Origin: Rufibacter sp. DG15C
GTDB taxonomy: Bacteria > Bacteroidota > Bacteroidia > Cytophagales > Hymenobacteraceae
Direction: 5' to 3'
Assembly (NCBI RefSeq): GCF_001577755.1
Contig: NZ_CP010776.1
Span: 3,906,001 to 3,970,000 of the forward strand
DNA length: 64,000 nucleotides
The translations under genes and the position numbers were made by a program. Of this stretch, positions 1 through 64,000 are shown one piece after another. Below the pieces are notes generated by a model. It had not been told where the DNA came from. It searched no databases and was given only the letters and a program-made list of their open reading frames with translations. Positions within the stretch are counted from its first letter, which is position 1. Every line of letters begins with the position of its first letter.

Positions 1-4
1 GGCT

Positions 5-41
5 GTTTTTAGCTTGTTTTCGTAAAAACAGGCCAAAAACG
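5..41. repeat. Dispersed intergenic palindrome, copy 1
   Basis: First of about 24 copies of a near-palindrome whose idealised form is left arm GTTTTTGGCCTGTTTTC, a 2-4 nt loop (often TG or TGG), and right arm GAAAACAGGCCAAAAAC. It would fold as a stem of about 17 bp. This copy has a diverged left arm (AGCTTGTTTTC) and lies 26 nt before the phospho-sugar mutase start. No transposase is linked to any copy. The family function is unknown. Confidence 0.85.
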
Positions 42-67
42 CCTGCCCTATCCTTTACACTTTTACT

Positions 68-1816
68 ATGGAGAATAATTTGTCATTAGACGCGGCCGTA
101 CAGGCCAAACTTGATACGTGGCTGCAAGGTGGCTATGACCAGGAAACCAAAGCACACCTGCAGCAATTAATGGCTAGCCAGGACACAGACACCCTCACCG
201 ATTGCTTTTACAAGGACCTTGAATTTGGGACGGGCGGTCTGCGCGGCATCATGGGCATAGGCAGCAACCGCATGAACCGCTACACTGTGGGCATGGCTAC
301 CCAGGGCTTAAGCAACTACTTGTTAAAATCATTTCCAGACCAGGAAGTCTCTGTGGCCATTGCGCATGACAGTCGCAACAACTCAGATGTGTTTGCCAAC
401 GTGGTGGCTGATGTCTTCTCGGGCAACGGTATCAAGGTGTACTTCTTCAAAGAGTTGCGCCCTACGCCAGAGCTGTCCTTCGCCATCCGGCACCTAGGTT
501 GCCAAAGCGGGGTGGTTTTAACCGCCTCACACAACCCGAAAGAGTACAACGGCTACAAGGCCTACTGGAACGACGGCGGCCAGGTAACGGCCCCTCATGA
601 CAAAAACATCATAGCAGAGGTAAACAAGATCCAGGATTTGAGCCAGGTGAAATTTACCCGCGATGCTTCTAAGATTGAGTACATTCTGGAGGAAGTGGAT
701 GAAGCCTATCTGGACAAAGTCGCCCGCCTATCTGTGGATCCAGCCGTGATTGAGCGCCAGAAGGACTTGAAAATCGTCTACACGCCTATTCATGGCACGG
801 GCATTACTTTGGTTCCGCGTGCCTTGGAGCGCTTCGGTTTCACCAACGTGCACGTAGTAGAGGAGCAGGCCACGCCCGACGGCAACTTCCCAACGGTGGT
901 ATATCCTAACCCCGAGGAGAAAGAGGCCATGACCCTGGCCATGAACAAAGCCCGCGAACTGGACGCTGACTTGGTGTTGGCCACCGACCCTGACGCTGAC
1001 CGCGTGGGTATTGCCGTGAAAAACCACAAAGGCGAATTCGTTTTAATCAACGGAAACCAGACCGCAGCCTTGTTGACCTACTATGTCTTGAGCGCTTGGA
1101 AGAAAGCAGGTAAACTGACGGGCAACGAGTATATTGTGAGCACCATTGTGACCACAGACCTCATCAACCGCATCGCCGAAGGCTTTGGCGTAGACTGTTA
1201 TGAGACCTTGACCGGCTTTAAGTACATTGCCACCATCATGCGCGAGAAAGAGGGCCAGGCCCAATACATATGCGGCGGCGAGGAAAGCTACGGATTCTTG
1301 GTGGGTGATTTTGTACGCGACAAGGATGCTGTGTCTTCCTGCGCCATGATCGCGGAGATGGCGGCATCGGCTAAAGACCAAGGCAAGACTTTATTTGAGC
1401 TCATGATCCAGATGTACCAGGAGTTTGGCTTCTACAAAGAAGATCTTATCTCTATCACCAAAAAGGGCCACCGAGGAGCCTTGGAGATACAAGAGATGAT
1501 GCAGGAACTGCGGGAGAACCCACCTAAGACCATTGCTGGATCAAAAGTGGTGGAGATAAGTGACTATAAAACTGGGTTCAGACGCAATTTATTGACAAGG
1601 GAAGAACATGCCACTGGCCTGGAAAGCTCAAATGTGCTACAATACCTCACCGAAGACGGGACCAAAGTATCTGCCCGCCCTTCAGGCACTGAACCTAAGA
1701 TCAAGTTCTACTTTAGTGTCAAAGAGCCCTTGGCCTCTGCCAATGATTTTGACAAGGTGAGCCAGCAACTGGAGCAGAAGATAGACGCGGTGATTACTGA
1801 CCTAAAATTGAGATAA
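68..1816 (+). CDS. pgcA: Phospho-sugar mutase (phosphoglucomutase/phosphomannomutase)
   Basis: A 582-residue alpha-D-phosphohexomutase, expected to interconvert hexose 1- and 6-phosphates in the cytoplasm and so link glycolysis to sugar-nucleotide synthesis. The phosphoserine loop is visible as TASHNPKEYNGYK, the metal-binding loop as DPDADRVG, the sugar-binding loop as GGEESYGF and the C-terminal phosphate-binding loop as RPSGTEPKIKFY. Length and motifs fit the long form typified by Bacillus PgcA (about 580 residues). The ATG at 68 lies just after repeat copy 1, and no earlier in-frame start fits. The gene stands alone and is followed by a terminator at 1838. Glucose versus mannose specificity cannot be read from sequence, so the symbol is by family resemblance. 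Confidence 0.93.
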   Translation: MENNLSLDAAVQAKLDTWLQGGYDQETKAHLQQLMASQDTDTLTDCFYKDLEFGTGGLRGIMGIGSNRMNRYTVGMATQGLSNYLLKSFPDQEVSVAIAHDSRNNSDVFANVVADVFSGNGIKVYFFKELRPTPELSFAIRHLGCQSGVVLTASHNPKEYNGYKAYWNDGGQVTAPHDKNIIAEVNKIQDLSQVKFTRDASKIEYILEEVDEAYLDKVARLSVDPAVIERQKDLKIVYTPIHGTGITLVPRALERFGFTNVHVVEEQATPDGNFPTVVYPNPEEKEAMTLAMNKARELDADLVLATDPDADRVGIAVKNHKGEFVLINGNQTAALLTYYVLSAWKKAGKLTGNEYIVSTIVTTDLINRIAEGFGVDCYETLTGFKYIATIMREKEGQAQYICGGEESYGFLVGDFVRDKDAVSSCAMIAEMAASAKDQGKTLFELMIQMYQEFGFYKEDLISITKKGHRGALEIQEMMQELRENPPKTIAGSKVVEISDYKTGFRRNLLTREEHATGLESSNVLQYLTEDGTKVSARPSGTEPKIKFYFSVKEPLASANDFDKVSQQLEQKIDAVITDLKLR

Positions 1817-1837
1817 GCTACCCTAAGTAGTATCATC

Positions 1838-1875
1838 TAAAATTCCCTCTGAGGTTCTACTTCAGAGGGAATTTT
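1838..1875 (+). terminator. Rho-independent terminator after phospho-sugar mutase
   Basis: The hairpin has arms AAAATTCCCTCTGA and TTCAGAGGGAATTTTT around an 8-nt loop and ends in a T tract. It starts 22 nt after the stop codon. The next dispersed palindrome begins 2 nt after the T tract. Confidence 0.9.
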
Positions 1876-1876
1876 T

Positions 1877-1913
1877 GTTTTTAGCCTATTTTCTGGAAAA
1901 CAGACCAAAAACG
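1877..1913. repeat. Dispersed intergenic palindrome, copy 2
   Basis: Near-palindrome with left arm AGCCTATTTT, loop CTGG in the majority orientation and right arm AAAACAGACC. It directly follows the terminator at 1838-1875. The next 380 nt are very AT-rich and without a gene. Confidence 0.85.
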
Positions 1914-2177
1914 CTTTGCACTAAATAAGCCATTAACCTACTAATAGATTATATATAACTCACAAGGCACTATAAATTTTTATACAATTTTACCTGATTC
2001 CATTAATTGAACAAAATACATTTTTTGATACTATTAAATTAACATCATATCAATTTTTATATAATTATTTAAATCCTATGTCTACTTTCTAATACTTAAC
2101 ACTTGATTTATCCTATAGCCCTAAACCATCAGTATTTATGTTTAAATATATAGGTTTTACCTATATATCAAGGGTTT

Positions 2178-2217
2178 CTCTATTCAACGAGTAAATGAAT
2201 TCATTCATCGAATAGAG
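2178..2217. promoter_or_regulatory. Interrupted palindrome upstream of a T9SS surface-protein gene
   Basis: Outer arms CTCTATTC and GAATAGAG enclose an inner perfect palindrome AATGAATTCATT. The element lies 13 nt before the candidate promoter at 2231, in an otherwise AT-rich region of about 380 nt (1914-2294). It could be an operator. No regulator can be named. Confidence 0.4.
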
Positions 2218-2230
2218 TTTTCTATCCGCT

Positions 2231-2238
2231 TAAATTTG
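2231..2238 (+). promoter_or_regulatory. Candidate Bacteroidota -7 promoter element
   Basis: TAAATTTG matches the Bacteroidota -7 consensus TAnnTTTG and would start transcription about 50 nt before the ATG at 2295. The -33 element is not clear. Confidence 0.5.
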
Positions 2239-2294
2239 TGCTTCTTGATGCCATCAGAATTGAACAAGGCAATTCTTGAAAAAGTTAAATAAGC

Positions 2295-5200
2295 ATGGCA
2301 AGAATTTTTACCAACCTTAGTTTATTATTATTTTTTACTATTTCTTTCGCTTTTTCTGCTTGGGCGCAGACAGGGCCAACCATCTCTGCGGTTGCGCCAC
2401 TTTTAGGACAACCCAATACGGATGTAGTTCTAACCGGTACTAACTTTACTGGTGCTACCTCTGTCATGTTTTCTGGGATTTCAACCAGATTCACCGTTAA
2501 CTCAGGTACGCAAATCACAGTGAAGGTACCTAGTGCCGCCTTTACAGGTCCAATAAGAGTGACTACGCCTTCCGGAACTGCCTTGAGCGCCCCTTTCACG
2601 GTGCAGCGTACCACAAATTCCTACACGTTTACCGCTAACAATACCTTTACATATAGCCAACAGGCTTATAATGGTAACCAGATCTACTCTACGCCTACTT
2701 TCACAGACATTGACAGAGATGGCCTCATAGATTTAATCATTGGTACCTATGACGGAAACATTGAGTTACACGAGCAAAATGCGGTTAACTCAGGTACTTT
2801 TGCCATTGTAAACAAATTATTCATCCCTTCTACAGGCGTAAGAAATACCTCTCCCACCATCACAGACCTTGACGGCGATGGGTTGTTTGATATCATTGTA
2901 GGGAATGGAGACGGATTTTTAAAACACTATAAACAGAATGCCTCAAACAGCCTAGCTTTTACTCTACAAGCTGGAGACTTTTTAAATACAAGTTTTGGCA
3001 AATACGCTGCCCCAACCGTCTCTGACTTGGACGGGGATGGTTTGTTGGATTTCCTGATTGGGATGCAAGACGGTAGCTTGCAGCACTTTGAGCAGGATGC
3101 CGCCAATGGCTTGACTTTTACCAGAAGGACGGCTGCCACCGGTACCTTTAGCAACATTGACATTAACCGTACGCACGGCAATGCCCAGCCCAAAGTCTTA
3201 GATCTTGATGGGGACGGCCTGCTGGACTTGGTGATTGGCGGGTATAATGGATTCACTTATTACTTTGAGCAAACTGCCGCCAATGCCTTGACTTTTGACG
3301 GAGGCGCAACGCTGATTGGAGACATAGGTGACTTGGTAACGCCCGCTTTCACAGACATCAACGGAGATGGGCTTTTAGACTTGGCCTTAGGCGAATGGAA
3401 TAGCAACATGACCTTCTATTCACAGCAGGCATCTCCGAAAGCTGATGTAGGCGTGACCCTTTCCACCTCTGGCGGTCCCTATACCGTTGGGAAGACGCTC
3501 ACGTTCACCGTAATGGTGACCAACTCTGGACCTAATGCTGCCTCAGGTATTACGGTTAAAGATTTATTAGACCCTGCCAAGTTTCAAAACATCACCTCAA
3601 CTGATCCTACCTATGATGCTGCAAACCGAACCTGGAATGTTGGCTCATTGGTAGCCAATGCCTCTAAGACGTTAACCATCACAGCCCAACCATTGGCCAC
3701 AGGCACTATTTCCATCTTGGCCAAACAGGCCCATGCCGAAGTAGATTTGAATACTACCAATGACAGCCAAACAGCTTCTATCACAGTTGTTCCTTCTGCG
3801 GACATTGAGGTGAAAAACGTTGCCTCAAAGGCAGTGTATTACAGCGGCGAAGTGGTGGAGTTCACCATCTCTGCTAAAAACTTGGGACCAAACGTGGCCA
3901 ACAACGTGGTGGTGCAAAGCAAGCTACCTACCAATCTGTACATTTCGGGTACCGTGCCGTCTGGCTATGACTCCTTGTCTGGAAACTGGACAGTAGGAAC
4001 GTTGGCGTTGAATGAGACCAAAACGCTAATATTAAAAGCGAGACAAGCTGCTTCTAACCTGGGTTCTTTTACCTCTACCGCTACCCTCCTTGACAGAGGA
4101 ACCAATGAAGCCGACTTGAACACCAACAACAACACATCTTCTACCACCATCACCATAAGCCCAGCTGCAGACATTGCCATCACTAATGCAGTGTCTACAA
4201 CTACTCCTACCCAGGGTGCCACTTTCACTTATACCATTAAGGCTACCAATAACGGCCCGAACAACGCCTCTAATGTTGTAATATCGGGTACTGTTCCGGC
4301 TGGTCTTACTTTCTCTGGAGCTACGCCAACTTCTGGTAGTGCCACCATTGGGGCTGGTACCATTTCATGGAATGCAGGCCTCATCTTGAAAAATACAACG
4401 CAGACCTTGGTGCTGACGGCAATTTCCAATACGGTGGGCGCCATCACTTATTCTATGTCTCAGACACATACAGAGTATGACAGCAATACTGGTAACAACA
4501 GCGCCTCACAAACCATCAACGTTGCCCCTACCGCAGACATTAAGGTTGAAAACCTAGTTACTTCAACTCCGGTGGTAGCAGGAAAATACAGCAATGATGA
4601 GGTGGTTACCTACCAGGTAAACGTGACCAACAATGGACCTAGCTCCGCCACCAATGTGAAGGTGAAAGACTTGCTGCCTTCAACGTTGAAAGATATAACC
4701 TTTACTGCTCCTAGTGGGTCTACCTACTCTGCTACTTCAGGTGAGTGGTTGATCACTTCACTAACAAGCGGATCTACAACCACCCTATTGCTGAACGCCA
4801 AAGTAAAGGAAAGCGCCGTTATCAATACCTCGGCTTCATTGGTGTCTTTAGACCAGTTTGACAATGTGACCAGCAACAACAGTGCCTCCAACACTATCCA
4901 GGCTGGCACCGGCACTATCACCGCTGATATTGCGGTAACTGCATCGGTTGGGGCAGGCACCTACTATACCCAAAGCCCCATTACCTTTACGGTAAGAGCC
5001 ACCAACAACGGGCCAGACGCAGGCACCAACCTAAGCTTTAACGCACCGCTGCCAGCGGGCTTCACGTTTGTGAGTGCTTCTGGCAACTATAGCAATGGCA
5101 TCTGGACTGTTGCCTCTCTCGCCTCTGGAGACTTCACAGAGTTAACCTTGGTAGGCAAACCAAATGTGAATACAAGCACCAGTTCCACGGCAGATATCAA

Positions 5201-6992
5201 CTACACTTTCACGGCTGCCCGTACCGGCACGTTTGCACAAGCAGACAACGCCACTGAGAATAACACTTCTTCTGTCAATGTGACGGTGAAGAAGCAAGCT
5301 GATATAGTGACCAAAATGAAGGTTACCAGTGAAAGACCAGATGGTAAATTCTACCACAACCAGACCATTGCCACTTTCTACATGACAGTAGTGAACAACG
5401 GGCCAGACGTGGTAACCAACTTAGTAGGAAGAGACACCCGTACGGGTAACATCAACCCTGTGGGTTTGAGCTTATCACAAGGAACCTATTCGTATGCAGA
5501 CGGCATCTGGACCATTGGCACTCTGCAACCAGGAGACTCTGTCACCCTTACGTTAAGGGGTATTCCTAACACCACTGGACGCATGAACTTGGGCGGTAGA
5601 ATCACTGGCGTAGACCAGTATGACCCCACTGTTGAAAACAACTCTACCGTCACCCTCCTAAACGTTTTACCCGTTGCTGAAGTAGCGGTTACCAACACCT
5701 TAGAGACCGTTTCTCCTTACAATGGCGGTACTGCCACCTTCACGGTTAAAGTGTTGAACAATGGTCCTGATGCAGCCACTGCGGTAAAGGTGCAGGATGT
5801 TTTGCCAGCGGGTTTAACCTATGTAAGTTCAGAGACTTCTTCAGGTGCTTATGATGCAACCTCTGGCATTTGGACTTTAGGCACTGACCTTTTATCTGGA
5901 GCCTCGCATGCCCAAACCATGACGTTGACTGCTAAAATCAACGGTTCTGGTGCTTTCTCTACCACAGCTTCTATCCTGGAGCCAGCCACAGAGTATGACC
6001 AGATAGCCGCTAACAATTCAGCCACGGCAGGTGGAATGGCCAGTAAAGCGGCAGACGTGGTGGTGACCAGCGTTTTACCTTCTGGTCCTTACTATGCTAC
6101 AGAGACGTTTACGCTGGTGATAGAAGCAACTAACTTAGGCCCAGACAATGCCACCTTGGTGAAGATTGCTCATGATTTGACCGGCTTAAAACAATGGTCT
6201 GCGACGCCTTCGGCGGGTGGAACTTATGACTTGGCTACCAGAACCTGGACCATTAATGATTTGACTTCTGGCGATTCCAACAAAGCGACCTTAACGCTGG
6301 TGGTTTCTCCGTTAGAAATTGGCTTCTTCTCAAATTCCGCTTACAAAACTGGTGGCAATGAGTTTGATAGCAACGGCGGCAATACGTCCAGCGGCAACAA
6401 CAGTGCCCTAGCCTCAGGTCAAGCAGAAGCGAAACCATCCTTGCTGCCGGTTACGCTTACTATCTTCACCGGGAAAGCGCAGACGCAAGGAATATTGTTA
6501 AATTGGGCCACGGCATCAGAAAAGAACAGTGCCTATTTTGCAGTACAAAGAAGTACAGATGGCAAAATTTTTACTAGCATCGGCAAGGTAACTTCAGCGG
6601 GCAACAGCAGTCAACTGGTGAGCTACCAGTTCTTAGATACCACTGCTCCAACGGGTGTAGTGTATTACAGACTGCATCAGGTAGATTTTGACGGAGCCTT
6701 TGAGGATAGCAAAGTAATTGCCGTCCAACAGAAAGCCAAACAACCTGCCACCGTTAAAGTAAATGTATTCCCGAACCCATCTGCGGCCAACCCAACCTTA
6801 AACCTCAGCAGCCTTCCGGCAGAAACGTTTGTAGTGACTATCTACAACATGAACGGGCAGCTGGTGAAACAAGCAAAATTCATGGGGGGGGCGTCTCATG
6901 TTTTGGATGTTCAACAAATGGCAGTTGGCCAGTACATTATTCAGGTAACCAATAGTAGCATGTCACAGACGGTGAAGTTCATCAAACAATAA
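2295..6992 (+). CDS. Large T9SS-exported surface protein with IPT/TIG, FG-GAP and DUF11 repeats
   Basis: A 1565-residue protein with a signal peptide (about residues 1-25, ending AWAQ) and an IPT/TIG Ig-like domain (about 27-105). Next come four or more FG-GAP/VCBS-type repeats with calcium-loop-like motifs such as DIDRDGLIDLIIG (about 110-375). Then come eight DUF11 repeats, each opening with an AD(I/V) segment and carrying a VxNxGPxxA signature (about 383-1375). The end is a T9SS type A sorting domain beginning VNVFPNPSAANP and ending in KFIKQ. It should be exported across the outer membrane and may act in adhesion or as a surface-layer or matrix component. No catalytic domain is visible. 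A run of eight G at 6884-6891 falls inside the sorting-domain codons. It appears monocistronic, with its own terminator at 7030. The domain calls are firm and the role is inferred. Confidence 0.9.
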   Translation: MARIFTNLSLLLFFTISFAFSAWAQTGPTISAVAPLLGQPNTDVVLTGTNFTGATSVMFSGISTRFTVNSGTQITVKVPSAAFTGPIRVTTPSGTALSAPFTVQRTTNSYTFTANNTFTYSQQAYNGNQIYSTPTFTDIDRDGLIDLIIGTYDGNIELHEQNAVNSGTFAIVNKLFIPSTGVRNTSPTITDLDGDGLFDIIVGNGDGFLKHYKQNASNSLAFTLQAGDFLNTSFGKYAAPTVSDLDGDGLLDFLIGMQDGSLQHFEQDAANGLTFTRRTAATGTFSNIDINRTHGNAQPKVLDLDGDGLLDLVIGGYNGFTYYFEQTAANALTFDGGATLIGDIGDLVTPAFTDINGDGLLDLALGEWNSNMTFYSQQASPKADVGVTLSTSGGPYTVGKTLTFTVMVTNSGPNAASGITVKDLLDPAKFQNITSTDPTYDAANRTWNVGSLVANASKTLTITAQPLATGTISILAKQAHAEVDLNTTNDSQTASITVVPSADIEVKNVASKAVYYSGEVVEFTISAKNLGPNVANNVVVQSKLPTNLYISGTVPSGYDSLSGNWTVGTLALNETKTLILKARQAASNLGSFTSTATLLDRGTNEADLNTNNNTSSTTITISPAADIAITNAVSTTTPTQGATFTYTIKATNNGPNNASNVVISGTVPAGLTFSGATPTSGSATIGAGTISWNAGLILKNTTQTLVLTAISNTVGAITYSMSQTHTEYDSNTGNNSASQTINVAPTADIKVENLVTSTPVVAGKYSNDEVVTYQVNVTNNGPSSATNVKVKDLLPSTLKDITFTAPSGSTYSATSGEWLITSLTSGSTTTLLLNAKVKESAVINTSASLVSLDQFDNVTSNNSASNTIQAGTGTITADIAVTASVGAGTYYTQSPITFTVRATNNGPDAGTNLSFNAPLPAGFTFVSASGNYSNGIWTVASLASGDFTELTLVGKPNVNTSTSSTADINYTFTAARTGTFAQADNATENNTSSVNVTVKKQADIVTKMKVTSERPDGKFYHNQTIATFYMTVVNNGPDVVTNLVGRDTRTGNINPVGLSLSQGTYSYADGIWTIGTLQPGDSVTLTLRGIPNTTGRMNLGGRITGVDQYDPTVENNSTVTLLNVLPVAEVAVTNTLETVSPYNGGTATFTVKVLNNGPDAATAVKVQDVLPAGLTYVSSETSSGAYDATSGIWTLGTDLLSGASHAQTMTLTAKINGSGAFSTTASILEPATEYDQIAANNSATAGGMASKAADVVVTSVLPSGPYYATETFTLVIEATNLGPDNATLVKIAHDLTGLKQWSATPSAGGTYDLATRTWTINDLTSGDSNKATLTLVVSPLEIGFFSNSAYKTGGNEFDSNGGNTSSGNNSALASGQAEAKPSLLPVTLTIFTGKAQTQGILLNWATASEKNSAYFAVQRSTDGKIFTSIGKVTSAGNSSQLVSYQFLDTTAPTGVVYYRLHQVDFDGAFEDSKVIAVQQKAKQPATVKVNVFPNPSAANPTLNLSSLPAETFVVTIYNMNGQLVKQAKFMGGASHVLDVQQMAVGQYIIQVTNSSMSQTVKFIKQ

Positions 6993-7029
6993 GGAGACTA
7001 AAATTTAGATTAACCTTATTCACAGTTTC

Positions 7030-7064
7030 AAATCCCTACTTGCTTATTGAGCAGGTAGGGATTT
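7030..7064 (+). terminator. Rho-independent terminator
   Basis: Arms AAATCCCTACTTGC and GCAGGTAGGGATTT flank a 7-nt loop and run into T-rich sequence, 37 nt after the stop at 6992. Confidence 0.85.
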
Positions 7065-7066
7065 TC

Positions 7067-7102
7067 ATTTTCGGGCTATTTTCTGGAAATCAGGCCAAAA
7101 AT
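7067..7102. repeat. Dispersed intergenic palindrome, copy 3
   Basis: Left arm TTTTCGGGCTATTTT, loop CTGG and right arm AAATCAGGCCAAAAA. It begins 2-3 nt after the preceding terminator and lies about 135 nt before the next start codon. Confidence 0.8.
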
Positions 7103-7236
7103 CAGAAGTTCTCATTTTCCTAAAAAACCAATCGAATCAGATTTAAACCATATCTTCGCCGAAGGTAATTTGTAACGCATGTTGAGCGTTCATGAGACAA
7201 TACCTATTAAAAAATACCCTTTTCCCTCCCTATTGC

Positions 7237-8139
7237 ATGAAAAAGATTTTCCTCCTTGCCTGTTCGTTCCTATGCGTCATCATGCACTTAAATGGACAAG
7301 ACCTCAAGTCCCTGTTAAAGAAAGTACCTACTGTCCCTGAAAAAGACAAGGTGCAGATCATGGTGTTGGGCAGCAACCATTTTGGTCAAGAGAACTTATA
7401 CAAAAACTCTCCCAAGGCAGACTTATTCACAGCAGAAAGACAGAAGGAGGTGGCAGAAATCAACAAGCTGTTGCTGCAATACAAACCTGACATGATCATG
7501 ATAGAGAATAACCCAGAAGAGCAAGCTTCTGTGGACAGTCTTTATACCTTGTTCAAGACGGGTAAAATTGAATTAAAAGATATTAACTACGGCCGAGCCG
7601 AGCGTTATCAGTTTGGCTATAATTTGGCCAAGCAACTGCACCATGACCGCATTTTTGGGGTAGACCATTATGAGAGCGTGTCTAACCGTATTCTGGCTTC
7701 GGGGCAGAATATTGAGTACTACAATGATGCCCTTAAAACCTTCAATGGCATTGGGAGCGCGTCCACAGAGGCATTTAAAGCAGGGACCTTATCCTTAAAA
7801 GACTACCTCATTTTTCTAAACTCGCCACAGGTAAACAATTTGGCCTATGACCTTTTTTACGTAACCCCGGCTAAGGTTAGGAACAGTGTCTTTGTAAACG
7901 CCCCCGCCCAATACAATGACTCAGTACACGTGAGCAAGCAATACATAGGCGCAGAGTTTATTTCTTTGTTTTATGAGCGCGAAGTGAAGATTTATTCCAA
8001 CATTGTTACCACGCAACTTGCCAACAAAGGCAAGCGACTCTTAGTCATTATGGGACAAAGACACGGCGCCGCCTTGCCTAAGATTATAGCCAATGATCCC
8101 AACTTTACCGTGGTGCCGGTGTCTAAGTATTTAAAGTAG
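7237..8139 (+). CDS. Secreted DUF5694-type protein (TraB/EreA-like fold suspected)
   Basis: About 300 residues from the ATG at 7237. That start is preferred over the in-frame ATG at 7192 because it opens a clean signal peptide, MKKIFLLACSFLCVIMHLNG. The mature part contains VMVLGSNHFGQE, then PDMIMIENNPEEQ, then GVDHYES, then a late GQRHGAALPKI. These spaced His and Glu motifs resemble DUF5694 proteins, which look distantly related to TraB/PrgY and erythromycin-esterase-like folds. The protein is expected in the periplasm. No enzymatic activity is established for the family as far as I recall. The gene stands alone between copies 3 and 4 of the dispersed palindrome, and I see no separate terminator. 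Confidence 0.7.
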   Translation: MKKIFLLACSFLCVIMHLNGQDLKSLLKKVPTVPEKDKVQIMVLGSNHFGQENLYKNSPKADLFTAERQKEVAEINKLLLQYKPDMIMIENNPEEQASVDSLYTLFKTGKIELKDINYGRAERYQFGYNLAKQLHHDRIFGVDHYESVSNRILASGQNIEYYNDALKTFNGIGSASTEAFKAGTLSLKDYLIFLNSPQVNNLAYDLFYVTPAKVRNSVFVNAPAQYNDSVHVSKQYIGAEFISLFYEREVKIYSNIVTTQLANKGKRLLVIMGQRHGAALPKIIANDPNFTVVPVSKYLK

Positions 8140-8216
8140 ATTTTAGTAAAAGGCCAGTCAGCTAAACAAACAAAGTGTAAACGCTGAATATTGGCAGGGA
8201 ATGATTCCCCATAAGA

Positions 8217-8270
8217 TGTCCATTCGTTTTTGGCCTGATTTCTAGGAAACAGGCCAAAAACGAATGGACA
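8217..8270. repeat. Dispersed intergenic palindrome, copy 4, with 8-bp private flanking arms
   Basis: The family core occupies 8225-8262. Outside it the unique sequence TGTCCATT on the left is perfectly complementary to AATGGACA on the right, lengthening the stem by 8 bp. Confidence 0.9.
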
Positions 8271-8381
8271 TTTCCTTTAAGCATATAGGATATTGGAAAT
8301 CCAGATCGCTTATATTCACATCATCAAGTCTCCATGGAGGCTACTCTTCATACACAGCTCTTTTTAACAAACGAAGTCAGA

Positions 8382-11207
8382 ATGAAACATATCCAAAAAC
8401 TAAGCTATCTCCTGTTATTCACGGTGGTATTGATTGCCTGCCAGAAGCTGAGCAAGTCTAATGCAGACAAAACCGAATTCAAGGTGGATTATGAGAAATT
8501 CACGCTGGACAACGGCCTGCAGGTGGTCTTCCATGTAGACAAGTCTGATCCCGTGGTGGCCGTGGCCCTGACCAGCCACGTAGGCTCCGCCCGCGAGAAG
8601 GAAGGACGCACCGGTTTTGCCCACTTGTTTGAGCATTTGTTGTTTTTAGAGTCTGAGAACCTGGGCAAAGGCGGTTTGGACAAAATGAGCGCCCGCATTG
8701 GCGGATCTGGGGCCAATGGCTCCACCAGCCGCGACCGCACCAACTACTACCAGACCGTGCCCAATGACGCCCTGGAGAAAATGCTCTGGGCCGAGGCCGA
8801 CAAGCTGGGCTGGTTCATCAATACCGTGACTGAGGAAGTGGTGAACAAAGAAAAGCAGGTGGTAAAAAACGAGAAGCGCCAGAGCTATGACAACGCTCCC
8901 TACGGCCATACTTCCTACGTGATTGACCAGAACCTCTACCCGGCCAACCACCCCTACCACTGGCAGGTGATCGGGTCTCTGGAGGATTTGCAGAACGCAA
9001 CACTGGCAGACGTGAAGGAATTCTACCGCCGCTGGTACGCGCCCAACAACGTGACCCTGGTGGTGAGCGGCGACTTTGAGCCGGGTCAGGCCAAGGAGTG
9101 GGTGGAGAAATACTTCGGGGAGATCAAGAAGGGCGAGAGCATCCCGAAGATGGAGAAGCGCCCCGCCGTGCTCTCTGAGACCAAGAAACTGTACCATGAA
9201 GACAACTTCGCGCGTCTGCCCGAGCTGACCCTAGCTTGGCCGACGGTGTATACCTATCATCCAGATTCCTACGCCCTGCGCGTGCTGTCTACCTATTTGT
9301 CTGAAGGCAAGAAGGCCCCTTTCAACCAGGTGATTGTAGACGAGAAGCAACTGGCGCCGCGCGTGAGCATCTACAACAACAACTCTGAGATTGCCGGCCA
9401 GCTGATGCTGAGCGTGCGCGGTTATGACAAAGTGGACTTGAACAAAATCCACAGCGCCATCCAAGAGTCCTTCGCGAAGTTTGAAAAGGAGGGTATCACC
9501 GAGGCGGACTTGAGCCGCATCAAGGCCGGTCAGGAAGTAGCCTTTTACAACGGCCTGGCCAGCGTGCAGGGCAAGGGCTTTCAGTTGGCGCAATATCAGA
9601 TTTTTGCAGGAGACCCGGGCTTTGTGACCAAGGACATTGCCAACATGATGGCCGTGAGCGTAGCCGATGTGAAGCGCGTGTACAACCAGTACATCAAAGG
9701 TAAACACTACGTAGCCACCAGCTTCGTGCCTAAAGGCCAGACCAACCTGATCCTAGCCGGTTCTAAAAAGGCCAGCGTGGTAGAAGAGAAGATTGTAGAA
9801 GGCGCCGAAGAGAAATTCGACCTGAACGCCAAGACCACCTATGAGCGCACACCTTCCAAGTTTGACAGAACGGTAGAGCCGGCGTATGGCAAAAGCCCTG
9901 AGATCAGCGTGCCCGCCGTCTGGGAGACCAAGTTAGACAATGGCATGCGCGTGCTGGGCATTGAAAACCGCGAGGTGCCCTTGGTGCAATTCAACCTGCG
10001 CATCAAAGGGGGTTTGTTGCTAGAGAATCCTGCCAAAGTGGGAGTAGCCAATCTTCTAGCCGAAAGTCTGACCAAAGGCACTAAGAACAAAACCACCGCC
10101 CAACTTGAGGAAGCCATAGACGCGCTGGGCGCCACCATCACCATCTCCGCAGATGATGAGGAGATCAGCGTGAACGGTAGAACCTTGGCCCGCAACTATG
10201 CCGCCACCATGGCCCTGGTGAAGGAGATGCTATCGGAGCCGCGCTGGGACGCCAAGGAGTTTGACCTGAGCAAGCAGAAGACTGAGAGCCAGATCAAAGG
10301 CCAGAAAGCCAACCCCAACTCCATTGCCAGCAACCAGTTCAAGCAGATTCTGTACGGCAAGGACCATATCCTGGCCAATAACATCCTGGGTACCGAGTCT
10401 TCCTTGAAAGCCATCACCCTACAAGACCTGCAGAGCTATTATAACGCTAACTTCTCCCCAACTTTAGCGGCCTTCCATGTAGTGGGTGCTTTGGAGAAAG
10501 ACCAGGCTGTAACCGCCTTGAACGGCTTGAATCAGAACTGGAAAGCGAAGGAAGTGTTCATGCCTACGGTTGCTACTCCGGCTGCGCCAACCGCTTCTAA
10601 GATTTACTTCTATGACGTGCCGGGCGCCAAGCAGAGTGTGCTGCGCTTTGGGTATCTGGCCTTGCCGGCCACGCATCCAGACTATTACCCGGTACAGGTG
10701 ATGAACTACATCTTGGGCGGCGGTAGCTTTGCCTCTCAGTTAACCCAGCAGCTCCGCGAGGGCAAGGGCTACACGTACGGCATCAGCTCCTCTTTTTCGG
10801 GGACTACCCTGCCGGGCCCGTTCATGATCCAGAGCGGCGTTCGTTCTAATGTGACCTATGAGTCCACCAGCCTGGTGCGCGAGATCCTAAAGAACTACGG
10901 TCCCACTTTCTCTCCGCAGGATCTGGACGTGACCAAGGGATTCTTGGTGAAAAGCACCGCCCGTGCCTTTGAGACCATGGGCGCCAAGCTGAACATGCTG
11001 CAAAACATTAGCGCCTACAACTGGCCGTATGACTACGCCAAACAGCGCGAAGCACTGGTGAAAGGCATGACCGTAGACAAGATCAAGACGCTAGCCAACC
11101 AGTATGTAAACCCAGACAAGATGTACTACCTGATTGTAGGAGACGCGGCCACCCAGCTTAAGAAACTAGAGGACTTGGGCTACGGCAAACCGGTTCTTTT
11201 GAACTAA
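8382..11207 (+). CDS. M16 family zinc metallopeptidase, lipoprotein
   Basis: About 941 residues starting at the ATG at 8382, where a lipoprotein signal peptide begins (MKHIQKLSYLLLFTVVLIAC, lipobox Cys). An in-frame ATG at 8334 would place 16 hydrophilic residues ahead of it and is unlikely. The first M16 half contains the inverted zinc motif HLFEH (His81, Glu84, His85) and a downstream Glu-rich helix that can supply the third ligand. The second half, from about residue 530, lacks the motif (LLAES at the matching place), so this is a single-chain M16B-like clam-shell with one active half. It probably degrades peptides or unfolded proteins from an inner- or outer-membrane-anchored periplasmic position. 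It is a single gene with its own terminator at 11223. Confidence 0.93.
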   Translation: MKHIQKLSYLLLFTVVLIACQKLSKSNADKTEFKVDYEKFTLDNGLQVVFHVDKSDPVVAVALTSHVGSAREKEGRTGFAHLFEHLLFLESENLGKGGLDKMSARIGGSGANGSTSRDRTNYYQTVPNDALEKMLWAEADKLGWFINTVTEEVVNKEKQVVKNEKRQSYDNAPYGHTSYVIDQNLYPANHPYHWQVIGSLEDLQNATLADVKEFYRRWYAPNNVTLVVSGDFEPGQAKEWVEKYFGEIKKGESIPKMEKRPAVLSETKKLYHEDNFARLPELTLAWPTVYTYHPDSYALRVLSTYLSEGKKAPFNQVIVDEKQLAPRVSIYNNNSEIAGQLMLSVRGYDKVDLNKIHSAIQESFAKFEKEGITEADLSRIKAGQEVAFYNGLASVQGKGFQLAQYQIFAGDPGFVTKDIANMMAVSVADVKRVYNQYIKGKHYVATSFVPKGQTNLILAGSKKASVVEEKIVEGAEEKFDLNAKTTYERTPSKFDRTVEPAYGKSPEISVPAVWETKLDNGMRVLGIENREVPLVQFNLRIKGGLLLENPAKVGVANLLAESLTKGTKNKTTAQLEEAIDALGATITISADDEEISVNGRTLARNYAATMALVKEMLSEPRWDAKEFDLSKQKTESQIKGQKANPNSIASNQFKQILYGKDHILANNILGTESSLKAITLQDLQSYYNANFSPTLAAFHVVGALEKDQAVTALNGLNQNWKAKEVFMPTVATPAAPTASKIYFYDVPGAKQSVLRFGYLALPATHPDYYPVQVMNYILGGGSFASQLTQQLREGKGYTYGISSSFSGTTLPGPFMIQSGVRSNVTYESTSLVREILKNYGPTFSPQDLDVTKGFLVKSTARAFETMGAKLNMLQNISAYNWPYDYAKQREALVKGMTVDKIKTLANQYVNPDKMYYLIVGDAATQLKKLEDLGYGKPVLLN

Positions 11208-11222
11208 GCACACCATGTATTT

Positions 11223-11266
11223 AAAAAGCAGAATAGAAAGGGGAAACTCTTTCTATTCTGCTTTTT
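11223..11266 (+). terminator. Rho-independent terminator after M16 peptidase
   Basis: A perfect 18-bp stem (AAAAAGCAGAATAGAAAG with its complement) and an 8-nt loop, ending in five T, 16 nt after the stop. Confidence 0.92.
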
Positions 11267-11315
11267 ATCAATATCTTAAACCTCTAATTCGCGCTACCTT
11301 ACCTAACTAACCACT

Positions 11316-12392
11316 ATGAACTGCAAACAAATTTTAACCATGAGTCTAGCGGCGGCAGGCTTGCTTTCCTTTTCCTGCCAACGAGACCGAACCACCGAAG
11401 ATACCCTGCCTACCGTTGCACCGGGTTTAACCGCCGCCTATTTCCAGAAGACGGAAGCTGGCGTGCAGGATGGTGGCGTGCAGATGATTCCCATCAAGAC
11501 TCCCAAAGGCGAGTTTAAAGTCTGGACCAAGCGCTTCGGGAACAACCCCAAGATGAAGGTCCTCTTGCTGAATGGCGGCCCCGGTGCTACCCATGAATAC
11601 TTTGAGGCGTTTGAGAATTTCTTACCGGCAGAGGGCATTGAGTTCATCTACTATGACCAACTGGGCTGCGGCAACTCACAGGACCCCAAGGATGCGTCCA
11701 TGTGGGATCTTCCCCGCTTTGTGGAAGAGGTAGAGCAGGTACGCAGAGCCCTGAATTTAACCAAAGACAATTTCTACATCTTGGGCCATTCCTGGGGCGG
11801 CATCCTGGCCTTGGAATATGCACTCAAGTACCAGGACAACCTCAAAGGCCTCATCATCTCCAACATGATGGCCAGCGCCCCAGATTATGGCAAATACGCC
11901 GATGAGGTTTTGGCCAAGCAACTGGACCCTAAAGTACTAGCTGAGGTGCGCGCTATTGAAGACCGCAAAGACTTCACCAATCCCCGCTACATGGAGCTCC
12001 TGATGCCCCATTTCTACACCAAGCACATCCTGCGCCTACCGCTGGACCAGTGGCCAGAGCCCGTGAACCGCTCCTTTTCCAAAATGAACCAGTCCTTGTA
12101 CGTGACCATGCAGGGCCCCAGCGAGTTTGGCATCTCTGGCAAGCTGGAAACCTGGGACCGCACCGCCGACCTACCTAAAGTAACGGTTCCTACCCTCACG
12201 GTGGGCGCGCAGTTTGACACCATGGACCCCGAGCACATGAAGATGATGGCCGCCAAAGTGCAGAACGGCACGTACCTGTACTGCCCAAAGGGAAGTCACA
12301 TGAGCTTGTATGACGACCAGGAGACTTATTTTAAGGGATTGATCAAATTCATCAAAGGAGTGGACGGCGGCCAGAAGGAAGTCCCGCTTTAA
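11316..12392 (+). CDS. Proline iminopeptidase-like alpha/beta hydrolase, lipoprotein
   Basis: A 358-residue alpha/beta-hydrolase with a lipoprotein signal (MNCKQILTMSLAAAGLLSFSC). The oxyanion region LLLNGGPGATHEYF and the nucleophile elbow GHSWGG match the S33 proline iminopeptidase family, which removes N-terminal proline from peptides. Late GAQFDTMDPEHM and GSHMS supply the expected Asp and His. Being exported and lipid-anchored, it may help use proline-rich peptides, together with the M16 peptidase just upstream, although a terminator separates the two. A start at the ATG at 11340 is also possible. Substrate is by family only. Confidence 0.88.
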   Translation: MNCKQILTMSLAAAGLLSFSCQRDRTTEDTLPTVAPGLTAAYFQKTEAGVQDGGVQMIPIKTPKGEFKVWTKRFGNNPKMKVLLLNGGPGATHEYFEAFENFLPAEGIEFIYYDQLGCGNSQDPKDASMWDLPRFVEEVEQVRRALNLTKDNFYILGHSWGGILALEYALKYQDNLKGLIISNMMASAPDYGKYADEVLAKQLDPKVLAEVRAIEDRKDFTNPRYMELLMPHFYTKHILRLPLDQWPEPVNRSFSKMNQSLYVTMQGPSEFGISGKLETWDRTADLPKVTVPTLTVGAQFDTMDPEHMKMMAAKVQNGTYLYCPKGSHMSLYDDQETYFKGLIKFIKGVDGGQKEVPL

Positions 12393-12422
12393 CAGTTCGG
12401 TACTCTACTATCCTAATTCTTG

Positions 12423-12457
12423 AAAGCCTTCCGGTGTTAAGCCCCGGAAGGCTTTTT
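12423..12457 (+). terminator. Rho-independent terminator
   Basis: Arms AAAGCCTTCCGG and CCGGAAGGCTTT flank a short loop and run into a T tract, 31 nt after the hydrolase stop. Confidence 0.9.
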
Positions 12458-12458
12458 A

Positions 12459-12494
12459 TTTTTGGCTTGTTTTCTAATAAATAGGCCAAAAACG
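12459..12494. repeat. Dispersed intergenic palindrome, copy 5
   Basis: Left arm TTTTTGGCTTGTTTTC, a diverged loop TAATAA and right arm ATAGGCCAAAAACG. It starts 2 nt after the terminator. The remaining 320 nt up to the next gene are AT-rich, with no gene and no clear promoter. Confidence 0.8.
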
Positions 12495-12814
12495 GATTAT
12501 TACAAAATATTTTTAGGTCTAACAATATTTCATTTCACCAAGACACAACCAGTCCAGTACAAATTACAAGAAAGTTAAATAAGATTTTTTCAGTAAAATA
12601 TTCGATTTTTATATATAAAATTTTATAATATAAAGTTTAAAAACACAATTTAAAGAACTCAGAGGAGGAGCTAGGTGTTTTTAGAATGACTCCACAATCT
12701 CTCTAGGCATCCAATTCCCCCCAATGGGCCTGGTTCTTTGCGACAAAGCCTCATCCTACTGCTTGTCTATTCTCAATTCCGCGCAAAAGTTCTTCATTAT
12801 TACCGCAGGTAGCC

Positions 12815-15800
12815 ATGGGAAAATTTATTTTGCTCCTGTACTTCATGCTGCTTTCTTGTACCGTTGCCGCCCAGACTAGTATTGTTCCCTTCGGCTCTAC
12901 CTGGAAATACCTGGACAACGGCACCAACCAAGGCACCGCCTGGCGCACCTCCCCCTTCTCTGAAACAGGCTGGAAAACCGGGGATGGGAAGTTCGGGTAC
13001 GGCATCAGTGACGCTAAGACTGTGATCAGCTACGGGTCATCAGCCAAGAAGAAGTACATCACCACTTATTTCAGGAAAACCATCACCATTACTAATCTAA
13101 CAGCTTACATTTCCTTCTCTGGCAAGGTGAAAAGGGATGACGGGGTAGTAGTGTATGTGAACGGCACCGAGGTCTACCGCAACAACATGCCCACCGGCAC
13201 CATTAGCTATACCACCCTGGCCAGTGAGGCCAAAGACAACGGCGGCACCGCGCAAACGTTCAGCCTTAGCAGCAATCGGTTTGTGGAAGGGACCAACCTA
13301 GTGGCCGTGGAGGTGCACCAACAGAAAGTGAGCACCCCAGACATGGCCTTTGACCTGGAACTGACAGGCCAGCTTCCCCCGGCAGACGTAACCCCGCCCA
13401 CCGTCTCCAGCATTAGCCGGCAGAACCCCGCTACCGCTATTGTGGCGTCTGGCAATGTCACCTACAGAGCCACTTTTAGTGAGCCCGTCACCGGAGTGGG
13501 CATAGATGATTTTACACTCTTTTCCACCGGCTCGGCCACCGGTCAAGTAACGGACTTGGTAGCTGTGTCTGCTTTTATCTATGATGTGACGGTGCTGCCT
13601 TCCGGCGAAGGCGATCTGCGCCTGGATCTGAAAAACACGGGGACGGGTATCACTGATGCCAGCGGAAACGCCATCACTACGGGCTATACCGCTGGACAGA
13701 GCTACACCCTGCAGCTGCCCCCGCCGCCAGACCAAACCCCGCCCTCGGCCTTGAGCATCAATAGACAGCTTCCACTCTCTGACTCTACCCACGCCACCAC
13801 CATTTCCTTCAGAGCTACCTTCTCAGAGGCAGTTACGGGAGTTGATGGTCCAGATTTCAGCCTGGCCACCCTAGGAAGTGCCACCGGGGAAATAGGTTCT
13901 ATCCAATCTGTGTCAACTTCAATCTATGACGTGGTGGTCACTAACGTCTCTGGACAGGGCGAACTGCGGCTGGACCTAAACCCTTCCAATACAGGCATCC
14001 TTGACGCCGCCGGCAACGCTTTGGTAGACGGGTTCTCCAGCGGGCAGAGCTATTATGTCTCCCCACCCCCGCCAGATGTGACCTCTCCAACTGTGGTAAG
14101 CATAAACCGGCAGAGCCCTGCTACCTCCACCATTCCGCCGGGCAATGCTACGTTCAGGGCCACACTCTCTGAGCCTGTCACGGGTGTCTCTCTGGAGGAC
14201 TTCCAGCTAATTGCCACTGACTCTGCGTCTGGAGAGGTAACCGGGGTAAATGCCATCAGTGCTACTGCCTATGATGTTTCACTTACCGCCGCCGGGTCTG
14301 GAACCCTCCGGTTGGATGTGAAAGACGCTGACACTAACATCCAAGACGCCGCTGGCAACACCCTGAAAGAGGGTTTCCCAGGTGGCCAGACCTATACCGT
14401 ACAACCCGTCATCAGTCCGCCAGAACCCCAGTATCCTGACCTTTTCAGCTTTGGCTCCTCCTGGAAATACCTGGACAACGGTACGGACCAGGGGACGGCT
14501 TGGAGAGCGGTGGATTTTGACGAAAGTACTTGGAAGACAGGCAACGGGAAATTTGGCTACGGCATTCCAGACGCCGCCACCGTCCTCCAGTACGGCCCAT
14601 CCACCACTTCCAAGTACATTACCACCTACTTCAGGAAATCCATCTCCTTATCAGAACCCGCTGACTATGGTACCTTTTCCTTTAACATAAAAATGGATGA
14701 CGGCGCGGTGCTGTATGTAAACGGGGTGGAAAAATACAGATATAACATGCCCACCGGGAATATAGGCTATAGGACCTTGGCTTCGGTGAGTTCCAGTGGT
14801 GACGGCAGTAAGACCTTGACCTTCTTTATTCATAATTCTGCCTTTGTGAAAGGTAAAAATGTCATAGCCGTTGAAATCCATCAGCAAGCTGCCAATAGCA
14901 ATGACCTGGCCTTTGACCTGCAAATAGGCTCCTCGCACAAGAGCCCAGTGGTGCTATACTATGAAGGCTTTGAGAGCGGCACCGGTTTTGCCGGCCTGCA
15001 CATGCAGACCAGCACCGCCTACGGCTTTACGGTAGAGAGTGACACCGTGTACAGCGGCAAAAAGGCCGGAAGATGGGAACTGCGCGCCGGGGACCCTCCG
15101 GCGGCGGACGGCACCCGGGCCGAGGTGCTTTTCTCTGATGAAGTTGCCCAGGAGGAGACTTGGCATTCCTTTGCGGGCTACTTCCCGTCGGCGAACTATT
15201 TGCTGGACTCAGATGACGAGGCGTTTAACCAATGGCACCAGGGTGGCGAGTTCGGCTCTCCCCTGCTCACTTTGAGAACCCAGGACGGCCGGTTTGAGGT
15301 ACGCCGGCGGTCCGCAGACGGCACTGTTTTGAACATCCATGTGCTGGGCCCTATCATTTATGACCAATGGATCTCAGTGGTGATTCACATAAAGCAGCAC
15401 CTCACTGACGGCTTCATGCAAGTATGGATCAACGGCGACCTGCGGCTGGACATCAAGGGCCTGACTACCATGTACAACGGACCCTTCGGGAAATATAAAA
15501 TGGGCCTCTACAAGAGTGATTGGAACAATAAAGGCGTCACCCAATCTAAAAAGCGGGTGTGGTTTGTGGACGAGGTGAAGATTGGCAATGCGGCCAACAC
15601 CTATGAAAGCATGAAGCCGGCCACCAACCTCCCGGTCCCCGGTGGGCAAGCCACCAGCACGCAAGTCCTTCTGATGGAGGAGCCGCCCTTTGATGCATTA
15701 AAAATATACCCCAACCCCGTAAAGAGAGGCTCTTTGGTGACAGTACAGGCTAGCGACAATTCTATCAACGAGATCATGGTCTCAGACATGTCTGGCCACA

Positions 15801-15928
15801 TTGTCTACAGGTCTGCATTCATGGGCACCACTGCTCTGGAGACAAAAAATCTGGCTAGCGGCTTGTACGTGGTGAGCTCTATTGGGAAGCGTTCCACTGC
15901 AAAACAGAAATTTATCATCACCAATTAA
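12815..15928 (+). CDS. T9SS-exported multidomain protein with polysaccharide-lyase-like domain
   Basis: A 1037-residue protein with a signal peptide (1-20, ending VAAQ). A module of about 160 residues (25-184) has the signature SSWKYLDNGxxQGTAWR. Three Ig-like repeats (about 191-300, 308-416, 421-530) follow, each with FxATxSEPVTGV and a DAxGN segment. A second copy of the first module covers 543-704. A concanavalin-fold domain (about 712-924: YYEGFESG, GKKAGRWELR, FNQWHQGGEFGSP, FVDEVKIG) resembles the Polysacc_lyase/heparin-lyase-like family, which cleaves uronic-acid polysaccharides by beta-elimination. The T9SS type A tail begins at IYPNPVKRG (962). It is probably exported or cell-surface anchored. 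The repeated module resembles the jelly-roll domains of beta-galactosidases. The next gene shares both modules. The lyase assignment rests on fold motifs and the substrate is unknown. Confidence 0.83.
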   Translation: MGKFILLLYFMLLSCTVAAQTSIVPFGSTWKYLDNGTNQGTAWRTSPFSETGWKTGDGKFGYGISDAKTVISYGSSAKKKYITTYFRKTITITNLTAYISFSGKVKRDDGVVVYVNGTEVYRNNMPTGTISYTTLASEAKDNGGTAQTFSLSSNRFVEGTNLVAVEVHQQKVSTPDMAFDLELTGQLPPADVTPPTVSSISRQNPATAIVASGNVTYRATFSEPVTGVGIDDFTLFSTGSATGQVTDLVAVSAFIYDVTVLPSGEGDLRLDLKNTGTGITDASGNAITTGYTAGQSYTLQLPPPPDQTPPSALSINRQLPLSDSTHATTISFRATFSEAVTGVDGPDFSLATLGSATGEIGSIQSVSTSIYDVVVTNVSGQGELRLDLNPSNTGILDAAGNALVDGFSSGQSYYVSPPPPDVTSPTVVSINRQSPATSTIPPGNATFRATLSEPVTGVSLEDFQLIATDSASGEVTGVNAISATAYDVSLTAAGSGTLRLDVKDADTNIQDAAGNTLKEGFPGGQTYTVQPVISPPEPQYPDLFSFGSSWKYLDNGTDQGTAWRAVDFDESTWKTGNGKFGYGIPDAATVLQYGPSTTSKYITTYFRKSISLSEPADYGTFSFNIKMDDGAVLYVNGVEKYRYNMPTGNIGYRTLASVSSSGDGSKTLTFFIHNSAFVKGKNVIAVEIHQQAANSNDLAFDLQIGSSHKSPVVLYYEGFESGTGFAGLHMQTSTAYGFTVESDTVYSGKKAGRWELRAGDPPAADGTRAEVLFSDEVAQEETWHSFAGYFPSANYLLDSDDEAFNQWHQGGEFGSPLLTLRTQDGRFEVRRRSADGTVLNIHVLGPIIYDQWISVVIHIKQHLTDGFMQVWINGDLRLDIKGLTTMYNGPFGKYKMGLYKSDWNNKGVTQSKKRVWFVDEVKIGNAANTYESMKPATNLPVPGGQATSTQVLLMEEPPFDALKIYPNPVKRGSLVTVQASDNSINEIMVSDMSGHIVYRSAFMGTTALETKNLASGLYVVSSIGKRSTAKQKFIITN

Positions 15929-16044
15929 GAACAGCAGTAACTCAGCCTTGTGCTGACAAAAGACAGCGGGAAGGAATGAGCGCTGTTAATACAACCTGAC
16001 TGCGTCATGAGCAGACAAGCCTCCCGGCGCTTTGTCTCCACGTT

Positions 16045-16086
16045 TCCTTTTTTGGCCTATTTCCTGGAAAATAGGCCAAAAAAGGA
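16045..16086. repeat. Dispersed intergenic palindrome, copy 6
   Basis: TCC, then left arm TTTTTTGGCCTATTTCC, loop TGG, and right arm AAAATAGGCCAAAAAA, then GGA. It is one of the most symmetrical copies, with a TA in both arms. No separate terminator is seen between the two T9SS genes. Confidence 0.9.
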
Positions 16087-16212
16087 TTGATTCTCCCCTC
16101 TTCCAGATGGACTCTTTTCTGGTTTAGGTCTTATTACAGCGGCAAGGTTGCAGGTTAATCTTTGCCGGTTCTGCCTTCGATTTAAAAATTCAAAAGTTTA
16201 TAACGGTTGGCC

Positions 16213-19200
16213 ATGGTTAAATTTATTATCCTCTTTTATTTGATGGCGCTGACGAGCACAGCGGTAGCTCAAACCCCCGTATTCTCCTTTAACTCAAGTT
16301 GGAAATACCTAGACAACGGCTCTAACCAAGGTACCGCCTGGCGGGCGGTATCCTTTGCTGAAACTAATTGGAAAACCGGTGTCGGGAAATTTGGGTACGG
16401 CATATTGGATGCAACTACGCCTATAAGCTTTGGGACAAGCGCCAAAAGAAAATTCATCACTACGTACTTCAGAAAAACCATCTCTGTCCAAGACCCTACA
16501 CAGTATGCCTCCTTCACGGGGCAAGTGAAAAGGGATGACGGGGTAGTGGTGTATGTGAACGGCACCGAGGTCTACCGCAACAACATGCCCACTGGGGCCA
16601 TCTCCTACACCACCTTGGCCGCCGGAGCAAGTGATAACGGTACGGCCATTGCCACTTTCCCTGTTTCACCCACCGCTTTCGTAAATGGAACCAATGTTAT
16701 TGCCGTGGAGGTGCACCAGCAAAAGGCCAATACCTCAGATATGGCGTTTGACCTGGCGCTTATAGCCACCCTAAAGACCTCATCTGGTGACGTTACACCT
16801 CCTTCTGTGGTAAGTATCAATAGGCAGGCTCCTCTAACCCTTACCGCTCCGTTTGGGCTTGTAACCTTTAGGGCCACTTTCAATGAACCTGTGACAGGTG
16901 TCACTGTAGATGACTTCCTCACCACCACTACCAACTCAACTACGGGTACAGTAAGCAGCGTGCTACCCTTATCTGGCTCAACGTATGACATTTCTGTTAA
17001 TACTACAGGCGAAGGCACCCTTAGGCTAGACTTGAAAGGCACCGGCACGGGAATAAATGATATAGCAGGAAATGCCCTAGCTGCAGGATTCACGTCAGGT
17101 CAATCCTATACCATCCAGTCGGCTCTCCCGGTGGATACTACCCCGCCAACGGTATTGAGTATAAGCCGCCAGAATCCTTTAACGGAAACAACAAACGCTA
17201 CTTCCCTTACTTTTAGGGCTTCGTTCTCAGAACCGGTTACAGGGGTGGACATATCAGATTTCTCTGTCACTACCACTTCTGGAACGGTGAATGGATCATT
17301 TGGGTCAAATGCGGTGGCAGCTGTGGGCACCCAGGGCGCACTGTATGATATTACCTTCAGCTCCATCACCGGCACCGGGGTACTCAGATTGGATCTTAAA
17401 GAAGGGGCAAGCGTCAATGACGCAGCTGGCAATCCTATTGCTAACGGCTTTTCAGGTGGGCAAACCTACTCTGTTTCTCCCCCGCCAGTAACGCCATTGC
17501 CCGGCTTGCCCGTTACCTTAAAATCTACCTGGAAGTATTTAGACAATGGTACGGACCAGGGCACAGCCTGGCGGACCAGCACTTTTGATGATAGCCAATG
17601 GAAATCTGGCAATGGGCAATTTGGTTATGGGGACGGCGATGAAAGCACCATTTTGAATTATGGCCCCAATACTAGCAGCAAATACATCACCTACTACTTC
17701 AGGAAATCAATCACTATCCCAACCGACGTAGCCTATACCTCCTATAACCTAAAGTTAGTTCGTGACGACGGAGCTGTTGTGTATGTTAATGGGACTGAGG
17801 TGTTCAGGAGCAACATGCCCACAGGCACCGTGTCCTATACCACCTTAGCCGCTACCAGTAATGAGGCCACCATATCCTTTACCTTGCCGGCCACCGCTTT
17901 CAGGGCCGGTGTCAACGTCATTGCCGTGGAGGTGCATCAAAATTATGCCAGCAGCTCAGATATCTCCTTTGACCTGGAGGTGATTGGCAGCGGCGGCACC
18001 ACTACCCCCCAAGTCCCAGTCCTTGTGAGAGGCCCGTTTTTGCAAAAGGGAAGCCAAACGGCTATGAGTGTAAAATGGCGCACGGACATAGCCACAGAAT
18101 CAAAGGTGGAAGTTGGCACCCTGCTGGGAAACTACCCCATAGAGAAGAGCAGTACAGCCAAAACAACGGACCATGAGGTGCGGGTAGAGGGCCTCTTGCC
18201 GCAAACTAAATACTATTACAGAATAGGCAACACCACGCATATTTTACAGACCGGCGCAAGCAATTTCTTTCATACCGCCCCAGCAGACACCAGCAAGGCA
18301 AAGATACGGGTCGCCATTTTTGGGGATTGTGGCAAAGACAGCAATGGCAACAGAACGGGCACCCTAAACTCCTACCTAAATTACACGGGCAATAACCCCG
18401 CAGAACTGCTCCTGCTGTTAGGTGATAACGCCTATGAAGACGGCACAGAGGCAGATTACCAGAAGGAGTTCTTTGCTCCGTACGGTGGCAACATCCTTAG
18501 AAACCACGTGCTTTTTCCGGCCCCAGGTAACCATGACTACCATCTGGTGCCGCTTACCTCCCGTGACCAAAGCGGGTATTACACCAGTTTCTCCATGCCC
18601 ACCCAAGGAGAATCTGGGGGTATCCCCTCCAACACAAAGGCCTATTATTCTTTCGACTGGGGCAACATTCACTTTGTAAGCCTTGACTCGTACGGCATAG
18701 AACCTGCTGACAATACCAAGCTCTATGACACCACGGGCGTACAGGTGCAATGGCTGAAACGAGATTTGGAGGCAAACACTAAGAAGTGGACCATCCTGTA
18801 TTGGCACCACCCACCCCATTCCATGGGAAGTCATAACTCAGACACAGAGGGAGACATGCGCAGGCTGCGGGATAATTTCATAAGAATCATAGAGCGATAC
18901 GGCGTAGACCTGGTATTTACTGGGCATAGCCATGACTATGAAAGGTCATACCTCTTAGACCGTTTCTACGGGCCAGAACTTACGTTTGACCCTGCCGTGC
19001 ATACCAAGAGCACGTCCAGCGCCCAATATGATGGAAGCGCGAATTCTTGTCCATACGTCACCACCTCAGGCACTGGAAACCACGGAACCGTCTACGTAGT
19101 GGCTGGTTCGGCGGGTAACTCCGGTACCGTGGAGCCTGGCTACCCGCACAATGCCTTGCCCTTTGCGGTCAATGATGGGGGCATGGTGTACCTGGAGGTA

Positions 19201-19752
19201 GAAGACAACAGGCTGGACTCTAAAATGCTCCGGAAAGATGGAACCGTCTTTGACCAGTTTACCATCATGAAGGACGTGAATACATCTAAGACCGTGGCCG
19301 CAACCTCCAGCCAACCCGTCACATTGTCGGCGTCATGGGTAGGGGAATATCTATGGTCCACCGGAGAAATAACCAGAAGTATTACAGTCAACCCTTTCAC
19401 GTCATCCACGTATCAAGTCATAGACCCCAGAAATTGCCTAACAGACGTATTCTCTGTGGACGTTGAAGCCATCGCGTCAAGCAGCAGCACTTCTTTAAAC
19501 TTGGGAGGTGAACCCTTGCAGGTTTACCCTAATCCTGTGCAAAGGGGGACAAACCTAATTATCAACTCCGCCTGGCCGGAACCTGTTGAGGTCTTCGTGA
19601 CAGACATGGCGGGTAGGGTTTTGTTAACCCAAACCCTAAAAGGAAACGCTTCCCTCAACACTTCTGCCCTTCCAGAAGAAATGTACATCCTGAACACCAC
19701 CAGTAAAAAGCCTTCCAAAAAGCATAAATTCATAGTAGTAGAGAAGTATTAA
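16213..19752 (+). CDS. T9SS-exported purple-acid-phosphatase-like metallophosphoesterase
   Basis: A 1179-residue protein from the ATG at 16213. A TTG two codons earlier is in frame but less likely. Signal peptide 1-20 (VAQ), SSWKYLDNG module at about 24-186, two Ig-like repeats (about 195-302, 308-422), a second module (about 433-590) and a fibronectin-like purple acid phosphatase N-domain (about 602-690). The metallophosphatase domain (about 697-960) has GDCG, LLGDNAYEDG, PGNHDYH, YWHHPPHS and FTGHSHDYERS, the full set of dimetal ligands. A short Ig-like segment follows, then a T9SS type A tail from VYPNPVQRG (1104). It should hydrolyse phosphomonoesters or diesters at the cell surface. The N-terminal half is paralogous to the preceding gene, including a 68-nt stretch with one mismatch, so duplication and domain shuffling are likely. 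Confidence 0.9.
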   Translation: MVKFIILFYLMALTSTAVAQTPVFSFNSSWKYLDNGSNQGTAWRAVSFAETNWKTGVGKFGYGILDATTPISFGTSAKRKFITTYFRKTISVQDPTQYASFTGQVKRDDGVVVYVNGTEVYRNNMPTGAISYTTLAAGASDNGTAIATFPVSPTAFVNGTNVIAVEVHQQKANTSDMAFDLALIATLKTSSGDVTPPSVVSINRQAPLTLTAPFGLVTFRATFNEPVTGVTVDDFLTTTTNSTTGTVSSVLPLSGSTYDISVNTTGEGTLRLDLKGTGTGINDIAGNALAAGFTSGQSYTIQSALPVDTTPPTVLSISRQNPLTETTNATSLTFRASFSEPVTGVDISDFSVTTTSGTVNGSFGSNAVAAVGTQGALYDITFSSITGTGVLRLDLKEGASVNDAAGNPIANGFSGGQTYSVSPPPVTPLPGLPVTLKSTWKYLDNGTDQGTAWRTSTFDDSQWKSGNGQFGYGDGDESTILNYGPNTSSKYITYYFRKSITIPTDVAYTSYNLKLVRDDGAVVYVNGTEVFRSNMPTGTVSYTTLAATSNEATISFTLPATAFRAGVNVIAVEVHQNYASSSDISFDLEVIGSGGTTTPQVPVLVRGPFLQKGSQTAMSVKWRTDIATESKVEVGTLLGNYPIEKSSTAKTTDHEVRVEGLLPQTKYYYRIGNTTHILQTGASNFFHTAPADTSKAKIRVAIFGDCGKDSNGNRTGTLNSYLNYTGNNPAELLLLLGDNAYEDGTEADYQKEFFAPYGGNILRNHVLFPAPGNHDYHLVPLTSRDQSGYYTSFSMPTQGESGGIPSNTKAYYSFDWGNIHFVSLDSYGIEPADNTKLYDTTGVQVQWLKRDLEANTKKWTILYWHHPPHSMGSHNSDTEGDMRRLRDNFIRIIERYGVDLVFTGHSHDYERSYLLDRFYGPELTFDPAVHTKSTSSAQYDGSANSCPYVTTSGTGNHGTVYVVAGSAGNSGTVEPGYPHNALPFAVNDGGMVYLEVEDNRLDSKMLRKDGTVFDQFTIMKDVNTSKTVAATSSQPVTLSASWVGEYLWSTGEITRSITVNPFTSSTYQVIDPRNCLTDVFSVDVEAIASSSSTSLNLGGEPLQVYPNPVQRGTNLIINSAWPEPVEVFVTDMAGRVLLTQTLKGNASLNTSALPEEMYILNTTSKKPSKKHKFIVVEKY

Positions 19753-19794
19753 TCCACCTGCAGGCATCATGACTGAACCTTTATGGTGAACCCT

Positions 19795-19825
19795 AGTGGC
19801 TGTCTCTCAGCAAGAGACAGCCACT
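19795..19825 (+). terminator. Rho-independent terminator after phosphoesterase
   Basis: Arms AGTGGCTGTCTCT and AGAGACAGCCACT around a 5-nt loop. The T tract is weak, so the call is moderate. Confidence 0.75.
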
Positions 19826-19873
19826 ATTTGATCTCCCTTTTGTAGGTTTACCGGTTCATCATACTCATCACCC

Positions 19874-20329
19874 TTGGAAAACCTTACTATAAGGCCATAC
19901 ACACCGACAGACCAGGAAGCGCTCCTTCAGTTGCTCCAGCTGAATACGCCCCGCTATTTTGCGCCAGAAGAAGAACCAGATTTCCTACAATACCTGCAAC
20001 ATGAAACAGAGGAGTACTTTGTATTAGAGCGCCAAGGCCGGGTAGTGGGCTGCGGGGGCGTTAACTTCTCTGAGGACGGGCAGACCGGCAAAATAAGCTG
20101 GGACATCCTGCACCCAGATTTCCAAGGCCAGGGTTTAGGGCGGGCGCTGCTTACTTACAGAATTGCCAGGCTCCTGGAGGTGCACCAAGTGACGCATATT
20201 ACCGTGCGCACCTCCCAAGTGGTGTATAGATTTTACGAGAAGAATGGCTTTCAATTGGTGGAGGTGGTCAAAGACTACTGGGCGCCTGGCTTTGACCTTT
20301 ACAGGATGGAGTACGTGGATAAAATCTAA
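19874..20329 (+). CDS. GNAT family N-acetyltransferase
   Basis: A 151-residue single-domain GNAT protein. It has LTIRPYTPTDQEALLQLL at the N terminus, a beta-bulge region KISWDILHPDFQGQGLGRALL carrying the acetyl-CoA pyrophosphate loop (Q-G-x-G-x-G/A), and YRFYEKNGF near the end, all diagnostic. The best start is a TTG at 19874, because no in-frame ATG precedes the conserved N-terminal strand. The substrate cannot be predicted. It stands alone on the plus strand, 77 nt before the VOC protein. Confidence 0.85.
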   Translation: MENLTIRPYTPTDQEALLQLLQLNTPRYFAPEEEPDFLQYLQHETEEYFVLERQGRVVGCGGVNFSEDGQTGKISWDILHPDFQGQGLGRALLTYRIARLLEVHQVTHITVRTSQVVYRFYEKNGFQLVEVVKDYWAPGFDLYRMEYVDKI

Positions 20330-20406
20330 TATGGCTGGTTGGCTAAACCTTTAAAATCTCTGTACCTTACTTGCTCAAACCATCATTCACTAAACCTTTC
20401 ACTTTA

Positions 20407-20841
20407 ATGGCATCTATTCACGCTTATCTTAACTTCAACGGCAACACAGAAGAGGTATTTAATTTTTATAAATCAGTATTTGGTGGGGAGTTCGCTACTT
20501 TCCAGCGTTTTAAAGATATTCCCGGCCAGGACCAGATGCCAGCAGCAGACCAGGAAAAAATCATGCACGTTTCTCTGCCCATTGACAGCCATTCTGTCTT
20601 GATGGGTTCAGACACGGTAGAGTCTATGAAAAACAGCGTAGCTATGGGGGACAATATTCATTTGTCTATCAACGCTGAAAGCCAGGAAGAGGCAGACAAG
20701 CTGTTCAATGGCCTGTCACAAGGTGGCAAAATCACCATGCCTTTACAGAAAACCTTCTGGGGTGCCTACTTTGGCATGTTCCAAGACAAGTTTGGCATCA
20801 ACTGGATGATAAACCATGATTTCCCGGGTGAGAAAAACTAG
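20407..20841 (+). CDS. VOC superfamily (PhnB-like) protein
   Basis: About 144 residues from the ATG at 20407. It opens MASIHAYLNFNGNTEEVFNF, followed by FKDIPGQDQMPAADQEKIMH and a WGAYFGMFQDKFGINWMI end, the pattern of PhnB-like glyoxalase/bleomycin-resistance fold proteins (vicinal oxygen chelate). It is cytoplasmic. Members of this subgroup often sit beside SRPBCC/AHSA1 proteins, as here, where the next gene starts 22 nt later, so the two are probably co-transcribed. No specific reaction is known for this clade. Confidence 0.87.
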   Translation: MASIHAYLNFNGNTEEVFNFYKSVFGGEFATFQRFKDIPGQDQMPAADQEKIMHVSLPIDSHSVLMGSDTVESMKNSVAMGDNIHLSINAESQEEADKLFNGLSQGGKITMPLQKTFWGAYFGMFQDKFGINWMINHDFPGEKN

Positions 20842-20863
20842 GTAACCTATAAAAGCATCCAGT

Positions 20864-21352
20864 ATGGCATCGTATCAAGATTTTGTCATTTCTCAGGAGA
20901 TTAACGCTCCAGTTGAGAAGGTATGGCACGCCTGGACCCAGGCAGAAAACCTAAAACAGTGGTGGAGCCCTGCTGGTTTTGACTTGCAGGTTAAAGAGTT
21001 TAACCCTACTCCCAACGGCACCTTTCTGTATGGGATGAGTGCCGAAGGAATGCCCACCATGTGGGGAAAATGCACTTACCAAAAAGTAGAAGCCCCCAAC
21101 CGCTTGGAGTACATTGACGCTTTCACAGACGAAGAAGGCAATTTACAAGCCGCTCCCTTTAGTGAGGCTTGGCCCGTAGAGATGTACAATGTAGTCACAT
21201 TGCAAGAACAGAATGGCAAAACACTTCTCACCTTGACGGGTAAGCCCATCAATGCCACGCCGCAAGAAGAACAAACCTATTTTGAAGGACATGCGGCCAT
21301 GCACCAAAGCTATAGCGGTATTTTCAATCAACTGGAAGAGTTCTTAAAATAA
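20864..21352 (+). CDS. SRPBCC (AHSA1-like) domain protein
   Basis: A 162-residue START/Bet v1-fold protein of the activator-of-Hsp90 homology 1 group. It begins with the family pattern ISQEINAPVEKVWHAWTQAENLKQWW, continues with GKCTYQKVEAPNRLEYIDAF, and ends HAAMHQSYSGIFNQLEEFL. The fold binds hydrophobic ligands, but the ligand here is unknown. It is probably the second gene of a two-gene unit with the VOC protein, with the terminator at 21372. Confidence 0.88.
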   Translation: MASYQDFVISQEINAPVEKVWHAWTQAENLKQWWSPAGFDLQVKEFNPTPNGTFLYGMSAEGMPTMWGKCTYQKVEAPNRLEYIDAFTDEEGNLQAAPFSEAWPVEMYNVVTLQEQNGKTLLTLTGKPINATPQEEQTYFEGHAAMHQSYSGIFNQLEEFLK

Positions 21353-21371
21353 GCCTCCTCCTACTCTATTC

Positions 21372-21407
21372 AAAAGGCGACATTCCATCAATTGGGTGTC
21401 GCCTTTT
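21372..21407 (+). terminator. Rho-independent terminator
   Basis: A 10-bp stem AAAAGGCGAC/GTCGCCTTTT followed by T residues, 20 nt after the SRPBCC stop. Confidence 0.85.
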
Positions 21408-21605
21408 TCTTGTTATCTGAAAAACATTTACCCCTCAAGCATAGCCTTTCTGAATGCCAATCTTAAAACTTTGACGTGGTAAGCCGAAATCCCCAATTAG
21501 AAAATGCATCCTAGTCTTTAGGATAAAAAGGATATGGCTGTGATTTGAGATTTCCCGTTTATAGGATGAAATCCTTTTACATCAGTTTCAAAAATTGCCT
21601 TGACT

Positions 21606-23447
21606 ATGGAGCCCAACCAACCTAACCTAAGTGTTACAGAAAGCATACAGGAAGATGAGATCATCGCGCACCGAAAAGATAAAAACCCCCTGCCCCGCGC
21701 GGTACTGCGGCCAAATACACACTACATCCTGGACGGCGAATGGGATTTTGCCATAGACCCAGATGACCGCGGGCTGCGCGAGGCCTGGTACCTGGGGTAT
21801 AAATATCAACACACTGCCCACTGGCCCGGGTCTGTAGAAGAACACATGGCCAATGCCAAAGGGCATGTGCAAACACCGGCCTGGCAAGACAAAGTAGTGG
21901 TGTGGTATGAGCGCGAATTTGAACGTCCGGTAAAATCGGCTCCTGGCGCTCCTACCATGTTCCAGATTACCTTTGGGGCTTGTGGCTATGAGACCCGCGT
22001 TTGGCTCAATGGCCGCTTGTTGCACACCGTAGACGGCGAAGAGGTCCATTACGGAGAATACACCTCTTTCTCTTATGAGCTTCATGAAGAACACCTGCTG
22101 CCCGTCAACCATTTAACCGTGCGCGTAGCAGATACCATGGACGCCGAAATTCCGCGGGGAAAGCAAGAGTCCCATGTGTACAAGCGCGGAGGCATCTGGT
22201 ACCAAACCTACACGGGGGCCGTGCGCAGTATCTGGCTAGAAACCGTGGAGCGCAACCGCTTGAGATCAAGGGTGGGCGTGATAAGTATCATTGAGGATTC
22301 CTTGGTGCGGTTTGGGCTTACTACGCGCATACATGACCCGGGCCAATACACGCTTCGGCTGAAGATTTATGACCGCGAAGACTTGCATGGCGAACCACTG
22401 TCTGTCTCTGATTACCCACTACGGTTGGAGATTGGCCAAAAGCATCAATACGTCACCACACACTTACATAATGCACAGGAATGGTCGCCAGAAAACCCTA
22501 AACTCTACCAGCTGGTGGCCCAACTCATTGACAGCAACGGGTACGTAGCCGAGATCCAAGCCCATTTTGGCTTAAGAAAATTTGGTGCGCGCGGCCGTCA
22601 CCTGTACCTCAACAACAAAGAAATATACATTGACGGCATCCTGTACCAGCCAGGCACGGCTACCTATGAGGAGATGCGCCGCCACATGTATGCCATGAAA
22701 AAGCTGGGCTGTAACCTGGTACGCGTGCACATTGCCGGCGTTGACCCCAGAATCTACAACCTGGCAGATGAGATTGGCTTGCTCTTATGGGTAGAGGTAC
22801 CAAGTCCGCACAGCTCCACGCAGCGCAGCCGTGAAAACCACCGCGCCGAATTGCTTCGGATGCTGGCCCTCATAGAAACCAACCCCTCTGTGGTGATCTG
22901 GAGTTTGTACAATGAAGACTGGGGCGCTCAGGACATTGCCACCAATCCAGAGACGCGGCAATACATCATGGACGTGTACCATTACATGAAAATTAGGTAT
23001 CCGCAGTTCTTGGTAGTGGACAATGACGGCTGGCAGCACATTTCTTATGAAGGTAAATTGAAGTCCGACTTGCTCACCGCCCACGTGTACACGCCAGATG
23101 TGGACCGCTGGTGCCACGTGCTGGATCAAATCACGGCCGGCCAGATGGAAGGCGTGGCGGCATTCCCGCTGGTTGTAGGTGATCCGTATTTCTATAGAGG
23201 TCAAACCCCTTTGATCATTAGCGAATGGGGTGGCTTTGGCTTCTCAGATTACGGTGGGCCTAATGACCTAGAGGAGCGTGCCAACCGCATTAAACTTTTC
23301 AAACAAGAGATGCGCAAGCGCAACGTAGCCGGTGATGTCTACACCCAGGCCACCAACATTGAAGACGAACGCAACGGCCTGCTAGACATGCATACCGGTG
23401 AACTCTTTGTCCCCGAGAACCTTCTCAATTCAAGAGATCCAGAATAG
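21606..23447 (+). CDS. Glycoside hydrolase family 2 protein (beta-glucuronidase/galactosidase-like)
   Basis: A 613-residue GH2 enzyme from the ATG at 21606. It has a jelly-roll sugar-binding domain at the N terminus (DGEWDFAIDPDDRG, MFQITFGACGYETRVWLNGR), an Ig-like middle domain, and a TIM barrel. The proton donor lies in VVIWSLYNEDWG (Glu437) and the likely nucleophile in ISEWGGFGF (Glu540). No signal peptide is present, so it should hydrolyse imported oligosaccharides or glucuronides in the cytoplasm. It stands alone and no SusC/SusD pair is nearby. Specificity within GH2 is uncertain. The length is close to that of beta-glucuronidases. Confidence 0.9.
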   Translation: MEPNQPNLSVTESIQEDEIIAHRKDKNPLPRAVLRPNTHYILDGEWDFAIDPDDRGLREAWYLGYKYQHTAHWPGSVEEHMANAKGHVQTPAWQDKVVVWYEREFERPVKSAPGAPTMFQITFGACGYETRVWLNGRLLHTVDGEEVHYGEYTSFSYELHEEHLLPVNHLTVRVADTMDAEIPRGKQESHVYKRGGIWYQTYTGAVRSIWLETVERNRLRSRVGVISIIEDSLVRFGLTTRIHDPGQYTLRLKIYDREDLHGEPLSVSDYPLRLEIGQKHQYVTTHLHNAQEWSPENPKLYQLVAQLIDSNGYVAEIQAHFGLRKFGARGRHLYLNNKEIYIDGILYQPGTATYEEMRRHMYAMKKLGCNLVRVHIAGVDPRIYNLADEIGLLLWVEVPSPHSSTQRSRENHRAELLRMLALIETNPSVVIWSLYNEDWGAQDIATNPETRQYIMDVYHYMKIRYPQFLVVDNDGWQHISYEGKLKSDLLTAHVYTPDVDRWCHVLDQITAGQMEGVAAFPLVVGDPYFYRGQTPLIISEWGGFGFSDYGGPNDLEERANRIKLFKQEMRKRNVAGDVYTQATNIEDERNGLLDMHTGELFVPENLLNSRDPE

Positions 23448-23473
23448 ATATTCCATAGAAATATTTCTATCAG

Positions 23474-23507
23474 AAAAGGCCCTGCATTTTAAAAATGCAG
23501 GGCCTTT
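23474..23507 (+). terminator. Rho-independent terminator after GH2 gene
   Basis: The stem pairs AAAAGGCCCTGCATTTT with its complement ending GGGCCTTT. It ends 2 nt before the next dispersed palindrome. Confidence 0.88.
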
Positions 23508-23508
23508 C

Positions 23509-23560
23509 TAGTATCTGTTTTTGGACGGTTTTCTGGAAAGCAGGCCAAAAACAGATACTA
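23509..23560. repeat. Dispersed intergenic palindrome, copy 7, with 8-bp private arms
   Basis: The core carries left arm GTTTTTGGACGGTTTTC, loop TGG and right arm AAAGCAGGCCAAAAAC. Private flanks TAGTATCT and AGATACTA are perfectly complementary and extend the stem. Confidence 0.88.
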
Positions 23561-23705
23561 GGTTCTAAACAAATGCTGTAGTAATAGAAACGCATCAAGT
23601 AGAAAAGCTATTTTGCATTTCTAAACTCAACCAAACTTTGCTGCGCAAGAATCCATATCAATTCAACCTACTTTTTTTGGAGCATTACGAGTTATTATCT
23701 TTCCA

Positions 23706-23740
23706 ATTTTGGGCTAGTTTCTAGGAAAGAGGCATAAAAC
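23706..23740. repeat. Dispersed intergenic palindrome, copy 8 (degenerate)
   Basis: Weakly conserved copy with left ATTTTGGGCTAGTTTC and right GGAAAGAGGCATAAAAC. It is the second copy in the same 360-nt gap (23448-23807). The rest of that gap shows only the copy-7 region, a terminator and a promoter-like motif. Confidence 0.6.
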
Positions 23741-23769
23741 AGATGCATATAGAAATTTATCCTTCCACA

Positions 23770-23777
23770 TAAATTTG
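23770..23777 (+). promoter_or_regulatory. Candidate -7 promoter element
   Basis: TAAATTTG, an exact TAnnTTTG match, 31 nt before the proposed TTG start of the next gene. Confidence 0.5.
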
Positions 23778-23807
23778 TATTAAAATCACCTTTAACAAAC
23801 AGCATCC

Positions 23808-24320
23808 TTGGCTTCATCTCCAAACGGCATATCATACATTACCTCTATCCAAAGATTGGACCACCTCGTCAATACGCATTACCTGGAGGTGCCTCCTAAG
23901 GTTATCCAGGAATTGGGCGGAACCTTAAAAGTGAGGCTACTTTGTACCATCAGCAACAAACTGACTTTTCAATGCGGGCTGGTTGCGCTGGGCAATGGTT
24001 CTGGGTACCTTACGCTCACAAAGAAACGCATGCAAGACTTGGGTTTGACCCACCAAGACCAGGTGGAAGTAACCCTGGAGAAGGACTACAGCACCTATGG
24101 CACTCCAATGCCCGAAGAACTAGCGGAGGTCCTGCTCCAAGACCCCGAGGGCGCTGCTCGTTTCCATCTATTGAAGGACGGCATGAAGCGGTATGTGCTG
24201 AAATACGTGGCTGGTGTAAAAAGCAGCCAGTTGCGCATTGACAGGGCCTTGTTGTTGGTGACTAATCTAAAGCGCCTGCACCCGGGCAAAGAGACCTTCA
24301 AAGAATTGGTGGCTAAATAA
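23808..24320 (+). CDS. DUF1905/YdeI (OmdA)-type protein
   Basis: A 170-residue protein starting at a TTG at 23808, supported by the TAnnTTTG element 31 nt upstream and the lack of an ATG before the conserved region. The first half (LEVPPKVIQELGGTLKVRLLC, then GSGYLTLTKKRMQDLGL) matches DUF1905-like beta-barrel proteins. The second half (EVLLQDPEGAARFHLLKDGMKRYVLKYVAG) matches the YdeI/OmdA bacteriocin-protection family. It is cytoplasmic. The molecular role of the family is not established. It runs into the next gene with a 94-nt gap. Confidence 0.75.
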   Translation: MASSPNGISYITSIQRLDHLVNTHYLEVPPKVIQELGGTLKVRLLCTISNKLTFQCGLVALGNGSGYLTLTKKRMQDLGLTHQDQVEVTLEKDYSTYGTPMPEELAEVLLQDPEGAARFHLLKDGMKRYVLKYVAGVKSSQLRIDRALLLVTNLKRLHPGKETFKELVAK

Positions 24321-24414
24321 ATAGCATCTCTGGATGACCATGGCAAACATCCAGACTTTTTCATGGTTATTCGCGTATGGGCAATATCCATTTCTACCTG
24401 AAAAAACTCTTCCT

Positions 24415-25179
24415 ATGAAAAAAAACTTGTTACTCCTTTCCCTGGCCGCCTTGCTGGGGGTTTCTGCGTGTAAAACCCAAGAGGTCGCCGGTGACGCCAT
24501 TCCTACCCGGGTAGGTGAAATCACCATTCAACCCATTTTGCACGGTTCCTTTGCCATGAACTGGAACAACAAAACCATTCTGGTAGACCCATATGGCGGC
24601 GGCGATTTATACAAAGGCCTCCCGGCTCCAGACATGGTCCTCATCACAGACATTCACGGGGACCACCTGGACCTGAAAACTCTGGAGACTCTCAACCTAC
24701 ACAAAGCCACTATTATTGCCCCGCAGGCGGTGGTAGACATGCTGCCTGAAACCATGAGAAGCAAAGCCATAGACTTGGCCAACGGCGAAGACACCACCAC
24801 CATGAATGTGCGCGTCATTGCCGTGCCCATGTACAACCTGCCCGAGACGCCAGATTCCCGCCATCCCAAAGGACGTGGCAATGGCTACATCCTGGACTTT
24901 AAAGGCAGAACCGTTTACATCTCTGGAGACACCGAGGACATTCCAGAAATGGAAAACCTGAAAGGCATTGACGTAGCTTTTGTCTGCATGAACCTGCCCT
25001 TCACCATGGACGTAGACCAGGCCGCAGCGGCCGTACTCAAGTTCAAACCCAGAGTAGTGTATCCGTATCATTACCGGGGTCAAAGCGGCCTAAGCGATGT
25101 ACAGGCCTTCAAGAAAAAGGTAGACGCCGGCAACCAGAAAATTGACGTTCGCCTCCGCAAATGGTATCCTACTGAGTAA
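24415..25179 (+). CDS. MBL-fold metal-dependent hydrolase, lipoprotein (UlaG/L-AscH-like)
   Basis: About 254 residues from the ATG at 24415, where a lipoprotein signal begins (MKKNLLLLSLAALLGVSAC). The metallo-beta-lactamase-fold motif DIHGDHLD (compare HxHxDH), GYILDFKGRTVYISGDTED and a late YPYHYRGQ are seen. The order matches the UlaG-like branch of zinc hydrolases. It probably acts in the periplasm, which is unusual because most UlaG proteins are cytosolic. The substrate is unknown. A very stable terminator follows at 25203. Confidence 0.88.
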   Translation: MKKNLLLLSLAALLGVSACKTQEVAGDAIPTRVGEITIQPILHGSFAMNWNNKTILVDPYGGGDLYKGLPAPDMVLITDIHGDHLDLKTLETLNLHKATIIAPQAVVDMLPETMRSKAIDLANGEDTTTMNVRVIAVPMYNLPETPDSRHPKGRGNGYILDFKGRTVYISGDTEDIPEMENLKGIDVAFVCMNLPFTMDVDQAAAAVLKFKPRVVYPYHYRGQSGLSDVQAFKKKVDAGNQKIDVRLRKWYPTE

Positions 25180-25202
25180 GAATACACTGCAAAAATCACC
25201 AA

Positions 25203-25250
25203 AACAGCAACGCCCGTTTCCTCCACATGGAAGAAACGGGCGTTGCTGTT
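25203..25250 (+). terminator. Strong hairpin terminator
   Basis: An 18-bp perfect stem (AACAGCAACGCCCGTTTC and its complement) lies between convergent genes. It may act on both strands, though the T tract is short. Confidence 0.8.
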
Positions 25251-25279
25251 ATTAAATCTATGGTGCTGTTAAACTGAAT

Positions 25280-25317
25280 CGTTTTAGACCTGTTTCCCAA
25301 GAACCAGGCTAAAAACG
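25280..25317. repeat. Dispersed intergenic palindrome, copy 9
   Basis: Left CGTTTTAGACCTGTTTC, loop CCAA, right GAACCAGGCTAAAAACG. It lies in a convergent gap between the MBL gene and the minus-strand small protein. Confidence 0.75.
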
Positions 25318-25321
25318 ACTG

Positions 25322-25693
25322 TTAAATTTTACCGGGTTCCGGGTTGTTGGAGGCTTGGTCCTGGCCTTCGTCCAGTGGCTGGTCTTTCATCCTGATGCCG
25401 TTGTTTTCCCCGCCCATGAACGTGTCACTGCCTTCTGCTTCAAAGCCGGGGCCTTGGTTATGAGACTCAGTGCTGTTTCTGTCTAAGTGTCCCATGCCCG
25501 TCACTTCATTGCCGCCAATGTGCAGGTTCTCCAACCGGTCCTTCTGATCGTTGCGTTCCAAGTCGCCGCCTAGGCCCACGTTACGCTTAGCCGATGGGTC
25601 TGGTTTGTTGCCCGGGGCGTTCCGCTGGTGTTGAGAATCGTTCACATTCTTCACGCGGTTGGGGTTGGTATTCTCTTCGTCTTGTATAGCCAT
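25322..25693 (-). CDS. Small hydrophilic protein of unknown function
   Basis: A 123-residue, highly polar protein, rich in Asn, Asp, Glu, Gly and Pro, with no hydrophobic core, signal peptide or recognisable domain. It looks intrinsically disordered (for example NPNRVKNVNDSQHQRNAPGN and DRNSTESHNQGPGFEAEGSD). It has a clear ATG and stop and convergent placement against the MBL gene. A stress- or desiccation-type disordered protein is possible, but nothing proves it. I do not recognise the family. Confidence 0.6.
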   Translation of the reverse strand: MAIQDEENTNPNRVKNVNDSQHQRNAPGNKPDPSAKRNVGLGGDLERNDQKDRLENLHIGGNEVTGMGHLDRNSTESHNQGPGFEAEGSDTFMGGENNGIRMKDQPLDEGQDQASNNPEPGKI

Positions 25694-25793
25694 GGTGGTA
25701 GATGTATAAGTTGAGCTAATGTTTACGCATGGTATCTGGCAGGGTTAAAAAGGACTTGGGTTTCAGGAGGCGGTGACTAAAATCCATGAACCT

Positions 25794-25831
25794 CGTTTTT
25801 AACCTGATTTCCAAAAAAGAGGCGAAAAACG
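25794..25831. repeat. Dispersed intergenic palindrome, copy 10
   Basis: Left CGTTTTTAACCTGATTTCC, right AGAGGCGAAAAACG. It lies between divergently transcribed genes (the small protein and fbp), so it terminates neither transcript. The remainder of the 335-nt gap holds no convincing gene. Confidence 0.75.
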
Positions 25832-26028
25832 AAGGATGTCTAAGAAAGCAACACCTGGTAGTCCAAGTCATTTATATTCCTTTGCCTTAGTACTTATACA
25901 AAAAGGTCTCTCTTTGGCTTCAATTTCCGTAATTGGGGTAGAATTGATAAGCGGACTATTTTCTGCTATTTCAACCTCTCTTTTCCACCCACTTTCCCCT
26001 TGCTGGAGAGCGTCACTATTTCTTTACC

Positions 26029-27018
26029 ATGAACGATGCATTAGCCCTGCCGGTAGGCACTACTTTAGACAGATTCATACAGAGAAAACAGGAGGACTTC
26101 CCCTTCGCTACCGGGGAGTTGTCGCAGCTTTTGCGGGACATTGTACTGGCCGCCAAAATTGTAGCCCGGGACATCAGTCGGTTTGACTTGGAGACGGTGG
26201 GCCACATGGGCACGGAAAACGTACAGGGCGAGCAGCAGCAGAAACTGGACGTGATTGCCAACATCCGGTTCATAAGGGCTTTGCGCAACGGCGGCGAGGT
26301 TTGCACCATCGTCTCTGAGGAAGAGGAAGACCTCATCCATACCGGCAACCAGCATGCCAAGTACATCGTGGCCATGGACCCCGTAGACGGCTCTTCTAAC
26401 ATTGACGTGAACATTCCGGTGGGCACCATCTTCGCTATTTACAGAAGACTTTCTGAGGCCAACGCAGACGGCACCTTAGAGGATTGTCTGCAGCAAGGCA
26501 CCAGGCAGGTGGCGGCAGGTTATATTTTGTATGGCGCGTCTACCATGCTGGTCTACTCAACCGGCCGCGGCGTGAACGGCTTCACGTATGAGGCCACGCT
26601 GGGCGAATTCTTCCTCTCGCACCCCGACATCAAAACGCCCAACATGGGCAGCCAATATTCCTGCAATGAGGCCAATGTGAGTTCTTTCCCGCTGGGCATT
26701 CAGAACTACCTGGCCTACTGCAAATCAGAAAAATACTCATCTAGGTACATTGGATCTCTGGTGGCAGACTTTCACCGGAATCTGGTGAAAGGCGGCATTT
26801 ACTTCTACCCGGGCTCCACTAAAAACCCCGGTGGCAAACTCAGGTTGCTCTATGAGTGCAATCCCTTGGCCTTTTTAGCCGAGCAGGCCGGTGGCAAAGC
26901 CACCGACGGCGTGGAGCGCATCTTGGACAAACAGCCTACAGAACTGCACGAACGCTGCCCGCTGGTGATTGGCTCCGCTGACATGGTAGAAAAAGTAAGA
27001 AGGTACATGACCCTGTAA
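26029..27018 (+). CDS. fbp: Class 1 fructose-1,6-bisphosphatase
   Basis: A 329-residue class 1 FBPase, the key gluconeogenic phosphatase converting fructose 1,6-bisphosphate to fructose 6-phosphate. Metal-binding MDPVDGSSNID (Asp117, Asp120, Ser123) and an earlier SEEEEDL acid cluster are present. The end region YECNPLAFLAEQAGGKATDG is typical. It is cytoplasmic. Gluconeogenic flux from peptides would fit an organism with many peptidases. It is a single gene, and the repeat copy just after it may double as its terminator. Confidence 0.96.
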   Translation: MNDALALPVGTTLDRFIQRKQEDFPFATGELSQLLRDIVLAAKIVARDISRFDLETVGHMGTENVQGEQQQKLDVIANIRFIRALRNGGEVCTIVSEEEEDLIHTGNQHAKYIVAMDPVDGSSNIDVNIPVGTIFAIYRRLSEANADGTLEDCLQQGTRQVAAGYILYGASTMLVYSTGRGVNGFTYEATLGEFFLSHPDIKTPNMGSQYSCNEANVSSFPLGIQNYLAYCKSEKYSSRYIGSLVADFHRNLVKGGIYFYPGSTKNPGGKLRLLYECNPLAFLAEQAGGKATDGVERILDKQPTELHERCPLVIGSADMVEKVRRYMTL

Positions 27019-27044
27019 ACCCAACTTCAGCCTTAAGACCAACG

Positions 27045-27090
27045 AAGCCGTTTTTGGCCTGATTTTGAGAAATCAGGCTAAAAACGGCTT
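27045..27090. repeat. Dispersed intergenic palindrome, copy 11 (possible bidirectional terminator)
   Basis: Core with extra arms AAGC and GCTT, followed by a T-rich run (TCTATTTTTTT). It sits in a 90-nt convergent gap between fbp and the LamG-like lipoprotein and is the only hairpin there, so termination is plausible. Confidence 0.85.
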
Positions 27091-27107
27091 TCTATTTTTT
27101 TGACAGA

Positions 27108-27800
27108 TTACCTAGTGGTGCTGGGGATTCCCTCTGAGTATTTCTTGGGCAGCAAGGCGGTTTTAAAGAACCGGACAGTTTCAATCTCGCCGTTGAACCA
27201 GTTGCGCTGGTCTACGCTTGCACCAATAGACGTTTTAGCCGAGGCTGGCAGCGGCAGAAATTCCAGCTCGCCGTTCACCTCGGGCATGCCGTTCACGTAG
27301 CCGGTCATTTTCTTGTCTTTGTATACCAAGGTCATGGTAGCCCATTTGTCTAACGGGTGCGTTTTGGAGGCGTCCATAAGGTTGAGTTGGCCGTTGTCTG
27401 ACTTGACAGAGAAGTGTGCTTGCCATTGGTTTTTGTCCGTGATCCTGAGTTCCAGAGAAAGGCGTCTGTTGGGATTGGCGGGGTCTTCAATGTGCACAAG
27501 GTGTTGCTCCCGGTTGGTGGCAGTTGTAGTGGCTCTGGGTTTAAAAATCACCTCTACGGTGAATTCGTCCACATTTGCAATTTCATTAAAGCTGGTGACA
27601 AGTCCGTCGTCTACGCCGTCAAAGGCCACTGCGGTTGCTGTTCCTCGGCCAGCGGCCTGGGAGGGGTTGCCTAACACTGTGGTGGAGTGGCCTGCTAAGC
27701 CAGTGGGCGTTACTTTCCAGAGAATTGGTTTTTGGGGCGTGCAGGCTGCGGCAACAAACAGCAAGAAGCTTATAGACAGAACAGGCAGAAACGATTTCAT
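27108..27800 (-). CDS. LamG/concanavalin-like lectin-domain lipoprotein
   Basis: A 230-residue protein with a lipoprotein signal (MKSFLPVLSISFLLFVAAAC) followed by a single LamG-like jelly-roll. It has AVAFDGVDDGLVTSFNEI, FTVEVIFKPR, then WATMTLVYKDKKMTGYVNG and GEIETVRFF, the pattern of the LamG/Laminin_G_3 family. It is probably a surface or periplasmic carbohydrate-binding lipoprotein, with no catalytic domain visible. The ligand is unknown. The genes on either side run toward and away from it, so it stands alone. Confidence 0.85.
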   Translation of the reverse strand: MKSFLPVLSISFLLFVAAACTPQKPILWKVTPTGLAGHSTTVLGNPSQAAGRGTATAVAFDGVDDGLVTSFNEIANVDEFTVEVIFKPRATTTATNREQHLVHIEDPANPNRRLSLELRITDKNQWQAHFSVKSDNGQLNLMDASKTHPLDKWATMTLVYKDKKMTGYVNGMPEVNGELEFLPLPASAKTSIGASVDQRNWFNGEIETVRFFKTALLPKKYSEGIPSTTR

Positions 27801-28017
27801 AACGGATTGGTAGTGATGGCGGCAAGACTAACGAAACCCAAAAAGCAGTTGTGAAAGGCATGATGCTTCACCTTTCCCCGAGGCGCAGGAACCTGGTATT
27901 ATTCTACGATAATATTTCAATTGCGACTAAATCAGCAAAACACTTTTAGAAACGAATGCCTGGAGACGGATGACCAATTCACTAGAAAGCTGCTAGCCCA
28001 ATTGATGGATTGCCAAT

Positions 28018-28066
28018 ACTGTGCGAAAATGGGCTATTTCCTAGAAAACAGGCCAAAAACGACAGT
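28018..28066. repeat. Dispersed intergenic palindrome, copy 12
   Basis: Core about 28027-28062 (AAATGGGCTATTTCC and TAGAAAACAGGCCAAAAACG), with outer ACTGT and ACAGT pairs. It lies between divergent genes (LamG lipoprotein and S9 peptidase). Confidence 0.8.
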
Positions 28067-28132
28067 AGGTATAATTGACTTGGATTTTGTAGATTGAATG
28101 CAGAAAATCCTTCCTTACCTAACAAACAACAT

Positions 28133-30598
28133 ATGTCCAACTTCATACTATCGCGCCGTTCCAAAGTGGCGGTTTGGATGCTGGCCCTCTCCCTGAGCGG
28201 ATCGGCCATGGCACAGGGCAACAAAGACCTGAACGTGTCCTACCAACGCCCCGCAGAATCCATCGCGAAACTCATTGAAGCTCCCGCCACCCCCACCGTT
28301 TCTTTTGACGCCAAAGGCGAGTGGATGCTGGTGATGGAGCGCCCGGGCTATCCGTCTATTGAAGAGATAGCCGCGCCAGAACTGCGCATTGGCGGCTTGC
28401 GGATCAATCCTGCAGTGAACGGAGCTAGCCGTGGTTCCTCCAGCAACAACCTTAAGCTTAAGAAAATCAACGGCGGGCAGGAGTTTGCCATTCAAGGCTT
28501 GCCGGCTAATGCTAAAATAACGGATGTAACTTGGTCGCCAGATGAGCAGCACGTCTCTTTCCTGAACACCGCCAGCAATGGTGTGGCACTATGGGTGATG
28601 AACGTGGCCAGCCGCACGGCCCGCAAGCTTACCAACGCCCTGGTGAATGACGCTTATGGCAACGCCGTCACCTGGACTCCAGACAGCAAAAACCTGCTGG
28701 TGAAAATGGTGAACCCCAACCGCGGCGAAGCACCCAAAACCAACACCACGCCAGCGGGTCCTATTGTGCAGGAAAACCTGGGTAAGACCGCCGCCTCCCG
28801 CACCTATCAGGATTTGCTGAAGAACCGCAGCGACGAGGCCCAGTTTGACTACTACCTCACCAGCCAATTGACGCAAATCAGTTTAGACGGGCAACAAACC
28901 AAGGTAGGCGAGCAAGGCATCATCCGGAGTTTTAGTACTTCACCGGATGGGCAGTACCTTCTGGTGGCTACTACCAAGCGGCCTTATTCCTACCTGGTAC
29001 CGGCCAACTCCTTCCCGTACGTTGTGCAGGTTTGGGACCGCCAAGGCAAAGTGGTGAAGCAGATTGCAGACATCCCGTCAGGAGAGAATATTCCCGTTGG
29101 GTTCAACGCCGTGGCCGCGGGCCCAAGAAGCGTAAGCTGGCGACCAGACCAACCCGCTACCCTGTTCTGGATAGAGGCCCAGGACGGCGGCGATGATAAA
29201 AAGGACGTGCCGGTGCGCGACATCGTGTACATGCAACCAGCGCCGTTTAGCGCCCAACCCATAGCTTTGGCAGGCACCAAACTAAGATATGCGGGCATTG
29301 CCTGGGGCAACAATGACTTGGCTTTAGTTACCGAGCGCTGGTGGAAAACCCGTCAGGAACGGACTATCAAAGTAAAACCCAGCCAACCAAATGCAGCACC
29401 GGTGGTCTTGATTGAGCGCTCCTATGAGGACCTGTACTCAGACCCAGGCACGCCGATGATGGAGAAAAACCAGTTCGGCCGCTACGTCCTGCTGACCGAC
29501 AAGTCTGGCCAAAACCTGTACATGATCAGTGAAGGTGGTTCCCCAGAAGGCAACCGTCCCTTCTTGAGCAAATTCAACCTGACCACCAAAAAGAATGACA
29601 TCCTGTGGAGGTCATCGGCCCCGTATTATGAGCGTCCTGTGAGCGTGTTGAGCGCAGACAAAGGCACTTTCATTACGCGCCGTGAGTCTGAGAATGATCC
29701 GCCCAACTACTTCCTGCGCCAAGTGGGTTCTAAAAAGTTAACCGCCGTCACTAAATTCCCGCACCCTACGCCAGAGTTGATTGGCGTAGACAAGCAGTTG
29801 CTCACCTACAAACGCAATGATGGGGTGACCTTAACGGCTACATTGTACACGCCCAAAGGCTATAAGAAAGAGCAAGGCCGCCTTCCTATGCTCTTGTGGG
29901 CGTACCCGCGCGAGTTTAAAGATGCTGCCACCGCCGGGCAAGTGAAGAGTTCTCCGTATGAGTTCACCCGCATCAGTTCGGGCTCTCCCCTGTTCTGGGT
30001 AACCCGCGGCTATGCCGTTTTGGACCGCACCGATATTCCGATTGTAGGCGAAGGCGATGCAGAGCCCAATGACACGTATGTAGAACAGCTGGTAGCCAGT
30101 GCCAAAGCCGCCATTGACGAGGTAGCCAAGATGGGCATAGCCGATCCTAACCGCGTGGCTGTGGGTGGCCATTCCTACGGCGCCTTCATGACCGCCAACT
30201 TACTGGCCCATTCAGATCTGTTTGCCGCCGGTATTGCGCGCAGCGGGGCCTATAACCGCACCTTGACGCCGTTCGGGTTTCAGGCAGAGGAGCGCACGTT
30301 CTGGCAGGCGCCTGAAGTGTATGGCAAGATGTCACCCTTCAACTACGCCAACAAGATCAAGACGCCTATCCTATTGCTACATGGCGAGGCTGACAACAAC
30401 TCTGGCACCTTCCCCATCCAAAGCGAGCGTTTCTACAATGCCTTGAAAGGCCATGGCGCCACCACCCGTTACGTGGTATTGCCAAGTGAAAGCCACGGCT
30501 ATGCCGCTAAAGAGTCTATCATGCACATGCTCTGGGAAATGGACCAGTGGCTGGAGAAGTACGTGAAAAACAAACCGCAGCCGCAGACTATGCGCTAG
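28133..30598 (+). CDS. S9 family prolyl oligopeptidase (glutamyl-endopeptidase-like)
   Basis: About 821 residues from the ATG at 28133. A TTG 13 codons earlier gives an unneeded extension. The N-terminal segment VAVWMLALSLSGSAMAQG is a signal peptide. A long beta-propeller (about 60-560) precedes the alpha/beta-hydrolase domain with GGHSYGAFMTANLLAHSDLF (Ser681), LLLHGEADNNSGTFP (Asp754) and ESHGYA (His788). The C-terminal region closely resembles the S9 glutamyl endopeptidase group of plant chloroplasts and bacteria. It should cleave small peptides in the periplasm. A terminator follows at 30621. Confidence 0.92.
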   Translation: MSNFILSRRSKVAVWMLALSLSGSAMAQGNKDLNVSYQRPAESIAKLIEAPATPTVSFDAKGEWMLVMERPGYPSIEEIAAPELRIGGLRINPAVNGASRGSSSNNLKLKKINGGQEFAIQGLPANAKITDVTWSPDEQHVSFLNTASNGVALWVMNVASRTARKLTNALVNDAYGNAVTWTPDSKNLLVKMVNPNRGEAPKTNTTPAGPIVQENLGKTAASRTYQDLLKNRSDEAQFDYYLTSQLTQISLDGQQTKVGEQGIIRSFSTSPDGQYLLVATTKRPYSYLVPANSFPYVVQVWDRQGKVVKQIADIPSGENIPVGFNAVAAGPRSVSWRPDQPATLFWIEAQDGGDDKKDVPVRDIVYMQPAPFSAQPIALAGTKLRYAGIAWGNNDLALVTERWWKTRQERTIKVKPSQPNAAPVVLIERSYEDLYSDPGTPMMEKNQFGRYVLLTDKSGQNLYMISEGGSPEGNRPFLSKFNLTTKKNDILWRSSAPYYERPVSVLSADKGTFITRRESENDPPNYFLRQVGSKKLTAVTKFPHPTPELIGVDKQLLTYKRNDGVTLTATLYTPKGYKKEQGRLPMLLWAYPREFKDAATAGQVKSSPYEFTRISSGSPLFWVTRGYAVLDRTDIPIVGEGDAEPNDTYVEQLVASAKAAIDEVAKMGIADPNRVAVGGHSYGAFMTANLLAHSDLFAAGIARSGAYNRTLTPFGFQAEERTFWQAPEVYGKMSPFNYANKIKTPILLLHGEADNNSGTFPIQSERFYNALKGHGATTRYVVLPSESHGYAAKESIMHMLWEMDQWLEKYVKNKPQPQTMR

Positions 30599-30620
30599 GC
30601 AGCTTGGCTTGAAACAAAAT

Positions 30621-30653
30621 AAACGCCTCACTAAACAGTGGGGCGTTTTTTTT
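30621..30653 (+). terminator. Rho-independent terminator
   Basis: Stem AAACGCCTCACT/AGTGGGGCGTTT (one wobble) followed by eight T, 22 nt after the S9 stop. Confidence 0.93.
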
Positions 30654-30687
30654 GTTGGGTATAAGGTAGAATCAATGACTACTTTTG
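30651..30687 (+). promoter_or_regulatory. Candidate Bacteroidota promoter
   Basis: TTTG at 30651-30654 and TTG at 30655-30657 precede an exact -7 element TACTTTTG (30680-30687) by about 22-25 nt, close to the usual spacing. It would drive the pair of STAS-like genes. Confidence 0.55.
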
Positions 30688-30739
30688 CAGATACAGACAA
30701 ACTACACAACCACCGCTCAACCATTTTGGTATAGCGCTA

Positions 30740-31177
30740 ATGAAAAAAGGAGAATCCCCATCCATGATCATAAAAGAATTTAAGAAGCCCAACGGTGACA
30801 CTTTCTTGATAGCAGAACGCGCCGAAGACAACTCTTACATCCACGCCCGCTGGATTGGCATCCAAACCCTTGAAACAGTGAAAGAAGGCGGCACGTTTTA
30901 TACTAACATGCTCAGAGAAAACCCTTGTCCGCGCCTGCTCAACAACCACAAAGAGTTGATTGGACCCTGGGACATTGCCAATGACTGGATTGTGCAGACA
31001 TGGACGCCTTTGGTCATGCAACTGGGCCTAAAATACATGAGCCAGGTGCTGGCCCCCGGTATTTACGGCAAAATGTCCTTCCACCAATTGCACCAACACA
31101 TTGGTGACCAATTTGAGATTAAGATGTTTGATGAGGAGCAGCCGGCCCTGGAATGGCTTCTGCAAACCGGAAAGTAA
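30740..31177 (+). CDS. STAS/SpoIIAA-like domain protein
   Basis: A 145-residue cytoplasmic protein. The in-frame ATG at 30764 has an AAAAGGAG sequence upstream and may be the real start. Visible patterns are IAERAEDNSYIHARWIG, a middle block with LLNNHKELIGPWDIANDWIV, and a late GDQFEIKMFDEEQPALEWL. The spacing of an early Trp block, a mid Asp/Arg block and a C-terminal ALEWL helix is like STAS/SpoIIAA-type proteins common in Hymenobacteraceae. The next gene, 23 nt later, is a paralog in the same unit. Function is unknown. The fold call is moderate. Confidence 0.6.
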   Translation: MKKGESPSMIIKEFKKPNGDTFLIAERAEDNSYIHARWIGIQTLETVKEGGTFYTNMLRENPCPRLLNNHKELIGPWDIANDWIVQTWTPLVMQLGLKYMSQVLAPGIYGKMSFHQLHQHIGDQFEIKMFDEEQPALEWLLQTGK

Positions 31178-31200
31178 GTTTACCTCTAACCTTTTAGCTA

Positions 31201-31617
31201 ATGTTAACGAAAGCCAAAGAACTGCACAGTGAAGACTACGTGAACATCTGGTTTCATGAGGACACCAACACCCTGGAGATGGAATGGCTGGACTATGTAA
31301 GTTCTTACCGTTTTAAACCCACCTTAGAGCAGGCCCTGGAACTAGCCGTGCAGCAAAATGCGCGCTATTGGCTGGCCAACCGCGTGCAGATGCGTGAATT
31401 GAGTGACCAAGACCGAAAATGGGTAACCGACACCTGGCTGCCTAAGTTTCTGGAGCACAACTTCAAAAAACTGGCCGTGGTAGAACCTGCCAACGCCTTG
31501 CATCGCGTCTTTGAAGACCAGCTCCTACACAATACCAATGGCACCCCGGTAGAGATAAAATGCTTTCAGAAGCGGTCCGAAGCCATGGATTGGATTGTAG
31601 AAGACTTTGAATTATAA
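31201..31617 (+). CDS. STAS/SpoIIAA-like domain protein (paralog)
   Basis: A 138-residue protein sharing layout with the preceding gene: NTLEMEWLDYVSSYRF, WLANRVQMRELSDQDRKWV, then LAVVEPANALHRVFEDQLL and a terminal SEAMDWIVEDF. A third relative is at 57067 on the minus strand. The pair is probably one transcript. It overlaps the 3' end of the convergent reductase gene by a few bases. Its role is unknown. Such proteins may be regulatory or scaffold modules. Confidence 0.6.
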   Translation: MLTKAKELHSEDYVNIWFHEDTNTLEMEWLDYVSSYRFKPTLEQALELAVQQNARYWLANRVQMRELSDQDRKWVTDTWLPKFLEHNFKKLAVVEPANALHRVFEDQLLHNTNGTPVEIKCFQKRSEAMDWIVEDFEL

Positions 31618-32658
31618 CGCTAACCGCACATCTCCCCCCACCGGATGCCCCACACAGGTTAAAACATAGCCTTGGTCTAGTTTCCATTGCGTGAGCACTT
31701 CATTATATGACATCCAAACCTTGCCCTGGGTACAAACTGCGGCGCAGTTTCCGCACTTACCTGCTTCACAGCTGTAGGGCAGGTTCACTCCCGCCTTTTG
31801 GGCCGCCTGCAAAATGGTGTCTGGGTACTGGGCGGTAAAGCTGAACTGATCACCCAGCATGGAAATCTCTACGGCATGCGGATCCTGGTCTGGCGGTAAG
31901 GACTTTAGATGCACCTTCTGCGTACTGAACGTCTCCTTCTTGATGTTCTCAAAGGGAACATGCGCCCCGCGCAGTCCATAGGTACACATGCGCATGTAAT
32001 TTTCTGGTCCGCAGACGTATGCCAAGATTTGCTCAGGGGGCACAATTGCCCATTCATGCACCAGTTTTTCTAACAAGGATTTATGCAACCTGGCCTGGTC
32101 CAGCTTTGGCGCATCGCTGTAAAGGAGCTTCAGGTGAAACCTGTCCGGAAAAGCCTTTTGCAGGGCCGAAAGCTCTTCTCTAAAGATAGTTGTTTGCTCT
32201 GACTGGTTGCTATACACCAACACGGCGTGTAGCCTGGGGTGCCCTATCAAAATTGTTTTGAGCAAGGAGTAAATGGGCGTGATGCCGCTTCCGGCCGCAA
32301 AGAAAAAGATCTGCCTAACAGACGTGAGGTCCTCTGGCAGCGTGAAGAAACCCGCCGCTCCAATGGTCAGCAACGTGTCTCCTACCTGCGCCAGGTCCAC
32401 TAAATGCCGGGAGAAGGCTCCGTTGGACTGGCGCTTCACGCCAATGGCCAATGGCTCTCCTGTCACAGGCGATGAGGTGATGGAATAGGAACGCCTAATC
32501 TCTGTATGGTGATGCTGCTGCGTTAATACCAAGGTCAGGTACTGTCCAGGTTGATAGTGCACCTGTTTGGCCTCTTCGCCGGCAAATTCAAACGTTCTCA
32601 CGCCCGCCACCTCTTCTTTGATGCGCGTAATGGTTAAAGGAATGTACAGGGAGCTCAT
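31612..32658 (-). CDS. Ferredoxin reductase with C-terminal 2Fe-2S domain (PaaE-like)
   Basis: About 348 residues, taking the ATG at 32658 (MSSLYIPLTITRIKEEVAG), because upstream in-frame sequence lacks homology. It has an FAD-binding barrel with RRSYSITSSP, an NAD(P)-binding domain with FAAGSGITPIYSLL, and a plant-type 2Fe-2S domain with C-x4-C-x2-C (CEAGKCGNC) and a distal Cys. It transfers electrons from NAD(P)H through flavin to an iron-sulfur centre, probably for an oxygenase or desaturase. It resembles PaaE of phenylacetyl-CoA epoxidase, but no PaaABCD genes are in the window, so the partner is unknown. Confidence 0.9.
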   Translation of the reverse strand: MSSLYIPLTITRIKEEVAGVRTFEFAGEEAKQVHYQPGQYLTLVLTQQHHHTEIRRSYSITSSPVTGEPLAIGVKRQSNGAFSRHLVDLAQVGDTLLTIGAAGFFTLPEDLTSVRQIFFFAAGSGITPIYSLLKTILIGHPRLHAVLVYSNQSEQTTIFREELSALQKAFPDRFHLKLLYSDAPKLDQARLHKSLLEKLVHEWAIVPPEQILAYVCGPENYMRMCTYGLRGAHVPFENIKKETFSTQKVHLKSLPPDQDPHAVEISMLGDQFSFTAQYPDTILQAAQKAGVNLPYSCEAGKCGNCAAVCTQGKVWMSYNEVLTQWKLDQGYVLTCVGHPVGGDVRLAL

Positions 32659-32758
32659 ACCCGAAGCGGTGCACGTTGGTTCTTGCCAAGTATACGCAAA
32701 AACTGATATCGCTTTACCTCTTCTGCATTTAGTTTTCCAGTTAAAGACAACTACTTCC

Positions 32759-32797
32759 ATTTTCAGCCTATTTTCTCGAAAACAGGTCAAAAAACGG
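32759..32797. repeat. Dispersed intergenic palindrome, copy 13
   Basis: Left ATTTTCAGCCTATTTTC, loop TC, right GAAAACAGGTCAAAAAACGG. It follows the terminator of the minus-strand EamA gene by 7 nt in the direction of that transcript. Confidence 0.78.
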
Positions 32798-32804
32798 TCA
32801 TAAA

Positions 32805-32830
32805 AAAACCACCTGTTTCTAGGTGGTTTT
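32805..32830 (-). terminator. Rho-independent terminator of the EamA gene
   Basis: Stem AAAACCACCT/AGGTGGTTTT with a 6-nt loop, 9 nt past the minus-strand stop at 32839. Confidence 0.85.
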
Positions 32831-32838
32831 CTTTGTAG

Positions 32839-33738
32839 TTATAAAGTGGCTAGCTGCTTTTTGCGTTTGAGGTTAGGCAGTACCAGTGCTAGTAAGATAA
32901 TGCCCACTCCAACCCAACGCATGGCTGTCACGGGCTCATGCAGTATAAAATACGACATGGCCACTGCCACGGGCAGTTCAACGGTACTCAGGATGGAGCT
33001 CAACACCACGCCTGCTCTGGGAATGCCTTTGGCAAACAGCACCGGCGGAATCACGGCGGCAAACAAGGCAAACACAATACCCAACGCACCCAAGCCTTGC
33101 ATTAAACTGCCATTGATTAAAAACACCGGCGGAAACACCACAAACACCAAGATGGTAGAACCTGTGAGCATCCAGGCGCTTTTCTTCACCGGCGACAGTT
33201 CATTGCCCACCCGTCCGTTTACAATCAAAAAAATGCTGTAGCCCAGGGCTGCTAACATACCGAATCCAATACCAGCCCAGCTTAGGTTCTCCACCTGGGT
33301 CTCTAGCATGCCGCTGGCCAAGACCGTTCCGCCCAAGACCAATACCACCGCCAACATTTGCAGGAGCGTAGGCTTTTTCTTGAACAGGATCGCTTCAATG
33401 AGAATGCTGATCCAGGTGAATTGCATGAGTAAAATTATAGCCACCGAAGCTTGCGTCATTTGCACGCACTGGTAATACGCCATGCTCACCAATCCATTGG
33501 TGGTACCGGCCAGCAGCAGTTTCCAGGTGGGTGTGGTTTGGGGCTTTTGCTGGTCTCTAAACGCTTTGGACCTAGTTTGCAAGAAATAGAGGGGCCACAG
33601 GATCAACATGGCGAAGAAGGCCTGTGAACCAGTCACATCACCCAGAGTATAGCCTTGCTTGTAAGCCAGCTTCACAAACGTAGACACCACGCCAAAACTG
33701 CACGCGCCCAAAAACACCAATAACCCGCCTCTAAACAT
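32839..33738 (-). CDS. EamA/DMT-superfamily transporter
   Basis: A 299-residue inner-membrane protein with about ten hydrophobic segments and two EamA repeats. The first repeat covers about residues 4-140 (NGLVSMAYYQCVQMTQASVA). The second runs from about 150 to the end (ILSTVELPVAVAMSYFILHE). It ends in a basic tail (LKRKKQ). Drug/metabolite transporters of this family export or import amino acids, nucleosides or other small molecules, but no substrate can be given. It is a single gene with its own terminator. Confidence 0.88.
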   Translation of the reverse strand: MFRGGLLVFLGACSFGVVSTFVKLAYKQGYTLGDVTGSQAFFAMLILWPLYFLQTRSKAFRDQQKPQTTPTWKLLLAGTTNGLVSMAYYQCVQMTQASVAIILLMQFTWISILIEAILFKKKPTLLQMLAVVLVLGGTVLASGMLETQVENLSWAGIGFGMLAALGYSIFLIVNGRVGNELSPVKKSAWMLTGSTILVFVVFPPVFLINGSLMQGLGALGIVFALFAAVIPPVLFAKGIPRAGVVLSSILSTVELPVAVAMSYFILHEPVTAMRWVGVGIILLALVLPNLKRKKQLATL

Positions 33739-33846
33739 CTAAACTTTCTCCTGATTTTTTACTCCCACCAAAAAGGGGGTGCAAAGGTAAGGGTTTTAGA
33801 AACAGTTTCCTTTCAGGAATTTAAAAAGGAGAAATGGTTTGCAACT

Positions 33847-33884
33847 CGTTTTTGAGCTGTTTTCTGGAAAACTGCCCGAAAACA
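33847..33884. repeat. Dispersed intergenic palindrome, copy 14
   Basis: Left CGTTTTTGAGCTGTTTTC, loop TGG, right AAAACTGCCCGAAAAC. It abuts the minus-strand terminator at 33884-33924. Confidence 0.8.
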
Positions 33885-33924
33885 AAATTCCTCAGACATC
33901 TATATAAGACATCTGAGGAATTTT
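33884..33924 (-). terminator. Rho-independent terminator of the ABC/GntR operon
   Basis: Stem AAAATTCCTCAGA/TCTGAGGAATTTT and a longer loop, with T residues on the minus strand, 28 nt past the DUF2807 stop at 33952. Confidence 0.85.
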
Positions 33925-33951
33925 AGTGGTTCAACTAAATAAGCGATGCGT

Positions 33952-34698
33952 CTATTTCTTAAGTAGCGACAGGGAGGATGCACCTGTCAACGCTATTTGC
34001 GCACTATCAGAGGCTTTAATCCGGAGGATTGGAATGGCTACATTTTCTAAGCTAAGCAAACTACTTCCGCGCACCTCAAAGTGAGCCGCCTGTATTTGAT
34101 TACCTTCCTTGATGTTCAAGGCAGATTTACTTCCAGTACTCATTCCAGAGACAGTTTTCAGGTAGCCTATCTTGTTACCTATCAGCTTTACCGTGCTGCC
34201 ATTGTCTTGTACAACTGTTAGGCTGTCTAAAGAAAAGTTTTTCGTGAAACCTTGCACTTTTACTCCTAATTCTTCAGTATCCTTTACTCTTCTTCTTAAT
34301 TGGTGTACCCTCTTTACTGTGTATTGGGCGTCTGTGCTCAATTCCTTCAGATTGGGCATGTAAATGAAAACTGCCTTTCGGTTGCCGTAATAGTCAATAT
34401 CTACAGGAATATTCATATCAACGGTGAGGAGTTTACCTGTCTGGGTAATCTTTACATCCATGGCAGATTCTTTTAACACCTCTATTCTGTGCATTCCGGG
34501 AACAATGAATACACTAATGACGCCTGCGCTGTTCACCCTCACACGGTCAAAGTCTTTGTGGTCTAAAAGGATTTTATCATTGCCCGTGTAAACAGCCGAA
34601 CCCTTTACGTATTCTGCCTTGAGCCCAAAATCATAGATGACCAATAAAAGAATCAGCGTGGTCATGGCCGCTATAAAAAGCTTATTACTGGTTTTCAT
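33952..34698 (-). CDS. DUF2807-type putative envelope protein
   Basis: A 248-residue protein with an N-terminal membrane anchor (about 9-23) and a repetitive beta region (VRVNSAGVISVFIVPG, LLTVDMNIPVDIDY, YMPNLKELSTDA). This is the pattern of the GIN/DUF2807 auto-transporter-adhesin-like fold, common in Bacteroidota. It is probably exported to the periplasmic face. It is the last gene of the operon with the ABC transporter and the GntR regulator, and its start overlaps the regulator stop by 4 nt (ATGA), implying translational coupling. Function is unknown. Confidence 0.82.
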   Translation of the reverse strand: MKTSNKLFIAAMTTLILLLVIYDFGLKAEYVKGSAVYTGNDKILLDHKDFDRVRVNSAGVISVFIVPGMHRIEVLKESAMDVKITQTGKLLTVDMNIPVDIDYYGNRKAVFIYMPNLKELSTDAQYTVKRVHQLRRRVKDTEELGVKVQGFTKNFSLDSLTVVQDNGSTVKLIGNKIGYLKTVSGMSTGSKSALNIKEGNQIQAAHFEVRGSSLLSLENVAIPILRIKASDSAQIALTGASSLSLLKK

Positions 34699-35084
34699 AC
34701 GGTTTTAGGGTTAGTTTCTGTCTGTTCTTTGGTAAATTGTTGGTAGCGTTCCTGCAATTCTTCCAGGCCAATACCCAGCAGGAAAATGGTCCGGAAGAAC
34801 TCAGGCATTTCTTGCTGCAGGAAGCGTTCGCGGCGCTGCTCTTTCACCTTGGCTACTCCCTCTGGGGCTACAAAGAATCCAATGCCGCGCTTGTTGTAAA
34901 TGACCTCACGATTCTGCAAATGCTCATAGGTGCGCATGACGGTATTGGGGTTCACCTGCAGTTCTATGGCCAAGTCTCGCACGCTGGGTATTTTCTGGTC
35001 TGGCAGCCATTTCCCCACCAGAATATGCTCACTCACGTACGCGGCAATCTGCAGGTAAATGGCTTCGTTGTTTTTAAATTCCAT
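34695..35084 (-). CDS. GntR family transcriptional regulator (YtrA-like)
   Basis: A 129-residue short GntR protein of the YtrA subfamily. The winged helix (about 1-75) has ILVGKWLPDQKIPSVRDLA and LQVNPNTVMRTYEHLQN, followed by a short C-terminal dimer helix. YtrA-type regulators usually repress their own ABC-transporter operon, as the gene order here implies. A near-perfect AGTGTA-N12-TACACT inverted repeat lies at the operon promoter. It is the third gene of the operon. The effector is unknown. Confidence 0.9.
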   Translation of the reverse strand: MEFKNNEAIYLQIAAYVSEHILVGKWLPDQKIPSVRDLAIELQVNPNTVMRTYEHLQNREVIYNKRGIGFFVAPEGVAKVKEQRRERFLQQEMPEFFRTIFLLGIGLEELQERYQQFTKEQTETNPKTV

Positions 35085-35094
35085 AGCGCGCTCC

Positions 35095-35904
35095 TCAGAT
35101 TTGCTTTTCCTTGAGTTTGAAATAAGAAATGACCCAGAAGAAACTAGCCATGCACAGTAATACCAAAAAAGGGAAATATCGCCATTCTTTACCTGATCTC
35201 ACATTTAATCCCAAGTCTGTACCATCTTCTATGAGGACATTAGAGAAGGGGAAATAAGTAACAATATGGCCGAAGGAGCCTAATAAGGTATCCAGTATGA
35301 AGTAGTTTAAGAAGGCCAGTAGAATTATAAATAGTATGAAGGCCATCCCGGTTTTAATAAAATGCCACTTCTTAAAGGTAATGGCCCCCCAAAGCATGAT
35401 GGCATGCCAAAAGGCATACAGTATCCAGGCGGCTGTTAAATCACTTTTAGCACTTTTAAAATCAAAGGAATTAGAAAGGCTCATAGCCTCAAACACATGC
35501 CCTTCTTTATACTCTTGCGAGAAACCAACTATTAACAGGGCTAAGTAAAACGCCCCTACAAAAACCAATTGAAAAAGAAGGTAAGAGTAGACCCAATTTA
35601 CAAGATACTTTTCTACGTGTGATGCTGGCAACGTCAATGCACCACTGGCTTTTTTACCGTCTCCTAAATCACTAAAAATTGTACTGGTAAAGGCGGCACC
35701 GCTAAATAAGAGCGTTAAAATAAAAATACCTTCCTGTTCTTTTATACCTAATGGGGCACTTGACACTGTTTTAGCAAAAAATGCCAAAATCAGAAAGAGC
35801 AGGCCAACCAATACCAGCGTGGCCATGAGGTAATACTTGTAATGCTCAGCGGTATGCTTCCTAAACAGCAACCCGAAGCGTCTGAAACTAAATAGTTGGT
35901 GCAT
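35095..35904 (-). CDS. ABC transporter permease-like membrane protein
   Basis: A 269-residue integral membrane protein with about six hydrophobic segments (for example YYLMATLVLVGLLFLILAFF, AFILFIILLAFLNYFIL and FPFLVLLCMASFFWVISYF). No named domain is certain. Its position between an ABC ATPase and a YtrA-like regulator, with a 17-nt overlap with the ATPase gene, indicates it is the permease of that transporter. Similar ytr/bcr-type systems handle cell-wall or antimicrobial stress, but this is inference. Confidence 0.78.
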   Translation of the reverse strand: MHQLFSFRRFGLLFRKHTAEHYKYYLMATLVLVGLLFLILAFFAKTVSSAPLGIKEQEGIFILTLLFSGAAFTSTIFSDLGDGKKASGALTLPASHVEKYLVNWVYSYLLFQLVFVGAFYLALLIVGFSQEYKEGHVFEAMSLSNSFDFKSAKSDLTAAWILYAFWHAIMLWGAITFKKWHFIKTGMAFILFIILLAFLNYFILDTLLGSFGHIVTYFPFSNVLIEDGTDLGLNVRSGKEWRYFPFLVLLCMASFFWVISYFKLKEKQI

Positions 35905-36742
35905 AGTGCGACGTGTTTAAAATTTGTGTGATTTCTTTATTACCGGAAATGATGCCATTGAAAAGCAGTTCCAAGTCCACTCTGCTGTAAGCGCCTTCTG
36001 GGTTAGGAAGAATAGCGGTAATCCCCCTGACAGATTCTTCGGCATAGAGCACCTGTACTCCTTGGCTGGTGGGCACGGTGGTGAAGAGAAGCTTCTCGGC
36101 TATGGTATCCATCTCCTGGTTCACCACCACCTCACGGTCATGCAGGATGACCACGGTGTCTATGAGACTGTCCAGATCCCGCACCTGGTGGGTGGAAATG
36201 ACAATGCATCTTTCTAAGGTGAGCGCTCCCGCAATCAACTTTCTGAACTGTACTTTAGAAGGAATATCCAATCCGTTGGTAGGCTCATCTAACACTAGCA
36301 AATCTGTATTTGCCGCCAACCCGAAGGCGATCATCATTTTCTTCTGCTGTCCAAAAGACAAATCACTCAAGACGGCTTCTGAAGGCACTTCAAACTCCTT
36401 TAAGTAAGAATAGAAAGCATCATAATCAAAGCTTGGGTAGAAAGGAGCTGTGTAATGCACGTACTTCTTGGTGCTCAGCGATGGGACATGAAACTCCTCT
36501 GGCAGAAAAAACACGTTTTCTAGCATAGAAGGCAGCCGGTCAGAAGAGGTATAACCTTGCACCAGACAGGTTCCTTGTTGGGGAAAGGCTAACCCGACCA
36601 TGTTTTTAAGGAGAGAGGATTTTCCCGCCCCATTCTTGCCTAAGAGACCATAGATATGGCCTCGGGAGAGAATCAGGTTGAGGTTATGAAAGAGCAGCTT
36701 GTCTTTCTTATATCCAAAACTGAGGTTTTCTATATGTATCAT
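35888..36742 (-). CDS. ABC transporter ATP-binding protein
   Basis: A 284-residue ABC ATPase and first gene of the operon. Walker A is GLLGKNGAGKSSLL, the signature is LSFGQQKKMM, and Walker B is LLVLDEPTNGLD. The C-terminal part (about 200-284) is a variable extension. It couples ATP hydrolysis to a permease encoded immediately downstream. By gene order and the YtrA-like regulator it may export or detoxify a cell-envelope-active compound. The substrate is unknown. Confidence 0.93.
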   Translation of the reverse strand: MIHIENLSFGYKKDKLLFHNLNLILSRGHIYGLLGKNGAGKSSLLKNMVGLAFPQQGTCLVQGYTSSDRLPSMLENVFFLPEEFHVPSLSTKKYVHYTAPFYPSFDYDAFYSYLKEFEVPSEAVLSDLSFGQQKKMMIAFGLAANTDLLVLDEPTNGLDIPSKVQFRKLIAGALTLERCIVISTHQVRDLDSLIDTVVILHDREVVVNQEMDTIAEKLLFTTVPTSQGVQVLYAEESVRGITAILPNPEGAYSRVDLELLFNGIISGNKEITQILNTSHYAPTI

Positions 36743-36754
36743 GCCTAAACATTA

Positions 36755-36778
36755 AGTGTATTACTTACCTAGTACACT
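36755..36778. promoter_or_regulatory. Candidate GntR (YtrA-like) operator
   Basis: AGTGTA, 12 nt, TACACT: 9 of 12 base pairs are symmetrical over 24 nt. It lies just downstream of the -7 element, over the expected transcription start of the ABC operon. From memory, the Bacillus YtrA operator is AGTGTA-N13-AACACT, very similar. The match is strong but the assignment is inferred. Confidence 0.7.
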
Positions 36779-36779
36779 A

Positions 36780-36810
36780 CAAAAGTATTGACACTTTCCT
36801 CAAATCCAAA
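36780..36810 (-). promoter_or_regulatory. Bacteroidota promoter of the ABC/GntR operon
   Basis: On the minus strand TTTG (36810-36807), 19 nt, TACTTTTG (36787-36780): an exact match to TTTG-N19-TAnnTTTG. The predicted start falls at about 36773, inside the candidate operator. Confidence 0.75.
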
Positions 36811-36844
36811 TATTCAATGAAATTTATATTAAACTCACACTCTA

Positions 36845-36883
36845 CTTTTGACCTATTTCCACCAAAACAGCCTAAAAACAAAG
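36845..36883. repeat. Dispersed intergenic palindrome, copy 15
   Basis: Left CTTTTGACCTATTTCC, right AAAACAGCCTAAAAACAAAG. It is imperfect and lies in the 145-nt gap between two minus-strand genes, directly after the MsrB-like gene. Confidence 0.7.
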
Positions 36884-36887
36884 ATTA

Positions 36888-37235
36888 TTAATTCTCATCC
36901 ATTGAAGTTTTTACTTTTAAAGTTTCAATAGGCATAAACTGAATGGCTTCACCATTGATACAGTACCTCACTTGGCTTTGCGTTCTGAGGTCCGGGAATA
37001 AATGGCCCAGGTGCTGGCCGCACCTATGACAAAGCAATTGAATTCGTTCGCGGTCATATGTTTGAAGTAGTTTTTGCTGGACGTGATCTTCTAAGTGTCC
37101 CCAGAAGCTAGGAAACCCTGTCTTGGAGTCAAACTTCTGCGCAGCAGAAAACAGGGTTTCACCGCAAGAACTGCACACATAAATACCTCGCTCTTTTCCT
37201 TGCTTTTCCCAGTCTATTATGCGGTTCTCAAACAT
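36888..37235 (-). CDS. MsrB-like methionine-R-sulfoxide reductase (atypical)
   Basis: A 115-residue MsrB-fold protein. It has two zinc CxxC pairs (CSSCG and CHRCG), a GFPSFWGHL segment and a catalytic-type RYCINGEA near the C terminus. Typical MsrB has RYCINS, so this copy has Gly at the Ser position. It has no signal peptide. It would reduce methionine-R-sulfoxide in proteins, unless the changed site lowers activity. A canonical MsrB-type gene lies next to it (37386). Confidence 0.82.
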   Translation of the reverse strand: MFENRIIDWEKQGKERGIYVCSSCGETLFSAAQKFDSKTGFPSFWGHLEDHVQQKLLQTYDRERIQLLCHRCGQHLGHLFPDLRTQSQVRYCINGEAIQFMPIETLKVKTSMDEN

Positions 37236-37320
37236 AGTATATGAGTAATTTGGCCATCGTTAATGTTAGAAGCCACCAGGTAATAAATACCCTAGAAGGG
37301 AATTGATACGAGTGCTTGCC

Positions 37321-37368
37321 AAATCACAAAAGCCCCTGGCAAATACTTACCAGGGGCTTTTGTGATTT
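37321..37368 (-). terminator. Terminator hairpin after msrB
   Basis: A perfect 19-bp stem (AAATCACAAAAGCCCCTGG and its complement) with a 10-nt loop, 17 nt past the minus-strand stop at 37386. Confidence 0.85.
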
Positions 37369-37385
37369 TGATGAATTTTTCAATT

Positions 37386-37772
37386 TTAGACTTCCTTCTT
37401 CTCTGGCACAAAAGCCATGGAGATGGAATTGACGCAGTGGCGGGTGTTTTTGGCAGTGAAGCGCTCTCCTAAAAAGACGTGGCCCAAGTGACCACCGCAG
37501 TTGGAGCAAACAATCTCAGTGCGGCTGCCGTCGGCGTCTGGGACGCGGGTAACGGCACCGGGTATCTCATCATCAAAGCTGGGCCAGCCGCAATGCGCAT
37601 CAAACTTGTCCTCTGAGCGGTACAAAGGCGCGTTGCATCTTCGGCAGACATAGGTACCTGGCTCCTTGACGTGGTAAAGCTTGCCCGTAAACGGGCGTTC
37701 CGTTCCTTTGCGCAAGATGACGTATTCTTCTTCGGGGGTGAGGTCGTTGTATTTCTTTTCTTCGTTTTCCAT
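37386..37772 (-). CDS. msrB: Peptide-methionine (R)-S-oxide reductase MsrB
   Basis: A 128-residue protein starting at the ATG at 37772. An upstream in-frame start would add 26 residues without homology. It has zinc sites CRRC and [13 protein letters not shown], and the catalytic [11 protein letters not shown] motif. It reduces the R-epimer of methionine sulfoxide in proteins using thioredoxin. No signal peptide. The neighbouring paralog at 36888 has a changed active-site context. A terminator separates the two. Confidence 0.92.
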
Positions 37773-37864
37773 GACGTGTGTTTTCCTGTACAATACTACT
37801 GCAGAATGGTAAAAGGCGTTGCTTTTGGGGCGTATCCTGAAAGATACCAACGCAGATTTAGTCT

Positions 37865-37901
37865 GTTTTTGGCCTATTTCTATGAAAACAGGTCAAAAAC
37901 G
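37865..37901. repeat. Dispersed intergenic palindrome, copy 16
   Basis: Left GTTTTTGGCCTATTTC, loop TAT, right GAAAACAGGTCAAAAAC. It lies in the gap between two minus-strand genes. Confidence 0.85.
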
Positions 37902-37937
37902 GCATTTGTTTTAAAGGAGGATGAGTGGTGACGCTTA

Positions 37938-38315
37938 TTATAAAACATGGTGCGCCAGGACATTCTGCACGTCATAGACGTTCACGCTCTTGTTAAACTT
38001 CTTCCTGATGCTGGGATTGGCTTCGCTGGAAATCCAGATTTTGAGTTCCGCGTCCAGCTCAAACGTCCCCGAGGTCTCCACGCTGAACCTTGAAATGCTT
38101 TTATAGGAAATGGAGAGGTATTCTACTTTACTGCCGGTAAGACCTTGGTGGTCTACCAGGATAAGGCGTTTGGTAGTAAAAACAAACGTATCCCTGAGCA
38201 GTTTAAAGCCCAGCTCAATGTCCTCGTCTGGGGTTAAAAGTTTACCATAGTCCTTTAACAGATTCTCTTTGGACACAGCACCGGCGTTGCCCAAAATTGC
38301 GGAGAAAATTCCCAT
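37938..38315 (-). CDS. PH-domain protein (bacterial PH, YvlB/PF08000-type)
   Basis: A 125-residue single-domain protein: LTPDEDIELGFKLLRDTFVFTTKRLILVD, then SISYKSISRFSVETSG, and a C-terminal helix. This is the bacterial pleckstrin-homology fold of the PF08000 group. It is cytoplasmic. Function of these small PH proteins is not established. They may bind proteins or lipids. Confidence 0.85.
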   Translation of the reverse strand: MGIFSAILGNAGAVSKENLLKDYGKLLTPDEDIELGFKLLRDTFVFTTKRLILVDHQGLTGSKVEYLSISYKSISRFSVETSGTFELDAELKIWISSEANPSIRKKFNKSVNVYDVQNVLAHHVL

Positions 38316-38385
38316 AGGTGTTTTATGCTTTTAATGGTGGATTAGATAATGGAAGAAGGCTAGCGCAATGCAAGTATCTGTAATT

Positions 38386-39330
38386 CTAAGCTTTGGTAGT
38401 TACTTTTTTAGGAAGCAGAGACTCATCTCGTTCCAGATTCTTCCGGTCCCAGTTGGCCAATTTTGCGCCAGCGCGGTAGGTGCTTTGCAGAAAGTCCCAG
38501 ACCATTTGTTCTGGGTCTTCGGCTTGTTGCACTGCTTGGTAGGGCAAAATGTATTCACCTAAGGTAGGATGGTAATAAGCTTCCTGGGGCTGCACCGAAG
38601 CCGTTTTATAACCCTCTGGCTCTGGGTAATGGTAGCTGTAAAAGGCTGGCAAAGGCAGCGACTCATTGCCTGGCCAGAAGCCGCAACTGCTTACCTCTTG
38701 GGAGTACGCCTCTTGGGCCACCCAGTCAGGCAGGTTAGGAACGCCGCCGGGATGCTTTGGCGCCGGTTTCCCAGAAAAGCGCGTGACCGCCAAATCAAAA
38801 CTTCCCCAGAACAAATGTACGGGACTGCATTTGCCGGTAAATTCAGCCCTGAATTTTGCTAAAATCTCTTGGGCCAGCAAGAAAGCCGCGTGCAACTGTG
38901 TGGTTTGGGCTGGGTTATAGGTGGCATGTATATTATCCTCTGGGAACGGAATGGCATTTTCTAGTTCATTGGGCGTGGTGTTGATCTGGATGGGAATGCC
39001 TACTTCTTCTAAGGTGCTCATTAGCAGTGCATAGAAACCAGCCACAGACAGGTTGGCCAGGTCAAAAGCCCGCTGTTCTCCCAAACTGGTCACCACTTGG
39101 ACTTGGTGCACCCTAAAATCAAAGTTAATCTGAAAATGCTTTTTGCCTGCGGGCAGGTCGCCGGTGGTAAAACCCGAAGGGGTCAATTGCAGGGTCACGT
39201 GCCAGGAATGGTTTACCCAAGGCAGCTGCCCCAGTTTGATTTTACCCACTATCTGGCACCAAAGGTGAAGCGTCTGGTAGGTGTCCTTGGCTTCTTCATA
39301 AGACAGTTCTGGCCATTGCTGTTTTTCCAT
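38386..39330 (-). CDS. DUF5996 family protein
   Basis: A 314-residue cytoplasmic protein. Diagnostic blocks are WPELSYEEAKDTYQTLHLW near the start, NHSWHVTLQLTPSG, VHLFWGSFDLAVTRFSG in the middle, and FWPGNESLPLPAFYSYHYPEP. These match DUF5996. No catalytic site is evident. The gene stands alone and is separated from the next by a terminator-bearing gap. Confidence 0.87.
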   Translation of the reverse strand: MEKQQWPELSYEEAKDTYQTLHLWCQIVGKIKLGQLPWVNHSWHVTLQLTPSGFTTGDLPAGKKHFQINFDFRVHQVQVVTSLGEQRAFDLANLSVAGFYALLMSTLEEVGIPIQINTTPNELENAIPFPEDNIHATYNPAQTTQLHAAFLLAQEILAKFRAEFTGKCSPVHLFWGSFDLAVTRFSGKPAPKHPGGVPNLPDWVAQEAYSQEVSSCGFWPGNESLPLPAFYSYHYPEPEGYKTASVQPQEAYYHPTLGEYILPYQAVQQAEDPEQMVWDFLQSTYRAGAKLANWDRKNLERDESLLPKKVTTKA

Positions 39331-39486
39331 GCTTACTTAAACGAGAAGGATCCAATTTTGGCTTTTAAGAATCATGTTTTTAGATGATTAGAAAATAAAA
39401 TCTTGTTGTAGATATGAGCAAGAAGATATACCGGCTGCTTCACCTTTCGCTTAAGATATTACTAAACAATTAATGGTAAACGCAAA

Positions 39487-39530
39487 ACTCCCGCAGCAGC
39501 CACAAGAATCAATGTGGCTGCTGCGGGAGT
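39487..39530 (-). terminator. Terminator of the Asn-rich secreted protein gene
   Basis: An 18-bp stem (ACTCCCGCAGCAGCCACA and its complement), 42 nt past the minus-strand stop. The T tract is weak. Confidence 0.75.
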
Positions 39531-39571
39531 AGATGGAAGCAATTGTGCTTTCTTGTAGTAGTTGAAAGGGT

Positions 39572-40201
39572 TTAGTCTTGCAACGCGCCCAAAGCTCTGC
39601 CTTCGTTTATCTTTTCTTCCAAGACCTGCACGGCACGCTCAGTGCGTTCAATCCGGGCCTTCTTCTCATTGTACTGCGCATCTGTCAGCTTTTTGCCTGA
39701 ACGGTCTTTTTCAAGGGCCTCTCTGGCTTTGGCTATTTTGGTTCTGGCGTCCTTAACTTTCTTATCGCCTTCCACTACAGAATTGTCCAAGCGTTCTCTG
39801 CGCTGCTCGCCGGTCAGTCTGGCTTGCGTGGCACGCTGCTGCCCAAACTCCCGTCCAGACAAATCGCCTTTGTCTTTACCGTAAGCGTTGCCTTCGTTGT
39901 CCTGGGCTACTTTGTCCTTGTCGCGATTTTGGTTGTTGTTGTTGTTGTTGTTGTTACCTGCCTTGTCCCTGTTTTGATTGCCATTGTTTTTAAGGGAATT
40001 AGCATTGTTACCGCGGCCTTTCTCCTTGGCTTGGTCAGACTTGCCTTTTTGTTTCAAGTTCTTGTCCTGGTCGTCATGGCCTTGGTTGGCTTCTTTCTTA
40101 TTCTGGCCTTTCCCCTGCTGGGCAGAAGAAACAAACGGAGCAAACGCTGTAAGGCAGGCACCTAGGGCCAAACCCAGTATTACTTTTTGGTTCGTTTTCA
40201 T
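39572..40201 (-). CDS. Secreted Asn/Lys-rich low-complexity protein
   Basis: A 209-residue protein with a signal peptide (about 1-27, ending VSSAQ). A charged Asn-, Gln- and Lys-rich segment follows, including a run of eight Asn encoded by a GTT/AAC triplet repeat (39930-39957). The second half forms a charged alpha-helix (about 125-205, SGREFGQQRATQARLTGEQR and beyond) that is probably a coiled coil. It is probably periplasmic or secreted, with disorder in the middle. I recognise no family. A small lipoprotein gene lies upstream in the same direction. Confidence 0.75.
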   Translation of the reverse strand: MKTNQKVILGLALGACLTAFAPFVSSAQQGKGQNKKEANQGHDDQDKNLKQKGKSDQAKEKGRGNNANSLKNNGNQNRDKAGNNNNNNNNQNRDKDKVAQDNEGNAYGKDKGDLSGREFGQQRATQARLTGEQRRERLDNSVVEGDKKVKDARTKIAKAREALEKDRSGKKLTDAQYNEKKARIERTERAVQVLEEKINEGRALGALQD

Positions 40202-40213
40202 AGGGTTGCTTGG

Positions 40214-40417
40214 TTACAAATCGTTTAACAAAGAGTCTACTTCCTCAGTGGCGGTTTCAATTTCGGTGGTGGTGGTTTCCACTTTGGTAGAATCTACCAC
40301 CGTGGTGGCCTGGTCTGTGACGGTGGTTTCTGTGGTGTTCACCTTTTTCTCGGTCTTCTCAGTGCAGCCAAAGGCCAGTACACTTAACGTGGCCAAGGCC
40401 ATCATTTTGCTTTTCAT
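40214..40417 (-). CDS. Small Thr/Val-rich lipoprotein
   Basis: A 67-residue peptide with a lipoprotein signal (MKSKMMALATLSVLAFGC) and a low-complexity Thr/Val/Glu mature part (TTVVDSTKVETTTTEIETAT). It starts 13 nt upstream of the Asn-rich protein gene and is probably co-transcribed. It has a clear lipobox Cys. Function unknown. Confidence 0.7.
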   Translation of the reverse strand: MKSKMMALATLSVLAFGCTEKTEKKVNTTETTVTDQATTVVDSTKVETTTTEIETATEEVDSLLNDL

Positions 40418-40667
40418 AGTTTCTATAGTTGGTTGGGCTTTCTAATTGCCTTACAGTAAGGCCTTAAACGAATGTAAACAATTTTGGCTGTCTTTCTTCA
40501 AGGTATCGTTATTAGAGAATAGTCTCGTAATTATTTTATCCTGCCTTCTTTTTGATGGAATAGGGTTCACTTGCCTATCCATTTTCACGGGTGTGCGTAT
40601 GGTAAAACAGTTTTCAGAAACGGCCTCTTTTAAATTGCAAAAGCTGCCATAACCCCAACGTCTTGCC

Positions 40668-41444
40668 ATGAAGATTGCTACCTATAATGTGAATGGAATC
40701 AGTGCCCGCCTGCCCGTCTTGTTGCGATGGTTGCAAGAAACTGCACCAGATGTGGCCTGCTTGCAGGAGCTTAAAGCACCCGAAGAAAAGTTTCCCTTAC
40801 AGGCTATTCAGGATGCTGGGTATGAAGCCATCTGGCACGGACAAAAAAGCTGGAACGGAGTGGCCATTCTATCTAAGATTGGCAAACCAGAAGAACTGCG
40901 TAAAGGCCTACCTGGCAACGATGAGGATGACCAAAGCCGGTACATAGAAGCGAAGGTAAATGGCGTCATCATTGCCTGTCTGTATTTACCCAACGGCAAC
41001 CCCGCCCCCGGCCCAAAGTTTGACTACAAGTTGCGCTGGATGGAGCATTTTACCAAGCACGCCGCCACTCTTCTGGCCTCAAAAGAACCCGTAGTGTTAA
41101 CCGGCGACTACAACGTGATTCCTACAGAAGTAGACGCCTACAAACCTGAGCGCTGGGTTGAAGATGCCTTGTTTAGACCAGAGACCCGGGCCGCTTTTCA
41201 AGAGTTGCTGGCACAGGGCTGGACAGATGCTATTAGGTACTTGCACCCAACAGAAACCATCTATACCTATTTTGATTACTTCAGGAATGCTTTTGCCAGA
41301 AACGCCGGGCTTCGCATTGACCATTTCCTGCTGAGCCCCGATTTAAAAGACAGACTGAAAGCCGCCGGCGTGGACCGTGATACCCGGGGTTGGGAAAAAT
41401 CAAGCGACCACGCCCCTGTATGGATTGAACTGACAGACAAGTAG
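40668..41444 (+). CDS. xth: Exodeoxyribonuclease III
   Basis: A 258-residue EEP-fold nuclease, an AP-endonuclease and 3'-5' exonuclease of base excision repair. Motifs MKIATYNVNGISARLP, LQELKAPEEKFP, TGDYNVIP, RIDHFLLS and SDHAPVWIEL give the metal and catalytic residues in the expected order. It is cytoplasmic. It stands alone, convergent with rlmF, with no strong terminator between. Confidence 0.95.
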   Translation: MKIATYNVNGISARLPVLLRWLQETAPDVACLQELKAPEEKFPLQAIQDAGYEAIWHGQKSWNGVAILSKIGKPEELRKGLPGNDEDDQSRYIEAKVNGVIIACLYLPNGNPAPGPKFDYKLRWMEHFTKHAATLLASKEPVVLTGDYNVIPTEVDAYKPERWVEDALFRPETRAAFQELLAQGWTDAIRYLHPTETIYTYFDYFRNAFARNAGLRIDHFLLSPDLKDRLKAAGVDRDTRGWEKSSDHAPVWIELTDK

Positions 41445-41532
41445 GGAAAAGCGAATTACAACTAGGCTTTACCATCCTAGAGCATGTTTGATTCTTGCGA
41501 TCGCCTAGCAAATTAGCAAAGGATAATAATCT

Positions 41533-42513
41533 CTACTTCCATCTGGTTTCTATCCAGTTTTTTTGTTGGGCTGGGGTTAAAAAGGTCCAGGCAATGACCC
41601 TGCTGGCTTTGTTCCCCTGGCTCATAGGAATGGTCTTCACTTCTAAGGCACCTGCCGCTTGTAGCGCTTTATGCACCCTGGCAACATTAGCCTGCTTAGA
41701 AACCAAGGTAGAAAACCAAAAACAGGAAGAGGAAAACTCCTTGCTCTGACGGACCATGTTGTCAATAAAAGCAGGTTCGCCGCCCGCGCACCACAGCTCA
41801 TTGCTCTGTCCTCCAAAATTAAGGACTGCTTTAGAGACCCGCTGCTGTTTCAAGTTGCTCACCTTGCGCTTAGACCCCGCCTGCGCTTCTGCCGCCGATG
41901 CATGGAATGGCGGGTTACAGACAGTCACATCCACATATTCCCCTGGGGGTAGTATGCCTTTGAAAATATCCTTTGGGTTGGGTTGGCGCCTGATTTCTAC
42001 ATGCCCTTTTAAGGCTGGGTTCTGCGCTACAATCTTTTGGGCAGAGGAAAGGGATACCGGGTCAATGTCTGCGCCTATAAACCCCCATCCATATTCTTGA
42101 TGCCCAATGATAGGGTACACGCAATTGGCGCCCACGCCCACATCCAAACACGTAATTTTATCTCCTTTGGGGATTTTTTGGTTTAGACCAACACGTGCGG
42201 CGCTTTCGGCTAGCAGGTCTGCCATGTGATGGAGGTAGTCTGCTCTTCCCGGAATGGGCGGGCATAGATATCCTTCAGGTATGTCCCAAAAGGCTAGTTT
42301 GTAAAAGTGTTGGAGTAAGGCCTTGTTCAGGGCCTTGACCGCAGCCGGATTAAAGAAATCTATAGAAGCGTCTTTGTACTCGTTCAACCGCACATAGCGC
42401 TCCAATTCAGGGTTGGTTTTGATGAGTTTTTTAAAATCATACCGGGCCCGGTGCTTGTTTCTGGGATGCAACTCAAACTTCTCTTCGGGATGGATTTTCT
42501 TTTTAGGAAGCAT
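41533..42513 (-). CDS. rlmF: 23S rRNA (adenine1618-N6)-methyltransferase RlmF
   Basis: A 326-residue SAM-dependent methyltransferase. The SAM motif is CLDVGVGANCVYPIIGH with GADID after it, and the catalytic NPPFH loop reads CNPPFHAS. The N terminus (EEKFELHPRNKHRARYDFKKL) is characteristic of RlmF, which modifies A1618 of 23S rRNA. It is cytoplasmic. The RidA gene upstream is 18 nt away and may be in the same unit. Confidence 0.93.
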   Translation of the reverse strand: MLPKKKIHPEEKFELHPRNKHRARYDFKKLIKTNPELERYVRLNEYKDASIDFFNPAAVKALNKALLQHFYKLAFWDIPEGYLCPPIPGRADYLHHMADLLAESAARVGLNQKIPKGDKITCLDVGVGANCVYPIIGHQEYGWGFIGADIDPVSLSSAQKIVAQNPALKGHVEIRRQPNPKDIFKGILPPGEYVDVTVCNPPFHASAAEAQAGSKRKVSNLKQQRVSKAVLNFGGQSNELWCAGGEPAFIDNMVRQSKEFSSSCFWFSTLVSKQANVARVHKALQAAGALEVKTIPMSQGNKASRVIAWTFLTPAQQKNWIETRWK

Positions 42514-42531
42514 GAGGTACGTTATTTGTCT

Positions 42532-42999
42532 TCAATGATAATCTGGAAATGAAAGTCCGGCGGATAAGTTTTGTTTTTGAATGGTTATCCTGCCTGCAAC
42601 TGGCAGCAAATCCTGTAGCTTGCTTCTTCTGGCAATCATTTCTAATTCAACCTGGGCACCCAACGGCAGAGACGCCACGCCAATGGTAGTGCGCGCCGGA
42701 TATGGGGCTGAAAACTGCTGGGCGTACACTGTGTTCATGGCCTCAAAATGGGCCATGTCCGTCAAAAACACATTGACTTTGACCACATGATTGGGGGTCA
42801 AGCCTGCCGCAGCCAGCACATTGAACAGGTTTTTGAAACACTGCTCAGTCTGCGCGCTGATGTCTCCTTCAATCAATTTACCGGTCTCTGCCGCTATAGG
42901 TGTTTGCCCGGAAAGATAAAGAAGGTCTGAGGTGGCCACCGCATGCGAATAAGGTCCTACAGATACGGCACCGCGGGCGGTGAATGCTTCTCTTTGCAT
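42532..42999 (-). CDS. RidA family protein
   Basis: A 155-residue RidA (YjgF/YER057c/UK114) protein. It has GPYSHAVATSDLLYLSGQTP, a middle VVKVNVFLTDMAHFEAMNTVY, and the end motif PARTTIGVASLPLGAQVELEMIA with the conserved Arg and Glu for 2-aminoacrylate hydrolysis. About 25 extra residues follow the usual end. It probably removes reactive enamine and imine intermediates. Confidence 0.9.
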   Translation of the reverse strand: MQREAFTARGAVSVGPYSHAVATSDLLYLSGQTPIAAETGKLIEGDISAQTEQCFKNLFNVLAAAGLTPNHVVKVNVFLTDMAHFEAMNTVYAQQFSAPYPARTTIGVASLPLGAQVELEMIARRSKLQDLLPVAGRITIQKQNLSAGLSFPDYH

Positions 43000-43144
43000 A
43001 AGGTTAGACGGTTAAGGTAAGTAAAGGTAAAGCTCTTTGGCCAGATGGTAAGTCCCTAAGGATGATCCAAAGCTATTCCAAAGCAAATCAGGTAATTCAC
43101 TTATTCAGCCAAAAGATTAAAGAAGGAATAAATTAGTATAACGT

Positions 43145-43196
43145 ATAAAGCCGTTTTTGGCCTGGATTCTCAAAAACAGGCCAAAAACGGCTTTAT
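43145..43196. repeat. Dispersed intergenic palindrome, copy 17, with 7-bp private arms
   Basis: Left arm CGTTTTTGGCCTGGATTC and right AAAACAGGCCAAAAACG, with outer ATAAAGC and GCTTTAT exactly complementary. It lies 21 nt beyond the S41 peptidase stop (minus strand) and is probably also its terminator. Confidence 0.88.
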
Positions 43197-43216
43197 GGAT
43201 TCTGAGCTAATTACGC

Positions 43217-45064
43217 CTACTCTTCGGTTTCTGCTGCTTGCTCTTCCCCTTTGATCAAGGCAATGGCCTTCTGCAATAATTCGTCTTTGTTGGCTAGTAC
43301 GCCTTTTAAGGTGGGTTGCGCGGGTACGTTTAGTTTAATGCCTTGGCGCTGGGTGGCCGTATTGTTGGGATAGTAGATGGCATTGCCAGAGAAGGTGGCT
43401 TCATAGCCGCCGGGTAACGGAAACTTCTTCACATCCCCGTCGGCGCCGGCGGTCTGTTCTCCCAAGGTGATGCTGTTGGGGAAGAGACGCTGCAGGCTCA
43501 TGATGTTCCATTCCCCAATGCTGTGCGTGCGGCCGTTCACCAGTATAATCACTTTGCCATTGTAGACGGCCTCTTCTGGGGTAAGGGTAGCCGGGAAATA
43601 GACTTCGGGCTGGGTGAGCAAGCGGTAGGTGCCCAACTGGTATGGGTTTAACTGGTAGTAGCGCGCAAAGTAGTGGTTCTTCTTCCCGAACTTCTTATAC
43701 AGGTACTGGTACACAAAGTCACTATTGTCTGGCTCGCCGCGCATGTCAAAAATTATTCCCTTGGCCCTGGAGGCTTTGTTGAGCAACGAGTCCATGAGAA
43801 CGGCGTCTTCTTCTGGCGTCTCATCATTGATAAACCTATACGTGTCATCAATCTTAAAGTGCACAATGCCCTTGGCAGCATACGCCAGATTCTTGCTCTT
43901 CTTGGCCGTGGTGGTATGCTCTTTTTTGAAGAAGATGTCTATCAATTTGGCTTTGGCGGGCGTACTGGGGTTCATGAGCCTGAGGGTGGTGGAAACCTGC
44001 TCTTCGCCGCGGGTCAGGCGCACCTGCATTTTGTCATCCTCTGACCGGAACAACAGGTTATCACCCCACTCTCCTACCCTAGCCCATAAGGCTTGGTTGT
44101 TAGATACGGCCAAGACAGACTTAAGCGCGCTCACCCATTCCTCAATGGCTACGCTGTCCAGGGCCTCAATCACATCACCCCGCTTAATGTTGGATTGGCG
44201 GCAAAGCACGGGGTCAATGATAGCAGTTACAATGATTTTCTTTTCAGCTATGCGGTAGTCAAATGGCGGAAAGTAATGGTTTTTGAACAGCTTTTCGCGG
44301 TGGTGCAATTGCCTGAAAAACGAGAAAGCCTGCGTGTCATCTAGCCGCGCATTCACGGTCAGCAGCAACCGCTCATACTCCTGGCGGCTGTCGCATTTGG
44401 CAAACAGGGGGATGGCCTGCAGGATGACATCGTCCCAAGGCACATCCATGAGGTACTTGTATGGATAAAGGTAATCTACATAGGTCTTGAACTTGGCCAG
44501 GGCCAGCATTCTTAGCGGATAACTAAGATTCTCATGGGGTTTGCGCACATATTCCAGCTCGTGCGGCACGGTACCGCCATAAGGATTGTAACGCACATAG
44601 GTGTAATGGTGCTTACCACCGGTATAACGGCGCTCAAAGAGCTTCTCCAGGTGCTTCCTAATATCATTGTTCAGGTACTTGGATTTATGCCGCCAGCTAT
44701 CCTCCACGTTCTTCAACAAAAACGCTCCTTTGGGATTGTCTTCCTGGGGCTTGATCTTCTCTCCTTCGGGCAGTCCAATGCTTTGCAACATAGCTTTGAA
44801 GACCGCGTTGGCCTGCTTCTCTGTTTTAGCCGAGTCTACCTTGGGCAGGTACAGAAAAAACAGGGAATCGGCTTTCAGGCGACCTTCCGCCGAGGCCGGA
44901 TGGTAATACTTCACAAAGCCCCAGATGCGGTAAAAATTCAAATGCTTCTCTGTGTCTACTTCCAGACTATCCTGCGCCTGCGTTTTGTGAACACCAACTA
45001 AGCAGAAGCCCAGCAGTAATAGAAAAAGCACTCTTAAGGGTTTGAGGGAAAAACTTGCACTCAT
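43217..45064 (-). CDS. S41 family peptidase (tail-specific protease-like), secreted
   Basis: About 615 residues from the ATG at 45064, which opens a signal peptide (KPLRVLFLLLLGFCLVGVHK). The N-terminal domain (about 40-270) is helical and typical of Bacteroidota S41 proteins. A PDZ-like region (about 270-360) contains KRGDVIEALDSVAIEEW. The catalytic domain has GIIFDMRGEPDN, VIILVNGRTHSIGEW and TLGEQTAGADGDV. The usual nucleophile context is SxxE, here THSIGEW. It should act in the periplasm on protein tails or peptides. Confidence 0.87.
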   Translation of the reverse strand: MSASFSLKPLRVLFLLLLGFCLVGVHKTQAQDSLEVDTEKHLNFYRIWGFVKYYHPASAEGRLKADSLFFLYLPKVDSAKTEKQANAVFKAMLQSIGLPEGEKIKPQEDNPKGAFLLKNVEDSWRHKSKYLNNDIRKHLEKLFERRYTGGKHHYTYVRYNPYGGTVPHELEYVRKPHENLSYPLRMLALAKFKTYVDYLYPYKYLMDVPWDDVILQAIPLFAKCDSRQEYERLLLTVNARLDDTQAFSFFRQLHHREKLFKNHYFPPFDYRIAEKKIIVTAIIDPVLCRQSNIKRGDVIEALDSVAIEEWVSALKSVLAVSNNQALWARVGEWGDNLLFRSEDDKMQVRLTRGEEQVSTTLRLMNPSTPAKAKLIDIFFKKEHTTTAKKSKNLAYAAKGIVHFKIDDTYRFINDETPEEDAVLMDSLLNKASRAKGIIFDMRGEPDNSDFVYQYLYKKFGKKNHYFARYYQLNPYQLGTYRLLTQPEVYFPATLTPEEAVYNGKVIILVNGRTHSIGEWNIMSLQRLFPNSITLGEQTAGADGDVKKFPLPGGYEATFSGNAIYYPNNTATQRQGIKLNVPAQPTLKGVLANKDELLQKAIALIKGEEQAAETEE

Positions 45065-45306
45065 CTTGGTAGGGTACGCGTGTATCATGGGGATGGAAAA
45101 GGCCTAGGCGGTGAGCAGACGTAAATGCGTGTATAATTTGAACGGTCCAGTATTAATTCTAGCGTGCAGCTACCCGCCAATGTCTTAATATGATCACAAA
45201 CCATTAGCCGAACTCTATATTACGCGCTTGTACGACAAATCTACCATTAAGTGCCATTGCTGGATTATTTTCTTTCTGATGAAAAATATTTCAACGCGAA
45301 ATGCAT

Positions 45307-45346
45307 CCGTTTTTGGCCTATTTTCTGGAAAATACGCTAAAAACGG
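45307..45346. repeat. Dispersed intergenic palindrome, copy 18
   Basis: Left CCGTTTTTGGCCTATTTTC, loop TGG, right AAAATACGCTAAAAACGG. It lies between divergent genes (S41 and the small lipoprotein), in a 393-nt gap that otherwise holds only AT-rich promoter sequence. Confidence 0.85.
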
Positions 45347-45376
45347 GCACTGCTTTGTAACTAAGTTTAAAAGGAA

Positions 45377-45410
45377 TTTGTAAGCGGCAGTGGCTTTAGC
45401 ATTATATTTG
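45377..45410 (+). promoter_or_regulatory. Candidate promoter of the small lipoprotein
   Basis: TTTG at 45377 and the exact -7 element TATATTTG at 45403-45410, spaced 22 nt, about 48 nt before the ATG at 45458. Confidence 0.5.
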
Positions 45411-45457
45411 CAGTAGTGTTTCCTGTTTAATAGGTCACTTATTCTTAACCCCTACTC

Positions 45458-45799
45458 ATGACTCTTAGATCAATTACTCGTCTCACGTTCTTATTGGCCC
45501 TGATGGTGGCCTCTGTGGCGTGTTCAAGCAGCAGAAAAACAGGCAGCGTCACTTCCCGTTTTCCGGGTGGCGTAAAACGAGAAGGCTCTGAGCGTAGCTC
45601 GCGGTATCCAGACGGCTTCCCTATTCCACTGCCAGGCTCCTCAACATCATCTACCAAAGGCATGCCTCCGGGACAAGCCAAGAAAGTATACGGTGACAAG
45701 TCTGCCAAAGCGTATGCCCCTGGGCAGCAGAAGAAAAAACACAACGGACAAGGCAACGGAAAGAATAAAGGAAAAGGCAAGAAGGGCAAAAAGCACTAA
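45458..45799 (+). CDS. Small lipoprotein with polybasic tail
   Basis: A 113-residue protein with a lipoprotein signal (MTLRSITRLTFLLALMVASVAC). A Ser/Pro/Gly middle part (FPGGVKREGSERSSRYPDGF) contains a short PPGQAKK/APGQQKK direct repeat. The C-terminal 20-odd residues are nearly all Lys, Gly and Asn. The basic tail may bind nucleic acid, polysaccharide or peptidoglycan, but this is a guess. No family recognised. Confidence 0.72.
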   Translation: MTLRSITRLTFLLALMVASVACSSSRKTGSVTSRFPGGVKREGSERSSRYPDGFPIPLPGSSTSSTKGMPPGQAKKVYGDKSAKAYAPGQQKKKHNGQGNGKNKGKGKKGKKH

Positions 45800-45829
45800 G
45801 CTTACCTAATCTTCCATCTTAGAAGTACT

Positions 45830-45883
45830 AAAGCCCTTTGTTAGAATAGCCTGTTGCAGGTTTTGTCATAACAAAGGGCTTTT
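45830..45883 (+). terminator. Rho-independent terminator
   Basis: Arms AAAGCCCTTTGTTA and TAACAAAGGGCTTTT enclose a long interior, ending in five T, 30 nt after the lipoprotein stop. The gap to 46238 holds, besides this and copy 19, no convincing gene. Confidence 0.85.
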
Positions 45884-46163
45884 TATGTGATTGATATGTA
45901 GCGACTAATTTAAAATCTGGACGAAGGAATAGGCGCTTATCTATACTTTGTTTAGAAAGCTGGCTTTCAACACCATGCCGGTACGGTTCACGCGTCCTTC
46001 AATTTAGTCTGGGTCGTTTGTTCGTCTCCTGTTCTTTTCTTTGGTGCCTCTTTAAGGGTGAGCGTGGAGCATTTCGCTTTCAGGCCTTAGACATTTCTAA
46101 GTGCATACAAACAATTTGCGTTGCGTTTACTTGCCTAGCAATCCTGCTGGTCCCCATCAAGAA

Positions 46164-46219
46164 AATAGCCTCCGTTTTTGGCCTATTTCCTGGAAAGTAA
46201 GCCAAAAACGAAGACTATT
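46164..46219. repeat. Dispersed intergenic palindrome, copy 19
   Basis: Core 46173-46210 with left CGTTTTTGGCCTATTTCC and right GAAAGTAAGCCAAAAACG, plus imperfect outer arms AATAG and CTATT. It is convergent between the lipoprotein and PfpI genes. Confidence 0.85.
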
Positions 46220-46238
46220 CACCAATGCTCCCTACAAC

Positions 46239-46931
46239 TTAGGCTTGCTTATTTTCCTTTAAGAGAGAAATTAATTGACGGGCGGCTTCTTCTGAGGAGG
46301 CTGGGTTTTGTCCCGTAATCAGGAGACCGTCTTTGACCACATGCACGGCCCAGTCTTCTTTCTTGGAGTACTTACCGCCTTTGTTCTTCAGCTCATCTTC
46401 CAACAGGTAAGGGACTACCTGGGTTAGGCCCACTGCTTCTTCTTCGGTGTTCGTGAAACCAGTGACGTTTTTGTCCTTCACCAGCGCTTGGCCAGAGGCA
46501 TCTTTAGCATTGAGCAACACGGCCGGCGCATGGCACACGGCGGCTACCGGTTTGTTGCTATTCCAGAGGGTTTCTATGAGGTTAAGAGAAGCTTTATCAC
46601 TGTGCAAATCCCATAACGGGCCGTGCCCGCCTGGATAGAAGACGGCATCAAACTGGTCTGCTTGTACATCTGACAGCTTGCTGGTATTGACCAGTAGTTG
46701 CTGTAGTTCTTTGTCCTGCTTAAAACGTTTAGTGGCTTCGGTTTGATTTTCAGGGGCGTCGCTTTTGGGGTCAATGGGAGGCTGTCCGCCTTTAGGCGAA
46801 GCCAAAGTAATATCTGCGCCTGCTTCTTTAAAAACGTAGTAGGGGGCTGCAAATTCTTCTATCCAAAACCCGGTTTTCTCGCCGGTGTTTCCTAACTCGC
46901 TGTGCGAGGTCAATACCATTGCTATTTTCAT
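46239..46931 (-). CDS. DJ-1/PfpI family type 1 glutamine amidotransferase-like protein
   Basis: A 230-residue protein with Glu26 in GFWIEEFAAPYYVF and the nucleophile elbow AVCHAPAVLL (Cys133, His134), plus FYPGGHGPLWDL. This matches the Hsp31/YhbO-like DJ-1 clade, which acts on glyoxals or as a stress chaperone or deglycase (the deglycase activity is disputed). It is cytoplasmic. It starts 25 nt after the DsbA-like gene and probably forms a redox- or stress-linked pair with it. Confidence 0.9.
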   Translation of the reverse strand: MKIAMVLTSHSELGNTGEKTGFWIEEFAAPYYVFKEAGADITLASPKGGQPPIDPKSDAPENQTEATKRFKQDKELQQLLVNTSKLSDVQADQFDAVFYPGGHGPLWDLHSDKASLNLIETLWNSNKPVAAVCHAPAVLLNAKDASGQALVKDKNVTGFTNTEEEAVGLTQVVPYLLEDELKNKGGKYSKKEDWAVHVVKDGLLITGQNPASSEEAARQLISLLKENKQA

Positions 46932-46956
46932 ACTTTGCCTTTAAGGTTGATACTAG

Positions 46957-47655
46957 TTAATCGCAGACGCCGTCTGGGGTACAAGTGCCGCCGGTCACCT
47001 CGCCTAGAACGGTTGGAGGCTTTTCCTCTTCCCAAACCTTGTCCAATACTTCTTTGAACAACTCGGTAGGCTGGGCGCCAGAAACCGCATATTTGTTGTT
47101 GAACACGTAAAAAGGTACCCCGCGTACGCCCACTTGCTGTGCCCGAATGAAATCTTCCTGCACTTCTTGTAGGTAGGTCTGTTTGGTTAATGCTTCTTTG
47201 ATTTCTGGGCCATCCAACCCTATTTCTTCGCCCAATCTAACTAGCGTGTCTATGTCACCAATATTTTGACCTTGGGTGTAATAGGCGGCAAACAGGCGCT
47301 CTTTCATTTGGTCCTGCTTTTGGTGGGTTTTGGCCAGGTGTAGCAACTGGTGCGCCAGCAGGGTATTGTTGATGACGGCGTTGTCAAAGTCATATGTTAG
47401 GCCCACCTCCTTGGCCATCTCGGCCATTTGGTCGTTCATGCGCTTGCCGTCTGCCGTGGTGCCGCCTTTGCGTTTGCCCAAGTATTCGTGCACGCTCATG
47501 CCGGGCACATGCTTCATTTCTGGGTCCAGCTGGAAGCTTCGCCAAACCACTTCTACTTTATCCTTCGGCCCGAATTGCTCCAGCGCCTTCTCAAATTTAC
47601 GTTTGCCAATGTAACAGAAGGGACAAACCACATCTGACCATATTTCAACTTTCAT
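46957..47655 (-). CDS. DsbA family oxidoreductase (FrnE-like)
   Basis: A 232-residue thioredoxin-fold protein beginning MKVEIWSDVVCPFCYIGKRK, with the active site CPFC (Cys11, Cys14). A helical insert separates the halves, and a late cis-Pro loop reads GVRGVPFYVFNN. It has no signal peptide, so it is a cytoplasmic FrnE/2-hydroxychromene-isomerase-like enzyme rather than the periplasmic DsbA. It is the first gene of a two-gene unit with the PfpI protein. Confidence 0.9.
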   Translation of the reverse strand: MKVEIWSDVVCPFCYIGKRKFEKALEQFGPKDKVEVVWRSFQLDPEMKHVPGMSVHEYLGKRKGGTTADGKRMNDQMAEMAKEVGLTYDFDNAVINNTLLAHQLLHLAKTHQKQDQMKERLFAAYYTQGQNIGDIDTLVRLGEEIGLDGPEIKEALTKQTYLQEVQEDFIRAQQVGVRGVPFYVFNNKYAVSGAQPTELFKEVLDKVWEEEKPPTVLGEVTGGTCTPDGVCD

Positions 47656-47742
47656 ATATCTAGATATTTGGGTTTTAGAAGTAAGAAAGGGCCAATTATC
47701 AGGCTAATTTCTAGATGCTACCGTTTCTTTTATACTAAGTTA

Positions 47743-47804
47743 GGTATAGAATGTTTGATAACAGGCACCCTCCCGTGCGGTAGCCCAGTATGCTTTTCTA
47801 TACC
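47743..47804. other. Possible structured element with 9-bp inverted repeat
   Basis: GGTATAGAA and TTCTATACC enclose 44 nt that could hold small inner hairpins (TGTT/AACA and GCAC/GTGC). It lies in the 383-nt divergent gap between the DsbA-like and alcohol dehydrogenase genes. Function unknown. A tRNA is excluded. Confidence 0.3.
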
Positions 47805-48038
47805 ATAAGCCTGTTTTCTGCATCAGTATTTATACTAAAACTCAATTTCTAGTTCATCTTTTCACTTGTGATTAGGCTCCATCTCTTAAAGCGCGCCAAG
47901 CTTACTTTAAAAATTGGTTTGAAACTTTACAGGATTAGATAAGTACAAATAGCAGCGGTTTCTGACCTATCATCGTCGGCTTGCCCGTTTTTGTCAAAGT
48001 TCATTTTGTTTCACTAAAGCCACCAGAGGAGAATACAT

Positions 48039-49193
48039 ATGTTAGCTATGAATTACCGGGGACCTCTCCGGGTCCGGATTGACGAGAAGCCTATGCCCGA
48101 AATCCTGCATCCGCAGGACGCCATTGTTCGGGTAACCCGCTCATGTATCTGTGGGTCAGATTTACACCTTTACACCGGCAACGTGCCAGATACCCGCGTA
48201 GGCATGACCTTTGGCCATGAGTTTACTGGTATCATAGAAGAAGTTGGGCCAGAGGTGACCAAAGTAAAAGTGGGTGACCACGTGTTGGTGCCCTTCAATA
48301 TCTCCTGTGGTGAATGCGCTTTCTGTAAACAGGAACTGTACGGCAATTGCCATGAATCCAACTCCATGGCCACGGCGGTGGGCGCCATTTTTGGCTATTC
48401 GCATACGGCGGGTGGTTATGACGGCGGACAGGCAGAGTATGTGCGCGTACCCTACGCCAACGTAGGCCCAACCATCATCCCAGAGGGCATGGACCCAGAT
48501 GATGCCGTTCTCCTAACAGACGTAGTGCCGACTGGTTATCAAGCCGCCGAGATGGCTGGTATTCAAAAAGGCGACACAGTGGTGGTATTTGGAGCGGGCC
48601 CCATTGGGATTATGGCGGCCAAATGCGCTTGGTTATTTGGCGCGGGCCGCGTGATGATCATTGACAAATTAGAGTACCGCCTTGAGTTTGCCAAAAACTA
48701 CTCTCAGTGTGAGGCCTACAACTATGAATCCTTAGGCGATCCGGTGGTATTCATAAAGAAAGCTACGGATTGGATGGGCGCTGATGTGGTGATTGACGCC
48801 GTTGGGGCTGAGGCCACTGGTAATGCCCTGCAAACCATTACCGGTAGAAAGCTTCTCTTGCAGGCGGGCTCTGCCACTGCCTTGCATTGGGCCATCAACT
48901 CGGTTAAAAAAGGTGGTATCGTTTCTATTGTGGGTGTTTATGGTCCTACGGATAACCTAGTGCCAATTGGCAACGTGCTGAACAAGGGCTTGACCATTAG
49001 AGCCAATCAGGCTTCTGTGAAACGACTGTTGCCCAAATTGATTGAGCACGTGCAGGCCGGTAGGTTAAACCCTAAAGGTTTGATCACGCACCGCATTCCG
49101 TTAGAAGAAGTGTCTGAGGCGTACCGAATGTTCTCTCAGAAACTGGATGGTTGCATAAAACCAATCCTTATTCCACCAAGAGCTAATGTCTAA
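48039..49193 (+). CDS. Zinc-dependent alcohol dehydrogenase
   Basis: A 384-residue medium-chain dehydrogenase. Catalytic zinc ligands lie near SCICGSDLH and GHEFTGIIEEVG. The structural zinc loop is CGECAFCKQELYGNC, and the NAD(P) site is FGAGPIGIMAAK. It is long for the family and lacks glutathione-dependent features. It resembles the glutathione-independent formaldehyde/alcohol dehydrogenase cluster. A strong Shine-Dalgarno-like AGAGGAG lies 8 nt before the ATG. The small gene 13 nt downstream is probably co-transcribed. Confidence 0.93.
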   Translation: MLAMNYRGPLRVRIDEKPMPEILHPQDAIVRVTRSCICGSDLHLYTGNVPDTRVGMTFGHEFTGIIEEVGPEVTKVKVGDHVLVPFNISCGECAFCKQELYGNCHESNSMATAVGAIFGYSHTAGGYDGGQAEYVRVPYANVGPTIIPEGMDPDDAVLLTDVVPTGYQAAEMAGIQKGDTVVVFGAGPIGIMAAKCAWLFGAGRVMIIDKLEYRLEFAKNYSQCEAYNYESLGDPVVFIKKATDWMGADVVIDAVGAEATGNALQTITGRKLLLQAGSATALHWAINSVKKGGIVSIVGVYGPTDNLVPIGNVLNKGLTIRANQASVKRLLPKLIEHVQAGRLNPKGLITHRIPLEEVSEAYRMFSQKLDGCIKPILIPPRANV

Positions 49194-49206
49194 AGCATAA
49201 CATATT

Positions 49207-49716
49207 ATGGAAAATACAACTAGAGATTATTCTCACATCAATGGCTGGGGCATTGACGCAGACCCAAAGAATGACCCCACGTACCCCATGAAAAAGCGCA
49301 CCAATGAGGAGCACCGCGGGTATAGCTGGAAACGACCAACGCAACAAGCCGAAACGGTGGAGATTCTGCAATCCATTGAGCGACCTAACCTCACGGCGGT
49401 TTTTGGAACGTCTACTCCACCCTCTGGATTGAGCGGTATGATTAGACGCATGGCCTTTAAATACAGCGAGAACGTGTACCCGCATTGGTTACCCTTGTTG
49501 CTGGCAGACCGCGTGAACGTGGTGGAAGGCTTCATTGAAGATTTCAAGAACGGAAAAGTGCCTAACATCTTCGCAGAGAAGGGCATGAAAGCCGATTTAC
49601 AACACGACCGTGCCGGCCTTATCAAGAAAGCCGTGATAGGCGGTTTATTGATTGGTGGAATTGTGGCTTTTATGGCTGGCAAAAACAGCAGCAAATCCCG
49701 CAAATTAGATTACTAG
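49207..49716 (+). CDS. Conserved-looking protein with C-terminal membrane segment
   Basis: A 169-residue protein. It starts HINGWGIDADPKNDPTYPMK, has a Trp/Pro-rich middle (RGYSWKRPTQQAETVEIL), and a C-terminal hydrophobic helix (AVIGGLLIGGIVAFMAG) followed by basic residues, so it is probably membrane-tethered. It lies 13 nt after the dehydrogenase gene, in an apparent operon, and may anchor or assist it. I do not recognise the family. Confidence 0.7.
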   Translation: MENTTRDYSHINGWGIDADPKNDPTYPMKKRTNEEHRGYSWKRPTQQAETVEILQSIERPNLTAVFGTSTPPSGLSGMIRRMAFKYSENVYPHWLPLLLADRVNVVEGFIEDFKNGKVPNIFAEKGMKADLQHDRAGLIKKAVIGGLLIGGIVAFMAGKNSSKSRKLDY

Positions 49717-49733
49717 ATTTAGTCTACATTCAT

Positions 49734-49773
49734 AAAAACGCCTGATGGGTACTATCCAGTCAGGCGTTTTTTT
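49734..49773 (+). terminator. Convergent terminator
   Basis: Stem AAAAACGCCTGA/TCAGGCGTTTTT with a loop of about 15 nt and T residues on both sides, serving the plus operon and possibly the SLC13 gene. Confidence 0.88.
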
Positions 49774-49807
49774 ATGATATTCTCTCTAAAGTCTGGTTCT
49801 TAAAGCC

Positions 49808-51154
49808 TTACCTAAATAGAAAATAGAACATTGCCGTCAAAATGATGGAAAAGGTGATATTCAAAACCAGTCCTGCTTTCATCATGTCCTGCTGCGGCAC
49901 ATATCCTGAGGAAAAAACCAAGGCATTGGGGGGCGTGCCCACGGGCATCATAAAACCATACGTTGCGGCAATGGTAGCTGGAAGCACCAACAACATCGGG
50001 TTGATCTGCATCTGAGTGGCCATGGTGTACAAAATTGGCAGAATTAGCGCCGCACTGGCCGTATTGCTCATAAACTCAGTTAGCAGAATGCTAAACAGCA
50101 CAATAATCCAAAGAAACACGATGAGCGGAATGAAATCGATCAATTCTGACACTTGCCCTACCATTAACGCACCCAATCCACTTTTATCAATCAACATACC
50201 CAAGGTAAGCCCGCCCCCGAAAAGCAAAAGCACTTCCCATTGAATGCTGTTAAGGATTTCCTCCCACGTTAAAGTGCCGGTCACAAACACCAGGAAAACA
50301 GCGATGACTGCCACCAAAGAGCTAAAGTTGTCTGCAATGTGGAAGATAGGTGCCAAATTAGCCTCAAGCAACCAAAGCAGGACTACAGCGCTAAAAATGG
50401 CACTCAAAACATAAAGAGGTTTACTACTTACTGGAAGTTCCTTCATATCAATCATCCGCAAGGTCCTGTCTGGCTTAAAATACAAGGTCAGCACTATGAC
50501 CATTAACGGAAAGGTGCACAGAAAGACAGGAACGCCATACATAAGCCATTCAGAGAAGGAAATCTTGAGCAAAGCCCCTCCAATGGCATTGGGCGGGCTC
50601 CCGATCAAGGTAGTAATGCCTCCAATATTTGCGGAGTAGGCAATGCCCAACATCAAGAACTTTGACTCTGGTGACACTTTCTGCTTTTCTACCAATACCA
50701 GCATGCCCAAGCCTAAAGGAAGCATTATGGCGGCACAAGATGTATTGCTCACCCACCAGGAAACCAAGGCCGTTGCCAGCATTAAGAGTACAGATGACCT
50801 ATAAAAATTTCCTTTGGCCAGTTTGGTAAGTTTTTGGGCCAGCAATTTGTCTAAAGCGTGCCTGGACAAAGCCCCCGCCAAGACAAAACCTCCCATAAAC
50901 AAGAAAATCACCGGGTTGGCAAATTCCTTGAATGCCTCTTTAGGAGAACATAGCTGCAATAATACCGCTATCACCGGCACCAACAGAGCAGTTAGGGAGA
51001 GCGGAATAGCCTCCGTAATCCATAACAAGGCTACAAATACCAACAGTGCTAAGGCTTTTTGCGCATCGGGCTGCTCCAGTACCGGAAAATATAGGATCGC
51101 GCAGAATAATAGCAAGGCAATGAAAAACGCTGGAAAGTGAATCTTCTTCTCCAT
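49808..51154 (-). CDS. SLC13/DASS family divalent anion:sodium symporter
   Basis: A 448-residue inner-membrane transporter with 10-12 hydrophobic segments. It has the family signatures SNTSCAAIMLPLG (N-terminal half) and SNTASAALILPIL in the second repeat, the two SNT motifs that bind sodium and substrate. It is expected to import dicarboxylates, such as succinate or malate, or sulfate. It stands alone. Confidence 0.93.
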   Translation of the reverse strand: MEKKIHFPAFFIALLLFCAILYFPVLEQPDAQKALALLVFVALLWITEAIPLSLTALLVPVIAVLLQLCSPKEAFKEFANPVIFLFMGGFVLAGALSRHALDKLLAQKLTKLAKGNFYRSSVLLMLATALVSWWVSNTSCAAIMLPLGLGMLVLVEKQKVSPESKFLMLGIAYSANIGGITTLIGSPPNAIGGALLKISFSEWLMYGVPVFLCTFPLMVIVLTLYFKPDRTLRMIDMKELPVSSKPLYVLSAIFSAVVLLWLLEANLAPIFHIADNFSSLVAVIAVFLVFVTGTLTWEEILNSIQWEVLLLFGGGLTLGMLIDKSGLGALMVGQVSELIDFIPLIVFLWIIVLFSILLTEFMSNTASAALILPILYTMATQMQINPMLLVLPATIAATYGFMMPVGTPPNALVFSSGYVPQQDMMKAGLVLNITFSIILTAMFYFLFR

Positions 51155-51268
51155 TGCGATTGCTATAACTTAGTGGACAGGCTTAGCTTAAATAGAAAGG
51201 TTTAAACTATTAATCCTTTACATGTATGACCCGATGAATCATTTAACTTTTACGGCATAGTAAAAAAA

Positions 51269-51297
51269 CGGCTGCCAGTTCATAAAACTGGCAGCCG
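51269..51297 (-). terminator. Terminator of the PepSY-like protein gene
   Basis: Stem CGGCTGCCAGTT/AACTGGCAGCCG with a 5-nt loop. The minus strand continues into T-rich sequence after the stem. Confidence 0.82.
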
Positions 51298-51385
51298 CTA
51301 TTGATTTATATAGGTGGTAAAAAAGCATACATCTTTCTAATATGGTAGGTATATGCCTTTCATAACTACATGGATGGATTGGTTA

Positions 51386-51901
51386 TTAAATTACTTCACC
51401 CTTTTCATTCATTTTCACTTTCATGCGCTTGTCTCCTTTTTCAAGTAAAAGCTTATAAGTCTTAGTAGTACCTTTCCGATCATGGAAATTTACTAAGTAC
51501 ACGTCCTCTGCTATGCGCCAACCGGGATATTTCTGCAACGCAGACTGTCCAACTGCTTTTGGCAAGACGGTGTTTTTAAACTTTTCGGCAGTGCGCAATA
51601 GCTTACCTTCACTGTCATAGGCCGCTAATATTTTGCCCTCAGGCAGCTCAAATGTGACTAGATAGGTGTTGTATTCGTCTTCAAAGTATTTAGGATCTTT
51701 CACATCAAAGACGGCAGCCTCTTGCTGTAAACGTCTTACTGGTTCAGCTACTTCTTTATTATCTACAGAACTTAGGTACTTATAATTAACTGCACCTACT
51801 TTTACTTCAGGGAAGACAATTTGTCCATAACTGAATGACGGAAAACCGAAGATAATGGCGGCAAGGGTGGCAATCACAACTAAAATTTTAGACCGTTTCA
51901 T
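51386..51901 (-). CDS. Secreted PepSY-like beta-lactamase-inhibitor-like protein
   Basis: A 171-residue protein with a signal peptide (KILVVIATLAAIIFGFPSFS, ending SYGQ). The mature part has YLVTFELPEGKILAAYDSEGKLLRTAEKF and YPGWRIAEDVYLVNFHDRKG, the pattern of the PepSY-like (DUF2874) proteins of Bacteroidota. It is periplasmic. Function unknown, possibly metal or protein binding. It stands alone. Confidence 0.75.
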   Translation of the reverse strand: MKRSKILVVIATLAAIIFGFPSFSYGQIVFPEVKVGAVNYKYLSSVDNKEVAEPVRRLQQEAAVFDVKDPKYFEDEYNTYLVTFELPEGKILAAYDSEGKLLRTAEKFKNTVLPKAVGQSALQKYPGWRIAEDVYLVNFHDRKGTTKTYKLLLEKGDKRMKVKMNEKGEVI

Positions 51902-52566
51902 GGCTTTAAATTTTAAATTACATAGGATATAGGTAGGATGTCATTCATAAACTGAACATTAAAATTCAGCAAGAGCAAGCGTTCTGTCAGGGATACAGAT
52001 ACAATTGCCAATTCAATCAAAGCTTCTGTTTTGAACAGCTATTGGGGCCAAGCAAGACAACCCAATTACTGCCAGTTTAGAAAAATTGACGAATGTTAGA
52101 CCAATTACCGCATCAACCCAATTAGGGCAAGGGAATTGAAAGATTGGATGGAACCTACGCGCTAAGAACAAGCGGTAGAACAATGTTAAGAAAAGGAAAT
52201 GCTCCTTTTTTGAAACTCACAAGGAAACTACTTTCAGCCTTCATGCACTTAAAGCAATTTTCCCTGTCACTGGCATTCTTTTCACTCCAGATCTTACATC
52301 AAAGACATAAAATCCCTTTCAAAGCTGAAACCACTAAAGCTATTTATCTCTAGAAGTACCTAGCGGTCTCATTTCTTTCTTATACGTATTTTACGCATAA
52401 TTGATAGTACTTTTTACTAAATTTTCTATAACACTTGTGTACTAGGGGTTCTAGGAGCATCCTATTATAAGCTTATCTAACATCATATGAATATGATCAC
52501 CGCAACAAACAATAATGAGTCATTTATAAAGGAGCATCTTGATTAGTTTTGGACTTTATTAATCAT
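51902..52566. other. Long intergenic region without a supported gene
   Basis: AT-rich DNA between the PepSY-like gene and the dnaB terminator/repeat region. A 69-codon plus-strand frame at 52144 lacks family resemblance and is not called. I see no RNA gene, repeat or mobile element. Confidence 0.6.
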
Positions 52567-52604
52567 CGTTTTTGAGCTGTTTTCTGTAAAACAGGCCAAA
52601 AACG
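52567..52604. repeat. Dispersed intergenic palindrome, copy 20
   Basis: Left CGTTTTTGAGCTGTTTTC, loop TG, right TAAAACAGGCCAAAAACG. It directly abuts the dnaB terminator on its downstream (lower-coordinate) side. Confidence 0.88.
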
Positions 52605-52647
52605 ACAAGCGCCACTCCCTTATGCAGGAAGTGGCACTTGTGTTTTT
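52605..52647 (-). terminator. Terminator of dnaB
   Basis: Stem ACAAGCGCCACTCCC/GGAAGTGGCACTTGT with mismatches. It lies 14 nt past the minus-strand dnaB stop (52661), immediately before repeat copy 20. Confidence 0.8.
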
Positions 52648-52660
52648 AAATATCATGTTC

Positions 52661-54238
52661 TTAGAAAGGAGGCGCGTCATCAAAGCCTGACGGTGGGAAG
52701 CCGCCGCCGTTGTCATTCACTTTACTGCCTAAGCGTATGGTGTTAGGCCCGCCGGCCGGGCTAGGACCGTCAAAGTCTGAGGTTGGGAAGCCGTGCCCGC
52801 TGTCAAAACCAGCACCACCGCCAAAGCCGTCCTCCAGATTACCGAACTTTGTGTACTTGCCTATGAATTTGAGGGCTACGCTACCCACCTCACCATTCCG
52901 GTGCTTGGCAATGATTACTTCGCCTACACCCTGGGTTGGGTTGCCCATCTCGTCTTCAGTGATGCCGTAATACTCAGGGCGGTATAAGAACAATACCATG
53001 TCCGCATCCTGCTCAATGGAACCAGATTCACGTAAATCTGAAAGCATGGGTTTCTTATCACCACCACGCGTCTCCACGGCACGGCTCAACTGCGAAAGAG
53101 CAATCACCGGCACGCTCAATTCCTTGGCCAATTGCTTGAGAGCTCGTGAGATAGAGGCAATCTCCTGTTCACGGTTTCCGCCGCCTTTGCCTTCGGTGTT
53201 GCCGCTCATCAACTGTAAGTAGTCAATGATGATCATCTGGATGTCATGCTGGGCTTTCAAGCGGCGGCACTTGGTCCGGAGCTCCCTGATGGAAAGGCCA
53301 GGCGTGTCATCAATAAAGATAGGTGCCTGGCTCAGCTTGGTGATTTTATGGTTCAGCTGGGTCCACTCGTAGTCTGCCAGGTTTCCTTTTTTGATCTTCT
53401 CGCCTTCCAGCTCGGCCTCGGCAGAAATCAAACGATTCACCAGCTGAATGGAGGACATCTCCAGAGAGAAGATAGCCACACCTTTACCAAAGTCCACAGC
53501 AGCGTTGCGCATGGCACTTACCACGAACGCCGTCTTACCCATGGCAGGACGTGCTGCCAAAATCACCAAGTCGGACTGCTGCCAGCCTGAGGTCACTCTA
53601 TCCAGTGCATTGAAACCACTTGGTACGCCCGTCAACCCTTCTTTTTGGCTTTTCTTGGCCTCCAGTTCCTTGATAGCTTTGTGCATCAAGGACTGCATGT
53701 CGTCAAAGTTCTTTCTAATGTTGCTCTCAGACACCTCAAACAACTTTGCCTCAGTGCTGTCTAACAGGTCAAACACGTCGGTGGTGTCTTCATAGGCGCG
53801 GCCCAGGACTTCAGAAGAAATGCTGATGAGGTCGCGCTTGATGGCCGCCTCTGTGATGATTCGGGCGTGAAACTCTATGTTGGCCGCCGAGTTGACGCGC
53901 GTGGTGAGTTGCGTCACGTAAAAGGCACCGCCTACAAACTCCAGTTCGCCCTGCTCGCGCAGCTCCTGGGTAACTGTTAGGATATCAATGGGTTCTGATT
54001 TGTCAAAGAGGCTCAGAATGGCCTTAAAAATGCGCTGGTGCGCGTCTTTGTAAAAGCTTTGGGGCTTTAAAAGGTCAATAACCGCCGTCAGGGCGTCTTT
54101 TTCCAGCATGAGCGCACCCAACACCGCTTCCTCCAGCTCAAGAGCCTGGGGCGGAAGCTTTCCTAAACCCGGCGACATGGTTTGCTTGGGGGTCCAAGGT
54201 GCCTTGCCTCTGGTCGCTTTCGTTTTCATCTCCTCCAT
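52661..54238 (-). CDS. dnaB: Replicative DNA helicase DnaB
   Basis: About 525 residues from the ATG at 54238. A second ATG three codons in (54229) is also possible, and a longer in-frame start further upstream lacks homology. The N-terminal DnaB domain has PPQALELEEAVLGALMLEKD, the RecA-like domain has Walker A AARPAMGKTAFV, then IIDYLQLMSG and SDLRESGSIEQDADMVLFLYRPEYYG. A Gly/Asp-rich disordered tail (about 465-525) ends DDAPPF. It unwinds DNA at the replication fork. The gene is divergent from mpl. Confidence 0.97.
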   Translation of the reverse strand: MEEMKTKATRGKAPWTPKQTMSPGLGKLPPQALELEEAVLGALMLEKDALTAVIDLLKPQSFYKDAHQRIFKAILSLFDKSEPIDILTVTQELREQGELEFVGGAFYVTQLTTRVNSAANIEFHARIITEAAIKRDLISISSEVLGRAYEDTTDVFDLLDSTEAKLFEVSESNIRKNFDDMQSLMHKAIKELEAKKSQKEGLTGVPSGFNALDRVTSGWQQSDLVILAARPAMGKTAFVVSAMRNAAVDFGKGVAIFSLEMSSIQLVNRLISAEAELEGEKIKKGNLADYEWTQLNHKITKLSQAPIFIDDTPGLSIRELRTKCRRLKAQHDIQMIIIDYLQLMSGNTEGKGGGNREQEIASISRALKQLAKELSVPVIALSQLSRAVETRGGDKKPMLSDLRESGSIEQDADMVLFLYRPEYYGITEDEMGNPTQGVGEVIIAKHRNGEVGSVALKFIGKYTKFGNLEDGFGGGAGFDSGHGFPTSDFDGPSPAGGPNTIRLGSKVNDNGGGFPPSGFDDAPPF

Positions 54239-54243
54239 ACTAG

Positions 54244-54251
54244 CAAATGTA
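54244..54251 (-). promoter_or_regulatory. Candidate -7 element of dnaB
   Basis: TACATTTG on the minus strand, an exact TAnnTTTG match, just 5 nt before the ATG at 54238. If used, the transcript would be leaderless or nearly so, or translation starts at 54229. No good -33 element was found. Confidence 0.35.
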
Positions 54252-54336
54252 AGGAAACAACGCACTCAGGTAATCCACAAAAACGGCCACTTATTCACAA
54301 TTTCTATAGTAGCAAGAAGAAGTAATTCTATTTCAG

Positions 54337-54390
54337 AAGATTGTCGTTTTTGGCCTGTTTCTGAGAAATCAGGTCAAAAACGACAATCTT
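54337..54390. repeat. Dispersed intergenic palindrome, copy 21, with 8-bp private arms
   Basis: Core CGTTTTTGGCCTGTTTC and GAAATCAGGTCAAAAACG with private arms AAGATTGT and ACAATCTT. It lies between divergent dnaB and mpl, so it is not a terminator for either. Confidence 0.9.
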
Positions 54391-54517
54391 AGTTCCTTTT
54401 CCTGATGTCATATTACTTATTACCGTTCATTGCTCACTGTCCTGCTATTCCCAAATTTGTGCCTGCATATCCAAAAATCCGTAAGGTGGCAAGGGGTGGC
54501 ACGTGTACAGAAATTAG

Positions 54518-54525
54518 TACATTTG
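54518..54525 (+). promoter_or_regulatory. Candidate -7 element of mpl
   Basis: TACATTTG, 21 nt before the ATG at 54547. It is the same 8-mer as at dnaB on the other strand. Confidence 0.5.
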
Positions 54526-54546
54526 CTCTCTTTGAATTTGGACGGC

Positions 54547-55929
54547 ATGAGTACAACAGCATACAAGCACATTCACATGATAGCCATTGGCGGTAGCATT
54601 ATGCACAACCTGGCGCTGGCATTGCACCGGAAGGGCCTGAAGGTCACCGGTTCTGATGATGAGATTTTTGAACCTGCCAAAGGCCGCTTGGCCGCCGACG
54701 GACTCCTGCCCGAGGCCGAGGGCTGGTTCCCAGAAAAGCTGCATGACAAACCAGATGCTGTGATTGTGGGCATGCACGCCCGTCCAGATAACCCCGAGCT
54801 GCTGTACGCCCAGGAGCATAACATTCCCATCTTCTCGTTCCCGGAGTTTATCTATGAGCAGTCCAGGAACAAACAACGCATTGTCATAGCGGGCAGCCAC
54901 GGCAAAACGTCCATCACGTCCATCATTTTGCACGTGCTCAAGTACCACAACCGCTTGTTTGACTACGCGGTAGGCGCCCAGCTGGAAGGCTTTGACCTGA
55001 TGGTGAAACTCACCGAAGAAGCACCCATCATTATCATTGAAGGCGATGAGTACCTCTCCTCTCCTTTTCAACGCGTACCCAAAATTCATAAATACCACCA
55101 CCACATTGGCGTGATTTCTGGCATCAGCTGGGACCACATCAACGTGTTCCCCACCGAGGAGAACTACCGCGAGCAGTTCAAGATATTCGTGGACATGACG
55201 CCCAAGGCTGGTACGCTCATCTACAACCAGGATGACGAGCAGGTGCAGGAAGTGTGTGTACCCAACAATTCTGATGTGAATTATATTGGCTACACCATTC
55301 ATGAGCACAAAATCAAGAAGAGCGGCAAAACCATCCTGAAGACCAAGAAGGACGACGTAGAAATTCAGCTGTTCGGGGAGCACAACCTACGCAACATCTC
55401 GGCGGCCAAGGAAGTCTGCAAGCAGATAGGCATCAAAGGACAAGCCTTCTATGAGGCATTGGCCACGTTCAAAGGCGCAGCCAGAAGACTAGAGAAGATT
55501 GGGGAGAACGAGCACACGCTGGTGTATAAGGACTTCGCGCACGCACCTTCTAAACTGAAAGCCACTTCTGAGGCCCTAAAGAAGCAATACCCAGAACGCC
55601 AATTGATTGCCTGCCTGGAACTACACACCTTCAGTAGTTTGAACAAGGATTTTCTACCGCAGTACAACGGCACTTTCCTGTCGCCGGACGTGAAGATTGT
55701 GTACTTCAACCCGAAGACGCTGGAGCACAAGCGCATGCCGGCTTTGGACCCCGCAGACTTGAAGAAAGCGTTTGGCGACGAGGGAATTGAAGTCTACACT
55801 GACAGCCAGGAACTGAAGGACTTCTTACTGAGCAACAACTGGAAGGACAAAAACCTGTTGATGATGACGTCAGGCAACTTCGGGAACCTGGACCTGCAGC
55901 AACTGGCAGACACCATCACAACTTCCTAA
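54547..55929 (+). CDS. mpl: Mpl-type Mur ligase (UDP-MurNAc:tripeptide ligase)
   Basis: About 460 residues from the ATG at 54547. Upstream in-frame codons lack homology. The N-terminal Rossmann part (HMIAIGGSIMHNLALAL, GSDDEIFEPAKG) precedes the ATP site IAGSHGKTSITS (about 116-122). The central domain carries ISWDHINVFPTEENYREQF and the C-terminal part DFAHAPSKLKATSEAL. It joins UDP-MurNAc to recycled tripeptide in peptidoglycan recycling. It is cytoplasmic. Confidence 0.93.
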   Translation: MSTTAYKHIHMIAIGGSIMHNLALALHRKGLKVTGSDDEIFEPAKGRLAADGLLPEAEGWFPEKLHDKPDAVIVGMHARPDNPELLYAQEHNIPIFSFPEFIYEQSRNKQRIVIAGSHGKTSITSIILHVLKYHNRLFDYAVGAQLEGFDLMVKLTEEAPIIIIEGDEYLSSPFQRVPKIHKYHHHIGVISGISWDHINVFPTEENYREQFKIFVDMTPKAGTLIYNQDDEQVQEVCVPNNSDVNYIGYTIHEHKIKKSGKTILKTKKDDVEIQLFGEHNLRNISAAKEVCKQIGIKGQAFYEALATFKGAARRLEKIGENEHTLVYKDFAHAPSKLKATSEALKKQYPERQLIACLELHTFSSLNKDFLPQYNGTFLSPDVKIVYFNPKTLEHKRMPALDPADLKKAFGDEGIEVYTDSQELKDFLLSNNWKDKNLLMMTSGNFGNLDLQQLADTITTS

Positions 55930-56052
55930 GTTAGGACCATAAACATTTCTCAGGCTCACTACTACGTGGGCCAGAGAATATTCAAAAATATCTATCCAAG
56001 AAGACGCAAATTCCAGGGAATCTGTGTAACATCAGCGTTCAAACCAGTGCCT

Positions 56053-56868
56053 ATGAAATTACACCTACGCAAGCCCATTGTCTTCTTTGACCTTGAAACC
56101 ACCGGCGTTGACATCTGCAAGGACCGCATCGTGGAGATAAGCATGTTAAAGGTTTTGCCGTCTGGCGAGGAGATTCTCCAAACCAAGCGGGTGAACCCTA
56201 CCATCCCTATTCCTATTGAGTCTAGCATGATCCACAAGATCTACGACGATGACGTGGCTCATTGCCAAACCTTCGCGCAATTGGCCCGGGGCTTGGACGA
56301 CTTCTTGAAGGGCTGTGATTTGGGTGGCTTCAACCTGATTAAATTTGACATACCCTTGCTGGCCGAGGAGTTCTTGCGCGTAGACATGGACTTTGACATT
56401 GAGAACCGCTCTATTGTGGATGTTTGCCGCATTTTCCACCAGATGGAGCAGCGCACCCTCTCTGCCGCTTACAAGTTCTACTGTGACAAACCACTGGAGA
56501 ATGCCCACTCTGCAGAGGCAGACACCATTGCAACTTATGAGATCCTAAAGTCACAACTGGAGAAATACGAAGGCGTTCCCCTTCCCGGGGCCGAGGACCA
56601 GGCCAAATTTCCAGTGCAGAATGACATGCAGCAGCTGCACCAATTCACGTTCCAAAAAACCGCAGATTTGTCCGGTCGCATTGTGTTTAACAACGCAGGT
56701 GTGGAGGTCTTCAACTTCGGTAAACATAAGAACGTCTCTGTAGCCGATGTGCTTAAAAAAGAGCCTAGCTACTATGACTGGATGATGAAAGGCGATTTTC
56801 CGCTTTATACCAAGAAAGTACTTACCCGTATTAAACTGCGCGGTGCCTTGCAGCAAACCACTTTTTAG
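56053..56868 (+). CDS. DnaQ-like 3'-5' exonuclease (exonuclease X/epsilon-type)
   Basis: About 271 residues from the ATG at 56053. The DEDDh exonuclease domain (about 8-175) has VFFDLETTGVD (Asp13, Glu15), NLIKFDIPLLAEEFLR and an HSAEADTIATYEIL end. A separate C-terminal segment (about 200-265) reads IVFNNAGVEVFNFGKHKNVS, then YYDWMMKGDFPLYTKKVL, a domain found in ExoX-like proteins. It may proofread or process DNA ends. It lies 123 nt after mpl. Confidence 0.9.
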   Translation: MKLHLRKPIVFFDLETTGVDICKDRIVEISMLKVLPSGEEILQTKRVNPTIPIPIESSMIHKIYDDDVAHCQTFAQLARGLDDFLKGCDLGGFNLIKFDIPLLAEEFLRVDMDFDIENRSIVDVCRIFHQMEQRTLSAAYKFYCDKPLENAHSAEADTIATYEILKSQLEKYEGVPLPGAEDQAKFPVQNDMQQLHQFTFQKTADLSGRIVFNNAGVEVFNFGKHKNVSVADVLKKEPSYYDWMMKGDFPLYTKKVLTRIKLRGALQQTTF

Positions 56869-56890
56869 ATTCAATACATTAGATTCAATT

Positions 56891-56928
56891 TGTTTTTGGC
56901 CTGTTTTCCAGAAAAAAGGACAAAAATG
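56891..56928. repeat. Dispersed intergenic palindrome, copy 22
   Basis: Left TGTTTTTGGCCTGTTTTCC, right AGAAAAAAGGACAAAAATG. The loop reads CCAG, the minority orientation. It abuts the minus-strand hairpin at 56929. Confidence 0.8.
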
Positions 56929-56967
56929 GAGAGGCAGCTTCCTACCAGAAGCGGCCTCTTCGTTTTT
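56929..56967 (-). terminator. Probable terminator of the minus-strand STAS-like gene
   Basis: An imperfect stem pairs AGAGGCAGCTT with AAGCGGCCTCT. It lies about 100 nt past the stop at 57067 on the minus strand. Weak T tract. Confidence 0.5.
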
Positions 56968-57066
56968 ATATTCATGAGTTGGATGGAATCTACTAATTCA
57001 CCATAATTTTTACCTTGATATTCAAAAGGACTTAGTGTTTTTCACCTAGATTCATAGAAGCGTTTA

Positions 57067-57492
57067 TCATGCTTCTGAGCCCAACAACCAGTAATGGGCT
57101 GCGGCTTCGTCTAAGAAGATATTGGTTTTTAAGTGCATGTTCAGGGATGCGTCTGCCTGCACCATCTCCCCAATGCGGTAAATGTCCATTAGGTTATAAC
57201 TGGCTTGGTTTAAAATATAGGAGATGTAGAGGGCATGGTCTTTGGGCATAGTAGCATACACCTTCTGAAACAGGAAATTCTGGTCAGAGATGTCCAAGTA
57301 CTGGACTTTACGGCTGTCAGAAAGCAGGTATTGGATTTGCCTTTCCATGACAAACTGGACTATGAGCAAGGCGGCTTCCCTAAACTGCGCACTTCTTGGA
57401 TGTTTAAGCCATGTAACTTTCATAAACCGTTTGGCTGGGTCCTCTTCTGCCAGAATAGTCTCATCTTTGTAAATTTGAACAAGCTTGGTCAT
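57067..57492 (-). CDS. STAS/SpoIIAA-like domain protein (third relative)
   Basis: About 141 residues from the ATG at 57492. An earlier in-frame start at 57573 would run through a hairpin stem and is rejected. It has KRFMKVTWLKHPRSAQFREA, QIQYLLSDSRKVQYLDISDQNFLF and AHYWLLG, the same general layout as the pair at 30740-31617. It is cytoplasmic. Function unknown. The family call is by layout, not by strong identity. Confidence 0.58.
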   Translation of the reverse strand: MTKLVQIYKDETILAEEDPAKRFMKVTWLKHPRSAQFREAALLIVQFVMERQIQYLLSDSRKVQYLDISDQNFLFQKVYATMPKDHALYISYILNQASYNLMDIYRIGEMVQADASLNMHLKTNIFLDEAAAHYWLLGSEA

Positions 57493-57563
57493 ACTAAGTG
57501 CGCATTTGTCAATCCATCTTTTTTGGCAGCCAATTTTATGTCTGGGAACAATCAGTATATACG

Positions 57564-57616
57564 TATAAAGCAAGAGAAGCCGCCCGTTTTACACGGGCGG
57601 CTTCTCTTGCTTTATA
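57564..57616 (-). terminator. Very stable hairpin downstream of M48 protease/microprotein
   Basis: A perfect 23-bp stem (TATAAAGCAAGAGAAGC and more, with its complement) and a 7-nt loop. It lies 33 nt past the microprotein stop at 57649 and is probably the terminator of the M48 unit, though the T tract is poor. Confidence 0.7.
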
Positions 57617-57648
57617 ACTTGTCAAGACTTCTTTTAAAGAAGAGCCTT

Positions 57649-57726
57649 TTACTTGGCTTTATCAGATTTTAGCAACAGGGCCATGAGCACTGCTCCAAAA
57701 ACAAACCATTTGCTAGGGGCTTTCAT
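57649..57726 (-). CDS. 25-residue membrane microprotein
   Basis: A short frame, ATG at 57726 to TAA at 57649, encoding MKAPSKWFVFGAVLMALLL followed by a basic end (KSDKAK). It has one hydrophobic segment flanked by Lys, like single-pass small membrane proteins. Its ATG lies 3 nt after the stop codon of the M48 metalloprotease gene on the same strand, so translation could be coupled. Too short for usual gene finders. It could also be chance. No homolog can be named. Confidence 0.4.
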   Translation of the reverse strand: MKAPSKWFVFGAVLMALLLKSDKAK

Positions 57727-57729
57727 GGC

Positions 57730-58530
57730 TTATCGGCCTTTGTAATATTTCTTGGCTTCTGGCAAGTGCTTCTGAATGTTGCTGATACGGGTCTCGCTGC
57801 TAGGGTGAGTGCTTAAGAACTCAGGAGTGCCGCCGCCGCCGTTGGCCGCCATACGCTGCCAGAAAGAAAGAGCCGCTTCTGGGTTGTAACCAGCCATGGC
57901 CATGAAGATCAAGCCTAATTGGTCGGCCTCAGATTCTTGGTCACGTCCGTATTTCAACATCCCTACGCCGGTACCAATACCGTACACCACGTTGGCTACC
58001 TCTTGGGCAGCGCCAGACTTGGCTCCTACCACGGCACCTAATGCGGCACCACCGTACTGCTGGGCCATCTGCTGGCTAATACGCTCATTAGAGTGCTTGG
58101 CAATAGCGTGGGCAATCTCGTGGCCCATTACTACAGCCAGGCCTGTCTCATCCTGTGTGATAGGCAGAATACCAGTATAGACCGCAGTTTTACCTCCCGC
58201 CATGGCAAAGGCGTTTTGCTGCTTGTCATCCTGAATCAGGTTGAACTCCCACTGGTAGCCTTCTAGTTGGGCAGAAAACCCGTTAGCCGACATGTACTGC
58301 TCCACGGCGCGCTGCACCCGCTGGCCCACGCGTTTCACCATGGCCGTTTGCGAGGCGTTGGTAGACAGTTTGCTTTGTTTTATGGTCTCATCATATGCCT
58401 GGAAAGACATAGCAATTACTTCTTGGTCGCTCACAAGGGACAATTGTCTACGCCCGGTAATTGGAACAGTAGAACAACCAACGGTAAGCAACACAGTCAA
58501 GGAAAGTATTGCGGTTTTTAAGGTATTCAT
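57730..58530 (-). CDS. M48 family zinc metalloprotease, lipoprotein (BepA/LoiP-like)
   Basis: About 266 residues from the ATG at 58530. An in-frame ATG at 58581 adds a non-conserved 17-residue lead. Lipoprotein signal ILSLTVLLTVGC. The active site is VVMGHEIAHAIAKH (His137, Glu138, His141). The third zinc ligand Glu is probably in DQESEADQLGLIFMA, and the conserved end is FLSTHPSSETRI. It is periplasmic, acting in protein quality control at the outer membrane. Confidence 0.93.
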   Translation of the reverse strand: MNTLKTAILSLTVLLTVGCSTVPITGRRQLSLVSDQEVIAMSFQAYDETIKQSKLSTNASQTAMVKRVGQRVQRAVEQYMSANGFSAQLEGYQWEFNLIQDDKQQNAFAMAGGKTAVYTGILPITQDETGLAVVMGHEIAHAIAKHSNERISQQMAQQYGGAALGAVVGAKSGAAQEVANVVYGIGTGVGMLKYGRDQESEADQLGLIFMAMAGYNPEAALSFWQRMAANGGGGTPEFLSTHPSSETRISNIQKHLPEAKKYYKGR

Positions 58531-58744
58531 AGTATGTATAGGGTTAAGTGATACAAAAGCTGAGTTCCCAGCGACATTCACAGCCGTTACGTAGGAGCGT
58601 ACCCATATACGTAGGTACGGTCACAAAGTGTTGTTGCCACAAGATTCAGCCGCAAATCTATTTTATCCTATATACAATTCCATGCCAATTTTTGAGAATC
58701 AGGCAGATTGCACTTCTAAGATTCCCTCTCACAGGTATTTCCCT

Positions 58745-58752
58745 TATCTTTG
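58745..58752 (+). promoter_or_regulatory. Candidate -7 element of the FAH gene
   Basis: TATCTTTG, an exact TAnnTTTG match, 14 nt before the ATG at 58767, implying a leader of about 10 nt. Confidence 0.5.
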
Positions 58753-58766
58753 GAAATAAAAAAGAT

Positions 58767-59378
58767 ATGAAAATACTAGCCATAGGACGCAATTACGCAG
58801 AACACATCGCTGAACTCCAGAACGAAGTGCCAGATGAGCCGGTCATCTTTTTTAAACCAGACACGGCAATTCTGCGCCACAATGAGCCGTTCTATTACCC
58901 AGACTATAGCACAGACATCCATTATGAAGTAGAGCTGGTGCTGCGTGTGGGCAAGGAAGGCAAGAACATCCAGGCTAAGTTCGCTGACAAGTACATTGAT
59001 GGGCTGGGAATTGGGATTGATTTTACCGCCCGTGACCTGCAGTCCAAAGCCAAAGCCAAGGGATTGCCATGGACGCTGGCCAAAGGATTCAACGGTTCTG
59101 CCCCTGTTTCTGACATGCTGCCTATTGAGGATTTCCCGGCTTGGGACAACATCAACTTTGGCTTGAAGGTGAACGGCGAGCTAAAACAGCAAGGCAACTC
59201 TGGGATGATGATCCATAACTTTGGGGCTATCCTGGCGTACATGTCGCGGTTCATCACGCTTAAAAAAGGTGATCTTATTTTTACCGGTACGCCGGCAGGG
59301 GTTGGCCCCATTCAAATTGGAGACCGGTTAGAGGCGTTTGTAGAAGATAAAACCATATTGAATTTTGAAGTTAAATAG
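58767..59378 (+). CDS. Fumarylacetoacetate hydrolase family protein
   Basis: A 203-residue compact FAH-fold enzyme from the ATG at 58767. It opens MKILAIGRNYAEHIAELQNE, then PVIFFKPDTAILRHNEPF, IHYEVELVLRVGKEGKNI (the E-x-E metal ligands), GIGIDFTARDLQSKAKAKG and FTGTPAGVGPI. The family includes acylpyruvase/oxaloacetate decarboxylase and related C-C bond hydrolases. It is cytoplasmic. The next gene overlaps its end by 14 nt. Confidence 0.92.
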   Translation: MKILAIGRNYAEHIAELQNEVPDEPVIFFKPDTAILRHNEPFYYPDYSTDIHYEVELVLRVGKEGKNIQAKFADKYIDGLGIGIDFTARDLQSKAKAKGLPWTLAKGFNGSAPVSDMLPIEDFPAWDNINFGLKVNGELKQQGNSGMMIHNFGAILAYMSRFITLKKGDLIFTGTPAGVGPIQIGDRLEAFVEDKTILNFEVK

Positions 59379-61293
59379 ATTTCGTCCCCTTATTATAGCT
59401 TACCTGGTAGGAAGTGGCACCATGGCCTTGGCACAGGCTCCGGCCGCCGCTCCAGCTACCACGGCGCCCACGCCGGCCGTTAGTCCGCTGTTTTTCCCTA
59501 TCAAACCAGGCACCCAGAACTACTTGTCCGGGAGCATGGGCGAGATACGTCCCAACCACTTTCATGGAGGTATAGACATTAAAACGGATGCCCGCATTGG
59601 CCTACCCGTGTACGCCGCCGAGGATGGCTACATATCCCGCATTAAGATATCCAGCTACGGGTATGGTTGGATGATGTACATCACGCATCCCAACGGTTTG
59701 GTCACTACCTATGCGCACTTAAACCATTTCATTCCTACCATTGCCCAGTACATGCTGCAGGTGCAATACCAAAAGCAGGCCTTTGACGTGGAAGTGAACT
59801 TACCAGAGACCCAGTTCCCGGTGAAACGAGGCGACATCATTGCCTATTCTGGAAACACGGGTGGTTCTGGTGGCCCACATTTGCACTTTGAGGTACGTGA
59901 TAAAAACGACAAACTGTTTAACCCTTTGCGCTACACTTTCGCTGAAATAAAAGACAACGTGGCGCCCACGGTTTATAACTTCGCGCTGGTGCCGCAGGGC
60001 ATCAAGTCACGGGTGCAGGGACAGTACCAGCGCAAAATGTTTACGCCCGTGAAGCAGGGTAATGTCTACACCTTGGCAGACACCATCTCGGCGGCAGGCT
60101 TACTTGGGCTGGAGATTCAAGCCATTGACCAGTATGACGGTGCCACCAATAGAAATGGCGTGCAAGCCATGGAGTTGACCGTGAACGGTCAGACAATTTA
60201 CAAGCACAACATTGACGGCGTTCCTTTTGATTTGCAGCGCCAGGTTTCTGCGCACATAAATTACCAGGAATTGAAACTGAGCAACAAAGCCTTCCAGCGG
60301 TTGTATGTGGCAGATGGCAACGTGCTGCCGCTCTATGAAACGGACAAAAGCAAAGGCAAATTCAACATTGAAGAAGGCAAGGTCTATGAAGTACTAATTG
60401 ATCTGTCAGATTCCTATAAAAACACGGCTCAGCTTCGGTTTATGATGCGCGGCGAAAGCAATGGCTATTACAGCAACGGCACGCCCAAAGTCACTGTACC
60501 TAAGATTAATTATGAAGTGCTGGAAAGCATTTTAAAGGTAACCGTGGCTGATACCGCTAAAACCGCCAGAAACCTGGATCTGTACATTGGCAATTACAAA
60601 TACGCGGTCATTCCCTCTTACACCACAGCAGCGGGATCTGTGTACCTCTATAACCTGATTGGTGGCCTCCCTGATTCAGTGGACCTTGGCGGTACCAAAG
60701 CGCGCTTTAAGTTTGAGCAAACAGTGCCACCCAATACAGAACTGTTTTACTCTAACCGCTACCTGGACATCACCTTCCAAAAGGAGTCTTTGTATGACAC
60801 ACTCTATTTGCAGACCAGCCAGGATGCCCAAGACGTAGTGAGCATCAACAATCCGTTGACCACGCTTTTCAAACCGGCCAAAGTAACCATCAGGCCCAAG
60901 AACATTCCAGCAGACAAGTCCAAGGCGGCGGTGTATGGTTTGGGCTGGGGAAAGTCTACGGGCTTTTTGGGCGGCACCTGGAACGGCGATGCCATCACCT
61001 TCTCAGCACGGGATTTTGGCAAGTTCAAGGTATTGAGCGATACCGTGGGCCCCACCGTGAAGCTGGTGCAGAAATCTCCTTCTCAAATCAGTTTTAAAGT
61101 TTGGGACAACCTGTCTGGCATGGCTTCCTGGCGCTGCGAGGTGAACGGCCAATGGGTCCTATTGAAATGGGAACACAAAAACTCCACCCTTACCTCAGAG
61201 CGTCTAGATAAAACTGTACCTTTGTCTGGAGACGTGGTGCTCACGGTCAAAGACGCCATGGGCAATGAGACCGTGTACCGCACTAAAATCTAA
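59365..61293 (+). CDS. M23 family metallopeptidase, secreted
   Basis: A 642-residue protein. The best start is a TTG at 59365, overlapping the FAH stop by 14 nt, because it opens a signal peptide (LIIAYLVGSGTMALAQA) and the next ATG would cut it short. The LytM/M23 domain has HFHGGIDIK (His67, Asp71), YGWMMYITHPNGLVTTYAHL and GGPHLHFEV. The C-terminal half (about 200-642) is beta-rich. It is expected to cleave peptidoglycan cross-links or stem peptides in the periplasm. Confidence 0.88.
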   Translation: MKLNRFRPLIIAYLVGSGTMALAQAPAAAPATTAPTPAVSPLFFPIKPGTQNYLSGSMGEIRPNHFHGGIDIKTDARIGLPVYAAEDGYISRIKISSYGYGWMMYITHPNGLVTTYAHLNHFIPTIAQYMLQVQYQKQAFDVEVNLPETQFPVKRGDIIAYSGNTGGSGGPHLHFEVRDKNDKLFNPLRYTFAEIKDNVAPTVYNFALVPQGIKSRVQGQYQRKMFTPVKQGNVYTLADTISAAGLLGLEIQAIDQYDGATNRNGVQAMELTVNGQTIYKHNIDGVPFDLQRQVSAHINYQELKLSNKAFQRLYVADGNVLPLYETDKSKGKFNIEEGKVYEVLIDLSDSYKNTAQLRFMMRGESNGYYSNGTPKVTVPKINYEVLESILKVTVADTAKTARNLDLYIGNYKYAVIPSYTTAAGSVYLYNLIGGLPDSVDLGGTKARFKFEQTVPPNTELFYSNRYLDITFQKESLYDTLYLQTSQDAQDVVSINNPLTTLFKPAKVTIRPKNIPADKSKAAVYGLGWGKSTGFLGGTWNGDAITFSARDFGKFKVLSDTVGPTVKLVQKSPSQISFKVWDNLSGMASWRCEVNGQWVLLKWEHKNSTLTSERLDKTVPLSGDVVLTVKDAMGNETVYRTKI

Positions 61294-61300
61294 GTTAAGT

Positions 61301-61458
61301 GTTAGGAGTTAAAAGTTATGAGTTAAAAGTTGGTCTAACAAAAACCGTTTTTAGCTTAGTTTCTGGAAAACAGGCCAAAAACGGCATTTGGAGTTCCACT
61401 TTCAAACACATGCTTTTACACAACAATAACTCTTAACTCATAACTTTTAACTCCTAAC
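61301..61458. repeat. Nested inverted repeat around palindrome copy 23
   Basis: Two 31-nt arms at 61301-61331 and 61428-61458 are complementary at 30 of 31 positions. Each is built from two GAGTTAAAAGTT-like units (or their complement). They enclose dispersed-palindrome copy 23. Confidence 0.85.
61345..61384. repeat. Dispersed intergenic palindrome, copy 23
   Basis: Left CCGTTTTTAGCTTAGTTTC, loop TGG, right AAAACAGGCCAAAAACGG. It is inside the larger inverted repeat of 61301-61458. Confidence 0.88.
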
Positions 61459-61466
61459 TAACACAC

Positions 61467-61913
61467 ATGCTAGAAGTCGGGAATGTAGCCCCAGATTTTG
61501 AGGTAAAGGACCAAGATGGAAACTTGGTGAAGCTGAGCCAATTCAGAGGCAAGAAAGTGGCCCTTTACTTCTACCCGAAGGATGACACCTCGGGCTGTAC
61601 GGCCCAGGCCTGTGACCTGCGCGACAACTACCAGATTCTGCTGGACAAAGGCTACGTGGTCTTGGGCGTGAGCATAGACAGCGAGAAATCTCACCAGAAG
61701 TTCATTCAGAAATACGACCTCCCCTTCCCGCTACTAGCAGACACGGAGAAAGAAGTAGTAGAGAAATACGGTGTGTGGCAGGAGAAGAGCATGTACGGCC
61801 GCAAATACATGGGCACCATGCGCTACACCTTCGTGATAGATGAGGACGGGATTATCCAGGACATCATCAAAAAGGTGGACACCAAAAACCACGCCGCCCA
61901 ATTGCTAAAATAA
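61467..61913 (+). CDS. bcp: Thiol peroxidase of the BCP/PrxQ family
   Basis: A 148-residue peroxiredoxin. APDFEVKDQDGNLVKLSQF, ALYFYPKDDTSGCTAQACDLRD (peroxidatic Cys44, resolving Cys49), and the end GRKYMGTMRYTFVIDEDGI are characteristic. It reduces peroxides with thioredoxin in the cytoplasm. The ATG lies 8 nt after the outer arm of the nested repeat, so that repeat lies in its leader or promoter. Confidence 0.95.
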   Translation: MLEVGNVAPDFEVKDQDGNLVKLSQFRGKKVALYFYPKDDTSGCTAQACDLRDNYQILLDKGYVVLGVSIDSEKSHQKFIQKYDLPFPLLADTEKEVVEKYGVWQEKSMYGRKYMGTMRYTFVIDEDGIIQDIIKKVDTKNHAAQLLK

Positions 61914-61916
61914 CCC

Positions 61917-61949
61917 AAAGGCCATCTGCCCCAGAAGCAGATGGCCTTT
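61917..61949 (+). terminator. Rho-independent terminator of bcp
   Basis: Stem AAAGGCCATCTG/CAGATGGCCTTT with a 9-nt loop, 3 nt after the stop. Confidence 0.9.
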
Positions 61950-61950
61950 C

Positions 61951-61989
61951 CCGTTTTTGGCCTCCTTTCCAGAAAACAGGCCTAAAACG
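61951..61989. repeat. Dispersed intergenic palindrome, copy 24
   Basis: Left CCGTTTTTGGCCTCCTTTCC, right AGAAAACAGGCCTAAAACG. The loop is CCAG, the minority orientation. It starts 2 nt after the bcp terminator. Confidence 0.83.
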
Positions 61990-61997
61990 AAATTAAA

Positions 61998-62041
61998 AGG
62001 AACATCTTCAAATTTTCAAATCGTCTAATCTTCAAATCTAT
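61998..62041 (+). repeat. Short direct repeats (TTCAAAT-type) before transketolase
   Basis: TTCAAAT occurs three times in about 45 nt immediately before the transketolase start codon. It may be a leader element or a simple repeat of common type. Confidence 0.55.
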
Positions 62042-62044
62042 AAA

Positions 62045-62902
62045 ATGAACCCTTTCAATTACAATCCTGAGCAGTTGCATGACGTGGCCCACCAGGTAAG
62101 AAGAGACATTGTTAGAATGGTACACGCCGTGAACTCCGGTCACCCGGGTGGTTCTTTGGGCTGTACTGAGTTCTTGGTGTCTTTGTACTTTAGAGTAATG
62201 GACCACAAGTCTGAGTTTAACATGGACGGCTCCAACGAGGACCTTTTCTTCTTGTCCAATGGTCACATCTCACCGGTTTGGTACAGCGTATTAGCTCGCT
62301 CTGGTTACTTTGACGTGAAAGAATTGGCCACGTTCCGTAAGCTGAATTCACGCTTGCAAGGACACCCTGCTACCGAGGAAGGTTTGCCCGGCATCAGAAT
62401 CGCGTCTGGTTCATTAGGTCAAGGCTTATCTGTAGCCACCGGCGCGGCGCAGGCCAAGAAAATGAACAATGATGACAAGTTGGTATACGTGTTGATGGGC
62501 GACGGTGAATTGGAGGAAGGCCAGATCTGGGAAGCCGCCATGTACGCCGCTCACCACAAAGTAGACAACCTCATTGCCACCGTAGACTACAACGGCCAGC
62601 AGATTGATGGTCCAGTAGACGCCGTAATGAGCCTGGGCAATCTGCGCGCCAAGTGGGAAGCCTTCGGGTGGAAAGTATTGCATTGCGAGAACGGAAACGA
62701 CTTTGTGCAACTGGTTCCTGTCTTGGAGCAAGCCAAAGCCTTGACCGGTAAAAAACAGCCTATTATCATCTTGATGAACACGCAAATGGGTTTCGGGGTG
62801 GACTTCATGATGGGTTCACACAAATGGCACGGCGTGGCACCAAACGACGCTCAGTTAGAGCAAGCCTTGGTACAGCTGTCTGAAACCCTGAACGACTACT
62901 AG
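62045..62902 (+). CDS. Transketolase, N-terminal subunit
   Basis: A 285-residue thiamine-diphosphate-binding half of a split transketolase. VNSGHPGGSLGCTEFLVSLYF, ASGSLGQGLSVATG and GDGELEEGQIWEAAMYAAHHKVDNLI (the ThDP/metal motif, ending with Asn) are present. It would pair with a C-terminal subunit that is not encoded next to it here. It interconverts sugar phosphates in the pentose phosphate pathway. Confidence 0.92.
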   Translation: MNPFNYNPEQLHDVAHQVRRDIVRMVHAVNSGHPGGSLGCTEFLVSLYFRVMDHKSEFNMDGSNEDLFFLSNGHISPVWYSVLARSGYFDVKELATFRKLNSRLQGHPATEEGLPGIRIASGSLGQGLSVATGAAQAKKMNNDDKLVYVLMGDGELEEGQIWEAAMYAAHHKVDNLIATVDYNGQQIDGPVDAVMSLGNLRAKWEAFGWKVLHCENGNDFVQLVPVLEQAKALTGKKQPIIILMNTQMGFGVDFMMGSHKWHGVAPNDAQLEQALVQLSETLNDY

Positions 62903-62928
62903 TCTCTTATTAAGTAGGTTTACTGCCC

Positions 62929-64000
62929 ATGGCTTTGTCGCGCGCTTTGTATAGTTGTCTGCTCTGTCTCCTGCTCTGCGGGATGGCGGTGCCGACGTCT
63001 GCGCAAAACAAAGCGGTGGCTCTCAAGAAAACGCGTCTGCTGTTTCTCTTAGATGCCTCGGGTAGTATGCAAGCCAAATGGGAAGAAAGCACGCGCTGGC
63101 AGGTGGCCAAAACCATGCTCGCTAAGATGGCGGACTCCCTGGACTCGTACGGAAACTTGGAGATTGCCTTGCGGGTGTACGGGCACCAAAGCGCGGTGGC
63201 CTTGAAGAACTGCAAGGACTCTAAGCTGGAGGTACCGTTTGCGCCTAAGAACGCGAAAGCCATCAAGCAGAAGTTACAGACCATCACGCCCAAAGGCAAC
63301 ACGCCCATCACGTATTCTCTGCAACAGTCGGCTAATGATTTTCCGGTGAGCGACAACGTACGCAATGTGGTCATCATCATCACAGACGGTGTGGAGAGTT
63401 GCGGCGGTGACCCTTGTGCCACGTCTATTGCCTTGCAGAAAAAGCGCATCTTTTTAAAGCCGTTCATCATTGGCTTAGGCGACGACCCTGAGTACATGAA
63501 GGCGTTCAGTTGCATGGGGCAGTTCTACAATGCCTCAGACATCAGCACTTTCCGGAAGGTCTTGGACAACGTGATTTCCATCGCGCTCAAGAAAACTACC
63601 GTCACGGTGCAGTTAACCGATGAGGCGGGCAAGCCGGTGGAGACCAACGTGAACATGACCTTCTTGAACAACGTCACCGACCACCCCGAGTACAACTTTG
63701 TGCACTATATGGACGCAAACGGCAAGGCTGACGCGGTAGAAGTAGACGCTTTGCTCAGCTATGACCTGGTGGTGAACACTATTCCGGCAGTGATGGTGCG
63801 CAACTTGGACATTAAGCCCGGGCAGAACAATGTCATCAAAGTAAAGGCACCGCAAGGCTCTCTTTTTTTACAGCAGATTGCGCCTACGGCCTACGGACGA
63901 GTGGATGCTTTAATTAGGCCGAAAGGCAGTACCGCTTTGTTACAACCTCAGCCGTTCCCTAGCAAGGTCAAGTACTTGGCAGGCGCTTATGACGTGGAAA
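62929..64000 (+). CDS. VWA-domain secreted protein (partial, cut by the window end)
   Basis: A frame open from the ATG at 62929 to the window end (357 codons seen, no stop). Signal peptide MALSRALYSCLLCLLLCGMA, cleavage about TSAQ. A von Willebrand A domain follows with the MIDAS motif LLDASGS (Asp42, Ser44, Ser46), then PKGNTPIT and IITDGVESCGGDPC. After about residue 220 comes a beta-rich region (VTVQLTDEAGKPVETNVN). It is probably a surface or periplasmic metal-dependent binding protein. The C terminus lies outside the window. Confidence 0.88.
   Translation, partial: MALSRALYSCLLCLLLCGMAVPTSAQNKAVALKKTRLLFLLDASGSMQAKWEESTRWQVAKTMLAKMADSLDSYGNLEIALRVYGHQSAVALKNCKDSKLEVPFAPKNAKAIKQKLQTITPKGNTPITYSLQQSANDFPVSDNVRNVVIIITDGVESCGGDPCATSIALQKKRIFLKPFIIGLGDDPEYMKAFSCMGQFYNASDISTFRKVLDNVISIALKKTTVTVQLTDEAGKPVETNVNMTFLNNVTDHPEYNFVHYMDANGKADAVEVDALLSYDLVVNTIPAVMVRNLDIKPGQNNVIKVKAPQGSLFLQQIAPTAYGRVDALIRPKGSTALLQPQPFPSKVKYLAGAYDVE

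What the first reader, a model, noticed from the sequence alone, without database searches (positions are those of the whole stretch)
5..61989. A family of about 24 intergenic near-palindromes spread every 2-3 kb
The sequence shows a recurring 38-nt near-palindrome (left arm GTTTTTGGCCTGTTTTC, right arm GAAAACAGGCCAAAAAC) at about 24 intergenic sites and none inside a recognised gene. No transposase or group-specific protein is linked to it, so it may be a mobile palindromic element (REP/MITE-like), a structural boundary mark or a multi-role hairpin. To my knowledge it is not a described family, but I cannot search.
Basis: partly seen in the sequence, partly recalled or inferred. Interest (0 to 1): 0.85.

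Follow-up and report, generated by a model that had tools for sequence, protein, structure and literature searches.

The report
Genus-wide palindromic DNA sites between genes
A bacterial genus carries hundreds to well over a thousand copies of a 36-letter mirror-symmetric DNA sign at gene boundaries, largely fixed in place between species yet spelled in different dialects, which looks like the address of an unknown DNA-binding protein rather than a jumping element.

Summary
In detail: 24 copies of a 36-bp dyad lie in the window, none in a called gene; the reversed window reaches 21 of 34, the copies at least 25. It is chromosome-wide: 299 copies in 800 kb of evenly spaced samples, 0 in the reversed control. 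The wider family has the skeleton GTTT-N5-CT-N2-TTT-N4-AAA-N2-AG-N5-AAAC: 190-1721 sites in 16 of 16 genus genomes (Rufibacter/Nibribacter), 0-2 in each of 134 sister-genus genomes. Copies stay put: of 46 orthologous gaps shared with N. ruber, 21 have a site in both, 1 in one, 24 in neither; wider comparisons are looser. The N positions form dialects. Three in-gene copies compared with sister genera show no 12-residue gain, and the own genome lacks the REP transposase domain, so mobility is not supported. Strand symmetry points to action as double-stranded DNA. About a quarter of tandem copies sit inside terminator-like hairpins; most do not. Best reading: recognition sites of an unidentified dyad-binding protein at transcription-unit boundaries. 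The protein was not found.

The parts
5..40 (.). 36-bp dyad site, 31/34 to consensus; a site at the matching place in N. ruber
1877..1912 (.). dyad site, 31/34; same gap in N. ruber
7067..7102 (.). dyad site, 28/34; same gap in N. ruber
8226..8261 (.). dyad site, 32/34, at apex of a longer hairpin; outer stem also in N. ruber with other letters
12458..12493 (.). dyad site, 29/34
16048..16083 (.). dyad site, 29/34
23517..23552 (.). dyad site, 31/34, with outer inverted repeat
23705..23740 (.). weak dyad site, 25/34
25281..25316 (.). dyad site, 27/34, convergent gap; same gap in N. ruber
25795..25830 (.). dyad site, 28/34, between divergent genes
27050..27085 (.). dyad site, 30/34, convergent gap, inside a terminator-like hairpin; same place in N. 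ruber
28025..28060 (.). dyad site, 27/34 (skeleton 14/18), divergent gap
32759..32794 (.). dyad site, 28/34; same gap in N. ruber
33848..33883 (.). dyad site, 29/34
36844..36879 (.). dyad site, 26/34
37865..37900 (.). dyad site, 30/34
43153..43188 (.). dyad site, 31/34, with outer inverted repeat
45309..45344 (.). dyad site, 30/34
46174..46209 (.). dyad site, 29/34; imperfect outer stem here, perfect 8-bp outer stem with other letters in N. ruber
52568..52603 (.). dyad site, 31/34; same gap in N. ruber
54346..54381 (.). dyad site, 30/34, between divergent genes; same gap has a site in N. ruber, R. radiotolerans and others, at other offsets outside N. ruber
56892..56927 (.). dyad site, 31/34, convergent gap; same gap in N. 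ruber
61347..61382 (.). dyad site, 30/34, +53 in its gap; N. ruber +53, G060 +55, R. immobilis +51, G022 +61
61953..61988 (.). dyad site, 31/34, +39 in its gap; +37 to +56 in N. ruber, R. radiotolerans, G060, G054, G032, G022, G048, R. tibetensis

Best explanation
The copies are recognition sites on double-stranded DNA for an unidentified dimeric or tetrameric DNA-binding protein of this genus, set at the boundaries of transcription units, where the protein would act as an architectural or insulating (supercoil- or neighbour-buffering) factor. Shown: copy number, dyad form, largely fixed positions, boundary placement, strand symmetry, dialects over a common skeleton, and no inserted length at three in-gene copies compared. 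Inferred: that a protein reads the skeleton bases, that the dialect follows changes in that protein, and that the function is architectural.
For: Always a full dyad: of 344 half-sites scoring at least 15/17, 1 has a partner arm of 8/17 or less. Contact-like pattern: T3-T5, T11, T14-T15 are nearly invariant while G/C positions vary, and arms mostly vary independently within a copy in the own genome. No strand preference relative to transcription: centre TG 47 vs CA 44, arm mismatches 371 vs 377 in 163 own tandem copies; wobble-type G.T vs A.C pairs 345 vs 300, p=0.08, in 384 tandem copies of 12 genomes. Density per kb of gap: convergent 2.68, tandem 2.05, divergent 0.99; 63 of 77 convergent gaps of at least 80 nt, 132 of 183 tandem gaps of at least 150 nt, 1 of 63 tandem gaps under 40 nt. 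Positions: 21 both, 0 and 1 one-sided, 24 neither with N. ruber; over 66 pairs of 12 genomes 223 both, 155 one-sided, 177 neither, odds ratio 7.4, pairs not independent. Clear dialects: own and N. ruber share one; G048, R. radiotolerans and R. immobilis each have another. Skeleton in 16 of 16 genus genomes and at background elsewhere. Site in murF-alr kept in place in 6 of 7 genus relatives examined.
Against: No protein was identified. In several genomes the N5 arms agree within a copy more than chance, in many different sequences (all five pairs formed: G057 13 of 48 vs 0.7 expected; G012 14 of 47 vs 3.0; own 87 of 277 vs 56.9), which a protein reading fixed bases does not explain and which suggests intrastrand pairing or palindrome-correcting mutation. 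19 of 321 own copies have a perfect core vs 6.3 expected. G057, G022, G027 and G032 show no single fixed filling of the N positions. Position is not absolute: 155 of 378 gaps with a site in at least one genome of a pair are one-sided. The boundary placement could equally be what remains after selection against sites in genes and promoters.
Confidence: 0.48

Rival explanations
1. The copies are RNA hairpins: genus-specific intrinsic terminators or 3'-end stabilisers.
For: Median 50 nt past the stop codon in tandem gaps. 46 of 190 tandem copies have an outer stem (5.8% with mismatched flanks) followed by more T on the sense strand (4.57 vs 2.89 in 10 nt, p=3e-5). In 34 orthologous pairs with N. 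ruber the stem is in both 7 times, in one 6 times, in neither 21 (p=0.002); in 6 of the 7 its letters differ (identity 0.40-0.67), in 1 they are the same. Gaps with a site hold a separate canonical terminator somewhat more often than gaps without (convergent 28 of 56 vs 4 of 13, tandem 26 of 132 vs 16 of 112).
Against: The core itself is followed by G, then A/G, then mostly A, not T. Copies without an outer stem (125 of 190) show no T asymmetry, 3.20 vs 3.14. No clear G.T over A.C preference (p=0.08). Canonical terminators in the same tandem gaps are separate from the site (19 before, 6 after, 1 overlapping). 31 of 323 copies lie between divergent genes and 20 inside genes.
Confidence: 0.17
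2. The copies are DNA uptake sequences: a receptor for transforming DNA prefers the dyad, and biased recombination spreads and homogenises it.
For: Dialects over a common core, copies inside genes, and nesting in terminators match Neisseriaceae DUS (passages of PMC3630211). N positions of orthologous copies hardly resemble each other more than unrelated copies do (0.695 +/- 0.020 vs 0.673, 35 pairs).
Against: Practically no lone half-sites (1 of 344). Strong avoidance of genes (20 of 323). Mostly one site per gap (187 sites; 165 tandem gaps of at least 60 nt occupied). Competence in this genus was not examined.
Confidence: 0.15
3. An old mobile palindrome (REP/MITE) that spread in the genus ancestor and is now immobile.
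For: Genus-restricted, mostly extragenic, palindromic.
Against: murF-alr, corC and asmA copies are not extra length against sister genera. Immobile copies should not move together into dialects. Constraint is very uneven along the element. No Y1_Tnp in the own genome; no GTAG or CGTC end tag by inspection of the consensus.
Confidence: 0.1

Closest known systems
DNA uptake sequence (DUS) dialects of Neisseriaceae
   Same: Hundreds to thousands of copies, species dialects around a shared core, copies inside genes, association with terminators (passages of PMC3630211)
   Different: DUS is a short one-sided motif; this is a 36-bp dyad practically never found as a half, and it avoids genes
REP / BIME / REPIN elements with RAYT
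   Same: Abundant extragenic palindromes (abstracts in the listing; passages of PMC3733652, which reports CGTC repeats in five phyla including Bacteroidetes)
   Different: No end tag, no Y1_Tnp in the own genome, positions largely fixed in the genus, three compared in-gene copies not insertions
Chromosome-wide protein sites such as matS, SlmA, Noc and parS sites (recalled, no call)
   Same: Dyad sites read by a dimeric protein, many per chromosome
   Different: As recalled these are tens of sites, shorter, and unevenly placed; here hundreds to over a thousand, even around the chromosome, at gene boundaries
Rho-independent terminators
   Same: About a quarter of tandem copies (46 of 190) lie inside a terminator-like hairpin
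   Different: The core lacks a T-tract and strand polarity

Membership tests
REP/REPIN with RAYT | RAYT (Y1_Tnp) gene in the genome | tested here: not met
   0 matches to PF01797 at E<=0.001 in the own genome; 15 of 17 genomes searched have some, including 4 of 5 sister-genus genomes, which lack the sites
REP/REPIN with RAYT | GTAG or CGTC tag at one end | tested here: not met
   Consensus and flanks show neither, by inspection; tag definition from passages of PMC3733652
MITE / insertion element | Copies are insertions relative to empty sites | tested here: not met
   Three in-gene copies compared show no 12-residue gain; intergenic gaps not decisive
MITE / insertion element | Position differs between related genomes | tested here: not met
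   21 both / 0 / 1 / 24 neither with N. ruber; 223 both, 155 one-sided, 177 neither over 12 genomes
Intrinsic terminator | GC stem followed by T-tract on the sense strand | tested here: not met
   Seen only for copies with an outer stem (46 of 190 tandem); the core alone has none
Intrinsic terminator | Compensatory change in the stem | tested here: inconclusive
   Own core: mostly none, pairs 5:32 and 6:31 excepted; outer stems of a subset: yes (6 of 7 shared stems); N5 in G057, G012, G027: yes
DNA uptake sequence | Species dialects over a common core | tested here: met
DNA uptake sequence | Single (one-sided) copies occur | tested here: not met
   1 of 344 half-sites with a poor partner
DNA uptake sequence | Drives uptake of DNA | not testable with these tools
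   needs a transformation assay
Sites of a sequence-specific DNA-binding protein | Dyad symmetry, conserved contact-like bases, strand-independent | tested here: met
Sites of a sequence-specific DNA-binding protein | A protein binds it | not testable with these tools
   no candidate found
Rfam RNA families | Match at gathering score | tested here: not met
   0 matches in the window

The most novel reading that the evidence does not exclude
A previously undescribed chromosome-organising or insulator system: typically one dyad per transcription-unit boundary, read by a genus-specific protein whose recognition dialect was rewritten genome-wide several times while the sites largely kept their places.
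Probability: 0.35. Interest if true: 0.9.

Novelty: new variant of a known kind. Interest (0 to 1): 0.72.

Why it matters
Insulators at transcription-unit boundaries are not an established kind in bacteria (recalled, no search for this). Here is a network of hundreds to over a thousand largely position-conserved dyads with 16 genomes held, at least four clear dialects and a genome with few sites (R. tibetensis, 190), so the reader protein should be findable by capture and by phylogenetic profiling. It is also a natural case of genome-wide coevolution of a motif and, presumably, its reader.

Tried and rejected
Restriction to part of the chromosome: the listing seemed to show a gap from 0.59 to 3.0 Mb. 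This was an artefact of the truncated list (a window copy with one mismatch was missing from it), and even sampling showed no gap. Even spacing: spacing CV 0.775 against 0.713 (sd 0.030) for random choice of gaps, so not more regular. Compensatory folding of the own core: mostly absent. Link of the centre dinucleotide to replication arm: TG/CA 55/39 vs 34/49, weak, left open. Bacteroidetes LexA-like operators (passages of PMC8565304: CTAA-N5-TTAG, GGA-N5-TCC): different motif. Viral contigs: 24 stretches with an exact skeleton match in the collection; loci L200-L223 were not read further. Identifying the reader protein: not achieved; no whole proteome could be enumerated. An earlier count said 12 shared gaps with N. 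ruber; itself shows 11, and supersedes it.
Full report
OBSERVATION. The 36-bp near-palindrome GTTTTTGGCCTGTTTTC-NN-GAAAACAGGCCAAAAAC is present 24 times in the window; the reversed window has nothing above 21 of 34 against at least 25 for the copies. No copy overlaps a called gene. The gene calls are from my own codon-model script, not from a published gene finder.

EXTENT. Forty 20-kb stretches spread around the 4,143,738-bp chromosome hold 299 copies at 25 of 34 or better and none in the reversed sequence; every one of the 40 stretches has between 2 and 12. That is 374 per Mb, or about 1,550 per chromosome by extrapolation. A stricter skeleton count over the whole genome gives 870. An exact scan of 84,980 named genomes with the own dialect found 6 stretches, all in four Rufibacter genomes; records very near the own genome may be left out of that scan.

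FAMILY. Relatives carry the same frame with other letters: G048 GTTTTCGGGCTCATTTC.., R. radiotolerans GTTTTaGGCCTGTTTT.., R. immobilis GTTTAGGGGCTGTTTTT... G057, G022, G027 and G032 show the frame without one fixed filling. The common skeleton GTTT-N5-CT-N2-TTT-N4-AAA-N2-AG-N5-AAAC, with at most one mismatch and no demand on the N positions, gives 190 to 1,721 sites in 16 of 16 genus genomes (reversed control 0 to 1). In 134 genomes of five other genera of the family it gives 0 to 2 (8 of 134 have any). Among 291 genomes of the order, including 4 of this genus, no genome outside the genus exceeds 2, which is also the largest reversed control. Names come from contig lengths: G017 is Nibribacter ruber, G012 R. 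radiotolerans, G006 R. tibetensis; G045 is R. immobilis.

PLACE. In 864 kb, of 323 copies 187 lie in tandem gaps, 76 convergent, 31 divergent, 20 in genes and 9 at stretch ends. Occupancy rises with gap size and is highest between convergent genes: 63 of 77 gaps of at least 80 nt, against 132 of 183 tandem gaps of at least 150 nt, 26 of 55 divergent gaps of at least 200 nt, and 1 of 63 tandem gaps under 40 nt. In tandem gaps the median is 50 nt past the stop and 130 nt before the next start.

FIXED POSITION. Between the own genome and N. ruber, of 46 orthologous gaps of at least 60 nt in a contiguous block, 21 have a site in both, 0 in own only, 1 in N. ruber only, 24 in neither. Across 66 pairs of 12 genomes: 223 both, 104 and 51 one-sided, 177 neither (odds ratio 7.4; pairs share genomes and are not independent). 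So gain, loss or decay happens, but position is largely kept. Offsets agree (median difference 13 nt, Spearman 0.63, 186 pairs). At one orthologous gap in ten sister-genus genomes (five genera, gaps 8 to 179 nt) I saw no such dyad; some of those gaps hold ordinary terminators.

NOT INSERTIONS. The copy inside murF-alr lies at the same codons in N. ruber, R. radiotolerans, G054, G060 and G057 (17-18 of 18 skeleton bases) and in R. immobilis (15); in G048 it is at background (12, the best sister-genus value). Against the own protein, the same stretch in five sister-genus proteins is 0, 0, 2 shorter, 2 shorter and 12 longer, so a 12-residue gain in this genus is not seen. In corC the genus has V-F-G-L-F-S-E-K-like residues with no gap at that place against Pontibacter and Adhaeribacter. 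In asmA the Nibribacter copy VFGLFPVKDVKN replaces VLGLFP-like residues position by position. Fourteen in-gene copies were read in their open frames; three of the 14 were compared with relatives.

DNA OR RNA. Arms vary mostly independently in the own genome; for example at position 7, 90 left-arm variants have 15 complementary right arms against 13.3 expected. Pairs 6:31 (14 vs 3.2) and 5:32 are exceptions. Oriented by transcription, the own site shows no polarity: centre TG 47, CA 44; arm mismatches 371 and 377. In N. ruber the centre is TG 13, CA 6, and in G048 TG 16, CA 18. G.T 345 vs A.C 300 (p=0.08) over 384 tandem copies of 12 genomes. The central two bases avoid being complementary in several genomes (own 0.21 vs 0.35; G048 0.06 vs 0.46; R. 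immobilis 0.05 vs 0.32) but not in R. radiotolerans (0.34 vs 0.36).

HAIRPIN SUBSET. 46 of 190 tandem copies have an outer stem around the core (5.8% with mismatched flanks), and these are followed by more T on the sense strand, 4.57 vs 2.89 in 10 nt (p=3e-5); 125 without a stem show 3.20 vs 3.14. In 34 orthologous pairs with N. ruber the stem is present in both 7 times, in one 6 times, in neither 21 times (p=0.002); in 6 of the 7 the letters differ (identity 0.40-0.67), in one they are the same. So some copies sit at the apex of terminators. Canonical terminators separate from the site are also found: tandem gaps with a site 26 of 132, without 16 of 112; convergent 28 of 56 and 4 of 13.

TURNOVER. 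In 35 orthologous pairs the N positions agree 0.695 +/- 0.020 against 0.673 between unrelated copies, while aligned flanks agree 0.598 against 0.498 (an earlier set of 11 pairs gave 0.646 vs 0.655). The place is kept while the letters drift within the dialect; at this divergence the flanks too are near saturation, so faster-than-neutral turnover is not claimed.

AGAINST MY READING. In G057, G012, G027 and more weakly elsewhere, the N5 arms match within a copy more than chance, in many different sequences. Perfect cores are in excess (19 of 321 vs 6.3) and go with extended flanks (odds ratio 7.3). This speaks for intrastrand pairing, or for palindrome-correcting mutation by strand switching (recalled mechanism), at part of the copies. 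No reader protein is known.

MECHANISM AND RIVALS. I rank an unknown dyad-binding protein marking transcription-unit boundaries first (0.48), then RNA hairpins (0.17), uptake sequences (0.15) and a fossil mobile palindrome (0.10). The remainder is for something else.

LITERATURE. Search listings only: Rufibacter with palindrom* (2 papers, not relevant), Hymenobacter with palindromic (9), Nibribacter (12, of which 10 listed), and others. Passages, not whole texts, were seen of PMC12306157, PMC3733652, PMC3630211 and PMC8565304. Nothing I saw describes this family; the library is open-access only.

Noticed in passing
L058:18440-18475, L039:18371-18406, L066:2725-2760: In-gene copies read in frame 0 give similar peptides (VFGLFSGKDTKN, VFGLFPVKDVKN, VFGLLSEKQAKN) in different proteins.
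   Followed up: partly
G006 (R. tibetensis), whole genome: Fewest sites of the 16 genus genomes (190), and the four seen in 60 kb are irregular: a possible loss or decay case for the reader protein.
   Followed up: no
own genome, arcs 3.48-0-1.5 Mb and 1.5-3.48 Mb: Centre dinucleotide TG/CA is 55/39 on one arc and 34/49 on the other; a weak and unexplained strand signal.
   Followed up: partly
G057, G012, G027 sites: N5 arms are fully complementary in several to many different sequences, far above chance (13, 14 and 5 copies vs 0.7, 3.0 and 0.5 expected).
   Followed up: partly
L051, L061 (own genome, GC 0.40 and 0.45): Low-GC stretches have few sites (2 and 4 per 20 kb against a mean of 7.45), though the correlation with GC over 40 stretches is not significant (p=0.21).
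   Followed up: no
dnaA at G000:464669 versus GC-skew sign changes near 1.5 and 3.5 Mb: dnaA does not lie near a sign change of GC skew in the 40 sampled stretches.
   Followed up: no
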